DNA of 64,000 bases from Rugalucina vietnamica (taxonomy: Eukaryota > Mollusca > Bivalvia > Lucinida > Lucinidae), in assembly GCA_964017185.1 (NCBI GenBank), contig OZ024871.1:60191226-60255225 (forward strand), in the 5' to 3' direction. The notes beneath the pieces are model-generated. The model saw only the letters and a list, made by a program, of their open reading frames with translations, had not been told where the DNA came from and searched no databases. Positions 1 to 64,000 of this stretch are shown piece by piece (the stretch's first letter is position 1; every line of letters starts with the position of its first letter). The translations under genes and the position numbers were made by a program.

Positions 1-1512
1 AGTGATGACAATTCAGGTGACGAAATGGATATTGAAGAAAAAAATGACATAGTTTCGCAGAATAAGTACATTTGTTTTGAAGACTGCCTCACAGACTTGT
101 TTGTCCGTCTGAAATGCACACAGTGTGATTCACCGGTGGATCCGGATGACATTGTTGAAGACAGTAGTGACGGAACATTATTGAAGTGTTCAGTATATTG
201 TACCGGTGGGCATCTTATTCATTCGTGGTCATCTCAGCCGCTACTGGGGAAGATGCCAGCCGGTAATCTGTTGGCAAGTGCTGCCATTCTTTTTTGTGGT
301 CAAACATACACCCATATCTCACAAATGGCTAGTTTTTTTAACTTGAAATTTTTGTCACATACATCGTATAACAACATCCAGAGGCAGTATGTGATGCCTG
401 TTATTATGTACACTTGGGCAACCCTTCAGGATGCTTTGCTGAAAAACCTAAAGGGTAGCGGTAAGATGCTGCGTCTTGCTGGTGATGGCAGGTGCGATAG
501 CCCTGGTTTTAGTGCTAAGTATTGCACATATTCAATCCTTGAAATGGACTCTGATGCTATAGTAACATTTGTGGTTGTGCAAGTCAGTGAAACAGGCAGT
601 TCATGCAGAATGGAAGTGGAAGGCTTTCGACGCTGCATGAATTACCTGTTAGATCTGGGTTTCACAGTCCAGGTGCTTGCTACAGATCGGCATGTTCAGA
701 TCAGGAGTATTATGAGTAAAGAATACTCAAGCACCGATCACCAGTTTGACGTATGGCATCTTTCTAACAACATCAAGAAGAAGTTGATGCAGAGGGCGAA
801 GGCAAAGGGCTGTGAGGACCTTGGGTTGTGGATCAAGGCCATCTGTAACCACTTGTGGTGGTGTTCCAGCAATTGCAATGGTAACAAAGACTGGCTGGAA
901 GAATGCTGGAAATCTGTTGTTCACCATGTTGTAAATGAACATTCCTTCACAGGTGAACACATAACTCAATGTCCTCACGAGCCCCTTGAGCCAGAAGTTG
1001 CAAGAAAGAAAAAATGGTTAAAGAAGGGGTCAAAGGCACATAATGCTCTGAAGGAGGTGGTATTAGATAAGAGGTTAACCAAGGACATAAGGCATTTGAG
1101 TGAATTCTGTCACACTGGCAGTCTTGAGGTGTATCACAGTCTAATGACTAAATATGTTCCAAAGAGGCAAGAATTCGATTACGATCAAATGAATGCTCGG
1201 ACCGCTTTGGCTGTGATAGACCACAATATGTCACGTGACAGAATCCAGCTTACCAACAGAAAAGGGGAAAAAATGTTCAAAATTGTTTGCACCAAGGCTA
1301 ATTCGCAATGGGTAGTCAAACCTCGCTATGAGAGCAAGAAATATGACTGGGTTTTGGCCATGATGAAGAAACTTGTTGATGAAAAGCAGGAACGGACTCT
1401 CTCACCTGTCAGAGTTACAAAAATGGGGAACATAGCTCCGACTCCAGCACCTCCAAAATCTCAGCTTATTGGGTCATTGTTGTCGAGATTTTCTAAGAAA
1501 AAAAGTCATTAG
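1..1512 (+). CDS. Transposase-like DDE/RNase H-fold protein, 5' partial
   Basis: The first in-window ATG is at base 25 (495 residues from there), but the frame is open back to base 1 and encodes an acidic stretch, so the true start or an upstream exon probably lies outside the window. Numbering from that ATG, a zinc-binding-like N-terminus has C31, C34, C55, C59 and H63, followed by an HSWSSQP motif. A catalytic-looking triad follows: D154 in GDGRCDSPG, D221 in ATDRH, and E368 in TGSLEVYHS. D242-V-W-H245 gives the D(2)H signature known from several eukaryotic cut-and-paste superfamilies. Residues 270-300 are Trp/Cys rich (NHLWWC), and the C-terminus is a basic tail. I recall this as a family of uncharacterised proteins common in fish and invertebrate genomes, sometimes with a THAP domain, so Kolobok-like is a guess. 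No terminal inverted repeats were found nearby. It may be a live element, a remnant or a domesticated gene. Confidence 0.75.
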   Translation, partial: SDDNSGDEMDIEEKNDIVSQNKYICFEDCLTDLFVRLKCTQCDSPVDPDDIVEDSSDGTLLKCSVYCTGGHLIHSWSSQPLLGKMPAGNLLASAAILFCGQTYTHISQMASFFNLKFLSHTSYNNIQRQYVMPVIMYTWATLQDALLKNLKGSGKMLRLAGDGRCDSPGFSAKYCTYSILEMDSDAIVTFVVVQVSETGSSCRMEVEGFRRCMNYLLDLGFTVQVLATDRHVQIRSIMSKEYSSTDHQFDVWHLSNNIKKKLMQRAKAKGCEDLGLWIKAICNHLWWCSSNCNGNKDWLEECWKSVVHHVVNEHSFTGEHITQCPHEPLEPEVARKKKWLKKGSKAHNALKEVVLDKRLTKDIRHLSEFCHTGSLEVYHSLMTKYVPKRQEFDYDQMNARTALAVIDHNMSRDRIQLTNRKGEKMFKIVCTKANSQWVVKPRYESKKYDWVLAMMKKLVDEKQERTLSPVRVTKMGNIAPTPAPPKSQLIGSLLSRFSKKKSH

Positions 1513-1696
1513 AAACTATTTGTACATGTTTGTATAAGGTAAATGGCAACACTCATGTATATGCTTGATTGTCAATTTTCTGAATGGGGCACATGCACAG
1601 TACATGTTATATAATTATCACATGCCCAAAAGTACTGGTTTACTCCCAGGAAGCAATTACTCCTGACAAGACTGAAAAATAATTGACCGGGATGCT

Positions 1697-1702
1697 AATA
1701 AA
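1697..1702 (+). promoter_or_regulatory. Possible polyadenylation signal of the transposase-like gene
   Basis: An AATAAA hexamer lies about 185 bases past the TAG stop of the transposase-like frame and runs into an A-rich tract. It is the first canonical signal downstream. The motif is short and the region is AT rich, so chance is possible. Confidence 0.35.
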
Positions 1703-2730
1703 AAAAAACACACATAACCTCATAACATGAATGTAACACGTGCTGATCCTGCATGCGGATTCAAGTCGAGTACACGGTAAATGTACATGTAGATTTTACT
1801 GGCTTTTATTCGTTAGAAATAATTCTGAGCTCTACAAACATGACAAAGCACTAAATGTATTTTAACTGCTCAAGCCTCTTTTATCAGATAAAATCTGTTA
1901 GATATAACCATATACTGGACACTGACATCATTTTAGCATTCCAGCAGATATATGTTAGATCCTGCATCAGGGCATTCTATCATGAATGTTTTATCTTCAT
2001 ATGCTGTTGAAATGTTTTTATCTTTTTGATACAACAAATGTTTGGGCCAAGGTTTAGGCAGTCACTACCAAAGTGAGCTGCTGGCCACTTTTGACAGATA
2101 ATATAATCTGTACTTTTAGTAGAGAGTTAGACATTGACCAAATTCATATTTAGAGATTGTCCCTATTATTATTTTTTTTTAATTCAGTTTTACGACAAGA
2201 TTATTTCAACTCATACAGGCCAATCAGTAGGTGGGGAAAATACTCATTGGAACCCAATGCATGTTTTAAATGACTCTGGTATAGAGAAAACAAAATGGCA
2301 AAATGTTGCACAAACTTCAATTACTTGTAGATTTTTTTTTTGTGTGTGCATTTTTGTATATATTGTAATACATATAGGTTGTTAACGTTTTTAGTCACAA
2401 AATGATATCTAGGTTGTTTCTGAGTTCATTTCTAAGTACATGTAGTTTTGATAGCATTGCACCTGTCCTATTGACTATTGTGCAAGCATTTTCAGACAAG
2501 ATGTGATTAAACAGATCCATTTATAAGTTTTATCAGATTATAACTAAACCAGACAATCTATCAATTTCTTTATTGTTTCTATCAAGCAGAGATACTTTCA
2601 AAACACTAAAACATTACCAATTTTGATTGAAATTGTCTGATTAATCGAAAAATCATGTCTCATAATTTTCTATGATAAACTCCATAGCACTACCAACACT
2701 ACCATTGTTTGTTGTCAGCTAAACGCGATT
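1703..2730. other. Intergenic, no recognisable feature
   Basis: AT-rich sequence between the convergent transposase-like gene and the minus-strand P2X7-like 3' piece. Frames are short and broken, and I see no tandem repeat, structured RNA or recognisable transposon end. Confidence 0.6.
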
Positions 2731-2916
2731 TCACTGGAAAAGATCCCTGATGCCATCCAGAACTGTTCTGAAGCCAGTATAGTCATTATTGGAGTCTGGA
2801 AATCTGGTTATAATGGCAGTCACAACACAGGATGGAATAATAACTCGCTTGCCTTTGCCGAGTTTCTCTCCATCATCCAACTGATAAACTGGCGATAAGC
2901 TGTGAGGCGGGCTTGT
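2731..2916 (-). pseudogene. 3' part of a P2X7-like C-terminal domain, frameshifted
   Basis: Read on the minus strand, a pyrimidine-rich tract ending in TTTTCAG (2917-2923) resembles a splice acceptor. It is followed by a frame containing LTAYRQFISW. About ten bases after that Trp codon (near 2862-2872) the reading shifts frame, and the next frame gives KLGKGKRVIIPSCVV, then RFPDSNNDYTGF, and stops at 2731-2733. In the P2X7 intracellular (ballast) domain family, AYRQF..W, then LG..R..PSCV, then FP....YTGF occur in exactly this order. The exon would begin with one base completing a split codon. It is probably the 3' exon of the gene whose 5' piece lies at 7040-7402. The shift of frame suggests a pseudogene, or a sequencing or assembly error. 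Family recognition is from memory; the order of motifs is seen directly. Confidence 0.6.
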
Positions 2917-3132
2917 CTGAAAAGATAATGATTATTTTCTTTAAAATTATTCATAGCCATGCAAAAAACAAGAATTTTTTGTATTATAGTGATCACAATA
3001 ATCATATCAACAGCAAAAACTTGTTTAGTGCTTAAAGTGAAACACATGCAACAGTATAAACCACATGTATATGATATTTCTGATGTTTTTCCATTTATGA
3101 CCTTCATTCTGTTTTACTGTGATGAGTCAGAG

Positions 3133-3238
<106 letters not shown>

Positions 3239-3754
3239 GTTACAATCGTGTTGCACCTTATATTGTCATAGACTGCAAAATTTTACATCTATTTCTATTA
3301 TATTATGCTACTACATGTGTAGAATTACTTGAAATACCGGTATGTGCTTCTTTGCATTTTGAATAATGAGTACATATATATGTTTTAGTGATCAAAAACA
3401 GATCAATCATGGTGCCCTCAATTTTTACATATGCATTCTTTCAAGCACTGTGAGTTTTGACCAAAGTAGGTCTGACACAAACAGAGGAAGATGAACAATA
3501 TATACCCTATTCGTTCTAATTAGCGCACAGTGTGCTTAACTTTTCGAAATAATTTAAGGTAGCAATGTGCGCTTATGCATATGTTTTTCGGAAACGACCA
3601 GGGTGTGCTTATTGAAACATGAGCGCTTATTATTACAGTATTTGATTTACAAGAGGCCAACGATGCTCTGTGGTAAATGTGCAGCCTGCATTTTGTCTTG
3701 GTATCTGTTAGATGTATTGTATAAATATGGTTACAAAGAAGTGATTTATATGAG

Positions 3755-3995
3755 CTGCGACGCGAGAAAACCGGTCTTCAGGGATTCCGACCACGTCCGA
3801 CACAAACCGACCTGTAGTCACAGAAACAGGCTAGAAGCTTAAACTTTCGGATCTAAGAAGAAGAACAATTGTACTATCCGTGTAGCGAAAACAAAGGCGC
3901 TGATCAACTTCGCGAAGCCGATCTGCACCTTTGTTTTTGCATAGGCAAATATCTGGCTTTCTCACGATGCAGCTCATATTATAAAGATACTTCCA
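3755..3995 (+). repeat. Dispersed repeat with pseudo-coding ENKGADQL signature
   Basis: Translated fragments read ARKPVF.DSDHVRHKP (3763-3810), PCSENKGADQLREADLHLCF (3872-3931) and, in a shifted frame, FSHDAAH-like sequence (3957-3980). I recall the same short peptides recurring in predicted proteins from many molluscs and corals, where they mark an interspersed repeat and not a real gene. The frame breaks several times here and there is no plausible start or splice pattern. Ends are approximate. Whether the element is a SINE or a MITE cannot be told from one copy. Confidence 0.5.
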
Positions 3996-4140
3996 GACTT
4001 AAAGTATGTACAGTGTATGTACATGCTACATGTATTGTTGAAAAAGGAAGAAAGCATAATATAAATATATATATGTCAAATATATCATGGGTTTTTATCG
4101 CACCTGCTTATAGCAGGGTGCGATATAGGAGTCCAAATTT

Positions 4141-4177
4141 CTGTCTGTTCGTTCGTTCGTCCGTTCGTCCGTCCGTC
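4141..4177 (+). repeat. CGTT/CGTC tetranucleotide microsatellite
   Basis: Imperfect run of GTTC and GTCC tetramers, part of the left end of the surrounding TIR element. Confidence 0.85.
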
Positions 4178-4184
4178 AACATTT

Positions 4185-4935
4185 ACGTCGAAGTTTGGTT
4201 TTCTCGACATCAGAGATAGCTGGGAGACTGAAACCTTGCATAGTAATTGTCCCTGACATACCCTTCAAGCACGCACCTTGACCCGGTGGCTTTGACCTAT
4301 ATTTCACGGTCCACTGACTTTGAAAATTTTTACGTCGAAGTTTTGTCAACATTTACGTCGAAGTTTGGTTTTCTCGACATCAGAGATAGCTGCAAGTCTG
4401 AAACCTTGCATAGTAATTGTCCTTGACATACCCTTCAAGCACGCACCTTGACCCGGTGCCCTTGACCTATATTTCACGGTCCACTGACTTTGAAAATTTT
4501 ACGTCGAAGTTTGGTTTTCTCGACATCAGAGATAGCTGCGAGTCTGAAACCTTGCATAGTAATTGTCCTTGACATACCCTTCAAGCACGCACCTTAACCC
4601 GGTGCCCTTGACCTGTATTTTACGGTCCACTGACTTTGAAAATTTTTACGTCGAAGTTTGGTTTTCTCGACATCAGAGATAGCTGCAAGTCTGAAACCTT
4701 GCATAGTAGTTGTCCTTGACATACCCTTCAAGCACGCACCTTAATCCGGTGCCCTTGACCTATATTTCACGGTCCACTGACTTTGAAAATTTTTATGTTG
4801 AAGTTTAGTTTTCTCGACATCAGAGATAGCTGCAAATCTGAAACCTTGCATAGTGATTGACCTTGACATGCCCTTCAAGCATGCACCTTGACCCGATGCC
4901 CTTGAACTATATTTCACGGTCTGTTGACTTTGCCC
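4185..4935 (+). repeat. Five tandem copies of a ~147-bp unit
   Basis: The landmark ACGTCGAAGTTTGG begins at 4185, 4355, 4501 and 4648, and as a diverged copy (ATGTTGAAGTTTAG) at 4795. Spacings are 170, 146, 147 and 147 bases; the first is long because of a 23-base partial duplication at 4332-4354. Each unit carries CATCAGAGATAGCTG, CTTGCATAGTA and ATTTCACGGTCCACTGAC. Units differ by a few per cent. Confidence 0.9.
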
Positions 4936-5043
4936 GATGCAGGTGCGATATCGACCTCCGCGGAGTTCTTGTAGTTTTTTTATAACAACCTTCAATGAGC
5001 TGTTCAAGGCAGATGATCAACCAAAAGCCTTGTCTGTGGTAGA

Positions 5044-5228
5044 AGACTCTGTGGCGCAGTGGTCATGTCCCTCCCCTTGTTAACCAGGGGTCGCATGTTC
5101 AATCCCGGCTTCTCCAGTCTGTCGGATGACACTATAAACCGAGGTTCTGTCTCCATATGACCTTAGCTGTTGATAGGACGCTTAACCCAAATCAACCGAC
5201 CAATCTTGTTTGTGTCATGACCATTTGG
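5044..5228 (+). mobile_element. tRNA-Asn-derived SINE
   Basis: The head (5044-5112) looks like a decayed tRNA-Asn. An A-box-like TGTGGCGCAGTGG is followed by an anticodon-loop segment with TTGTTAACC, as in tRNA-Asn(GUU), and by a B-box-like ATGTTCAATCCC at 5096-5107. The unrelated body ends in a tail with TTGATAGGACGCTTAACCC (about 5171-5189). That tail is shared, diverged, with the elements at 5255 and 62515. The 3' end is approximate. Confidence 0.65.
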
Positions 5229-5254
5229 ATTTCTTTCATAAAGATTGGTTCATG

Positions 5255-5435
5255 GGAAATAGCCTAGTGGTTCAAGCCTCAGACTCCAAATTCTGAGATC
5301 AGCAGTTGCACCGGTTTGTTTCCTTGAGCATGGCACAAATACCCATAGAACTCGGCTATTCGCAGGAAGTTCCCTGATATGCCCAAAATTGTTGAGATGG
5401 CCGTTTAACCTCAAAACAAAGAAAAAATAGTTCCT
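5255..5435 (+). mobile_element. Second tRNA-derived SINE
   Basis: A-box-like ATAGCCTAGTGGTTCAAGC is followed by an anticodon-stem/loop segment CAGACTCCAAATTCTG, with CCA at the anticodon position. The B box is degraded. The tail GTTGAGATGGCCGTTTAACC and the A-rich end near 5415-5430 resemble the tail of the SINE immediately upstream, so two SINEs with different heads share a related 3' end. Confidence 0.5.
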
Positions 5436-5795
5436 CTTCAACAGATTGTGACAACTGTGGCTCAGACCTGGTTAAGTGCTCCCTCCTGCAATTAGGCTTG
5501 TACCAAAACATATAAATACTACAAAATAGGCAAAATCAGATACTTTAGACCAATTTATACACACAGAGCTTGATGGGTGACAGAATGTGTTAATATGGTG
5601 TGCATGATAGACAGAAATAATGAGCGTGATGAGACGTGTGTCTAGTGGGACGAGTTGACCTTCTTTCCAATGGGGTCGAAATGACTAGATTCCTAAAAAC
5701 TTCGTCTTACACCGGCAAATAATGACAAAATTATACATAAGTATCTGTGTTTGACGCAAAAGGATATGAATATTTCCAAAAGACAATTTTTATTT
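5436..5795. other. AT-rich spacer, no recognisable feature
   Basis: No repeat, motif or open frame I can support. Confidence 0.5.
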
Positions 5796-6112
5796 TATAC
5801 TAATGTCCAATGAAAACGTACCACCTACAAAAGTGTAAAACATATGTTTTTGATTGAAAATTTCAGTTTGTCTATTTGATATTTCGGTACTGTGATAAGC
5901 TGTCCAAATCATGGCACGTTCGCAAATCTGTCTGATAAGTGATGCTCCGAGGATAAAGCAACCAAGACGTTAAGCGTCAAAAAGAAAATCACAAAACCGG
6001 TATTCGAATGCGCCAGATGTGAAGAAATCTTCAATCACGCATCGACTCGCGCCTAGAAGATGCATAACGTCGAAACAGTCAGTGCGCTTCGAAAAGGTCA
6101 ACGTGGAATTCT

Positions 6113-6120
6113 TGACGTCA
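6113..6120. promoter_or_regulatory. CRE palindrome
   Basis: Exact TGACGTCA, the full CREB/ATF site, inside the 5796-6921 inverted-end element. Confidence 0.35.
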
Positions 6121-6427
6121 TAAGCAACATTTTGACCACTGCACAATAACAGAGACATTAAAAAGGCAATCAAATGCCTGCAGCAAAATTGCGATTAAAT
6201 CACAGATGTGATCCGTTTTGTCCAGGAATCTTGCCCATTACATCATAAAGGCTTAGGATTTTGACGTTTAATGGCTAACGTAAAGCATTAAAATCGCAAA
6301 GACGTTGAACCTAAATGATCTGTACATCTTTTATTGTACGCTTATATTCATCTCGACAAACAAATACGATTTTCAGAAATTCTGACTCAATAGCGTTTCC
6401 GGAAGCGGCTGGAGAGAAGCTTAAAAT

Positions 6428-6435
6428 TGACGTCA
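6428..6435. promoter_or_regulatory. CRE palindrome near an ETS-type site
   Basis: Exact TGACGTCA, 21 bases after CCGGAAGC at 6399-6406, in the same CpG-richer interior. Confidence 0.35.
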
Positions 6436-7039
6436 GTCATCGAACGTCATTCTAGAAAATGATTTCGGTGACGTTTTGCATATGTTAAGATTCGTATTCC
6501 CAAAATAAACTGTTTTTGGGATATCTGTATGAAAGACACCGTTTGTGAACGTTTCTTGACCGAATTTGCAAGACTTTGCGTTTTTTAGGCGTGCATGGTG
6601 ACGCGTAGAGCGCTTTTACCGTGTGTTGTGATGCGATGTAGTGGTTGAGTAGGCGGCGAATAGTTCGTAGAGCTACTCGCATACGGGAAAATCATTTCCG
6701 GGATTTTTGGATCAGTCATAGCTTACGTAAAATTGAATAAACGTAATTTGTAGTCTGACGTAACGTCGCTTACAAACCGTCGCGGGGGGATAAACTTTTG
6801 GCGTAGAAACATTGTATTCAACCTATCTAACATAAGGAAACATCATATGCGCACAAAGGTTTTGATATCCCGCAACTAAGAGCATCCGAGGAGTGGTACG
6901 TTTTCATTGGACATGAGTATATTTTGACACACCGTTTATTAACCATACCTGTTGTTCAGTTCGTCGGGAGCTCTACCGGTTTGTCCCTTAAACGCCATTA
7001 TTTGGATGTGCCAAATTCTAAAGGGTCACTGACGAGACT

Positions 7040-7402
7040 TTAATAGTCGAAACCGCGGTATGGCCCATCCCCTTTCTCATTAATATGTTCACTGCTCTTA
7101 AAGGATCTCTGTTTTAATTTTACTTCCAAAATTACGGGATTCAGTACGATTTCACCGAAATGTCTATGTTCTGTGATGCACTGATATTCTTCTAAAGTCC
7201 CACAACAAATCTCACTAGAACGGCAACACACGTTTTCGTCCCGGGAGGACATTTCAACACAATTTTCACATACACACCAATCGCCATCATCTGAACACTC
7301 GCTGTCCGAAGTCACATTGTTTTCCAACATTTCAAGTTCAGACGCGGTATATTCGGGTTCAAAACCATACGGCACGAGTCCTAGAGAATCATTAGAAGCC
7401 AT
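7040..7402 (-). CDS. P2X7-like C-terminal (ballast-type) domain protein, 5' exon
   Basis: Starting at the ATG at 7402 (context GAAATGGC), 120 codons are open to a TAA at 7040. A GTG ten codons upstream is also in frame but is not a likely eukaryotic start. The N-terminus contains PYGFEPEYT, then an acidic linker, then the cysteine core: WCVCENC (residues 42-48), CC at 59-60, CC at 66-67 and CITEH (75-79), then F82 and a VLNPVI segment. This spacing matches the zinc-binding P2X7 intracellular domain, which in invertebrates occurs as many stand-alone proteins without channel segments. The rest of the domain (AYRQF to PSCV) is absent here and appears at 2731-2916, so this is probably a first exon. 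GT at 7116-7117, after an in-frame GAA codon, is a candidate donor, but its phase does not match the 2916 acceptor. An intermediate exon or gene decay is therefore needed. Confidence 0.6.
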   Translation of the reverse strand: MASNDSLGLVPYGFEPEYTASELEMLENNVTSDSECSDDGDWCVCENCVEMSSRDENVCCRSSEICCGTLEEYQCITEHRHFGEIVLNPVILEVKLKQRSFKSSEHINEKGDGPYRGFDY

Positions 7403-7489
7403 TTCGAATGTCCGTTTGAATAATTTAGACACAAATGAGTTGTTAATTTACCGGGTTATCGCGTCGGATTCGAAGTAAAACTAACAGGT

Positions 7490-7514
7490 AATATAAATAG
7501 GCTGAGTGACGTCA
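7490..7514 (-). promoter_or_regulatory. TATA-like box and CRE upstream of the P2X7-like gene
   Basis: On the minus strand, a full TGACGTCA (7507-7514) is followed within about 8 bases by CTATTTATAT (7491-7500). The P2X7-like ATG lies about 90 bases further downstream at 7402, leaving room for a start site near 7460-7465 and a short leader. The arrangement supports a real promoter for the minus-strand gene. Confidence 0.45.
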
Positions 7515-9298
7515 CACACACAGGTGTCATGGCCGCTTACACGCTTGGCTGGAAAAGGCGATTACTCGATTTTTAAATCGTTAAAACTCGGCATCTGTAA
7601 GGGCTACCTGCACGAAATTTTCCAAATGTATTAAGTATTGTCTATATTTATAGCACATACCACGGGAAGCCCTACATTGCGGTCCCCTTTAAAGCTAAGC
7701 GTTGCAGTTGCAAACGTAAGTGTCAACATGTAAGCATTAACCGTTGCAGTTGCAACCTTTAAAGGCAACACGTTAACATTTAGCATTGCAGTTGCAAGCG
7801 TTAGTGGCAACACGTTAAAACTAAGCGTTGCAGTTACAACCGTTAGTGTCAACATTATAACAGTAAGTGTAGCATTTGCTTACGTTAATTTCAACACGTT
7901 AACACGTTGCAACCGTTTATGGCAACATGTTAACACTTAGCATTGCAGTTGCAACCGTTAGTGTCAACATGTTTACACCAAGCGTTGCAGTTGCAACCGT
8001 TAATGACAACACGTTAACACTAAGCATTGCGGTTACAATGCGTTAAAACTAAGCGTTGTAGTTAAAACCGTTAATGACAACACGTAAACACTAAGCTTTG
8101 CATTTGCAACCATTAAAACCATGTCAACACGTTAAAACTAAGCGTTGTAGTTACATGTATAACCGTTAATTGCAACACGTTAGCACTAAGCATTGGATTT
8201 GCAACCGTTAATACCGTGGCAACACGTTAAAACTAAGCGTTGCAGTTAAAACCGTTAATGACAACACGTAAACACTAAGCTGCATTTGCAACCATTAAAA
8301 CCATGTCAACACGTTAAAACTAAGCGTTGTAGTTATAACCGTTAATTGCAACACGTTAGCACTAAGCATTGGATTTGCAACCGTTAATACCGTGGCAACA
8401 TGTTAAAACTAAGCGTTGCAGTTAAAACCGTTAATGTCAACACGTAAACACTAAGCTTTGCATTTGCAACCGTTAAAACTGTGTCAACACGTTAAAACTA
8501 AGCGTTGTATTTAAAACCGTTAATGGCAACACGTAAACACTAAGCTTTGCATTTGCAACCGTTAAAACAGTTGCAAACGTTAGTGTCAACATGTAAGCAC
8601 TAACCGTTACAGTTGCAACCTTTAATGGCAACACGTTAACATTAAGCGTTAGTGGCAACACGTTAAAGGTAAGCGTTGCAGTTGCAAACGTCAGTGTCAA
8701 CATGTAAGCACTAACCGTTGCAGTTGCAACCTTTAAAGGCAACACGTTAACATTAAGCATTGCAGTTGCAAGCGTTAGTGGCAACACGTTAAAACTAAGC
8801 GTTGCAGTTACAACCGTTAGTGTCAACATTATAACAGTAAGTGTAGCATTTGCTTACGTTAATTTCAACACGTTAACACGTTGCAACCGTTTATGTCAAC
8901 ATGTTAACACTTAGCATTGCAGTTGCAACCGTTAGTGTCAACACGTTAACACTAAGCATTGCGGTTACAATGCGTTAAAACTAAGCGTTGTAGTTAAAAC
9001 CGTTAATGACAACACGTAAACACTAAGCTTTGCATTTGCAACCATCAAAACCATGTCAACACGTTAAAACTAAGCGTTGTAGTTATAACCACGTTAGCAC
9101 TAAGCATTGGATTTGCAACCGTTAATACCGTGGCAACACGTTAAAACTAAGCGTTGCAGTTAAAACCGTTAATGACAACACGTAAACGCTAAGCTTTGCA
9201 TTTGCAACCATTAAACCATGTCAACACGTTAAAGCTAAGCGTTGTAGTTATAACCGTTAATTGCAACACGTTAGCACTAAGCATTGGATTTGCAACCG

Positions 9299-10054
9299 TT
9301 AATACCGTGGCAACATGTTAAAACTAAGCGTTGCAGTTAAAACCGTTAATGACAACACGTAAACACTAAGCTTTGCATTTGCAACCGTTAAAACCAACAC
9401 GTTAAAACTAAGCGTTGTATTTAAAACCGTTAATGGCAACACGTAAACACTAAGCTTTGCATTTGCAACCGTTAAAACAGTTGCAAACGTTAGTGTCAAC
9501 ATGTAAGCACTAACCGTTACAATGCGTTAAAACTAAGCGTTGTAGTTAAAACCGTTAATGACAACACGTAAACACTAAGCTTTGCATTTGCAACCATCAA
9601 AACCATGTCAACACGTTAAAACTAAGCGTTGTAGTTATAACCACGTTAGCACTAAGCATTGGATTTGCAACCGTTAATACCGTGGCAACACGTTAAAACT
9701 AAGCGTTGCAGTTAAAACCGTTAATGACAACACGTAAACGCTAAGCTTTGCATTTGCAACCATTAAACCATGTCAACACGTTAAAGCTAAGCGTTGTAGT
9801 TATAACCGTTAATTGCAACACGTTAGCACTAAGCATTGGATTTGCAACCGTTAATACCGTGGCAACATGTTAAAACTAAGCGTTGCAGTTAAAACCGTTA
9901 ATGACAACACGTAAACACTAAGCTTTGCATTTGCAACCGTTAAAACCAACACGTTAAAACTAAGCGTTGTATTTAAAACCGTTAATGGCAACACGTAAAC
10001 ACTAAGCTTTGCATTTGCAACCGTTAAAACAGTTGCAAACGTTAGTGTCAACAT
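9299..10054. repeat. Recent 552-bp tandem duplication within the array
   Basis: Frames and their variant monomers at 9299-9502 recur unchanged at 9851-10054, and the intervening sequence matches, giving a 552-base period. Confidence 0.8.
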
Positions 10055-10733
10055 GTAAGCACTAACCGTTACAATGCGTTAAAACTAAGCGTTGTAGTTA
10101 AAACCGTTAATGACAACACGTAAACACTAAGCTTTGCATTTGCAACCATTAAAACCATGTCAACACGTTAAAACTAAGAGTTGTAGTTATAACCGTTAAT
10201 TGCAACACGTTAGCACTAAGCATTGGATTTGCAACCGTTAATACCGCGGCAACACGTTAAAACTAAGCGTTGCAGTTAAAACCGTTAATGACAACACGTA
10301 AACACTAATTTTTACATTTGCAACCATTAAAACCATGTCAACACGTTAAAACTAAGCGTTGTAGTTATAACCGTTAATTGCAACACGTTAGCACTAAGCG
10401 TTGGATTTGCAACCGTTAATACCGTGGCAACATGTTAAAACTAAGCGTTGCAGTTAAAACCGTTAATGACAACACGTAAACACTAAGCTTTGCATTTGCT
10501 ACCGTTAAAACCGTGTCAACACGTTAAAACTAAGCGTTGTAGTTAAAACCGTTAATGGCAACACGTAAACACTAAGCTTTGCATTTGCAACCGTTGAAAC
10601 AGTTGCAAACGTTAGTGTCAACATGTAAGCACTAACCCTTGCAGTTGTAACCTTTAAAGGCAACACGTTAACATTAAGCATTGCAGTTGCAAGCGTTAGT
10701 GGCAACACGCTAAAACTAAGCGTTGCAGTTACA

Positions 10734-10744
10734 ACCGTTAGTGT

Positions 10745-10789
<45 letters not shown>

Positions 10790-11172
10790 GTTAATTACAA
10801 CACGTTTACACTAAGCATTGCGGTTACAATGCGTTAAAACTAAGCGTTGTAGTAAAAACCATTAATGACAACACGTAAACACTAAGCTTTGCATTTGCAA
10901 CCATTAAAACCATGTCAACACGTTAAAACTAAGCGTTGTAGTTATAACCGTTAATTGCAACACGTTAGCACTAAGCATTGGATTTGCAACCGTTAATACC
11001 GTGGCAACACGGTAAAACTAAGCGTTGCAGTTAAAACAGTTAATGACAACACGTAAACACTAAGCTTTGCATTTGCAACCATTAAAACCATGTCAACACG
11101 TTAAAACTAAGCGTTGTAGTTATAACCGTTAATTGCAACACGTTAGCAATAAGCATTGGATTTGCAACCGTT
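10734..11172. repeat. Type example of the 178-bp tetramer higher-order repeat
   Basis: The landmark CATGTCAACACG recurs at 10911 and 11089, exactly 178 bases apart. Between them lie four monomers of 42, 47, 42 and 47 bases: a TAGTTATAACC type, a TTGGATTTGC type ending in TACCGTGG, an AGTTAAAACC type, and a GCTTTGCATTTGC type ending in ACCATGT. The same tetramer, with occasional deletions, recurs throughout the array between the open-frame blocks. Confidence 0.8.
10746..10787 (+). repeat. Poly-A tract (42 A) inside the array
   Basis: A pure A run replaces most of one monomer between AGTGTC and ACCGTTAATTAC. Confidence 0.95.
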
Positions 11173-12476
11173 AATACCGTGGCAACACGTTAAAACTAAG
11201 CGTTGCAGTTAAAACCGTTAATGACAACACGTAAACACTAAGCTTTGCATTTGCAACCGTTAAAACAGTTGCAAACGTTAGTGTCAACATGTAAGCACTA
11301 ACCGTTACAGTTGCAACCTTTAATGGCAACACGTTAACATTAAGCGTTAGTGGCAACACGTTAAAGCTAAGCGTTGCAGTTGCAAACTTTAGTGTCAACA
11401 TGTAAGCACTAACCGTTGCAGTTGCGACCTTTAAAGGCAACACGTTAACATTAAGCATTGCAGTTGCAAGCGTTAGTGGCAACACGTTGCAGTTACAACC
11501 GTTAGTGTCAACATTACAGTAAGTGTAGCATTTGCTTACGTTAATTTCTACACGTTAACACGTTGCAACTGTTTATGTCAACATGTTAACACTTAGCATT
11601 GCAGTTGCAACCGTTAGTGTCAACATGTTTACACTAAGCGTTGCAGTTGCAACCGTTAATGACAACACGTTAACACTAAGCATTGCGGTTACAATGCGTT
11701 AAAACTAAGCGTTGTAGTTAAAACCGTTAATGACAACACGTAAACACTAAGCTTTGCATTTGCAACCATTAAAACCATGTCAACACGTTAAAACTAAGCG
11801 TTGTAGTTATAACCGTTAATTGCAACACGTTAGCACTAAGCATTGGATTTGCAACCGTTAATACCGCGGCAACACGTTAAAACTAAGCGTTGCAGTTAAA
11901 ACCGTTAATGACAACACGTAAACACTAAGCTTTACATTTGCAACCATTAAAACCATGTCAACACGTTAAAACTAAGCGTTGTAGTTATAACCGTTAATTG
12001 CAACACGTTAGCACTAAGCATTGGATTTGCAACCGTTAATACCGTGGCAACATGTTAAAACTAAGCGTTGCAGTTAAAACCGTTAATGACAACACGTAAA
12101 CACTAGGCTTTGCATTTGCAACCGTTAAAACCGTGTCAACACGTTAAAACTAAGCGTTGTAGTTAGAACCGTTAATGGCAACACGTAAACACTACGCTTT
12201 GCATTTGCAACCGTTAAAACAGTTGCAAACGTTAGTGTCAACATGTAAGCACTAACCGTTACAGTTGCAACCTTTAATGGCAAGACGTTAACATTAAGCG
12301 ATAGTGGCAAAACGTTAAAGCTAAGCGTTGCAGTTGCAAACGTTAGTGTCAACATGTAAGCACTAACCCTTGCAGTTGTAACCTTTAAAGGCAACACGTT
12401 AACATTAAGCATTGCAGTTGCAAGCGTTAGTGGCAACACGTTAAAACTAAGCGTTGCAGTTACAACCGTTAGTGTC

Positions 12477-12517
12477 AAAAAAAAAACAAAACAAAAAAAA
12501 AACAAAACAAAAAAAAA
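12477..12517 (+). repeat. A-rich tract with scattered C, homologous site
   Basis: 41 bases of A with four interspersed C residues, at the same monomer position as the tract at 10746. Confidence 0.9.
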
Positions 12518-14253
12518 CGTTACTTACAACACGTTAACACTAAGCATTGTGGTTACAATGCGTTAAAACTAAGCGTTGTAGTTAAAACCATTAATGACAA
12601 CACGTAAACACTAAGCTTTGCATTTGCAACCATTAAGTGTCAACATTATAACAGTAAATGTAGCATTTGCTTACGTTAATTTCAACACGTTAACACGTTG
12701 CAACCGTTTATGTCAACATGTAAGCACTAACCGTTGCAGTTGCAACCTTTAAAGGCAACACGTTAACATTAAGCATTGCAGTTGCAAGCGTTAGTGGCAA
12801 CACGTTAAAACTAAGCGTTGCAGTTACAACCGTTAGTGTCAACATTATAACAGTAAGTGTAGCATTTGCTTACGTTAATTTCAACACGTTAACACGTTGC
12901 AACCGTTTATGGCAACATGTTAACACTTAGCATTGCAGTTGCAACCGTTAGTGTCAACATGTTTACACTAAGCGTTGCAGTTGCAACCGTTCATGACAAC
13001 ACGTTAACACTAAGCATTGCGGTTACAATGCGTTAAATCTAAGCGTTGTAGTAAAAACCGTTAATGAGAACACGTAAACACTAAGCTTTGCATTTGCAAC
13101 CGTTAATACCGTGGCAACACGGTAAAACTAAGCGTTGCAATTAAAACCGTTAATGACAACACGTAAACACTAAGCTTTGCATTTGCAACCATAAAAACCA
13201 TGTCAACACGTTAAAACTAAGCGTTGTAGTTATAACCGTTAATTACAACACGTTAGCACTAAGCATTGGATTTGCAACCGTTAATACCGTGGCAACACGT
13301 TAAAACTAAGCGTTGCAGTTTCAACCGTTAATGACAACACGTAAACACTAAGCTTTGCATTTGCAACCATTAAAAACCATGTCAACACGTTAAAACTAAC
13401 CGTTAATTGCAACACGTTAGCACTAAGCATTGGATTTGCAACCGTTAATACCGTGGCAACATGTTAAAACTAAGCGTTGCAGTTAAAACCGTTAATGACA
13501 ACACGTAAACACTAAGCTTTGCATTTGCAACCGTTAATACCGTGTCAACACGCTAAAACTAAGCGTTGTAGTTAAAACCGTTAATGGCAACACGTAAACA
13601 CTAAGCTTTGCATTTGCAACCGTTAAAACAGTTGCAAACGTTAGTGTCAACATGTAAGAACTTACCGTTACAGTTGCAACCTTTAATGGCAAGACGTTAA
13701 AATTGAGCGTTAGTGGCAACACGTTAAAGCTAAGCGTTGCAGTTGAAAACGTTAGTGTCAACATGTAAGCACTAACCGTTGCAGTTGCAACCTTTAAAGG
13801 CAACACGTTAACATTAAGCATTGCAGTTGCAAGCGTTGGTGGCAACACGTTAAAACTAAGCGTTGCAGTTACAATCGTTAGTGTCAACATTATAACAGTA
13901 AGTGTAGCATTTGCTTACGTTAATTTCAACACGTTAACACGTTGCAACCGTTTATGTCAACACTTAGCATTGCAGTTGCAACCGTTAGTGTCAACATGTT
14001 TACACTAAGCGTTGCAGTTGCAACCGTTAATGACAACACGTAAACACTAAGCTTTGCATTTGCAACCATTAAAACCATGTCAACACGTTAAAACTAAGCG
14101 TTGTAGTTATAACCGTTAATTGCAACACGTTAGCACTAAGCATTGGATTTGCAACCGTCAATACCGTGGCCACATGTTAAAACTAAGCGTTGCAGTTAAA
14201 ACCGTTAATGACAACAGACAACACGTAAACACTAAGCTTTGCATTTGCAACCA

Positions 14254-16311
14254 TTAAAACCGTGTCAACACGTTAAAACTAAGCGTTGTAGTTAAAACCG
14301 ATAATGGCAACACGTAAACACTAAGCTTTGCATTTGCAACCGTTAAAACAGTTGCAAACGTTAGTGTCAACATGTAAGCACTAACCGTTACAGTTGCAAC
14401 CTTTAATGACAAGACGTTAACATGGAGGGTTAGTGGCAACACGTTAAAGCTAAGCGTTGCAGTTGCAAACGTTAGTGTCAACATGTAAGCATTAACCGTT
14501 GCAGTTGCAACCTTTAAAGGCAACACGTTAACATTAAGCATTGCTGTTGCAAGCGTTAGTGGCAACACGTTAAAACTAAGCGTTGCAGTTACAACCGTTA
14601 ATGACAACACGTTAACACTAAGCATTGCGGTTACAATGCGTTAAAACTAAGCGTTGTGTAGTTTAAACCGTTTATGACAACACGTAAACACTAAGCTTTG
14701 CATTTGCAACCATTAAAACCATGCCAACACATTAATACTAAGCGTTGTAGTTATAACCGTCAATTGCAACACGTTAGCACTAAGCATTGGATTTGCAACC
14801 GTTAATACCGTGGCAACACGTTAAAACTAAGCGTTGTAGTTATAACCGTTAATTGCAACACGTTAGCACTAAGCATTGGATTTGCAACCGTCAATACCGT
14901 GGCCACATGTTAAAACTAAGCGTTGCAGTTAAAACCGTTAATGACAACAGACAACACGTAAACACTAAGCTTTGCATTTGCAACCATTAAAACCGTGTCA
15001 ACACGTTAAAACTAAGCGTTGTAGTTAAAACCGTTAATGGCAACACGTAAACACTAAGCTTTGCATTTGCAACCGTTAAAACAGTTGCAAACGTTAGTGT
15101 CAACATGTAAGCACTAACCGTTACAGTTGCAACCTTTAATGACAACACGTTAACATGGAGGGTTAGTGGCAACACGTTAAAGCTAAGCGTTGCAGTTGCA
15201 AACGTTAGTGTCAACATGTAAGCATTAACCGTTGCAGTTGCAACCTTTAAAGGCAACACGTTAACATTAAGCATTGCTGTTGCAAGCGTTAGTGGCAACA
15301 CGTTAAAACTAAGCGTTGCAGTTACAACCGTTAATGACAACACGTTAACACTAAGCATTGCGGTTACAATGCGTTAAAACTAAGCGTTGCAATTACAACC
15401 TTTAGTGTCAACATTATTAGTGTAGCATTTGCTTACGTTAATTTCAACACGTTAACACGTTGCAACCGTTTATGGCAACATGTTAACACTTAGCATTGCA
15501 GTTGCAACCGTTTGTGTCAACATGTTTACACTAAGCGTTGCAGTTGCAACCGTTAATGACAACACGTTAACACTAAGCATTGCGGTTACAATGCGTTAAA
15601 ACTAAGCGTTGTAGTTTAAACCGTTTATGACAACACGTAAACACTAAGCTTTGCATTTGCAACCATTAAAACCATGCCAACACGTTAATACTAAGCGTTG
15701 TAGTTATAACCGTCAATTGCAACACGTTAGCACTAAGCATTGGATTTGCAACCGTTAATACCGTGGCAACACGTTAAAACTAAGCGTTGTAGTTATAACC
15801 GTTAATTGCAACACGTTAGCACTAAGCATTGGATTTGCAACCGTCAATACCGTGGCCACATGTTAAAACTAAGCGTTGCAGTTAAAACCGTTAATGACAA
15901 CAGACAACACGTAAACACTAAGCTTTGCATTTGCAACCATTAAAACCGTGTCAACACGTTAAAACTAAGCGTTGTAGTTAAAACCGTTAATGGCAACACG
16001 TAAACACTAAGCTTTGCATTTGCAACCGTTAAAACAGTTGCAAACGTTAGTGTCAACATGTAAGCACTAACCGTTACAGTTGCAACCTTTAATGACAACA
16101 CGTTAACATGGAGGGTTAGTGGCAACACGTTAAAGCTAAGCGTTGCAGTTGCAAACGTTAGTGTCAACATGTAAGCATTAACCGTTGCAGTTGCAACCTT
16201 TAAAGGCAACACGTTAACATTAAGCATTGCTGTTGCAAGCGTTAGTGGCAACACGTTAAAACTAAGCGTTGCAGTTACAACCGTTAATGACAACACGTTA
16301 ACACTAAGCAT
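14254..16311. repeat. Three near-identical copies spaced 733 and 953 bp
   Basis: A diagnostic ACATGGAGGGTTAGTGGC variant and a GACAACAGACAACACG junction appear in three consecutive copies whose matching minus-strand frames begin their stops at 14254, 14987 and 15940. The second interval is 220 bases longer because it carries extra AGTGTAGCATTTGC-type monomers. Confidence 0.8.
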
Positions 16312-16783
16312 TGCGGTTACAATGCGTTAAAACTAAGCGTTGCAATTACAACCTTTAGTGTCAACATTATTAGTGTAGCATTTGCTTACGTTAATTTCAA
16401 CACGTTAACACGTTGCAACCGTTTATGTCAACATGTTAACACTTAGCATTGCAGTTGCAACCGTTTGTGTCAACATGTTTACACTAAGCGTTGCAGTTGC
16501 AACCGTTAATGACAACACGTTAACACTAAGCATTGCGGTTACAATGCGTTAAAACTAAGCGTTGTAGTTTAAACCGTTTATGACAACACGTAAGCTTTGC
16601 ATTTGCAACCATTAAAACCATGCCAACACGTTAATACTAAGCGTTGTAGTTATAACCGTCAATTGCAACACGTTAGCACTAAGCATTGGATTTGCAACCG
16701 TTAATACCGTGGCAACACGTTAAAACTAAGCGTTGCAGTTAAAACCGTTAATGACAACACGTAAACACTAAGCTTTGCATTTG

Positions 16784-19700
16784 CAACCATTAAAACCAAG
16801 TCAACACGTTAAAACTAAGCGTTGTAGTTATAACCGTTAATTGCAACACGTTAGCACAAAGCATTGGATTTGCAACCGTTAATACCCTGGCAACACGGTA
16901 AAACTAAGCGAAGCAGTTAAAACCGTTAATGACAACACGTAAACACTAAGCTTTGCATTTGCAACCATTAAAACCATGTCAACACGTTAAAACTAAGCGT
17001 TGTAGTTATAACCGTTAATTACAACACGTTAGCACTAAGCATTGGATTTGCAACCGTTAATACCGTGGCAACATGTTAAAACTAAGCGTTGCAGTTAAAA
17101 CCGTTAATGACAACACGTAAACAATAAGCTTTGCATTTGCAACCATTAAAACCATGTCAACACGTTAAAACTAACCGTTAATTGCAACACGTTAGCACTA
17201 AGCATTGGATTTGCAACCGTTAATACCGTGGCAACATGTTAAAACTAAGCGTTGCAGTTAAAACCGTTAATGACAACAGGTAAACACTAAGCTTTGCATT
17301 TGCATCCGTTAAAACCGTGTCAACACGCTAAAACTAAGCGTTGTAGTTAAAACCGTTAATGGCAACACGTAAATATTAAGCTTTGCATTTGCAACTGTTA
17401 AAACAGTTGCAAACGTTAGTGTCAACATGTAAGAACTTACCGTTACATGTAAGAACTTACCGTTACAGTTGCAACCTTTAATGGCAAGACGTTAACATTA
17501 AGCGTTAGTGGCAACACGTTAAAGCTAAGCGTTGCAGTTGAAAACGTTAGTGTCAACATGTAAGCACTAACCGTTGCAGTTGCAACCTTTAAAGGCAACA
17601 CGTTAACATTAAGCATTGCAGTTGCAAGCGTTGGTGGCAACACGTTAAAACTAAGCGTTGCAGTTACAATCGTTAAAATGACAAGACGTTAACATGGAGG
17701 GTTAGTGGCAACACGTTAAAGCTAAGCGTTGCAGTTGCAAACGTTAGTGTCAACATGTAAGCACTTACCGTTGCAGTTGCAACCTTTAAAGGCAACACGT
17801 TAACATTAAGCATTGCTGTTGCAAGCGTTAGAGGCAACACGTTAATGACAACACGTTAACACTAAGCATTGCGGTAACAATGCGTTAAAACTAAGCGTTG
17901 CAGTTACAACCTTTAGTGTCATATTATTAGTGTAGCATTTGCTTACGTTACGTTAGTGTCAACATTATAAGTGTAGCATTTGCTTACGTTAATTTCAACA
18001 CGTTAACGCGTTGCAACCGTTTATGTCAACATGTTAACACTTAGCATTGCAGTTGCAACCGTTAGTGTCAACATGTTTACACTAAGCGTTGCAGTTGCAA
18101 CCGTTAATGACAACACGTTAACACTAAGCATTGCGGTTACAATGCGTTAAAACTAAGCGTCGCAGTTACAACCGTTAGTGTCAACATTATAACAGTAAGT
18201 GTAGCATTTGCTTACGTTAATTTCAACACGTTAACACGTTGCAACCGTTTATGTCAACACTTAGCATTGCAGTTGCAACCGTTAGTGTCAACATGTTTAC
18301 ACTAAGCGTTGCAGTTGCAACCGTTAATGACAACACGTAAACACTAAGCTTTGCATTTGCAACCATTAAAACCATGTCAACACGTTAAAACTAAGCGTTG
18401 TAGTTATAACCGTTAATTGCAACACGTTAGCACTAAGCATTGGATTTGCAACCGTTAATACCGTGGCAACATGTTAAAACTAAGCGTTGCAGTTAAAACC
18501 GTTAATGACAACACGTAAACACTAAGCTTTACATTTGCAACCATTAAAACCGTGTACGTTAAAACTAAGCGTTGTAGTTAAAACCGTTAACGGCAACACG
18601 TAAACACTAAGCTTTGCATTTGCAACCGTTAAAACAGTTGCAAACGTTACTGTCAACATTTAAGCACTAACCGTTACAGTTGCAACGTTTAATGGCAAGA
18701 CGATAACATTAAGCGTTAGTGGCAAAACGTAAAAGCTAAGCGTTGCAGTTGCAAACGTTAGTGTCAACATGTAAGCATTAACCGTTGCAGTTGCAACCTT
18801 TAAGGGCAACACGTTAACATTTAGCATTGCAGATGCAAGCGTTAGTGGCAACACGTTAAAACTAAGCGTTGCAATTATAACCGTTAGTGTCAACATTATA
18901 ACAGGAAGTGTAGCATTTGCTTACGTTAATTTCAACACGTTAACACGTTGCAACCGTTTATGTCAACATGTTAACACTTAGCATTGCAGTTGCAACCGTT
19001 AGTGTCAACATGTTTACACTAAGCGTTGCAGTTGCACCCGTTAATGACAACACGTAAACACTAAGCTTTGCATTTGCAACCATTAAAACCATGTCAACAC
19101 GTTAAAACTAAGCGTTGTAGTTATAACCGTAAATTGCAACACGTTAGCACTAAGCATTGGATTTGCAACCGTTAATACCGCGGCAACACGTTAAAACTAA
19201 GCGTTGCAGTTAAAACCGTTAATGACAACACGTAAACACTAAGCTTTGCATTTGCAACCGTTAAAACCGTGTCAACACGTTAAAACTAAGCGTTGTAGTT
19301 AAAACCGTTAATGGCAACACGTAAACACTAAGCTTTGCATTTGCAACCGTTAAAACAGTTGCAAATGTTAGTGTCAACACTTAGCATTGCAGTTGCAACC
19401 GTTAGTGTCAACATGTTTACACTAAGCGTTGCAGTTGCAACCGTTAATGACAATACGTAAACACTAAGCTTTGCATTTGCAACCGTTAAAACAGTTGCAA
19501 ACGTTAGTGTCAACACTTAGCATTGCAGTTGCAACCGTTAGTGTCAACATGTTTACACTAAGCGTTGCAGTTGCAACCATTAAGACCATGTCAACACGTT
19601 AAAACTAAGCGTTGTAGTTATAACCGTTAATTGCAACACGTTGGCACTAAGCATTGGATTTGCAAACGTTAAACCGTGGCAACATGTTAAAACTAAGCGT

Positions 19701-21120
19701 TGCAGTTAAAACCGTTAATGACAACACGTAAACACTAAGCTTTACATTTGCAACCATTAAAACCGTGTCAACACGTTAAAACTAACCGTTAATGGCAACA
19801 CGTAAACACTAAGTTTGCATTTGCAACCGTTAAAACAGTTGCAAACGTTAGTGTCAACATGTAAGCACTAACCATTACAGTTGCAACCTTTAATGGCAAC
19901 ACGTTAACATTAAGCGTTAGTGGCAACACGTTAAAGCTAAGCGTTGCAGTTGCAAACGTTAGTGTCAACATGTTAAAACTAACCGTTGCAGTTACAACCT
20001 TTAGTGTCAACATTATAACAGTAAGTGTAGCATTTGCTTACGTTAATTTCAACACGTTAACACGTTGCAACCGTTTATGTCAACATGTTAACACTTAGCA
20101 TTGCAGTTGCAACCGTTAGTGTCAACATGTTTACACTAAGCGTTGCAGTTGCAACCGTTAATGACAACTAGTTAACACTAAGCATTGCGGTTACAATGCG
20201 TTAAAACTAAGCGTTGTAGTTAAAACTGTTAATGACAACAAGTAAACACTTAGCTTTGCATTTGCAACCATTAAAACCATGTCAACACGTTAAAACTAAG
20301 CGTTGTAGTTATAACCGTTTATTGCAACACGTTAGCACTAAGCATTGGATTTTGCAACCGTTAATACCGTGGCAACACGTTAAAACTAAGCGTTGCAGTT
20401 AAAACCGTTAATGACAACACGTAAACACTAAACTTTGCATTTGCAACCATTACCATGTCAAGACGTTAAAACTAAGCGTTGTAGTTATAACCGTTAATTG
20501 CAACACGTTAGCACTAAGCATTGGATTTGCAACCGTTAATACCGTGGCAACATGTTAAAACTAAGCGTTGCAGTTAAAACCGTTAATGACAACACGTAAA
20601 CACTAAGCTTTCCATTTGCAACCGTTAAAACCGTGTCAACACGTTAAAACTAAGCGTTGTAGTTAAAACCATTAATGGCAACACGTAAACACTAAGCTTT
20701 GCATTTGCAACCGTTAAAACAGTTGCAAACGTTAGTGTCAACATGTAAGCACTAACCATTACAGTTGCAACCTTTAATGGCAACACGTTAACATTAAGCG
20801 TTAGTGGCAACACGTTAAAGCTAAGCGTTGCAGTTGCAAACGTTAGTGTCAACATGTTAAAACTAACCGTTGCAGTTGCGACCTTTAAAGGCAACACGTT
20901 AACATTAAGCATTGCAGTTGCAAGCGTTAGTGGCAACACGTTAAAACTAAGCGTTGCAGTTACAACCGTTAGTGTCAACATTATAACAGTAAGTGTAGCA
21001 TTTGCTTACGTTAATTTCAACACGTTAACACGTTGCAACCGTTTATGTCAACATGTTAACACTTAGCATTGCAGTTGCAACCGTTAGTGTCAACATGTTT
21101 ACACTAAGCGTTGCAGTTGC
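16784..21120. repeat. Multi-kb block repeated at 31.45-36.06 kb and in part at 43.1-48.5 kb
   Basis: Rare variants recur in the same order. GCGAAGCAG is at 16908, 31631 and near 45697. CATGGAGGGTTAG near 17694 and 32399, the GTGTCATATTATTAG junction near 17918 and 32623, and CGTGTACGTT at 18551 and 33256 all share an offset of about 14,705 bases. CGTGTACGTT also recurs at 44886. The order of variant blocks is the same in all three copies, which shows segmental duplication and not independent mutation. Confidence 0.75.
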
Positions 21121-24100
21121 AACCGTTAATGACAACACGTAAACGCTAAGCTTTGCATTTGCAACCATTAAAACCATGTCAACACGTTAAAGCTAAGCGT
21201 TGTAGTTATAACCGTTAATTGCAACACGTTAGCACTAAGCATTGGATTTGCAACCGTTAATACCGTGGCAACATGTTAAAACTAAGCGTTGCAGTTACAA
21301 CCTTTAGTGTCATATTATTAGTGTAGCATTTGCTTACGTTACGTTAGTGTCAACATTATAAGTGTAGCATTTGCTTACGTTAATTTCAACACGTTAACGC
21401 GTTGCAACCGTTAACAACATGTTAACACTTAGCATTGCAGTTGCAACCGTTAGTGTCAACATGTTTACACTAAGCGTTGCAGTTGCAACCGTTAATGACA
21501 ACACGTTAACACTAAGCATTGCGGTTACAATGCGTTAAAACTAAGCGTTGTAGTTAAAACCGTTAATGACAACACGTAAACACTAAGCTTTGCATTTGCA
21601 ACCATTAGAACCATGTCAACACGTTAAAACTAAGCGTTATAGTTATATCCGTTAATTGCAACACGTTAGCACTAAGCATTGAATTTGCAACCGTTAATAC
21701 CGTGGCAACACGTTAAAACTAAGCGTTGCAGTTAAAACCGTTAATGACAACACGTAAACACTAAGCTTTGCATTTGCAACCATTAAAACCATGTCAACAC
21801 GTTAAAACTAAGCGTTGTAGTTATAACCGTTAATTGCAACACGTTAGCACTAAGCATTGGATTTGCAACCGTTAATACCGTGGCAACATGTTAAAACTAA
21901 GCGTTGCAGTTAAAACCGTTAATGACAACACGTAAACACTAAGCTTTGCATTTGCAACCGTTAAAACTGTGTCAACACGTTAAAACTAAGCGTTGTATTT
22001 AAAACCGTTAATGGCAACACGTAAACACTAAGCTTTGCATTTGCAACCGTTAAAACAGTTGCAAACGTTAGTGTCAACATGTAAGCACTAACCGTTACAG
22101 TTGCAACCTTTAATGGCAACACGTTAACATTAAGCGTTAGTGGCAACACGTTAAAGGTAAGCGTTGCAGTTGCAAACGTCAGTGTCAACATGTAAGCACT
22201 AACCGTTGCAGTTGCAACCTTTAAAGGCAACACGTTAACATTAAGCATTGCAGTTGCAAGCGTTAGTGGCAACACGTTAAAACTAAGCGTTGCAGTTACA
22301 ACCGTTAGTGTCAACATTATAACAGTAAGTGTAGCATTTGCTTACGTTAATTTCAACACGTTAACACGTTGCAACCGTTTATGTCAACATGTTAACACTT
22401 AGCATTGCAGTTGCAACCGTTAGTGTCAACACGTTAACACTAAGCATTGCGGTTACAATGCGTTAAAACTAAGCGTTGTAGTTAAAACCGTTAATGACAA
22501 CACGTAAACACTAAGCTTTGCATTTGCAACCATCAAAACCATGTCAACACGTTAAAACTAAGCGTTGTAGTTATAACCACGTTAGCACTAAGCATTGGAT
22601 TTGCAACCGTTAATACCGTGGCAACACGTTAAAACTAAGCGTTGCAGTTAAAACCGTTAATGACAACACGTAAACGCTAAGCTTTGCATTTGCAACCATT
22701 AAAACCAAGTCAACACGTTAAAGCTAAGCGTTGTAGTTATAACCGTTAATTGCAACACGTTAGCACTAAGCATTGGATTTGCAACCGTTAATACCGTGGC
22801 AACATGTTAAATCTAAGCGTTGCAGTTAAAACCGTTAATGACAACACGTAAACACTAAGCTTTGCATTTGCAACCGTTAAAACCAACACGTTAAAACTAA
22901 GCGTTGTATTTAAAACCGTTAATGGCAACACGTAAACACTAAGCTTTGCATTTGCAACCGTTAAAACAGTTGCAAACGTTAGTGTCAACATGTAAGCACT
23001 AACCGTTACAGTTGCAACCTTTAATGGCAACACGTTAACATTAAGCGTTAGTGGCAACACGTTAAAGGTAAGCGTTGCAGTTGCAAACGTCAGTGTCAAC
23101 ATGTAAGCACTAACCGTTACAATGCGTTAAACTTAAGCGTTGTAGTTAAAACCGTTAATGACAACACGTAAACACTAAGCTTTGCATTTGCAACCATTAA
23201 AACCATGTCAACACGTTAAAACTAAGCGTTGTAGTTATAACCGTTAATTGCAACACGTTAGCACTAAGCATTGGATTTGCAACCGTTAATACCGTGGCAA
23301 CACGTTAAAACTAAGCGTTGCAGTTATAACCGTTAATGACAACAGACAACACGTAAACACTAAGCTTTGCATTTGCAACCATTAAAACAGTTGCAAACGT
23401 TAGTGTCAACATGTAAGAACTTACTGTTACAGTTGCAACCTTTAATGGCAAGACGTTAACATTAAGCGTTAGTGGCAACACGTTAAAGCTAAGCGTTGCA
23501 GTTGAAAACGTTAGTGTCAACATGTAAGCACTAACCGTTGCAGTTGCAACCTTTAAAGGCAACACGTTAACATTAAGCATTGCAGTTGCAAGCGTTGGTG
23601 GCAACACGTTAAAACTAAGCGTTGCAGTTACAATCGTTAGTGTCAACATTATAACAGTAAGTGTAGCATTTGCTTACGTTAATTTCAACACGTTAACACG
23701 TTGCAACCGTTTATGTCAACACTTAGCATTGCAGTTGCAACCGTTAGTGTCAACATGTTTACACTAAGCGTTGCAGTTGCAACCGTTAATGACAACACGT
23801 AAACACTAAGCTTTGCATTTGCAACCATTAAAACCATGTCAACACGTTAAAACTAAGCGTTGTAGTTATAACCGTTAATTGCAACACGTTAGCACTAAGC
23901 ATTGGATTTGCAACCGTCAATACCGTGGCCACATGTTAAAACTAAGCGTTGCAGTTAAAACCGTTAATGACAACAGACAACACGTAAACACTAAGCTTTG
24001 CATTTGCAACCATTAAAACCGTGTCAACACGTTAAAACCAAGCGTTGTAGTTAAAACCGTTAATGGCAACACGTAAACACTAAGCATTGCATTTGCAACC

Positions 24101-27100
24101 GTTAAAACAGTTGCAAACGTTAGTGTCAACATGTAAGCACTAACCGTTACAGTTGCAACCTTTAATGACAAGACGATAACATTAAGCGTTAGTGGCAAAA
24201 CGTTAAAGCTAAGCGTTGCAGTTGCAAACGTTAGTGTCAACATGTAAGCATTAACCGTTGCAGTTGCAACCTTTAAATGCAACACGTTAACATTTAGCAT
24301 TGCAGTTGCAAGCGTTAGTGGCAACACGTTAAAACTAAGCGTTGCAATTATAACCGTTAGTGTCAACATTATAACAGGAAGTGTAGCATTTGCTTACGTT
24401 AATTTCAACACGTTAACACGTTGCAACCGTTTATGTCAACATGTTAACACTTAGCATTGCAGTTGCAACCGTTAGTGTCAACATGTTTACACTAAGCGTT
24501 GCAGTTGCAACCGTTAATGACAACACGTAAACACTAAGCTTTGCATTTGCAACCATTAAAACCATGTCAACACGTTAAAACTAAGCGTTGTAGTTATAAC
24601 CGTTAATTGCAACACGTTAGCACTAAGCATTGGATTTGCAACCGTTAATACCGCGGCAACACGTTAAAACTAAGCGTTGCAGTTAAAACCGTTAATGACA
24701 ACACGTAAACACTAAGCTTTGCATTTGCAACCATTAAAACCATGTCAACACGTTAAAACTAAGCGTTGTAATTATAACCGTTAACTGCAACACGTTAGAA
24801 CTAAGCATTGGATTTGCAACCGTTAATACCGTGACAACATGTTAAAACTAAGCGTTGCAGTTAAAACCGTTAATGACAACACGTAAACACTAAGCTTTGC
24901 ATTTGCAACCGTTAAAACAGTTGCAAACGTTAGTGTCAACACTTAGCATTGCAGTTGCAACCGTTAGTGTCAACATGTTTACACTAAGCGTTGCAGTTGC
25001 AACCGTTAATGACAACACGTAAACACTAAGCTTTGCATTTGCAACCGTTAAAACAGTTGCAAACGTTAGTGTCAACACTTAGCATTGCAGTTGCAACCGT
25101 TAGTGTCAACATGTTTACACTAAGCGTTGCAGTTGCAACCATTGAAACCATGTCAACACGTTAAAACTAAGCGTTGTAGTTATAACCGTTAATTGCAACA
25201 CGTTAGCACTAAGCATTGGATTTGCAACCGTTAAACCGTGGCAACATGTTAAAACTAAGCGTTGCAGTTAAAACCGTTAATGACAACACGTAAACACTAA
25301 GCTTTACATTTGCAACCATTAAAACCGTGTCAACACGTTAAAACTAAGCGTTGTAGTTGAAACCGTTAATGGCAACACGTAAACACTAAGCTTTGCATTT
25401 GCAACCGTTAAAACAGTTGCAAACGTTACTGTCAACATTTAAGCACTAACCGTTACAGTTGCAACCTTTAATGGCAAGACGATAACATTAAGCGTTAGTG
25501 GCAAAACGTAAAAGCTAAGCGTTGCAGTTGCAAACGTTAGTGTCAACATGTAAGCATTAACCGTTGCAGTTGCAACCTTTAAGGGCAACACGTTAACATT
25601 TAGCATTGCAGTTGCAAGCGTTAGTGGCAACACGTTAAAACTAAGCGTTGCAATTATAACCGTTAGTGTCAACATTATAACAGGAAGTGTAGCATTTGCT
25701 TACGTTAATTTCAACACGTTTACACGTTGCAACCGTTTATGTCAACATGTTAACACTTAGCATTGCAGTTGCAACCGTTAGGGTCAACATGTTTACACTA
25801 AGCGTTGCAGTTGCAACCGTTAATGACAACACGTAAACACTAAGCTTTGCATTTGCAACCATTAAAACCATGTCAACACCTTAAAACTAAGCGTTGTAGT
25901 TATAACCGTTAATTGCAACACGTTAGCACTAAGCATTGGATTTGCAACCGTTAATACCGCGGCAACACCTTAAAACTAAGCGTTGTAGTTAAAACTGTTA
26001 ATGACAACAAGTAAACACTAAGCTTTGTATTTGCAACCTTTAAAACCATGTCAACGCGTTAAAACTAAGCGTTTTAGTTATAACCGTTTATTGCAACAAG
26101 TTAGCCCTAAGCATTGGATTTGCCACCGTTAATACCGTGGCAACACGTTAAAACTAAGCGTTGCAGTTAAAACCGTTAATGACAACACGTAAACGCTAAA
26201 CTTTGCATTTGCAACCATTAAAACCATGTCAACACGTTAAAACTAAGCGTTGTAGTTAAAACCATTAATGGCAACACGTAATTTCAAATTTCAACACGTT
26301 AACACGTTGCAACCGTTTATGTCAACATGTTAACACTTAGCATTGCAGTTGCAACCGTTAGTGTCAACATGTTTACACTAAGCGTTGCAGTTGCAACCGT
26401 TAATGACAACACGTTAACACTAAGCATTGCGGTTACAATGCGTTAAAACTAAGCGTCGCAGTTACAACCGTTAGTGTCAACATTATAACAGTAAATGTAG
26501 CATTTGCTTACGTTAATTTCAACACGTTAACACGTTGCAACCGTTTATGTCAACACTTAGCATTGCAGTTGCAACCGTTAGTGTCAACATGTTTACACTA
26601 AGCGTTGCAGTTGCAACCGTTAATGACAACACGTAAACACTAAGCTTTGCATTTGCAACTATTAAAACCATGTCAACACGTTAAAACTAAGCGTTGTAGT
26701 TATAACCGTTAATTGCAACACGTTAGCACTAAGCGTTGGATTTGCAACCGTTAATACCGTGGCAACATGTTAAAACTAATCGTTGCAGTTAAAACCGTTA
26801 ATGACAACACGTAAACACTAAGCTTTACATTTGCAACCATTAAAACCGTGTCAACACGTGAAAACTAAGCGTTGTAGTTAAAACCGTTAATGGCAACACG
26901 TAAACACAAAGCTTTGCATTTGCAACCGTTAAAACAGTTGCAAACGTTACTGTCAACATTTAAGCACTAACCGTTACAGTTGCAACCTTTAATGGCAACA
27001 CGTTAACATTAAGCGTTAGTGGCAACACGTTAAAGCTAAGCGTTGCAGTTGCAAACGTTAGTGTCAACATGTAAGCATTAACCGTTGCAGTTGCAACCTT

Positions 27101-30100
27101 TAAAGGCAACACGTAAACATTTAGCATTGCAGTTGCAAGCGTTAGTGGCAACACGTTAAAACTAAGCGTTGCAGTTACAACCGTTAGTGTCAACATTATA
27201 ACAGTAAGTGTAGCATTTGCTTACGTTAATTTCAACACGTTAACAAGTTGCAACCGTTTATGGCAACATGTTAACACTTAGCATTGCAGTTGCAACCGTT
27301 AGTGTCAACATGTTTACACTAAGCGTTGCAGTTGCAACCGTTAATGACAACTAGTTAACACTAAGCATTGCGGTTACAATGCGTTAAAACTAAGCGTTGT
27401 AGTTAAAACCGTTAATGACAACACGTAAACACTAAGCTTTGCATTTGCAACCATCAAAACCATGTCAACACGTTAAAACTAAGCGTTGTAGTTATAACCA
27501 CGTTAGCACTAAGCATTGGATTTGCAACCGTTAATACCGTGGCAACACGTTAAAACTAAGCGTTGAAGTTAAAACCGTTAATGACAACACGTAAACACTA
27601 AGCTTTGCATTTGCAACCATTAAAACCATGTCAACACGTTAAAGCTAAGCGTTGTAGTTATAACCGTTAATTGCAACACGTTAGCACTAAGCATTGGATT
27701 TGCAACCGTTAATACCGTGGCAACATGTTAAAACTAAGCGTTGCTGTTAAAACCGTTAATGACAACACGTAAACACTAAGCTTTGCATTTGCAACCATTA
27801 AAACCATGTCAACACGTTAAAACTAAGCGTTGTAGTTATAACCGTTAATTGCAACACGTTAGCACTAAGCATTGGATTTGCAACCGTTAATACCGTGGCA
27901 ACATGTTAAAACTAAGCTTTGCAGTTAAAACCGTTAATGACAACACGTAAACACTAAGCTTTGCATTTGCAACCGTTAAAACTGTGTCAACACGTTAAAA
28001 CTAAGCGTTGTATTTAAAACCGTTAATGGCAACACGTAAACACTAAGCTTTGCATTTGCAACCGTTAAAACAGTTGCAAACGTTAGTGTCAACATGTAAG
28101 CACTAACCGTTACAGTTGCAACCTTTAATGGCAACACGTTAACATTAAGCGTTAGTGGCAACACGTTAAAGCTAAGCGTTGCAGTTGCAACCGTCAGTGT
28201 CAACATGTAAGCACTAACCGTTGCAGTTGCAACCTTTAAAGGCAACACGTTAACATTAAGCATTGCAGTTGCAAGCGTTAGTGGCAACACGTTAAAACTA
28301 AGCGTTGCAGTTACAACCGTTAGTGTCAACATTATAACAGTAAGTGTAGCATTTGCTTACGTTAATTTCAACACGTTAACACATTGCAACCGTTTATGTC
28401 AACATGTTAACACTTAGCATTGCAGTTGCAACCGTTAGTGTCAAAAGTAAGCATTGCGGTTACAATGCGTTAACACTTAGCATTGCAGTTGCAACCGTTA
28501 GTGTCAAAAGTAAGCATTGCGGTTACAATGCGTTAAAACTAAGCGTTGTAGTTAAAACCGTTAATGACAACACGTAAACACTAAGCTTTGCATTTGCAAC
28601 CATCAAAACCATGTCAACACGTTAAAACTAAGCGTTGTAGTTATAACCACGTTAGCACTAAGCATTGGATTTGCAACCGTTAATACCGTGGCAACACGTT
28701 AAAACTAAGCGTTGAAGTTAAAACCGTTAATGACAACACGTAAACACTAAGCTTTGCTTTTGCAACCATTAAAACCATGTCAACACGTTAAAGCTAAGCG
28801 TTGTAGTTATAACCGTTAATTGCAACACGTTAGCACTAAGCATTGGATTTGCAACCGTTAATACCGTGGCAACATGTTAAAACTAAGCGTTGCTGTTAAA
28901 ACCGTTAATGACAACACGTAAACACTAAGCTTTGCATTTGCAACCGTTAAAAACCAACACGTTAAAACTAAGCGTTGTATTTAAAACCGTTAATGGCAAC
29001 ACGTAAACACTAAGCTTTGCATTTGCAACCGTTAAAACAGTTGCAAACGTTAGTGTCAACATGTAAGCACTAACCGTTACAGTTGCAACCTTTAATGGCA
29101 ACACGTTAACATTAAGCGTTAGTGGCAACACGTTAAAGGTAAGCGTTGCAGTTGCAAACGTCAGTGTCAACATGTAAGCACTAACCGTTGCAGTTGCAAC
29201 TTTTAAAGGCAACACGTTAACATTAAGCATTGCAGTTGCAAGCGTTAGTGGCAACACGTTAAAACTAAGCGTTGCAGTTACAACCGTTAGTGTCAACATT
29301 ATAACAGTAAGTGTAGCATTTGCTTACGTTAATTTCAACACGTTAACACGTTCCAACCGTTTATGTCAACATGTTAACACTTAGCATTGCAGTTGCAACC
29401 GTTAGTGTCAACACGTTAACACTAAGCATTGCGGTTACAATGCGTTTTAACGTTAAAACCGTTAATGACAACACGTAAACACTAAGCTTTGCATTTGCAA
29501 CCATCAAAACCATGTCAACACGTTAAAACTAAGCGTTGTAGTTATAACCACGTTAGCACGAAGCATTGGATTTGCAACCGTTAATACCGTGGCAACACGT
29601 TAAAACTAAGCGTTGCAGTTAAAACCGTTAATGACAACACGTAAACGCTAAGCTTTGCATTTGCAACCATTAAAACCATGTCAACACGTTAAAGCTAAGC
29701 GTTGTAGTTATAACCGTTAATTGCAACACGTTAGCACTAAGCGTTGGATTTGCAACCGTTAATACCGTGGCAACCGTTAATACCGTGGCAACACGTTAAA
29801 ACTAAGCGTTGCAGTTAAAACCGTTAATGACAACACGTAAACACTAAGCTTTGCATTTGCAACCATTAAAACCAACACGTTAAAACTAAGCGTTGTATTT
29901 AAAACCGTTAATGGCAACACGTAAACACTAAGCTTTGCATTTGCAACCGTAAAACAGTTGCAAACGTTAGTGTCAACATGTAAGCACTAACCGTTACAAT
30001 GCGTTAAAACTAAGCGTTGTAGTTAAAACCGTTAATGACAACACGTAAACACTAAGCTTTGCATTTGCAACCATTAAAACCATGTCAACACGTTAAAACT

Positions 30101-33100
30101 AAGCGTTGTAGTTATAACCGTTAATTGCAACACGTTAGCACTAAGCATTGGATTTGCAACCGTTAATACCGTGGCAACATGTTAAAACTAAGCGTTGCAG
30201 TTAAAACCGTTAATGACAACACGTAAACACTAAGCTTTGCATTTGCAACCGTTAAAACCGTGTCAACTAAGCGTTGTAGTTAAAACCGTTAATGACAACA
30301 CGTAAACACTTAGCTTTGCATTTGCAACCATTAAAACCATGTCAACACGTTAAAACTAAGCATTGCATTGGATTTGCAACCGTTAATACCGTGGCAACAC
30401 GTTAAAACTAAGCGTTGCAGTTAAAACCGTTAATGACAACACGTAATCACTAAGCTTTGCATTTGCAACCGTTAAAACAGTTGCAAACGTTAGTGTCAAC
30501 ATGTAAGCACTAACCGTTACAGTTGCAACCTTTAATGGCAACACGTTAACATTAAGCGTTAGTGGCAACACGTTAAAGCTAAGCGTTGCAGTTGCAAACG
30601 TTAGTGTCAACATGTTAGCACTAACCGTTGCAGTTGCAACCTTTAAAGGCAACACGTTAACATTAGGCATTGCAGTTGCAAGCGTTATTGGCAACACGTT
30701 AAAACTAAGCGTTGCAGTTACAACCGTTAGTGTCAACATTATAGCAGTAAGTGTAGCATTTGCTTACGTTAATTTCAACACGTTAACATGTTGCAACCGT
30801 TTATGTCAACATGTTAACACTTAGCATTGCAGTTGCAACCATTAGTGTCAACATGTTTACACTAAGCGTTGCAGTTGCAACCGTTAATGACAACACGTTA
30901 ACACTAAGCATTGCGGTTACAATGCGTTAAAACTAAGCGTTGCAGTTACAACCGTTAGTGTCAACACGTTAACAATAAGCATTGCGGTTACAATGCGTTA
31001 AAACTAAGCGTTGCAATTACAACCTTTAGTGTCAACATTATTAGTGTAGCATACCAACACGTTAACACGTTGCAACCGTTTATGTCAACATGTTAACACT
31101 AAGCATTTAACAATGCGTTAAAACTAAAAACTAAGCGTTGCAGTTGCAACCGTTAATGACAACACGTTAACACTAAGCATTTAACAATGCGTTAAAACTA
31201 AAAACTAAGCGTTGCAGTTGCAACCGTTAATGACAACACGTTAACACTAAGCATTTAACAATGCGTTAAAACTAAGCGTTGTAGTTTAAACCGTTTATGA
31301 CAACACGTAAACACTAAGCTTTGCATTTGCAACCATTAAAACCATGCCAACACGTTAATACTAAGCGTTGTAGTTATAACCGTCAATTGCAACACGTTAG
31401 CACTAAGCATTGGATTTGCATCCGTTAATACCGTGGCAACACGTTAAAACTAAGCGTTGCAGTTAAAACCGTTAATGACAACACGTAAACACTAAGCTTT
31501 GCATTTGCAACCATTAAAACCAAGTCAACACGTTAAAACTAAGCGTTGTAGTTATAACCGTTAATTGCAACACGTTAGCCGAAGCATTGGATTTGCAACC
31601 GTTAATACCGTGGCAACACGGTAAAACTAAGCGAAGCAGTTAAAACCCTTAATGACAACACGTAAACACTAAGCTTTGCATTTGCAACCATTAAAACCAT
31701 GTCAACACGTTAAAACTAAGCGTTGTAGTTATAACCGTTAATTAAAACACGTTAGCACTAAGCATTGGATTTGCAACCGTTAAAACCGTGGCAACATGTT
31801 AAAACTAAGCGTTGCAGTTAAAACCGTTAATGACAACACGTAAACAATAAGCTTTGCATTTGCAACCATTAAAACCATGTCAACACGTTAAAACTAACCG
31901 TTAATTGCAACACGTTAGCACTAAGCATTGGATTTGCAACCGTTAATACCGTGGCAACATGTTAAAACTAAGCGTTGCAGTTAAAACCGTTAAACCGTTA
32001 ACAGGTAAACACTAAGCTTTGCATTTGCATCCGTTAAAACCGTGTCAACACGCTAAAACTAAGCGTTGTAGTTAAAACCGTTAATGGCAACACGTTAACA
32101 TTAAGCTTTGCATTTGCAACTGTTAAAACAGTTGCAAACGTTAGTGTCAACATGTAAGAACTTACCGTTACAGTTGCAACCTTTAATGGCAAGACGTTAA
32201 CATTAAGCGTTAGTGGCAACACGTTAAAGCTAAGCGTTGCAGTTGAAAACGTTAGTGTCAACATGTAAGCACTAACCGTTGCAGTTGCAACCTTTAAAGG
32301 CAACACGTTAACATTAAGCATTGCAGTTGCAAGCGTTGGTGGCAACACGTTAAAACTAAGCGTTGCAGTTACAATCGTTAAAATGTCAAGACGTTAACAT
32401 GGAGGGTTAGTGGCAACACGTTAAAGCTAAGCGTTGCAGTTGCAAACGTTAGTGTCAACATGTAAGCACTTACCGTTGCAGTTGCAACCTTTAAAGGCAA
32501 CACGTTAACATTAAGCATTGCTGTTGCAAGCGTTAGAGGCAACACGTTAATGACAACACGTTAACACTAAGCATTGCGGTAACAATGCGTTAAAACTAAG
32601 CGTTGCAGTTACAACCTTTAGTGTCATATTATTAGTGTAGCATTTGCTTACGTTACGTTAGTCTCAACATTATAAGTGTAGCATTTGCTTACGTTAATTT
32701 CAACACGTTAACGCGTTGCAACCGTTTATGTCAACATGTTAACACTTAGCATTGCAGTTGCAACCGTTAGTGTCAACATGTTTACACTAAGCGTTGCAGT
32801 TGCAACCGTTAATGACAACACGTTAACACTAAGCATTGCGGTTACAATGCGTTAAAACTAAGCGTCGCAGTTACAACCGTTAGTGTCAACATTATAACAG
32901 TAAGTGTAGCATTTGCTTACGTTAATTTCAACACGTTAACACGTTGCAACCGTTTATGTCAACACTTAGCATTGCAGTTGCAACCGTTAGTGTCAACATG
33001 TTTACACTAAGCGTTGCAGTTGCAACCGTTAATGACAACACGTAAACACTAAGCTTTGCATTTGCGACCATTAAAACCATGTCAACACGTTAAAACTAAG

Positions 33101-36100
33101 CGTTGTAGTTATAACCGTTAATTGCAACACGTTAGCACTAAGCATTGGATTTGCAACCGTTAATACCGTGGCAACATGTTAAAACTAAGCGTTGCAGTTA
33201 AAACCGTTAATGACAACACGTAAACACTAAGCTTTACATTTGCAACCATTAAAACCGTGTACGTTAAAACTAAGCGTTGTAGTTAAAACCGTTAATGGCA
33301 ACACGTAAACACTAAGCTTTGCATTTGCAACCGTTAAAACAGTTGCAAACGTTACTGTCAACATTTAAGCACTAACCGTTACAGTTGCAACCTTTAATGG
33401 CAAGACGATAACATTAAGCGTTAGTGGCAAAACGTAAAAGCTAAGCGTTGCAGTTGCAAACGTTAGTGTCAACATGTAAGCATTAACCGTTGCAGTTGCA
33501 ACCTTTAAGGGCAACACGTTAACATTTAGCATTGCAGTTGCAAGCGTTAGTGGCAACACGTTAAAACTAAGCGTTGCAATTATAACCGTTAGTGTCAACA
33601 TTATTACAGGAAGTGTGCTTACGTTAATTTCAACACGTTTACACGTTGCAACCGTTTATGTCAACATGTTAACACTTAGCATTGCAGTTGCAACCGTTAG
33701 TGTCAACATGTTTACACTAAGCGTTGCAGTTGCAACCGTTAATGACAACACGTAAACACTAAGCTTTGCATTTGCAACCATTAAAACCATGTCAACACCT
33801 TAAAACTAAGCGTTGTAGTTATAACCGTTAATTGCAACACGTTAGCACTAAGCATTGGATTTGCAACCGTTAATACCGCGGCAACACCTTAAAACTAAGC
33901 GTTGCAGTTAAAACCGTTAATGACAACACGTAAACACTAAGCTTTCCATTTGCAACCATTAAAACCATGTCAACACGTTAAAACTAAGCGTTGTAATTAT
34001 AACCGTTAACTGCAACACGTTAGAACTAAGCATTGGATTTGCAACCGTTAATACCGTGACAACATGTTAAAACTAAGCGTTGCAGTTAAAACCGTTAATG
34101 ACAACACGTAAACACTAAGCTTTGCATTTGCAACCGTTAAAACCGTGTCAACACGTTAAAACTAAGCGTTGTAGTTAAAACCGTTAATGGCAACACGTAA
34201 ACACTAAGCTTTGCATTTGCAACCGTTAAAACAGTTGCAAATGTTAGTGTCAACACTTAGCATTGCAGTTGCAACCGTTAGTGTCAGCATGTTTACACTA
34301 AGCGTTGCAGTTGCAACCGTTAATGACAATACGTAAACACTAAGCTTTGCATTTGCAACCGTTAAAACAGTTGCAAACGTTAGTGTCAACACTTAGCATT
34401 GCAGTTGCAACCGTTAGTGTCAACATGTTTACACTAAGCGTTGCAGTTGCAACCATTAAAACCATGTCAACACGTTAAAACTAAGCGTTGTAGTTATAAC
34501 CGTTAATTGCAACACGTTAGCACTAAGCATTGGATTTGCAAACGTTAAACCGTGGCAACATGTTAAAACTAAGCGTTGCAGTTAAAACCGTTAATGACAA
34601 CACGTAAACAATAAGCTTTACATTTGCAACCATTAAAACCGTGTCAACACGTTAAAACTAAGCGTTGTAGTTAAAACCGTTAAAACACGTAAACACTAAG
34701 TTTGCATTTGCAACCGTTAAAACAGTTGCAAACGTTACTGTCAACATGTAAGCACTAACCGTTACAGTTGCAACCTTTAATGGCAAGACGTTAACATTAA
34801 GCGTTAGTGGCAACACGTTAAAGCTAAGCGTTGCAGTTGCAAACGTTAGTGTCAACATGTAAGCATTAACCGTTGCAGTTGCAACCTTTAAAGGCAACAC
34901 GTTAACATTAAGCATTGCAGTTGCAAGCGTTAGTGGCAACACGTTAAAACTAACTAACCGTTAGTGTCATCATTACAGTAAGTGTAGCATTTGCTTACGT
35001 TAATTTCAACACGTTAACACGTTGCAACCGTTTATGTCAACATGTTAACACTTAGCATTGCAGTTGCAACCGTTAGTGTCAACATGTTTACACTAAGCGT
35101 TGCAGTTGCAACCGTTAATGACAACTAGTTAACACTAAGCATTGCGGTTACAATGCGTTAAAACTAAGCGTAGTAGTTAAAACTGTTAATGACAACAAGT
35201 AAACACTAAGCTTTGCATTTGCAACCATTAAAACCATGTCAACACGTTAAAACTAAGCGTTGTAGTTATAACCGTTTATTGCAACATTTTAGCACTAAGC
35301 ATTGGATTTTGCAACCGTTAATACCGTGGCAACACGTTAAAACTAAGCGTTGCAGTTAAAACCGTTAATGACAACACGTAAACACTAAACTTTGCATTTG
35401 CAACCATTAAAACCATGTCAACACGTTAAAACTAAGCGTTGTAGTTATAACCGTTAATTGCAACACGTTGGTACTAAGCATTGGATTTGCAACCGTTAAT
35501 ACCGTGGCAACATGTTAAAACTAAGCGTTGCAGTTAAAACCGTTAATGACAACACGTAAACACTAAGCTTTCCATTTGCAACCGTTAAAACCGTGTCAAC
35601 ACGTTAAAACTAAGCGTTGTAGTTAAAACCATTAATGGCAACACGTAAACACTAAGCTTTGCATTTGCAACCGTTAAAACAGTTGCAAACGTTAGTGTCA
35701 ACATGTAAGCACTAACCATTACAGTTGCAACCTTAGATGGCAACACGTTAACATTAAGCGTTAGTGGCAACACGTTAAAGCTAAGTGTTGCAGTTGCAAA
35801 CGTTAGTGTCAACATGTTAAAACTAACCGTTGCAGTTGCGACCTTTAAAGGCAACACGTTAACATTAAGCATTGCAGTTGCAAGCGTTAGTGGCAACACG
35901 TTAAAACTAAGCGTTGCAGTTACAACCGTTAGTGTCAACATTATAACAGTAAGTGTAGCATTTGCTTACGTTAATTTCAACACGTTAACACGTTGCAACC
36001 GTTTATGTCAACATGTTAACACTTAGCATTGCAGTTGCAACCGTTAGTGTCAACATGTTTACACTAAGCGTTGCAGTTGCAACCGTTAATGACAACACGT

Positions 36101-37080
36101 TAACACTAAGCATTGCGGTAACAATGCGTTAAAACTAAGCGTTGTAGTTAAAACCGTTAATGACAACACGTAAACACTAAGCTTTGCATTTGCAACCATT
36201 AGAACCATGTCAACACGTTAAAACTAAGCGTTGTAGTTATAACCGTTAATTGCAACACGTTAGCACTAAGCATTGGATTTGCAACCGTTAATACCGTGGC
36301 AACATGTTAAAACTAAGCGTTGCAGTTAAAACCGTTAATGACAACACGTAAACACTAAGCTTTGCATTTGCAACCGTTAAAACCGTGTCAACTAAGCGTT
36401 GTAGTTAAAACCGTTAATGACAACACGTAAACACTTAGCTTTGCATTTGCAACCATTAAAACCATGTCAACACGTTAAAACTAAGCACTAAGCATTGGAT
36501 TTGCAACCGTTAATACAGTGGCAACACGTTAAAACTAAGCGTTGCAGTTAAAACCGTTAATGACAACACGTAAACACTAAGCTTTGCATTTGCAACCGTT
36601 AAAACAGTTGCAAACGTAAGCACTAACCGTTACAGTTGCAACCTTTAATGGCAACACGTTAACATTAAGCGTTAGTGGCAACACGTTAAAGCTAAGCGTT
36701 GCAGTTGCAAACGTTAGTGTCAACATGTTAGCACTTACCGTTGCAGTTGCAACCTTTAAAGGCAACACGTTAACATTAGGCATTGCAGTTGCAAGCGTTA
36801 GTGGCAACACGTTAAAACTAAGCGTTGCAGTTACAACCGTTAGTGTCAACATTATAACAGTAAGTGTAGCATTTGCTTACATTAATTTCAACACGTTAAC
36901 ACGTTGCAACCGTTTATGTCAACATGTTAACACTTAGCATTGCAGTTGCAACCGTAAGTGTCAACATGTTTACACTAAACGTTGCAGTTGCAACCGTTAA
37001 TGACAACACGTTAACACTAAGCGTTGCAATTAAAACCGTTAATGACAACACGTAAACACTAAGCTTTGAATTTGCAACCA

Positions 37081-38966
37081 TTAAAACCGTGTCAACACGT
37101 TAAAACTAAGCGTTGTAGTTAAAACCGTTAATGGCAACACGTAAACACTAAGCTTTGCATTTGCAACCGTTAAAACAGTTGCAAACGTTAGTGTCAACAT
37201 GTAAGCACTAACCGTTACAGTTGCAACCTTTAATGGCAACACGTTAACATTAAGCGTTAGTGGCAACACGTTAAAGCTAAGCGTTGCAGTTGCAAACGTT
37301 AGTGTCAACATGTAAGCACTAACCGTTGCAGTTACAACCTTTAAAGGCAACACGTTAACATTAAGCAATGCAGTTGCAAGCGTTAGTGGCAACACGTTAA
37401 AACTAAGCGTTGCAGTTACAACCGTTAGTGTCAACATTATAACAGTAAGTGTAGCATTTGCTTACGTTAATTTCAACACGTTAACACGTTGCAACCGTTT
37501 ATGTCAACATGTTAACACTTAGTATTGCAGTTGCAACCATTAGTGTCAACATGTTTACACTAAGCGTTGCAGTTGCAACCGTTAATGACAACACGTTAAC
37601 ACTAAGCATTGCGGTTACAATGCGTTTAAACTAAGCGTTTGCTTTACAACCGTTAGTGTCAACATTATAAAAGTAAGTGTAGCATTTGCTTACGTTAATT
37701 TCAACACGTTAACACGTTGCAACCGTTTATGTCAACACTTAGCATTGCAGTTGCAACCGTTAGTGTCAACATGTTTACACTAAGCGTTGCAGTTGCAACC
37801 GTTAATGACAACACGTAAACACTAAGCTTTGCATTTGCAACCATTAAAACCGTGTCAACACGTTAAAACTAAGCGTTGTAGTTAAAACCGTTAATGGCAA
37901 TACGTAAACACTAAGCTTTGCATTTGCAACCGTTAAAACGGTTGCAAACGTTAGTGTCAACATGTAAGCACTAACCGTTACAGTTGCAACCTTTAATGGC
38001 AACACGTTAACATTAAGCGTTAGTGGCAACACGTTAAAGCTAAGCGTTGCAGTTGCAAACGTTAGTGTCAACATGTAAGCACTAACCGTTGCAGTTACAA
38101 CCTTTAAAGGCAACACGTTAACATTAAGCAATGCAGTTGCAAGCGTTAGTGGCAACACGTTAAAACTAAGCGTTGCAGTTACAACCGTTAGTGTCAACAT
38201 TATAACAGTAAGTGTAGCATTTGCTTACGTTAATTTCAACACGTTAACACGTTGCAACCGTTTATGTCAACATGTTAACACTTAGTATTGCAGTTGCAAC
38301 CATTAGTGTCAACATGTTTACACTAAGCGTTGCAGTTGCAACCGTTAATGACAACACGTTAACACTAAGCATTGCGGTTACAATGCGTTTAAACTAAGCG
38401 TTTGCTTTACAACCGTTAGTGTCAACATTATAAAAGTAAGTGTAGCATTTGCTTACGTTAATTTCAACACGTTAACACGTTGCAACCGTTTATGTCAACA
38501 CTTAGCATTGCAGTTGCAACCGTTAGTGTCAACATGTTTACACTAAGCGTTGCAGTTGCAACCGTTAATGACAACACGTAAACACTAAGCTTTGCATTTG
38601 CAACCATTAAAACCGTGTCAACACGTTAAAACTAAGCGTTGTAGTTAAAACCGTTAATGGCAATACGTAAACACTAAGCTTTGCATTTGCAACCGTTAAA
38701 ACAGTTGCAAACGTTAGTGTCAACATGTAAGCACTAACCGTTACAGTTGCAACCTTTAATGGCAAGACGTTAACATTAAGTGTTAGTGGCAAAACGTTAA
38801 TGCTAAGCGTTGCAATTGCAAACGTTAGTGTCAACATGTAAGCACTAACCCTTGCAGTTGTAACCTTTAAAGGCAACACGTTAACATTAAGCATTGCAGT
38901 TGCAAGCGTTAGTGGCAACACGTTAAAACTAAGCGTTGCAGTTACAACCGTTAGTGTCAAAAACAA
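37081..38966. repeat. 763-bp higher-order repeat, 2.5 copies
   Basis: Landmarks at 37081, 37844 and 38607 are exactly 763 bases apart. The first two copies are nearly identical; the third diverges after about 350 bases into the block with the poly-A tract. Confidence 0.85.
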
Positions 38967-38984
38967 AAAAAAAAAAAAAAAAAA
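38959..38984 (+). repeat. A-rich tract, homologous site
   Basis: 26 bases, all A except one C, in the duplicated copy of the 10-12 kb block. Confidence 0.9.
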
Positions 38985-40846
38985 CCGTTAATTACAACAC
39001 GTTAACACTAAGCATTGCGGTTACAATGCGTTAAAACTAAGCGTTGTAGTTAAAACCATTAATGACAACACGTAAACACTAAGCTTTGCATTTGCAACCA
39101 TTAAAACCATGTCAACACGTTAAAACTAAGCGTTGTAGTTATAACCGTTAATTGCAACACGTTAGCACTAAGCATTGGATTTGCAACCGTTAATACCGTG
39201 GCAACACGTTAAAACTAAGCGTTGCAGTTAAAACCGTTAATGATAACACGTAAATAATAAGCTTTGCATTTGTAACCATTAAAACCATGTCAAGACGTTA
39301 AAACTAAGCATTGTAGTTATAACCGTTAATTGCAACACGTTAGCACTAAGCGTTGGATTTGCAACCGTTAATACCGTGGCAACACGTTAAAACTAAGCGT
39401 TGCAGTTAAAACCGTTAATGACAACACGTAAACACTAAGCTTTGCATTTGCAACCGTTAAAACAGTTGCAAACGTTAGTGTCAACATGTAAGCACTAACC
39501 GTTACAGTTGCAACCTTTAATGGCAACACGTTAACATTAAGCGTTAGTGGCAACACGTTAAAGCTAAGCGTTGCAGTTGCAAACGTTAGTGTCAACATGT
39601 AAGCACTAACCGTTGCAGTTGCGACCTTTAAAGGCAACACATTAACATTAAGCATTGCAGTTGCAAGCGTTAGTGGCAACACGTTGCAGTTACAACCGTT
39701 AGTGTCAACATTACAGTAAGTGTAGCATTTGCTTACGTTAATTTCAACACGTTAACACGTTGCAACTGTTTATGTCAACATGTTTACACTTAGCATTGCA
39801 GTTGCAACCGTTAGTGTCAACATGTTTACACTAAGCGTTGCAGTTGCAACCGTTAATGACAACACGTTAACACTAAGCATTGCGGTTACAAAGCGTTAAA
39901 ACTAAGCGTTGTAGTTAAAACCGTTAATGACAACACGTAAACACTAAGCTTTGCATTTGCAACCATTAAAACCATGTCAACACGTTAAAACTAAGCGTTG
40001 TAGTAATAACCGTTAATTGCAACACGTTAGCACTAAGCATTGGATTTGCAACCGTTAATACCGCGGCAACACGTTAAAACTAAGCGTTGCAGTTAAAACC
40101 GTTAATGACAATACGTAAACACTAATTTTTACATTTGCAACCATTAAAAACATGTCAACACGTTAAAACTAAGCGTTGTAGTTATAACCGTTAATTGCAA
40201 CACGTTAGCACTAAGCATTGGATTTGCAACCGTTAATACCGTGGCAACACGGTAAAACTAAGCGTTGCAGTTAAAACAGTTAATGACAACACGTAAACAC
40301 TAAGCTTTGCATTTGCAACCATTAAAACCATGTCAACACGTTAAAACTAAGCGTTGTAGTTATAACCGTTAATTGCAACACGTTAGCACTAAGCATTGGA
40401 TTTGCAACCGTTAATACCGTGGCAACACGTTAAAACTAAGCGTTGCAGTTAAAACCGTTAATGACAACACGTAAACACTAAGCTTTGCATTTGCAACCGT
40501 TAAAACCGTGTCAACACGTTAAAACTAAGCGTTGTAGTTAGAACCGTTAATGGCAACACGTAAACACTAAGCTTTGCATTTGCAACCGTTAACACAGTTG
40601 CAAACGTTAGTGTCAACATGTAAGCACTAACCGTTACAGTTGCAACCTTTAATGGCAAGACGTTAACATTAAGCGATAGTGGCAAAACGTTAAAGCTAAG
40701 CGTTGCAGTTGCAAACGTTAGTGTCAACATGTAAGCACTAACCCTTGCAGTTGTAACCTTTAAAGGCAACACGTTAACATTAAGCATTGCAGTTGCAAGC
40801 GTTAGTGGCAACACGTTAAAACTAAGCGTTGCAGTTACAACCGTTA

Positions 40847-40850
<4 letters not shown>

Positions 40851-40882
<32 letters not shown>
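40851..40882 (+). repeat. Poly-A tract (32 A), homologous site
   Basis: Pure A run after AGTGT, in the duplicated copy of the 12 kb block. Confidence 0.9.
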
Positions 40883-40883
<1 letters not shown>

Positions 40884-43800
40884 GTTAATTACAACACGTT
40901 AACACTAAGCATTGCGGTTACAATGCGTTAAAACTAAGCGTTGTAGTTAAAACCATTAATGACAACACGTAAACACTAAGCTTTGCATTTGCAACCATTA
41001 AGAGTCAACATTATAACAGTAAATGTAGCATTTGCTTACGTTAATTTCAACAAGTTAACACGTTGCAACCGTTTATGTCAACATGTTAACACTTAGCATT
41101 GCAGTTGCAACCGTTAGTGTCAACATGTTTACACTAAGCGTTGCAGTTGCAACCGTTCATGACAACACGTTAACACTAAGCATTGCGGTTACAATGCGTT
41201 AAATCTAAGCGTTGTAGTAAAAACCGTTAATGAGAACACGTAAACACTAAGCTTTGCATTTGCAACCGTTAATACCGTGGCAACACGGTAAAACTAAGCG
41301 TTGCAGTTAAAACCGTTAATGACAACACGTAAACACTAAGCTTTGCATTTGCAACCATTAAAACCATGTCAACACGTTAAAACTAAGCGTTGTAGTTATA
41401 ACCGTTAATTACAACACGATAGCACTAAGCATTGGATTTGCAACCGTTAATACCGTGGCAACACGTTAAAACTAAGCGTTGCAGTTTCAACCGTTAATGA
41501 CAACACGTAAACACTAAGCTTTCCATTTGCAACCATTAAAAACCATGTCAACACGTTAAAACTAACCGTTAATTGCAACACGTTAGCACTAAGCATTGGA
41601 TTTGCAACCGTTAATACCGTGCCAACATGTTAAAACTAAGCGTTGCAGTTAAAACCGTTAATGACAACACGTAAACACTAAGCTTTGCATTTGCAACCGT
41701 TAAAACCGTGTCAACACGCTAAAACTAAGCGTTGTAGTTAAAACCGTTAATGGCAACACGTAAACACTAAGCTTTGCATTTGCAACCGTTAAAACAGTTG
41801 CAAACGTTAGTGTCAACATGTAAGAACTTACCGTTACAGTTGCAACCTTTAATGGCAAGACGTTAAAATTAAGCGTTAGTGGCAACACGTTAAAGCTAAG
41901 CGTTGCAGTTGAAAACGTTAGTGTCAACATTATAACAGTAAGTGTAGCATTTGCTTACGTTAATTTCAACACGTTAACACGTTGCAACCGTTTATGTCAA
42001 CACTTAGCATTGCAGTTGCAACCGTTAGTGTCAACATGTTTACACTAAGCGTTGCAGTTGCAACCGTTAATGACAACACGTAAACACTAAGCTTTGCATT
42101 TGCAACCATTAAAACCATGTCAACACGTTAAAACTAAGCGTTGTAGTTATAACCGTTAATTGCAACACGTTAGCACTAAGCATTGGATTTGCAACCGTTA
42201 ATACCGTGGCCACATGTTAAAACTAAGCGTTGCAGTTAAAACCGTTAATGACAACAGACAACACGTAAACACTAAGCTTTGCATTTGCAACCATTAAAAC
42301 CGTGTCAACACGTTAAAACTAAGCGTTGTAGTTAAAACCGTTAATGGCAACACGTAAACACTAAGCATTGCATTTGCAACCGTTAAAACAGTTGCAAACG
42401 TTAGTGTCAACATGTAAGCACTAACCGTTACAGTTGCAACCTTTAATGACAAGACGTTAACATGGAGGGTTAGTGGCAACACGTTAAAGCTAAGCGTTGC
42501 AGTTGCAAACGTTAGTGTCAACATGTAAGCACTAACCGTTGCAGTTGCAACCTTTAAAGGCAACACGTTAACATTAAGCATTGCTGTTGCAAGCGTTAGT
42601 GGCAACACGTTAAAACTAAGCGTTGCAGTTACAACCGTTAATGACAACACGTTAACACTAAGCATTGCGGTTACAATGCGTTAAAACTAAGCGTTGCAAT
42701 TACAACCTTTAGTGTCAACATTATTAGTGTAGCATTTGCTTACGTTAATTTCAACACGTTAACACGTTGCAACCACTTAGCATTGCAGTTGCAACCGTTA
42801 GTGTCAACATGTTTACACTAAGCGTTGCAGTTGCAACCGTTAATGACAACACGTTAACACTAAGCATTGCGGTTACAATGCGTTAAAACTAAGCGTTGTA
42901 GTTTAAACCGTTTATGACAACACGTAAACACTAAGCTTTGCATTTGCAACCATTAAAACCATGTCAACACGTTAAAACTAAGCGTTGTAGTTATAACCGT
43001 TAATTACAACACGTTAGCACTAAGCATTGGATTTGCAACCATTAATACAACATGTTAAAACTAAGCGTTGCAGTTAAAACCGTTAATGACAACACGTAAA
43101 CAATAAGCTTTGCATTTGCAACCATTAAAACCATGTCAACACGTTAAAACTAACCGTTAATTGCAACACGTTAGCACTAAGCATTGGATTTGCAACCGTT
43201 AATACCGTGGCAACATGTTAAAACTAAGCGTTGCAGTTAAAACCGTTAATGACAACAGGTAAACACTAAGCTTTGCATTTTCATCCGTTAAAACCGTGTC
43301 AACACGCTAAAACTAAGCGTTGTAGTTAAAACCGTTAATGGCAACACGTAAACATTAAGCTTTGCATTTGCAACTGTTAAAACAGTTGCAAACGTTAGTG
43401 TCAACATGTAAGAACTTACCGTTACAGTTGCAACCTTTAATGGCAAGACGTTAACAGTAAGCGTTAGTGGCAACACGTTAAAGCTAAGCGTTGCAGTTGA
43501 AAACGTTAGTGTCAACATGTAAGCACTAACCGTTGCAGTTGCAACCTTTAAAGGCAACACGTTAACATTAAGCATTGCAGTTGCAAGCGTTGGTGGCTAC
43601 ACGTTAAAACTAAGCGTTGCAGTTACAATCGTTAGTGTCAACATTATAACAGTAAGTGTAGCATTTGCTTACGTTAATTTCAACACGTTAACACGTTGCA
43701 ACCGTTTATGTCAACACTTAGCATTGCAGTTGCAACCGTTAGTGTCAACATGTTTACACTAAGCGTTGCAGTTGCAACCGTTAATGACAACACGTAAACA

Positions 43801-46800
43801 CTAAGCTTTGCATTTGCAACCATTAAAACCATGTCAACACGTTAAAACTAAGCGTTGTAGTTATAACCGTTAATTGCAACACGTTAGCACTAAGCATTGG
43901 ATTTGCAACCGTCAATACCGTGGCCACATGTTAAAACTAAGCGTTGCAGTTAAAACCGTTAATGACAACAGACAACACGTAAACACTAAGCTTTGCATTT
44001 GCAACCATTAAAACCGTGTCAATACGTTAAAACCAAGCGTTGTAGTTAAAACACGTAAACACTAAGCATTGCATTTGCAACCGTTAAAACAGTTGCAAAC
44101 GTTAGTGTCAACATGTAAGCACTTACCGTTGCAGTTGCAACCTTTAAAGCAAGCATTGCTGTTGCAAGCGTTACAGGCAACACGTTAAAACAAAGCGTTG
44201 CAGTTGCAACCGTTAATGACAACACGTTAAAACTAAGCATTGCGGTTACAATGCGTTAAAACTAAGCGTTGCAGTTACAACCTTTAGTGTCAACATTATT
44301 AGTGTAGCATTTGCTTACGTTACGTTAGTGTCAACATTATAAGTGTAGCATTTGCTTACGTTAATTTCAACACGTTAACGCGTTGCAACCGTTTATGTCA
44401 ACATGTTAACACTGAGCATTGCAGTTGCAACCGTTAGTGTCAACATGTTTACACTAAGCGTTGCAGTTGCAACCGTTAATGACAACACGTTAACACTAAG
44501 CATTGCGGTTACAATGCGTTAAAACTAAGCGTCGCAGTTACAACCGTTAGTGTCAACATTATAACAGTAAGTGTAGCATTTGCTTACGTTAATTTCAACT
44601 CGTTAACACGTTGCAACCGTTTATGTCAACACTTAGCATTGCAGTTGCAACCGTTAGTGTCAACATGTTTACACTAACGACAACACGTAAACACTAAGCT
44701 TTGCATTTGCAACCATTAAAACCATGTCAACACGTTAAAACTAAGCGTTAATTGCAACACGTTAGCACTAAGCATTGGATTTGCAACCGTTAATACCGTG
44801 GCAACATGTTAAAACTAAGCGTTGCAGTTAAAACCGTTAATGACAACACGTAAACACTAAGCTTTACATTTGCAACCATTAAAACCGTGTACGTTAAAAC
44901 TAAGCGTTGTAGTTAAAACCGTTAATGGCAACACGTAAACACTAAGCTTTGCATTTGCAACCGTTAAAACAGTTGCAAACGTTACTGTCAACATTTAAGC
45001 ACTAACCGTTACAGTTGCAACCTTTAATGGCAAGACGATAACATTAAGCGTTAGTGGCAAAACGTTAAAGCTAAGCGTTGCAGTTGCAAACGTTAGTGTC
45101 AACATGTAAGCATTAACCGTTGCAGTTGCAACCTTTAAAGGCAACACGTTAACATTTAGCATTGCAGTTGCAAGCGTTAGTGGCAACACGTTAAAACTAA
45201 GCGTTGCAATTATAACCGTTAGTGTCAACAGGAATTGTAGCATTTGCTTACACGTTAACACGTTGCAACCGTTTATGTCAACATGTTAACACTTAGCATT
45301 GCAGTTGCAACCGTTAGTGTCAACATGTTTACACTAAGCGTTGCAGTTGCAACCGTTAATGACAACACGTAAACACTAAGCTTTGCATTTGCAACCATTA
45401 AAACCATGTCAACACGTTAAAACTAAGCGTTGTAGTTATAACCGTTAATTGCAACACGTTAGCACTAAGCATTGGATTTGCAACCGTTAATACCGTGGCC
45501 ACATGTTAAAACTAAGCGTTGCAGTTAAAACCGTTAATGACAACACGTAAACACTAAGCTTTGCATTTGCAACCATTAAAACCAAGTCAACACGTTAAAA
45601 CTAAGCGTTGTAGTTATAACCGTTAATTGCAACACGTTAGCACAAAGCATTGGATTTGCAACCGTTAATACCGTGGCAACACGGTAAAACTAAGCGAAGC
45701 AGTTAAAACCGTTAATGACAACACGTAAACACTAAGCTTTGCATTTGCAACCATTAAAACCATGTCAACACGTTAAAACTAAGCGTTGTAGTTATAACCG
45801 TTAATTGCAACACGTTAGCACTAAGCATTCGATTTGCAACCGTTAATACCGCGGCAACACGTTAAAACTAAGCGTTGCAGTTAAAACCGTTAATGACAAC
45901 ACGTAAACACTAAGCTTTGCATTTGCAACCATTAAAACCATGTCAACACGTTAAAACTAAGCGTTGTAATTATAACCGTTAACTGCAACACGTTAGAACT
46001 AAGCATTGGATTTGCAACCGTTAATACCGTGACAACATGTTAAAACTAAGCGTTGCAGTTAAAACCGTTAATGACAACACGTAAACACTAAGCTTTGCAT
46101 TTGCAACCGTTAAAACCGTGTCAACACGTTAAAACTAAGCGTTGTAGTTAAAACCGTTAATGGCAACACGTAAACACTAAGCTTTGCATTTGCAACCGTT
46201 AAAACAGTTGCAAACGTTAGTGTCAACACTAAGCATTGACACCGTTAGTGTCAACATGTTTACACTAAGCGTTGCAGTTGCAACCGTTAATGACAACACG
46301 TAAACACTAAGCTTTGCATTTGCAACCGTTAAAACAGTTGCAAACGTTAGTGTCAACACTTAGCATTGCAGTTGCAACCGTTAGTGTCAACATGTTTACA
46401 CTAAGCGTTGCAGTTGCAACCGTTAATGACAACACGTAAACACTTACCTTTGCATTTGCAACCATTAAAACCATGTCAACACGTTAAAACTAAGCGTTGT
46501 AGTTATAACCGTTAATTGCAACACGTTAGCACTAAGCATTGGATTTGCAACCGTTAATACCGTTGCAACATGTAAAAACTAAGCGTTGCAGTTAAAACCG
46601 TTAATGACAACACGTAAACACTAAGCTTTGCATTTGCAACCGTTAAAACAGTTGCAAACGTTACTGTCAACATGTAAGCACTAACCGTTACAGTTGCAAC
46701 CTTTAATGGCAAGACGTTAACATTAAGCAGTAGTGGCAACACGTTAAAGCTAAGCGTTGCAGTTGCAAACGTTAGTGTCAACATGTAAGCATTAACCGTT

Positions 46801-49203
46801 GCAGTTGCAACCTTTATAGGCAACACGTTAACATTAAGCATTGCAGTTGCAAGCGTTAGTGGCAACACGTTAAAACTAAGCGTTGCAGTTAAAACCGTTA
46901 GTGTCAACATTACAGTAAGTGTAGCATTTGTTTACGTTTATTTCAACACGTTAACACTTTGCAACCGTATATCAACATGTTAACACTTAGCATTGCAGTT
47001 GCAACCGTTAGTGTCAACATGTTTACACTAAGCGTTGCAGTTGCAACCGTTAATGACAACACGTAAACACTAAGCTTTGCATTTGCAACCATTAAAACCA
47101 TGTCTACACGTTAAAACTAAGCGTTGTAGTTATAACCGTTAATTGCAACACGTTAGCACTAAGCATTGGATTTGCAACCGTTAAACCGTGGCAACATGTT
47201 AAAACTAAGCGTTGCAGTTAAAACCGTTAATGACAACACGTAAACACTAAGCTTTACATTTGCAACCATTAAAACCGTGTCAACACGTTAAAACTAAGCG
47301 TTGTAGTTAAAACCGTTAATGGCAACACGTAAACACTAAGCTTTGCATTTGCAACCGTTAAAACAGTTGCAAACGTTACTGTCAACATGTAAGCACTAAC
47401 CGTTACAGTTGCAACCTTTAATGGCAAGACGTTAACATTAAGCGTTAGTGGCAACACGTTAAAGCTAAGCGTTGCAGTTGCAAACGTTTGTGTCAACATG
47501 TAAGCATTAACCGTTGCAGTTGCAACCTTTAAAGGCAACACGTTAACATTAAGCATTGCAGTTGCAAGCGTTAGTGGCAACACGTTAAAACTAAGCGTTG
47601 CAGTTACAACCGTTAGTGTCATCATTACAGTAAGTGTAGCATTTGCTTACGTTAATTTCAACACGTTAACACGTTGCAACCGTTTATGTCAACATGTTAA
47701 CACTTAGCATTGCAGTTGCAACCGTATGTGTCAACATGTTTACACTAAGCGTTGCATTTGCTTACGTTAATTTCAACACGTTAACCGTTAATGACAACTA
47801 GTTAACACTAAGCATTGCGGTTACAATGCGTTAAAACTAAGCGTTGTAGTTAAAACTGTTAATGACAACAAGTAAACACTAAGCTTTGCATTTGCAACCA
47901 TTAAAACCATGTCAACACGTTAAAACTAAGCGTTGTAGTCATAACCGTTTATTGCAACACGTTAGCACTAAGCATTGGATTTGCAACCGTTAATACCGTG
48001 GCAACACGTTAAAACTAAGCGTTGCAGTTAAAACCGTTAATGACAACACGTAAACACTAAACTTTGCATTTGCAACCATTAAAACCTTGTCAACACGTTA
48101 AAACTAAGCGTTGTAGTTATAACCGATAATTGCAACACGTTAGCACTAAACATTGGATTTGCAACCGTTAAAATAGTTGCAAACGTTAGTGTCAACATGT
48201 AAGCACTAACCGTTACAGTTGCAACCTTTAATGGCAACACGTTAACATTAAGCGTTAGTGGCAACACGTTAAAGCTAAGCGTTGCAGTTGCAAACGTTAG
48301 TGTCAACATGTTAAAACTAACCGTTGCAGTTGCAACCTTTAAAGGCGTTAACATTAAGCATTGCAGTTGCAAGCGTTAGTGGCAACACGTTAAAACTAAG
48401 CGTTGCAGTTACAACCGTTAGTGTCAACATTATAACAGTAAGTGTAGCATTTGCTTACGTTAATTTCAACACGTTAACACGTTGCAACCGTTTATGTCAA
48501 CATGGTTACACTTAGCATTGCAGTTGCAACCGTTAGTGTCAACATGTTTACACTAAGCGTTGCAGTTGCAACCGTTAATGACAACACGTTAACGTTAACA
48601 CTAAGCATTGCGGTTACAATGCGTTAAAACTAAGCGTCGCAGTTACAACCGTTAGTAAATGTAGCATTTGCTTACGTTAATTTCAACACGTTGCAACCGT
48701 TTATGTCAAGCATTGCAGTTGCAACCGTTAGTGTCAACATGTTTACACTAAGCGTTGCAGTTGCAACCGTTAATGACAACACGTAAACACTAAGCTTTGC
48801 ATTTGCAACTATTAAAACCATGTCAACACGTTAAAACTAAGCGTTGTAGTTATAACCGTTAATTGCAACACATTAGCACTAAGCATTGGATTTGCAACCG
48901 TTAATACCGTGGCAACATGTTAAAACTAAGCGTTGCAGTTAAAACCGTTAATGACAACACGTAAACACTAAGCTTTACATTTGCAACCATTAAAACCGTG
49001 TCAACACGTGAAAACTAAGCGTTGTAGTTAAAACCGTTAATGGCAACACGTAAACACAAAGCTTTGCATTTGCAACCGTTAAAACAGTTGCAAACGTTAC
49101 TGTCAACATTTAAGCACTAACCGTTACAGTTGCAACCTTTAATTAGTTAGTGTCAACATTATAACAGGAAGTGTAGCATTTGCTTACGTTAATTTCAACA
49201 CGT

Positions 49204-50860
49204 TAACACGTTGCAACCGTTTATGTCAACATGTTAACACTTAGCATTGCAGTTGCAACCGTTAGTGTCAACATGTTTACACTAAGCGTTGCAGTTGCAA
49301 CCGTTAATGACAACACGTTAACACTAAGCATTGCGGTTACAATGCGTTAAAACTAAGCGTTGTAGTTAAAACCGTTAATGACAACACGTAAACACTAAGC
49401 TTTGCATTTGCAACCATTAAAACCATGTCAACACGTTAAAACTAAGCGTTGTAGTTATAACCGTTAATTGCAACACGTTAGCACTAAGCATTGGATTTGC
49501 AACCGTTAATACCGTGGCAACTAAGCGTTGCAGTTAAAACCGTTAATGACAACACGTAAACACTAAGCTTTGCATTTGCAACCGTTAAAACCGTGTCAAC
49601 ACGTTAAAACTAAGCGTTGTAGTTAAAACCGTTAATGGCAACACGTTATTACTTAGCTTTGAATTTGCAACCATTAAAACCGTGTCAACACGTTAAAACT
49701 AAGCGTTGTAGTTAAAACCGTTAATGGCAACACGTAAACACTAAGCTTTGCATTTGTTACCGTTAAAACATTTGCAAACGTTAGTGTCAACATGTAAGCA
49801 CTAACCGTTACAGTTGCAGCCTTTAATGGCAACACGTTAACATTAAGCGTTAGTGGCAACACGTTAAAGCTAAGCATTGCAGTTGCAAACGTTAGTGTCA
49901 ACATGTAAGCACTAACCGTTTCAGTTGCAACCTTTAAAGGCAACACGTTAACATTAAGCATTGCAGTTGCAAGCGTTAGTGGCAACACGTTAAAACTAAG
50001 CGTTGCAGTTACAACCGTTAGTGTCAACATTACAGTAAGTGTAGCATTTGCTTACGTTAATTTCAACACGTTAACACGTTGCAACCGTTTATGTCAACAT
50101 GTTAACACTAAGCGTTGCAGTTGCAACCGTTAATGACAACACGTTAACACTAAGCATTGCGGTTACAATGCGTTAAAACTAAGCGTTGTAGTTAAAACCG
50201 TTAATGACAACACGTAAACACTAAGCTTTGCATTTGCAACCATTAAAACCATGTCAACACGTTAAAACTAAGCGTTGTAGTTATAACCGTTAATTGCAAC
50301 ACGTTAGCACTAAGCATTGGATTTGCAACCGTTAATACCGTGGCAACTAAGCGTTGCAGTTAAAACCGTTAATGACAACACGTAAACACTAAGCTTTGCA
50401 TTTGCAACCGTTAAAACCGTGTCAACACGTTAAAACTAAGCGTTGTAGTTAAAACCGTTAATGGCAACACGTTATTACTTAGCTTTGAATTTGCAACCAT
50501 TAAAACCGTGTCAACACGTTAAAACTAAGCGTTGTAGTTAAAACCGTTAATGGCAACACGTAAACACTAAGCTTTGCATTTGTTACCGTTAAAACATTTG
50601 CAAACGTTAGTGTCAACATGTAAGCACTAACCGTTACAGTTGCAGCCTTTAATGGCAACACGTTAACATTAAGCGTTAGTGGCAACACGTTAAAGCTAAG
50701 CATTGCAGTTGCAAACGTTAGTGTCAACATGTAAGCACTAACCGTTTCAGTTGCAACCTTTAAAGGCAACACGTTAACATTAAGCATTGCAGTTGCAAGC
50801 GTTAGTGGCAACACGTTAAAACTAAGCGTTGCAGTTACAACCGTTAGTGTCAACATTACA
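49204..50860. repeat. 826-bp tandem duplication within the array
   Basis: The unusual junction ACACGTTATTACTTAGC occurs at 49641 and again at 50467, 826 bases on. The flanking 118-codon blocks (49674-50030 and 50500-50856) give the same translation. Confidence 0.85.
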
Positions 50861-51639
50861 GCAAGTGTAGCATTTGCTTACGTTAATTTCAACACGTTAA
50901 CACGTTGCAACCGTTTATGTCAACATGTTAACACTAAGTGTTGCAGTTGCAACCGTTAATACAACACGTTAACACTAAGCATTGCGGTTAGAATGCGTTA
51001 AATCTAAGCGTTGTAGTTAACACCGTTAATGACAACACGTAAACACTAAGCTTTGCATTTGCAACCATTAAAACTATGTCAACACGTTAAAACTAAGCGT
51101 TGTAGTTATAACCGTTAATTGCAACATTGCAGTTGCAACCGTTAGTGTCAACATGTTTACACTAAGTGTTGCAGTTGCAACCGTTAATACAACACGTAAA
51201 CACTAAGCATTGCGGTTACAATGCGTTAAAACTAAGCGTTGTAGTTAAAACCGTTAATGACAACACGTAAACACTAAGCTTTGCATTTGCAACCATTAAA
51301 ACTATGTCAACACGTTAAAACTAAGCGTTGTAGTTATAACCGTTAATTGCAACACGTTAGCACTAAGCATTGGATTTGCAACCGTTAATACCGTGGCAAC
51401 ACGTTAAAACTAAGCGTTGCAGTTAAAACCGTTCATGACAACACGTAAACACTAAGCTTTGCATTTGCAACCATTAAAACCATGTCAACACGTTAAAACT
51501 AAGCGTTGTAGTTATAACCGTTAATTGCAACACGTTAGCACTAAGCATTGGATTTGCAACCGTTAATACCGTGGCAACACGTTAAAACTAAGCGTTGCAG
51601 TTAAAACCGTTAATGACAACACGTTTGCTTTGCATTTGC

Positions 51640-53636
51640 AACCGTCAACACGTTAAAACTAAGCGTTGTAGTTAAAACCGTTAATGGCAACATGTTAGCA
51701 CTAAGCACTGTAGTTGCAAATGATCGTGTCAACATTATATCACTAAGTTTTGCAGTTGCAACCGTTAGTGGCAACACGTTAAAACTAAGCGTTGCAGTTA
51801 CAACAGTTAGTGTCAACATTATAACACTACATGTAAGTGTAGCAGTTACATACGTTAACACGTTAACACGTTGAAGCCGTCAATGTCAACATGTTAAAAC
51901 TAAGCGTTAGTGTCAACATGTTAACACTAAGTGTTGCAGTTGCAACCATTAATGGCAACACGTTAACATTAAGCATTTCAGTTGCAACCGTTAGTGGCAA
52001 CACGTTAAAACTAAGCGTTGCAGTTACAACCGTTAGTGTCAACATGTTAGCATTAAGCTTTGCTGATAATATAACACTAAGCGTTGCAGTTGCAACCGTT
52101 AGTGTCAACATGTTAGCACTAAGCTTTGCTGTTGCAACCGTTAGTATAAACATGTTAACACTAAGCGTTGCAGTTGGAAAAATTAGTGTCAACATGTTAA
52201 CACAAAGCAATGCAGTTGCAACCATTAATGGCAACACGTTAAATCTAAGCGTTGCCCTTAGCGTCAACAAGCTAATACTTAGCGTTGCAGTTATAAACAC
52301 TAAACATTGCAGTTGCAACAGATTTTGTCAACATGTTAAACTATGCGTTAACACTAAGCGTTGCAGTTGCAACCGTTAGTGTCAACATTTTAACACTAAG
52401 AGTTGCAATTGCAACCCTTAGAGGCAACACGTTCAAACTAAATGATGTTAGTGTCAACACGCTTCAGTTGCAACCGTTAGTGTTAATATGTTAATCGTTG
52501 CATTTGCAACCATTAGTGTCAACATGTTAACACTAAACGTTGCAGTTGCAACCGTTAGTGGCAACAAGTTAACATCAAGTATTGCAGTTGCAACCGTTAG
52601 TAGCACCTTAAAACTCATTGTCAACATTATAACAATAAACGTTGCGGTTGCAATCGTTCGTGTCAACACGTTAAAACTATGCGTTGCAGGTACAACCGTT
52701 ATTGTCAACAATATAACACTAAGCGATGCAGTTCCAACCGTTAGTGTCAACATGTTAACACTTAGCGTTGCAGTGCAACCGTGAGTTAACCACTAAGCTT
52801 TGCTGTTGCAACCGTTAGTGTTGCAGTTGCAAAAGTTAGTGTCAGCATGTTAAAACTAAGCGTTGCAGTTACAACCCTTAGCGCCATACGTTAATACTAA
52901 GCATTGCAACCGTTAGTGTCAACATGTTAACATTAAGCGTTGCAGTTGCAGCCGTTAGTGTCAACATGTTAATAATATGCGTTGTAGTTACAACCGTTAG
53001 TTGCAACAGATTTTGTCAACATGTAAAACTATGCGTTGCAGTTACAACCGTTAGTGTCAACAATATAACACTAAGCGTTGCTGTTGCAACCGTTAGTGTC
53101 AACATTTTATCACTAAGCGTTGCAATTGCAACTGTTAGAGGCAACACGTTAAAACTAAGCGTTGCGGTTACAACCCTTAGCGTCAACAAGCTAATACTAA
53201 GCGCTGCAGTTATAAACACTAAACATTGCAGTTGCAACAGATTATGTCAACATGTAAAACTATGCGTTGCAGTTACAACCGTAAGTGTCAACAATATAAC
53301 ACTATGCGTTGCAGTTGCAACCGTTAATGTCAACATTTTAACACTAACGGTTCCAACTGCAAACTGCATTGCTTAGTATTATCATGATAACACGTTAACA
53401 CAAAGCATTGCAGTTACAACCGTTAGTGCCAACAAGTTAAAACTAACCGTTACAGTTACAACAGTTAGTGCCAAGAATATAACACTAAGCGTTGCTGTTG
53501 CAACCGTTCGTGTCAACGTGTTAACACTAAGCGTTGCAGTTGCAATCGATTGAGTAAACATGTTAACACTAAGCGTTGCAGTTGGAACCGGTAGTGGCAA
53601 CACGATAAAACTAAGCGTTGCAGTTACAACCGTTAC
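51640..53636. repeat. Degenerate right edge of the 42-bp array
   Basis: Monomers here lose the higher-order order. They carry many private substitutions and small indels, and are closer to a simple GTTAGTGTCAACATGTTAAC unit. Overlapping antiparallel frames of 162 codons (plus, 51891-52379) and 151 codons (minus, 51863-52318) are both open. The array stops after 53636. Confidence 0.8.
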
Positions 53637-54450
53637 ATACTAAGCAGAACTACTACGCAGTTACAGGCAGAACTACTATAAAAAAATCCCATTGCTGTCT
53701 AATGCAAAATCAGGTCATTTCACCAACCTGTCAAATTTAGTCACTATTTTTTTGTCATTTATATATTTATTAAGTCTTTCAATCAAATAGAACAATAGCA
53801 TGCAGATACAATTTCAACAACATAGTAGGAAGGTAGCACCGTCACACATTCGATCGTTTTCTCTTTCTTATTCCAAAAATATATAATGGTAAATTTATAC
53901 GTCGAAACACGTAGCTAGCATGAGAAGAAAATTTATGGTGAAGATATAAACCAAGTACACGTAGCATACGTCAACATCGTTGGTTATGATACATTTGATA
54001 GAACAAGAATATTTCTATGACAAGAATAAGAAAGATTAAAAACGTCCAATGCAGAACGGTGCACAGCATATGTCTTATTGAACTAATACTAAAGCTATCC
54101 CACATGTATATGATTTATGTAATCTATATGGTCTATCATTTATTGCATGGTTATTTGTATCGGATTGACTGACTTAACACTGAAAAATGGTATAAGAAAA
54201 AGAAGAAAAGGGAAAAAAAGATAAGAAAAAAAGAGAGAGTAGATGTATGCACACACTCATGACACATTCTTATAGAGTATCTTCGTTCTATAAGAAATAA
54301 TATAGACTATTTTATGTCATTTATTTCATCAGAGGCCGGTCAACAAAATAGTATCATAAAGAAATTGTAGTGAGATTCTCATAAGTTATTCTCGTTGAAC
54401 TTTCAGAGTCTATCAAAACGCTAAAACATGCGCTGACAATAAATGTGTAG
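53637..54450. other. AT-rich spacer, perhaps the 3' UTR of the adjacent LINE
   Basis: Immediately after the satellite there is a small direct repeat of GCAGAACTACTA (53645 and 53667), then AT-rich sequence with a purine-rich stretch near 54200-54240. No coding frame is evident. The minus-strand LINE ends its coding remnant at 54451, so part of this could be its 3' UTR, but I cannot mark an end or a target duplication. Confidence 0.4.
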
Positions 54451-54870
54451 TTAATTAGGAAATCTAATCAAATGCCATTTTTTATTATGTATATCAAGTT
54501 TATTTTTTGAGAAGGCTATATATTCTTCGAATTCTCTAGTTTGAATTAATAGATTTAGGAACCCATTAATTGCCGGTAGTTGTTGTTTATATTTTGTGGA
54601 GAAAATATAGTTTTTCGCCAGAAGAACAATAAAATTAAACACTAGATGCTTTGGGTTTGTACCATAATTAACACCAAAACTTATTGTGAAATAACTCAAT
54701 TGTATTTCAATATTATTAGAGGTTAGTATTTCTTGAATTTGAGACCATAAATCTTGTACATACCAACATTCCCAAAATAAGTGTGCGTTAGTTTCCTCAT
54801 GCCTTGCACAGAAATCGCAAAGAACAGACGGGGCTAGTTTACATATTTGTATTTGTTATTTGGCACAATC
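54451..54870 (-). pseudogene. LINE C-terminal Cys/His knuckle and tail
   Basis: On the minus strand, CDFCARHEETNAHLFWEC (about 54760-54815) gives the C-X2-C...H-X4-C knuckle typical of the C-terminus of L1-related ORF2 proteins. It is followed by WYVQDLWSQI and a hydrophobic/basic tail that stops at 54451. This is the last recognisable coding remnant of the element. Confidence 0.7.
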
Positions 54871-55443
54871 CTCATGAGATATTTATAGTTAAAATTTCTT
54901 AATTTTACGTCGACTGTGCAGTTTATACTCATTTGATAATACTGCGACCAATTTAGTTGTTCTTGAGGAAAATCATCAGTCCATTTTGCTTCTGACTTTA
55001 AAATAGGTTTTTTCACTGCATGTTATCGATTGTTTTTCTTGAGTGAGAATACAAAGGGTTTTGTTTCGTCTTAATGGTAAGTTTCTAACATCTTCATGTT
55101 TTAATTTTCTTTTCCAATCACTTTTTATATTTGAAACGATATTGTGATATTTTAAAAAGTCATTAAGTGATACATTGTACAGATTTTTAGTTGTTCGATG
55201 GTGTAGAAATTTCTTGAAAATCATATATATGTTCTATAAATTTAATGCCTTTTTCAAACCATTGTTGATAAAAAATTAATTTATTATCACATTTTATTTG
55301 AGAGTTATTCCATATAATTTCCTTAGCAATAACATCGGTGCTTTCAACATTATTAATCTTACTCCACCCTAATAAAACATCACGCAGGAAAGTATTCTCT
55401 TGAGCAATCTGCTTACAATCATAACTATGATTGTATAAAACTC

Positions 55444-55923
55444 TTAAATCAATCTTCCTCCAAACTTATTTATTTTTTCCAAATAATATTCTTTCCATAA
55501 GCCTTTATTATTTTCATCAAAAATTCTTCTTAGCCATCCCGCTTTCAAAGCCTCAATAAAGTAATCAAAATTTGTTAGTTGCATAAGCACTGTTCTTTTA
55601 ATTTTTTCTGGTTTTGAGTTCCATATAAATTTAAAAATTGATGTTTTAATAGTAGTGATAATTTCTTCTGAAGGATTGTCTAAAACTGTGAGAGGGTATA
55701 TAAGTTTAGGTAGAGCAAAAGTTTTCACGACAGTAATTTTTCCCATTAATGTCAGTTTTTTGTGGTTCCATCTTTTTAGGCAATTGATAAAATCATTAAG
55801 TTTTGGCATTAGATTATTTTCAAGTAATTTAGATTTTTCATTAGAGAACACTATTCCTAACGTTTTCGCCGACTCTGAAGTCCACTCGAATTTCAAATGT
55901 TTTAAATGATGTGATATTGGCAT
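55444..55923 (-). pseudogene. LINE thumb and connection region, shifted frame
   Basis: This frame continues the RT protein after a frameshift near 55885. It contains WTSESAKTLGIVFSNEK, then RWNHKKLTLMGKITVVKTF, then PLTVLDNPSEE and FKFIWNSKPEKIKR, the pattern that follows the RT core in L1/Tx1-type elements. It ends at a stop at 55444. Recognisable homologous sequence resumes in other frames down to about 54976. Confidence 0.75.
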
Positions 55924-56570
55924 ATCTCAACGAGCCTATTTTTAAAATAATGGTTTTATTAACATTTAACCTTAAACCCGATATTAATTTAAAATTGTCG
56001 AGTATATATATTAATTTTCTAAAAGATTTTAAAGATCCGTCCATTGCGAAAGTCGCATCATCAGCAAACATAGTACTCTTAAATTCTTTTCCATTTATTT
56101 TTATCCCTGTAATATCTTGATCTTTCAGTAATGTAGCTGATAAAACTTCGATGCACAATATAAATAGGTAAGGCGAGAGAGGACAGCCCTGTCTCACACC
56201 TCGATTAATTGAAAGGAAGTCTGACATATATCCAGCATTTTGCACACAACTATTGGCTCCCTGGTAAAAACATTCAACCCACTTTATTATGTCTGCCCCA
56301 AAATTAAAAGCTTCTAAGCATCGTAAAATATATTTATGACTTATACTGTCAAATGCTTTTTCAAAATCTGCAAAAAATAAAAGTCCTGGTGAATTTTCAT
56401 TTTCTAGCTTTTCAATAGTTTCTTGAATTAAGCGGATGTTCTCGCCAATGTATCGGCCCTTTATGAAACCTGTTTGAGAACAGTCAATTAAATTTGGAAG
56501 ATATTTCTTTATTCTGTTTGCTATGGCCTTAGTAGCAATTTTATAATCCGTATGTACATCATCTAAAATG
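55841..56570 (-). pseudogene. LINE reverse transcriptase core fragment
   Basis: A continuous minus-strand frame runs from about 56570 to the stop at 55841, with no ATG needed because it is internal to a longer protein. Seen in order: KAIANRIKKYLP, GFIKGRYIGENIR, FADFEKAFDS (first catalytic Asp), GVRQGCPLSPYLFILC (template grip), FADDATF (the paired catalytic Asp residues), and SGLRLNVNKT. These are the standard RT blocks 1 to 6 of non-LTR elements. The catalytic residues are intact, but the frame is lost about 40 residues after the last block, near 55885, where the sequence continues in another frame. Confidence 0.85.
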
Positions 56571-56690
56571 GTCCTGACTCTATAATGGTCCTGGCATCTA
56601 TTTTGGTCCCGTGTTTGCCTCTAAATAGGTCCCAAATGGCATCTATAATGGCACGTAAAGTAGCATCTAAAATGAGCCCGAGAGCAAAGT
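56560..56690 (+). repeat. Degenerate ~20-24-bp tandem repeat
   Basis: About six imperfect units built on AATGGTCCTG...CATCTAT, with TTGGTCCCG, TAGGTCCC and ATGGCACG variants. It abuts the truncated 5' end of the LINE. Confidence 0.5.
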
Positions 56691-57232
56691 AAACAGTGTC
56701 ATAGGTATTCTGTTAAAATCTGCTTTAATGCATTGAGTTGTTTTTAATAAGTTTATTAATTGCATTCCTGGGTAGGGAATTGTGACAGGGCCGCGTCATA
56801 ATAAAACCTTTCTGATTAGGCCCGAATCCAACATGCATGTACAAAAAGGCGCCGATCAAATACGCTGGTGCCGCGTAAAATGATCATGCAGAAAACATGG
56901 TTTTCTCATGATAGACATGCATTCTAAATAATTCTAGATAGCGGTGAAGATACGAAAACAATAAATAAATGTTTATCGCAGAATATGTCTTATTATTGTA
57001 TCTCTTTCACACTGTCGGTTTACCTCCGACATAGCTTAATGTCAAAGGTAAACGTGTAAGATAGTTGTAGCAAGATGACTGTATTTTTTTAGTTGAGTTA
57101 GCGGGACGGTTCATGAACATAGCCACATTATTCCTTGGGGTCAGTTCCTTGGCAAGCCTAGGCCTCCCGTTTTACATTACATGTATGTTCTCGGCGACTA
57201 CTCCGTTTGCCCGAACTCTAGCAATCCGAGAA
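56691..57232. other. Spacer with one short hairpin
   Basis: No gene is recognised. Bases 57018-57053 can fold into a 15-bp stem with two mismatches and a 6-base loop: GTTTACCTCCGACAT against ATGTCAAAGGTAAAC. Confidence 0.45.
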
Positions 57233-57818
57233 AAGGACTAGGGCGTTTAACCCCTAATTTTGGCCTCAGATTTTGCTAAAAAATAAATTTTGGAATTTAG
57301 GTGAGAAAACTATTCCTCAAAACAGTCATATGTCTCCTCTATTAAAAACAAGAACAAGTACTTCATTTACCCTACAAGCGTTGCCATGGCTAAGCCCAGA
57401 GGAGCCATAGATAAAGCACATGTTGTACTTTTTGGTCTATTTTTGACCATTTCTGAACACATTTTTTAATTTTTAAGTGCCAGTCCACACGACGAACAAA
57501 ATGATACTTAGCATACAATATCTCTGGATGTTACTTCATAATTATTTCATAATAAGAAATTGTTCGTCACGTGGGCCGGTAGTTAAAAATGATGTTGAAT
57601 GGTGAAAAATAGACCCAAAATTGCAAAAAGTGGTATTTCCATGTTTTTCAGTGCATTGCCATGGCAACATGTGTAATTTGAATTTGATAGTTGTGCTAGA
57701 ATTTATAAGCAGGGGCCTATACCTGCTATTTGCAATACTTCTCTCCTCAAAATTCCAAAATTAAATTTTTTACCAACACATGAGGCCGAAATCAGGCCTT
57801 AAATTCCCTAGGCCTTTG
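57233..57818. mobile_element. Foldback (whole-length inverted repeat) element
   Basis: Almost the whole 586 bp is an imperfect palindrome centred near 57525. The outer arms pair TTTAACCCCTAATTTTGGCC (left) with the complement of the right GGCCGAAATCAGGCCTTAAA. A mid-segment AAATTTTGGAATTT pairs with its complement near 57745-57760. The inner GGTCTATTTTTGACCATT (57434) pairs with the complement of the segment ending ATAGACC at 57615. The pairs share the same centre within a base or two. No coding frame is present. Each arm carries a palindrome resembling an RFX X-box: GTTGCCATGGCTAA (57380-57393) and ATTGCCATGGCAAC (57655-57668). Confidence 0.7.
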
Positions 57819-58007
57819 CTAAATCATATAATGCAGCGCTAGGCCACGGCAGAAACGTTTTAAACAATCTTAATCAAAACGGAATATACGTAAGACAACG
57901 CAGTGGACCGTCGTCTCCGGTGCATATTGTTTGACAAGGGTCACGGCAGAAGTGATAAACGTAGTGAGTCGAGATCAAACGGACTGAACGCTACAAGTGA
58001 CAGTACT
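57819..58007. other. Short spacer before the 41-bp minisatellite
   Basis: No feature seen. The sequence is CpG-richer than its neighbours. Confidence 0.4.
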
Positions 58008-58918
58008 ACAAGTCCAGTGGTTGTTCCTCTTGTGTTTAACTAGCACCAACTGGGCCAATGGCTGTTCTTCTTGTACTATACCATCGTCTACTAGCCTCTT
58101 GTACTCTTACATAATCTACTGGTCCAGTGTTTGTTCCTTATATAGTCTAACATCATCTACTGATCCAACTGTTGTTCCTCTTTTACTCTACTATCATATA
58201 CTGGCAAAATGTTGGTTCCTCTTGTACACTTGACTATCATATACTTGTCCTATGATTGTTCCTCTTGTACTGTACCATCATCTACTGGTCCAATGATTGT
58301 TCTTCTTGTACTCTACCATCGTTTACTAGCTCAACGGTTGTTCCTCTTGTAGCCTTGTTCCTCGTATAGTGTAACATCATCTATGGCACAATGGTTGTTC
58401 CTCTTATGGTCTTACATCATCTACTGGTCCAATGTTCCTCTTATAGTCCAACATCATCCTCTGGTCAAATGGTTGTTCGTCTTGTATTCTACCATCATCT
58501 ACTGGTCCAATGGTTGTTCCTCTTGTACGCCACTATCATGTATTGATGTAATGGTTGTTCCTCTTGTACTCTACCGTCATCGTCTGACCTTATGGTTGTT
58601 CCCTTTGTACGCTATCATCAACTACTGACCTAATGATTGTTCTTCTCGTACTGAACCATCAACTATTGACATAATGGTTGTTCCTCTTCTACTCTATCAT
58701 CATCTACTGACGTAATAGTTGTTCTTCTTGTACTCTTCCATCATCTTCTGTTCCTGTTGTACCCTTACATAATCTTCTGACCTAATAATGGTTCATTTTA
58801 TACTTTATGATCATCTACCTTCATGATGGTTGTTCCTCTTGTACTCTACCACTATCTCCTTGCGTAATGGTTGTTCCTAATGTACTCTACCATAATCTTC
58901 TGACGTTATGGTTGTGCT

Positions 58919-59078
58919 TGAAGAGGATAATCACAGGCCTAGCCTACATCTAATCCATTCACCCATGTTTATGCATATATGATATGCTCATATGTGAAAT
59001 GTTTTTGAAAATTGTCATTAGTATATTTGTATGTGTATATGTTGTCATTAAATTTCTAATAAATAAATACACATAATG
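58919..59078 (+). repeat. AT-rich cassette inserted in the 41-bp array, copy 1
   Basis: Starts GAGGATAATCACAGGCCTAG, has ATATGATATGCTCATATGTG, and ends with an AATAAATAAA stretch before the 41-bp units resume. Confidence 0.8.
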
Positions 59079-61249
59079 GTTCTTCCTCTTGTACTCTATC
59101 ATCATCTACTGACGTAATGGGTAGTCCTCGTATAGTCTAACATCATCTAGTGGAACAATGGTTGTTTCTTTTATGGTCTTACATCATCTTCTGGTTCAAT
59201 AGTTGTTCCTCTTATAGTCTAACATCATCTTCTGGTCTAATGGATGTTCCTCTTTTAATCTAACATCATTTACTGGTCCAATGGTTGATCCTCTTGTACA
59301 CCACTATCAGGTACTGGCGTAATGGTTGTTCCTATAGCACTCTACCAGCATCTTCTGATCTAAAGTTTGCCCCTCTTGTACTCTACAACCATCTGTTAAG
59401 TTAACGGTTGTTCCTCTTGTACTCTATCATCATCTACTGGCGTGATGATTGTTCGTCTTGTACCCTTCCATCATCTTATGGCGTAATGGTTGTTCCTGTT
59501 GTACTCTTACATCATCTTCTGGCCTAATGGCTGTTCCGAATGTACTCTATCACCATCTACCGGCTTGATGGTTGTTCCTCTGGTATTCTTCCACCATCTT
59601 CGTGCGTAATGCTTGTTCCTAATGCACTCTACAAGCATATTATGACCTAATGTTTTTTCCTCTTGTATTCTATCATCATCTACTGACGTAATGGTTGTTC
59701 CTCTTATAGTCTAACACCATCTACTGGCACAATTATTGTTGTTCCTTTTGTACTCTACCATAATCTACTGGTCCAAGTGTTGTACACCTTGTACTGTACC
59801 ATCATTTTCTGGTCCAAAGGTTGTTCTTCATGTACGCTTCCATCATCTTCTGGTCCAATGGTTGTTCCTCTTATACTCTAACATCATCTACTGGCACGAT
59901 TGTTATTCCTATTGTACTCTACCATCATCTACTGGTCCAATGGTTGTTCCCCTTGTACTTTACCATCATCTACTGGTCCAATTAGTGTTCCGCTTGTACT
60001 CTACCTTGATCTTCTGGTCCAACGGTTGTTCCCGTTGTACTTTTATATCATCTACCGGTCGAATGGCTGTTCCTCTTGTACTCTACCATCATCTACTGGT
60101 CCAATTGTTGTTCCGCTTGTACGTACTCTACAATCATCTACTGGTCCACTGTTTGTTCCTCTTGTACTCTACCATTATATATTGGTCCAATGGTTGTTCC
60201 TCTTGTACACCACTATCATGTACTGATATAATGGTTGTTCCTCTGGTACTCTCCATCATCTTCTGACCAAATGGTCGTTCCTTTTGTATGCAATCATCAA
60301 CTACTGACCTAATTGTTGTTCCTCTTGTATTCTATCATCTCCTTTTGACATAATGGTTGTTCCTCTTGTACTCTATCATCATCTTCTGGCGTAATGTGTG
60401 TTCTTCTTGTACTCTGCCATCATCTTCTGGCCTAGTGGTTGTTCCTGTTGTACTCTTATCATTATTTACTGGCGTGATGGCTGTTTCTCTGGTACACTAC
60501 TATTATCTTCGTGTTAAATGGCTGTTCCTGTTGTATTCTACCATCATCTTATGACCTAATGGTTGTTCTTTTTGTACCCTATCATCTTCTACTGACGTAA
60601 TGGTTCTTCCTCCTATAGTTTAACATCATCTTCTGGTCCAGTGATTGTTCCTCTTGTATTCTATCACTTGTTCCTCTTGTATTCTACCATCATCTACTGG
60701 TCCAATGGTAGATCCTCTTCTACTCAACCATCATCTACTGGTCCAATGGTTGATCCTCTTCTACTCTACAATCATCTACTGGCCAAATGGTTGTTCCTCT
60801 TGTATTCTGTCATCATCTACTGGTCCAATGGTTGTTCCTTTTGTACACCACTATCATGTACTGATGTAATGTTTGTTCCTCTTCTACTCTACCATCATCT
60901 TCTGACCTAATGGTTGTTGCTCTTGTACGCTATCATCATCTACTGACCTAATGGTTGTTCTTCTCGTACTGAACCATCAACTACTGACATAATGGTTGTT
61001 TCTCTTCTACTCTATCATCATCTTCTGACATAATGATTGTACTTCTTGTACTCTACCATCATCATCTGGCGTAATGGTTGTTCCTGTTGTACTCTTACAT
61101 CGTCTTCTGACTTTATAATGGTTCCTTTTGTACTCTATCATCATCTAACTTCATGATGGTTGTTTCTCTTGCTCTTGTCCACCAACTGTGTGTAATGGCT
61201 GTTCCTAATGTACTCTACCATAATCTTCAGACCTAATGGTTGTGCTGGG

Positions 61250-61334
61250 AGAGGATAATCACAGGCCTAGCCTACATCTAATCCTTTCACCAATGTATAT
61301 GTATATATGATATGCTCATATGTGAAATGTTTTT
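61250..61334 (+). repeat. AT-rich cassette, copy 2 (3' truncated)
   Basis: Same opening and ATATGATATGCTCATATGTG core as copy 1, but it returns to 41-bp repeat sequence after GAAATGTTTTTGG, losing the AATAAA end. Confidence 0.8.
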
Positions 61335-61389
61335 GGTTGTTCCTTATGAACTTTACCATAATCTTCTGACCTTATGGCTGTGCTGTGAG

Positions 61390-61515
61390 AGGATAATCAA
61401 TCCCCTCACCCATGTATATGTATATATGATATGCTTATATGTGAAATGTTTTTGAAAATTGTCATAAGCATATATGTATGTTTATATGTTGTCATTATTT
61501 TAAATAAATAAACCA
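61390..61515 (+). repeat. AT-rich cassette, copy 3
   Basis: Same core as copy 1 with a short deletion near the start (the ACAGGCCTAGCC segment is missing), and it keeps the AATAAATAAA end. Confidence 0.8.
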
Positions 61516-61690
61516 AATGGTTGTTCCTGTTGTTCTCTATCATCATCTACGGACGTAATTGTTGTTCCTTTAATAGTCAAACATCATCTAGTGGCACAAT
61601 AGTTGTTCCTCTTATGGTCTTACATCATCTGTAGGCCAAAACATAGAGCTGTCTTAACGCCAATACGTTCCTAGTCGTTAGACAGCCCTA

Positions 61691-63095
61691 ATGTTACGTC
61701 TACACCGGGCCACGTTCTCACTACGTTCTTACTACGTCCTAAAAAAATTAAGGACGTAGTGAGGACGTGGTACGGTCTTGTAGGACGTGGTAGGAACGTA
61801 GTAAGGACGTAGCGAGGTCTTGATGGACGCGGAGGTCTTGGTCACATTTTGAACATGCTCAAAAGAAACGTGGCGAGGACGGGATGGAATTAGAACGCAG
61901 TAAGGACGTAGTAAGGACGTGGTAAGGACGTAGTAGGAACTTGTAGGACGTAGAAAGAACGTGGCGCAAACGTAGTACGGTCTTCGTGGACGCGATGCAA
62001 ATTTGTTGCAGACCATCAAGACCTCGCTACGCTTCTACTACGTCCTCGCTACGTCCTCGCTACGTCCATCAAGTTCTCGACAAGACCATACCACGCTTCT
62101 TGTACGTCCTTACCGCGTCCTAGAAGACTGCACTGCGTTCTTATCACGTCCTAGCGGTTCCTAACACGTCCTTAGTAGGTTCTCATCACGTTCACATCAG
62201 GTTCGAACTACGTCCTCCACGTTTTATTAATTTTGTTTTAATTGTCCCGTACCCTCAAGCAATTGCTTTCGCTTTTATATCCTAAAAAAATCCGGTCACC
62301 CAATTGTGTTGCAACCACCCAACAAATAAATGAAAAATGTGTTCCATTGCTAGTAAATTTGAAATACTTGACAAAATCGAATGTATTAACAGCCATATGC
62401 CTATTGCGCATGCTCAGTTGAAAAAAAAAGTAAAATTTGTTCTATGGGAGTTATAGGGTACATCTGGAAGGTCACTCCATTCTAGGCGACTAGCCCATGA
62501 TACAAACGCAGTGTAGAAGCCACTGTCGTGTCTAATAGTAAAGCTTCTCGTCGCTTTTTGTATTCAGGGGTCGAAGTTTCGATCCAGGGTCCCTACAGCC
62601 CTTAGGATAACATTTCCAGCATGCTCTATCTCCATATAACGCAACATGTTAATAGGACGTAAAACAAAACTAATCACAGTTTTGTGCTGGAAACAAGGTA
62701 GGAAAGGGTATGAGCACACCAAACAAGTTTTTAACAAAATATACAGAATGCGAATTAATATATTTAAAATATTATTTACAGTTAGACAGTTAGAACGTGC
62801 TGGAAACGTAGTTCGCGCGTGGTATGAACTGCTTGGTCTTTGTGAGGACGTAGCAAGGACGTAGTGGAAACGGGATGAACTTGGTGAGCGCGTATTAAGG
62901 ACGTAGTGGAAACGTGAAGGACGTAGTAAGGACGTGGTGCGGACGTAATAAGGACGTGGCGGGGACGTAGTAAGGACGTAGTGGGAACTTAGAAATCCGA
63001 AATTGTTTCATTTTGACCCCGTCCTCGCCACGTTCTTGAATTTTTAGAACGTGGTAAGGACGTGGTGAGAACGTGGTCCAGTGTAGACGTAACAT
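61691..63095. mobile_element. TA-flanked non-autonomous DNA transposon with 52-bp TIRs
   Basis: Bases 61691-61742 and the reverse complement of 63044-63095 match at 46 of 52 positions, and all six differences are transitions. Both begin ATGTTACGTCTACAC, and the element is flanked by TA at 61689-61690 and 63096-63097, as in Tc1/mariner-type insertion. Subterminal regions are packed with 10-11-base repeats of CTACGTCCT or its complement AGGACGTAG, which switch orientation near 61743, 62010 and 62800. There is no transposase. The middle is unrelated AT-rich sequence that includes a SINE. Confidence 0.75.
62515..62680 (+). mobile_element. tRNA-derived SINE nested in the TIR element
   Basis: A B-box-like GTCGAAGTTTCGATCC (62570-62585) and a weak A box (TGTCGTGTCTAATAGT) are followed by CTCCATATAACGCAACATG and GTTAATAGGACGTAAAAC. 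The latter two match the 3' tail of the SINE at 5044-5228. Same orientation and same tail, but a different head. Ends are approximate. Confidence 0.5.
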
Positions 63096-63349
63096 TACGC
63101 AAGAATTTCCCTAATTATGACATCATTTCCCAGCTGAAATTATCACCATTTCTTTGCGTCACCCTTCAAAATTATTTGGCCGTAACATTAAAAACATTCA
63201 GTGCCACAAATGTACCTGGAAAAGAATCATTGAATCCCTTGTTGCTGTTTTTTTTTGTCATTCGCGAAGTTGTCTAGTTTCGTACTGCCATCTTGTTTCT
63301 AACGCGGGAGAAGGTTGTTTCCTCGTTGTAAACATAAAATGACGCAGTA

Positions 63350-63665
63350 AATGTTGCCGGAAGCAACGAATTACGTCATGCGCGTCATCATGGCGCATGA
63401 TTGATGTAAAACGCTTTTTGAATGGTCGATCGATCTGAGCGGTAATACTAACTGACCAATGACAACATCGAACTGAAATTGACCAAAACAAACATGGCGG
63501 CGCCCGACGAGTCAAAGCATTAAAAACAGGCATTGAAATTTAGTGATTTTAGGAGTCTTCGGTTGCACTTAGTCCCGAAAATATGTGACGTTCTCTGAGA
63601 TTTTCGGTCTTGTGGAGGTATGACGTGACGTCACAAAACGTGAATTAAAGTTGACGTCACAAAAC
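63350..63665. promoter_or_regulatory. Promoter-like cluster of CRE, ETS and YY1-type motifs
   Basis: CCGGAAGC (63357-63364) is an ETS core. AACATGGCGGC (63491-63501) matches the YY1 initiator-type element. Two exact TGACGTCA sites lie 26 bases apart (63626-63633 and 63652-63659). The stretch is CpG-richer than average. No downstream gene is recognisable within the window, so the direction is unknown. Confidence 0.35.
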
Positions 63666-64000
63666 TGCATGCGACGTTAATTGGATTTTTGCGCACTCAG
63701 TCACTAGTTTCGAAACGCCGTCTTATAAGAAAAGTTGGAAATTTCTGGCAAGAGCTTGAAATTTCTGACTCTTTAATATTTTGACATCATTCACTGTGAA
63801 GCACAACAAAACAGGACACTATAACTCAGAGTTACAAAAGTTTTTACAAGGCCAATTAATGCCTTTGCCAATTGAAAACCCTAAGATGGAATTTGAGGAT
63901 GGCGCGTGTTTTCTCTATTTTTCGTTAGCGCTTTTTATTAAAGCTTTTGGGCTTGGATTCTAAACATAATAAACATTGTTAAAATGTTCAGAACTAAATT
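63666..64000. other. Right window end, nothing recognised
   Basis: A 60-codon plus-strand frame (63781-63963) has no recognisable domain. Nothing else stands out. Confidence 0.4.

What the first reader, a model, noticed from the sequence alone, without database searches (positions are those of the whole stretch)
7688..53636. A 46-kb satellite with three nested levels of repeat order
Seen directly: 42-bp monomers, a 178-bp tetramer plus a second multi-monomer block, tandem periods of 552-953 bp, and multi-kb blocks repeated in order. Nested order of this kind is known from centromeric alpha-satellite, where local homogenisation produces it. I know of no described mollusc satellite with this monomer, but cannot search. 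A centromeric or other structural role is inference.
Basis: partly seen in the sequence, partly recalled or inferred. Interest (0 to 1): 0.85.

Follow-up and report, generated by a model that had tools for sequence, protein, structure and literature searches.

The report
Candidate centromere satellite with nested repeats
A 46-kb block of repeated DNA belongs to a repeat family found in one compact cluster on nearly every chromosome of this animal, which makes it a strong candidate for its centromere DNA, and its edges appear to have been copied between different chromosomes.

Summary
It holds about 1,100 monomers (42-bp consensus) in one orientation. They form an 89-bp dimer, a 178-bp tetramer (ABDC), units of roughly 0.5-1.9 kb ([ABDC]n-ABA-MON-IFG-KHLE-J) and multi-kb copied blocks; the 42-mer itself looks like a trimer of 13-15-bp parts. 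Blocks keep their inner order, not their order relative to each other.

Searches of the whole assembly settle much of the rest. 17 contigs make up 99.85% of it. The family forms one cluster (span 0.3-0.8 Mb where measured) on 15 of the 17, plus two small outlying sites. Three rare variants could be listed in full: all 125 copies lie in one stretch of at most 0.5 Mb per contig, while a flanking transposon is scattered. Clusters hold higher-order arrays and simple 42-bp monomeric arrays. The right boundary recurs at the same base on eight chromosomes; a LINE junction beside it is present on five (C3, C4, C5, C8, C14) and absent on three (C2, C7, C13), so segments have been copied between non-homologous chromosomes.

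Best reading: a centromeric satellite with genome-wide, not only local, exchange. No CENH3, FISH or methylation data exist here; 'mollusc' was not confirmed.

The parts
7688..53636 (+). Whole satellite array, about 1,100 monomers of the 42-bp family, one orientation
   Evidence: (0 minus-strand hits)
7688..51500 (+). Higher-order (HOR) part; 1,051 monomers counted, 36% distinct sequences, mean best-partner monomer identity 0.97 (first 150 monomers)
10841..11018 (+). Example of the 178-bp tetramer A-B-D-C (42+47+42+47)
21542..22469 (+). Example of a level-2 unit, ABDC-ABDC-ABA-MON-IFG-KHLE-J (928 bp)
9136..10239 (+). Local tandem duplication, period 552 (approximate limits)
14519..16788 (+). 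Local tandem duplication, period 953-955 (98.4% without gaps)
36982..38960 (+). Local tandem duplication, period 763 (98.4%)
49252..51126 (+). Local tandem duplication, period 826 (99.1%)
16483..21151 (+). Multi-kb block Y, in pieces; copy at 31,204-36,111 (offsets 14.7-15.0 kb)
10790..14656 (+). Multi-kb block X, in pieces; copy at 38,985-42,696 (offsets about 28.0-28.4 kb); X precedes Y, but Y' precedes X'
7864..9521 (+). Block W; copy at 21,359-23,010 (99.4%)
51700..53636 (+). Monomeric (non-HOR) right edge; 46 monomers, all distinct; 94-99% copies on C2, C3 (second copy), C4, C5 (two), C7, C13 and C14
53637..53746 (+). Shared boundary flank next to the array; same junction base read on seven chromosomes, C8 from search rows
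53747..56556 (-). LINE segment (RVT_1, E 1.2e-29) starting about 108 bp beyond the array end (limits approximate); present there on C3, C4, C5, C8, C14, absent on C2, C7, C13
6923..7690 (.). Left junction, only its own place found; holds a P2RX7_C-like fragment at 7,040-7,447 (-)

Best explanation
This is one array of a centromeric satellite of this 17-chromosome genome. A simple 42-bp tandem repeat grew into nested higher-order units (89, 178, roughly 500-1,900 bp, multi-kb) by repeated unequal duplication; simple monomeric repeats remain at array and cluster edges. Arrays, edges and adjacent non-satellite DNA are also copied between the clusters of non-homologous chromosomes by ectopic exchange (gene conversion or break-induced replication), which keeps one repeat grammar genome-wide. 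Shown: the sequence hierarchy, one cluster per chromosome on 15 of 17, the two layers, and cross-chromosome sharing with a LINE junction present on some chromosomes and absent on others. Inferred: that the clusters are the centromeres, that some arrays carry CENH3, that the LINE junction arose once, and that ectopic recombination is the copying mechanism.
For: One cluster per contig on 15 of 17 chromosome-size contigs. Fully listed rare variants: 71 copies on nine contigs, 30 on six, 24 on seven, always in one stretch of at most 0.5 Mb per contig; reversed-pattern controls 0. Dispersion control: 39 other scored copies of a left-flank transposon lie on 14 contigs, none in a cluster (40 of 1,268 candidates scored); the LINE is scattered too. 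The same monomer grammar in 16 stretches of 7-10 kb on 15 contigs, C3 included. A common 26-mer has 4,689 exact copies, about 3.9 Mb of satellite by density (estimate). HOR against monomeric layers. Interchromosomal copying: 882 identical bases on C2 and C6; a ~1.95-kb monomeric flank at 99-100% on C2, C5, C14, C16, C17, 97% on C7, in pieces on C12; shared boundary with LINE junction on five chromosomes and without it on three. On C15 the array lies about 270 kb from a TTAGGG end and on C12 at 2.3-2.7 Mb, compatible with acrocentric chromosomes.
Against: No hit was listed on C10 or C11, though lists were capped or limited to the best candidates. C15 rests on one pattern hit and one 7-kb sample. 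No CENH3, FISH, contact-map or methylation data. No CENP-B box, no excess of short dyads, no 10-bp periodicity. Satellite contigs may be misplaced in scaffolds. Two small family members lie far from their clusters (C12 13.93 Mb, C2 12.48 Mb). Clusters are interrupted by non-satellite DNA: of four further 10-kb samples the three that I placed between arrays on C1 and C3 hold none, the C14 one is satellite, so the kinetochore could sit on such DNA. The far side of the empty LINE site was not found in the copies with the LINE that I read (10-12 kb on C3, C4, C14), so a simple insertion is not proven. In Pacific oyster CENH3 ChIP is reported to show no centromere-specific repeat (passages of PMC8268682 and PMC7348941).
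Confidence: 0.76

Rival explanations
1. Pericentromeric satellite: the family marks the neighbourhood of each centromere, but the kinetochore forms on other DNA in or next to the cluster.
For: Clusters are mosaics: samples at C1 60.37 Mb and C3 60.12 and 60.29 Mb hold no satellite. Oyster centromeres are reported without centromere-specific repeats (passage).
Against: HOR arrays with recently duplicated units are what active centromere arrays look like in primates (recalled). I did not look for any other candidate repeat.
Confidence: 0.17
2. Non-centromeric one-per-chromosome satellite (heterochromatic knob or pairing site).
For: No functional data; no hit listed on C10 and C11; near-terminal on C12 and C15.
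Against: One cluster on each of 15 of 17 contigs at varied, mostly internal positions is the usual pattern of monocentric centromeres (general knowledge).
Confidence: 0.05
3. Assembly artefact: collapsed or misjoined satellite contigs create the nested order or the cross-chromosome sharing.
For: Tandem repeats are hard to assemble; near-identical boundaries on several chromosomes could be misplaced contigs; reads were not available.
Against: Copies differ by markers: LINE junction present or absent, a 12-bp deletion seen only in the two C3 copies among nine sites read, 0.2-4% substitutions. No N in the 12 samples. A grammar shared by 16 samples cannot come from one misjoin.
Confidence: 0.05
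4. Transposon-borne minisatellite, as in oyster Helitrons.
For: Tandem repeats inside mobile elements are common in C. gigas (passages of PMC8268682).
Against: None of 125 fully listed copies is dispersed; the left edge was found only at its own place.
Confidence: 0.02
5. Protein-coding 14-residue repeats (42 bp is 14 codons).
For: Recurrent open frames of about 126 aa.
Against: Longest open stretch 170 codons, within monomer shuffles (mean 153, maximum 217 of 30); 47-, 40- and 29-bp monomers shift the frame.
Confidence: 0.005

Closest known systems
Primate alpha satellite (features recalled)
   Same: Divergent monomers form higher-order units duplicated nearly identically; monomeric arrays beside HOR arrays; one main locus per chromosome.
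   Different: 42-bp monomer instead of about 171; no CENP-B box; several nested unit sizes with a variable tetramer count; one grammar on all 15 sampled contigs rather than chromosome-specific HORs; clusters of 0.3-0.8 Mb, with both orientations among listed hits on 12 of 15 contigs.
Meloidogyne satellites with complex HORs (PMC3694981; abstract and passages seen)
   Same: Invertebrate higher-order units made of several monomer types beside simple arrays.
   Different: There the units combine different satellites (32-64% identity), a CENP-B-box-like motif is present, and monomers shuffle between simple and HOR arrays.
Bivalve satellites: oyster Cg170/CgiSat01 and others (PMC8268682, PMC7348941, PMC11136912; passages seen); scallop Adamussium (PMC5874043; passages seen)
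   Same: Tandem repeats of marine invertebrates; Cg170 gives centromeric signals on several chromosomes; sub-repeats, and HOR formation from them, are discussed for molluscan satellites in PMC5874043; one C. ariakensis satellite (CarSat51) has a 42-bp monomer.
   Different: The oyster satellites are scattered and tied to Helitrons, without centromere specificity; the passages found mention no HOR in oysters. CarSat51 was matched by length only; its sequence was not compared.

Membership tests
Centromeric satellite of a monocentric genome | One major locus on every chromosome | tested here: inconclusive
   Seen on 15 of 17 chromosome-size contigs; none listed on C10 and C11, lists capped
Centromeric satellite of a monocentric genome | Long tandem arrays restricted to that locus | tested here: met
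   125 of 125 fully listed rare-variant copies in one stretch per contig; two small outlying sites found by DNA search
Centromeric satellite of a monocentric genome | CENH3 nucleosomes / primary constriction | not testable with these tools
   No chromatin or cytogenetic data
Higher-order repeat satellite | Diverged monomers in fixed order inside nearly identical multimeric units | tested here: met
   Adjacent monomers 0.67 identical, best partner 0.97; successor of a class largely determined, e.g. D to C 0.89, I to F 0.95
Alpha satellite | About 171-bp monomer with CENP-B box (recalled) | tested here: not met
   42-bp monomer; 0 CENP-B boxes in 46 kb
Alpha satellite | Chromosome-specific HORs (recalled) | tested here: not met
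   Same grammar on 15 sampled contigs; 60-mer sharing 0.37 within (11 pairs, 10 of them on C3, not independent) against 0.25 between chromosomes (125 pairs), label permutation p 0.0005: weak specificity only
Alpha satellite | Monomeric layers beside the HOR core (recalled) | tested here: met
Transposon-borne satellite (Helitron type) | Dispersed short arrays within element ends | tested here: not met

The most novel reading that the evidence does not exclude
Centromere clusters in this genome travel as cassettes: array ends together with non-satellite flanks are transferred between non-homologous chromosomes, so that centromere DNA evolves as one genome-wide pool, with inverted near-identical flanks helping the exchange and small outlying arrays (C12 13.93 Mb, C2 12.48 Mb) marking former sites. 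A LINE junction present on five chromosomes and absent on three marks one round of the transfer.
Probability: 0.45. Interest if true: 0.82.

Novelty: new variant of a known kind. Interest (0 to 1): 0.7.

Why it matters
The one bivalve centromere study whose passages I saw (Pacific oyster) reports no centromere-specific repeat. If the host is indeed a mollusc, a short-monomer, deeply nested satellite with one cluster per chromosome would be a contrast, and in any animal it would show alpha-satellite-like order arising from a 42-bp repeat. The LINE junction, present on some chromosomes and absent on others, offers a way to count and date exchange between non-homologous centromeres.

Tried and rejected
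Looked for a core 19-mer in the bacterial/archaeal and viral collections: 6 and 4 stretches with one match each, judged chance. Rfam at gathering scores: 0 matches. CENP-B box 0; short dyads 10.2 per kb in the first 20 kb against 11.0 in five shuffles; no 10-bp periodicity; no excess of open frames. Literature (open-licence PubMed Central only): the phrase 'cascading higher order repeat' (0 papers), the string GTTGCAACCGTTA (0 papers), and satellite, HOR and centromere searches with mollusc, bivalve, invertebrate, interchromosomal and Mya arenaria terms; in these listings and the passages seen I found no description of this monomer. Papers of which only the listing was seen are not cited as evidence. 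Passages of PMC12692304, PMC5139131, PMC12818792 and PMC10048060 added nothing used here. Molluscan haemocyanin domain PF14830 gave nothing in this genome, and nothing in the control genomes either, so it says nothing about taxon. A two-half (21+21) origin of the monomer was not supported (29 of 150 shuffles as good); a three-part origin was (0 of 150). CpG: transitions at 30 of 1,645 CpG sites against 59 of 13,709 other sites in 13 copy pairs that I chose; CpG observed/expected 1.41 in the array, 0.80-0.82 in the flanks: suggestive of germline methylation, not pursued. Four-gamete tests gave few positive pairs (22 of 370 in class A, 0-3 in each of the other eight classes), so gene conversion inside monomers is only weakly supported. 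The random-placement probability printed is circular (spans were defined by the hits) and is not used. C3b scores 0.716 because a ~1-kb local insertion misaligns it; it is left out of the identity ranges, and its junction letters agree. My first view of the right edge as a private decayed edge was wrong.
Full report
OBSERVATION. The array at 7,688-53,636 is real. Offsets of 42, 89 and 178 bp stand out. A cyclic alignment to a 42-bp consensus cuts it into about 1,100 monomers, of which 508 are 42 bp and 191 are 47 bp long; 426 of 1,099 are distinct. All copies run the same way (0 minus-strand hits). Clustering monomers at edit distance 4 or less gave 128 classes; the 28 classes with at least 4 members cover 970 of 1,100 monomers. 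Their order follows a grammar: tetramer A-B-D-C, 178 bp, in 40 runs of 1-4, then ABA, M-O-N, I-F-G, K-H-L-E and J, with many variants. A resembles D and B resembles C, so the tetramer looks like a doubled 89-bp dimer (sequences). The 42-mer itself splits best into three 13-15-bp parts (score 10; none of 150 shuffles as high).

Exact repeats of at least 100 bp cover 82% of the array, against 4% after monomer shuffling. Above the unit, local tandem duplications (552, 763, 826, 953 bp) sit beside multi-kb copies 13-28 kb apart. The order of whole blocks is not kept. Against 200 shuffles of 49 units, third-level order of monomer classes is reached by none for lengths 15, 20, 25 and 30, but the margin is small, and with exact monomers it is seen only at length 15. 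Of 182 neighbouring pairs of ~250-bp pieces, 62 share the best offset (random adjacency mean 0.4, maximum 3 in 200 trials); the best partner is under 2 kb away for 20% of 183 pieces and over 10 kb away for 60%. Both local and long-range copying act.

WHOLE GENOME. The window is C3:60,191,226-60,255,225 of a 1.09-Gb assembly in 47 contigs. C1-C17 sum to 1,088.2 Mb, 99.85% (lengths; sum); C18, C19, C20 and C47 are 15-86 kb. The satellite lies in one cluster per contig: C1 59.94-60.74, C2 48.41-49.12, C3 60.04-60.40, C4 24.35-24.88, C5 42.52-43.14, C6 34.62-34.95, C7 23.72-24.01, C8 44.35-44.94, C9 37.29-37.63, C12 2.31-2.67, C13 17.02-17.37, C14 38.44-38.76, C15 46.57, C16 22.33-22.87, C17 15.45-16.04 Mb. 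Spans are lower bounds and include non-satellite stretches; C15 is one pattern hit in a 7-kb sample that is 84% satellite. No hit was listed on C10 or C11, and their first and last 3 kb hold none; since DNA searches scored only 24-40 of 1,443-2,094 candidates and two pattern lists stopped at 100 places, this does not show absence. Three rare variants were listed in full: 71, 30 and 24 copies, on nine, six and seven contigs, each in one stretch of at most 0.5 Mb per contig. For two commoner patterns the first 100 of 4,689 and of 297 places were shown, also in the clusters. As a control, a transposon in the left flank has 39 other scored copies on 14 contigs, none in a cluster (40 of 1,268 candidates scored). 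From the 26-mer density the family is about 3.9 Mb, 0.4% of the genome (estimate).

Sixteen samples of 7-10 kb on 15 contigs show the same grammar (12; C14; C7 and C12; C15). Chromosome specificity is weak: shared 60-mers 0.37 within (11 pairs, 10 of them on C3) against 0.25 between (125 pairs), permutation p 0.0005; C2 and C6 share 882 identical bases. Of 99 monomer variants with five or more copies in nine classes, 92 occur on at least two of 12 chromosomes.

LAYERS AND BOUNDARIES. The last 2 kb of the array are monomeric: all 46 monomers distinct, no HOR. I first took this for a decayed private edge. It is not: 94-99% copies lie on C2, C3 (a second site), C4, C5 (two), C7, C13 and C14, with 84-86% copies on C8 and C12. 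A second monomeric block, at the left outer part of the C17 cluster, recurs at 99-100% on C2, C5 (two, inverted to each other), C14, C16 and C17 (a second, inverted), 97% on C7, in two pieces on C12, and 88% in part on C4. The right edge, this block and a lone 31-copy array on C12 at 13.93 Mb have the same consensus, TAAGCGTTGCAGTTGCAACCGTTAGTGTCAACATGTTAACAC, probably the ancestral monomer. Another small outlying match lies on C2 at 12.48 Mb.

The DNA just right of the array is also shared. About 108 bp from the array end a LINE (RVT_1) begins in the window, at a second C3 site, on C4, on C5 twice and on C14 (all read) and on C8 (search rows only). On C2, C7 and C13 the same flank continues without it. 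Copies with the LINE are 98.6-99.8% alike left of it, those without 97.7-98.7%, and the two groups 95.6-97.1% (C3b is misaligned there and left out). C4 and C14 agree at 99.0% over 5,023 bp. Most of the longer LINE copies scattered elsewhere start at query position 108-110, as expected for the end of the element. Against a plain insertion: the far side of the empty site was not found in the 10-12 kb read on C3, C4 and C14. Whether insertion or rearrangement, one shared junction followed by copying between non-homologous chromosomes is the simplest account. The left junction, 6,923-7,690, gave only its own place, apart from one 76-base partial match beside a transposon copy.

MECHANISM. Shown: hierarchy, clustering, layers and cross-chromosome copies. 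Inferred: unequal sister exchange makes the tandem levels; break-induced replication or gene conversion between clusters spreads edges. Inversion is common: both orientations occur among listed hits on 12 of 15 contigs, and on C5 near 42.562 Mb two arrays meet head to head with no other DNA between them. Centromere identity rests on position alone: one site per chromosome, internal on most, about 270 kb from a TTAGGG end on C15. CENH3 binding is not shown.

KNOWN KINDS. It works like alpha satellite (HOR arrays, monomeric flanks; recalled) but is not a member: monomer length and CENP-B box fail, and chromosome-specific HORs were not found. It is unlike the dispersed, Helitron-linked satellites of oysters (passages of PMC8268682). 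HOR formation from sub-repeats is discussed for molluscan satellites (passages of PMC5874043), and nematode HORs are another invertebrate parallel (abstract and passages of PMC3694981).

Noticed in passing
C12:13,928,854-13,930,151 (L062:1354-2652) and C2:12,475,857-12,478,426: Small arrays of the family 11 and 36 Mb away from their chromosome's cluster (the C12 one is a simple 42-bp array; the C2 one was seen only as search rows); possible relics of former centromere sites.
   Followed up: partly
L070 (C5:42,560,500-42,564,500), near position 1,300: Two arrays meet head to head with no other DNA between them; the two sides match in inverted order, at best 96.6% over 1,287 bp (not abutting), suggesting an inversion or fold-back junction.
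   Followed up: partly
10,746-10,787; 12,477-12,517; about 38,960 and 40,850: Poly-A-rich tracts replace part of a monomer in blocks copied about 28 kb apart; a useful marker of block duplication, origin unknown.
   Followed up: no
58,000-61,600: A second, degenerate minisatellite of about 41 bp, seen by eye (catcatctactggtccaatggttgttcctcttgtactctac-like), with strong AT skew.
   Followed up: no
61,700-63,100: Stretches built on ggacgtagtaaggacg and its complement, seen by eye; an inverted-repeat-like region.
   Followed up: no
4,175-4,932: Tandem repeats of about 147-170 bp, by eye inside a possible transposon with CGCACCTG-type ends.
   Followed up: no
1-1,512 (+): Open frame with a weak Pfam Mutator-like transposase match (E 6e-6, 25.8 bits against a cut-off of 26.5).
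   Followed up: partly
L069 (C15 end, 46,835,276-46,838,275): TTAGGG repeats (63 copies in 3 kb) at a contig end about 270 kb from the satellite array.
   Followed up: partly
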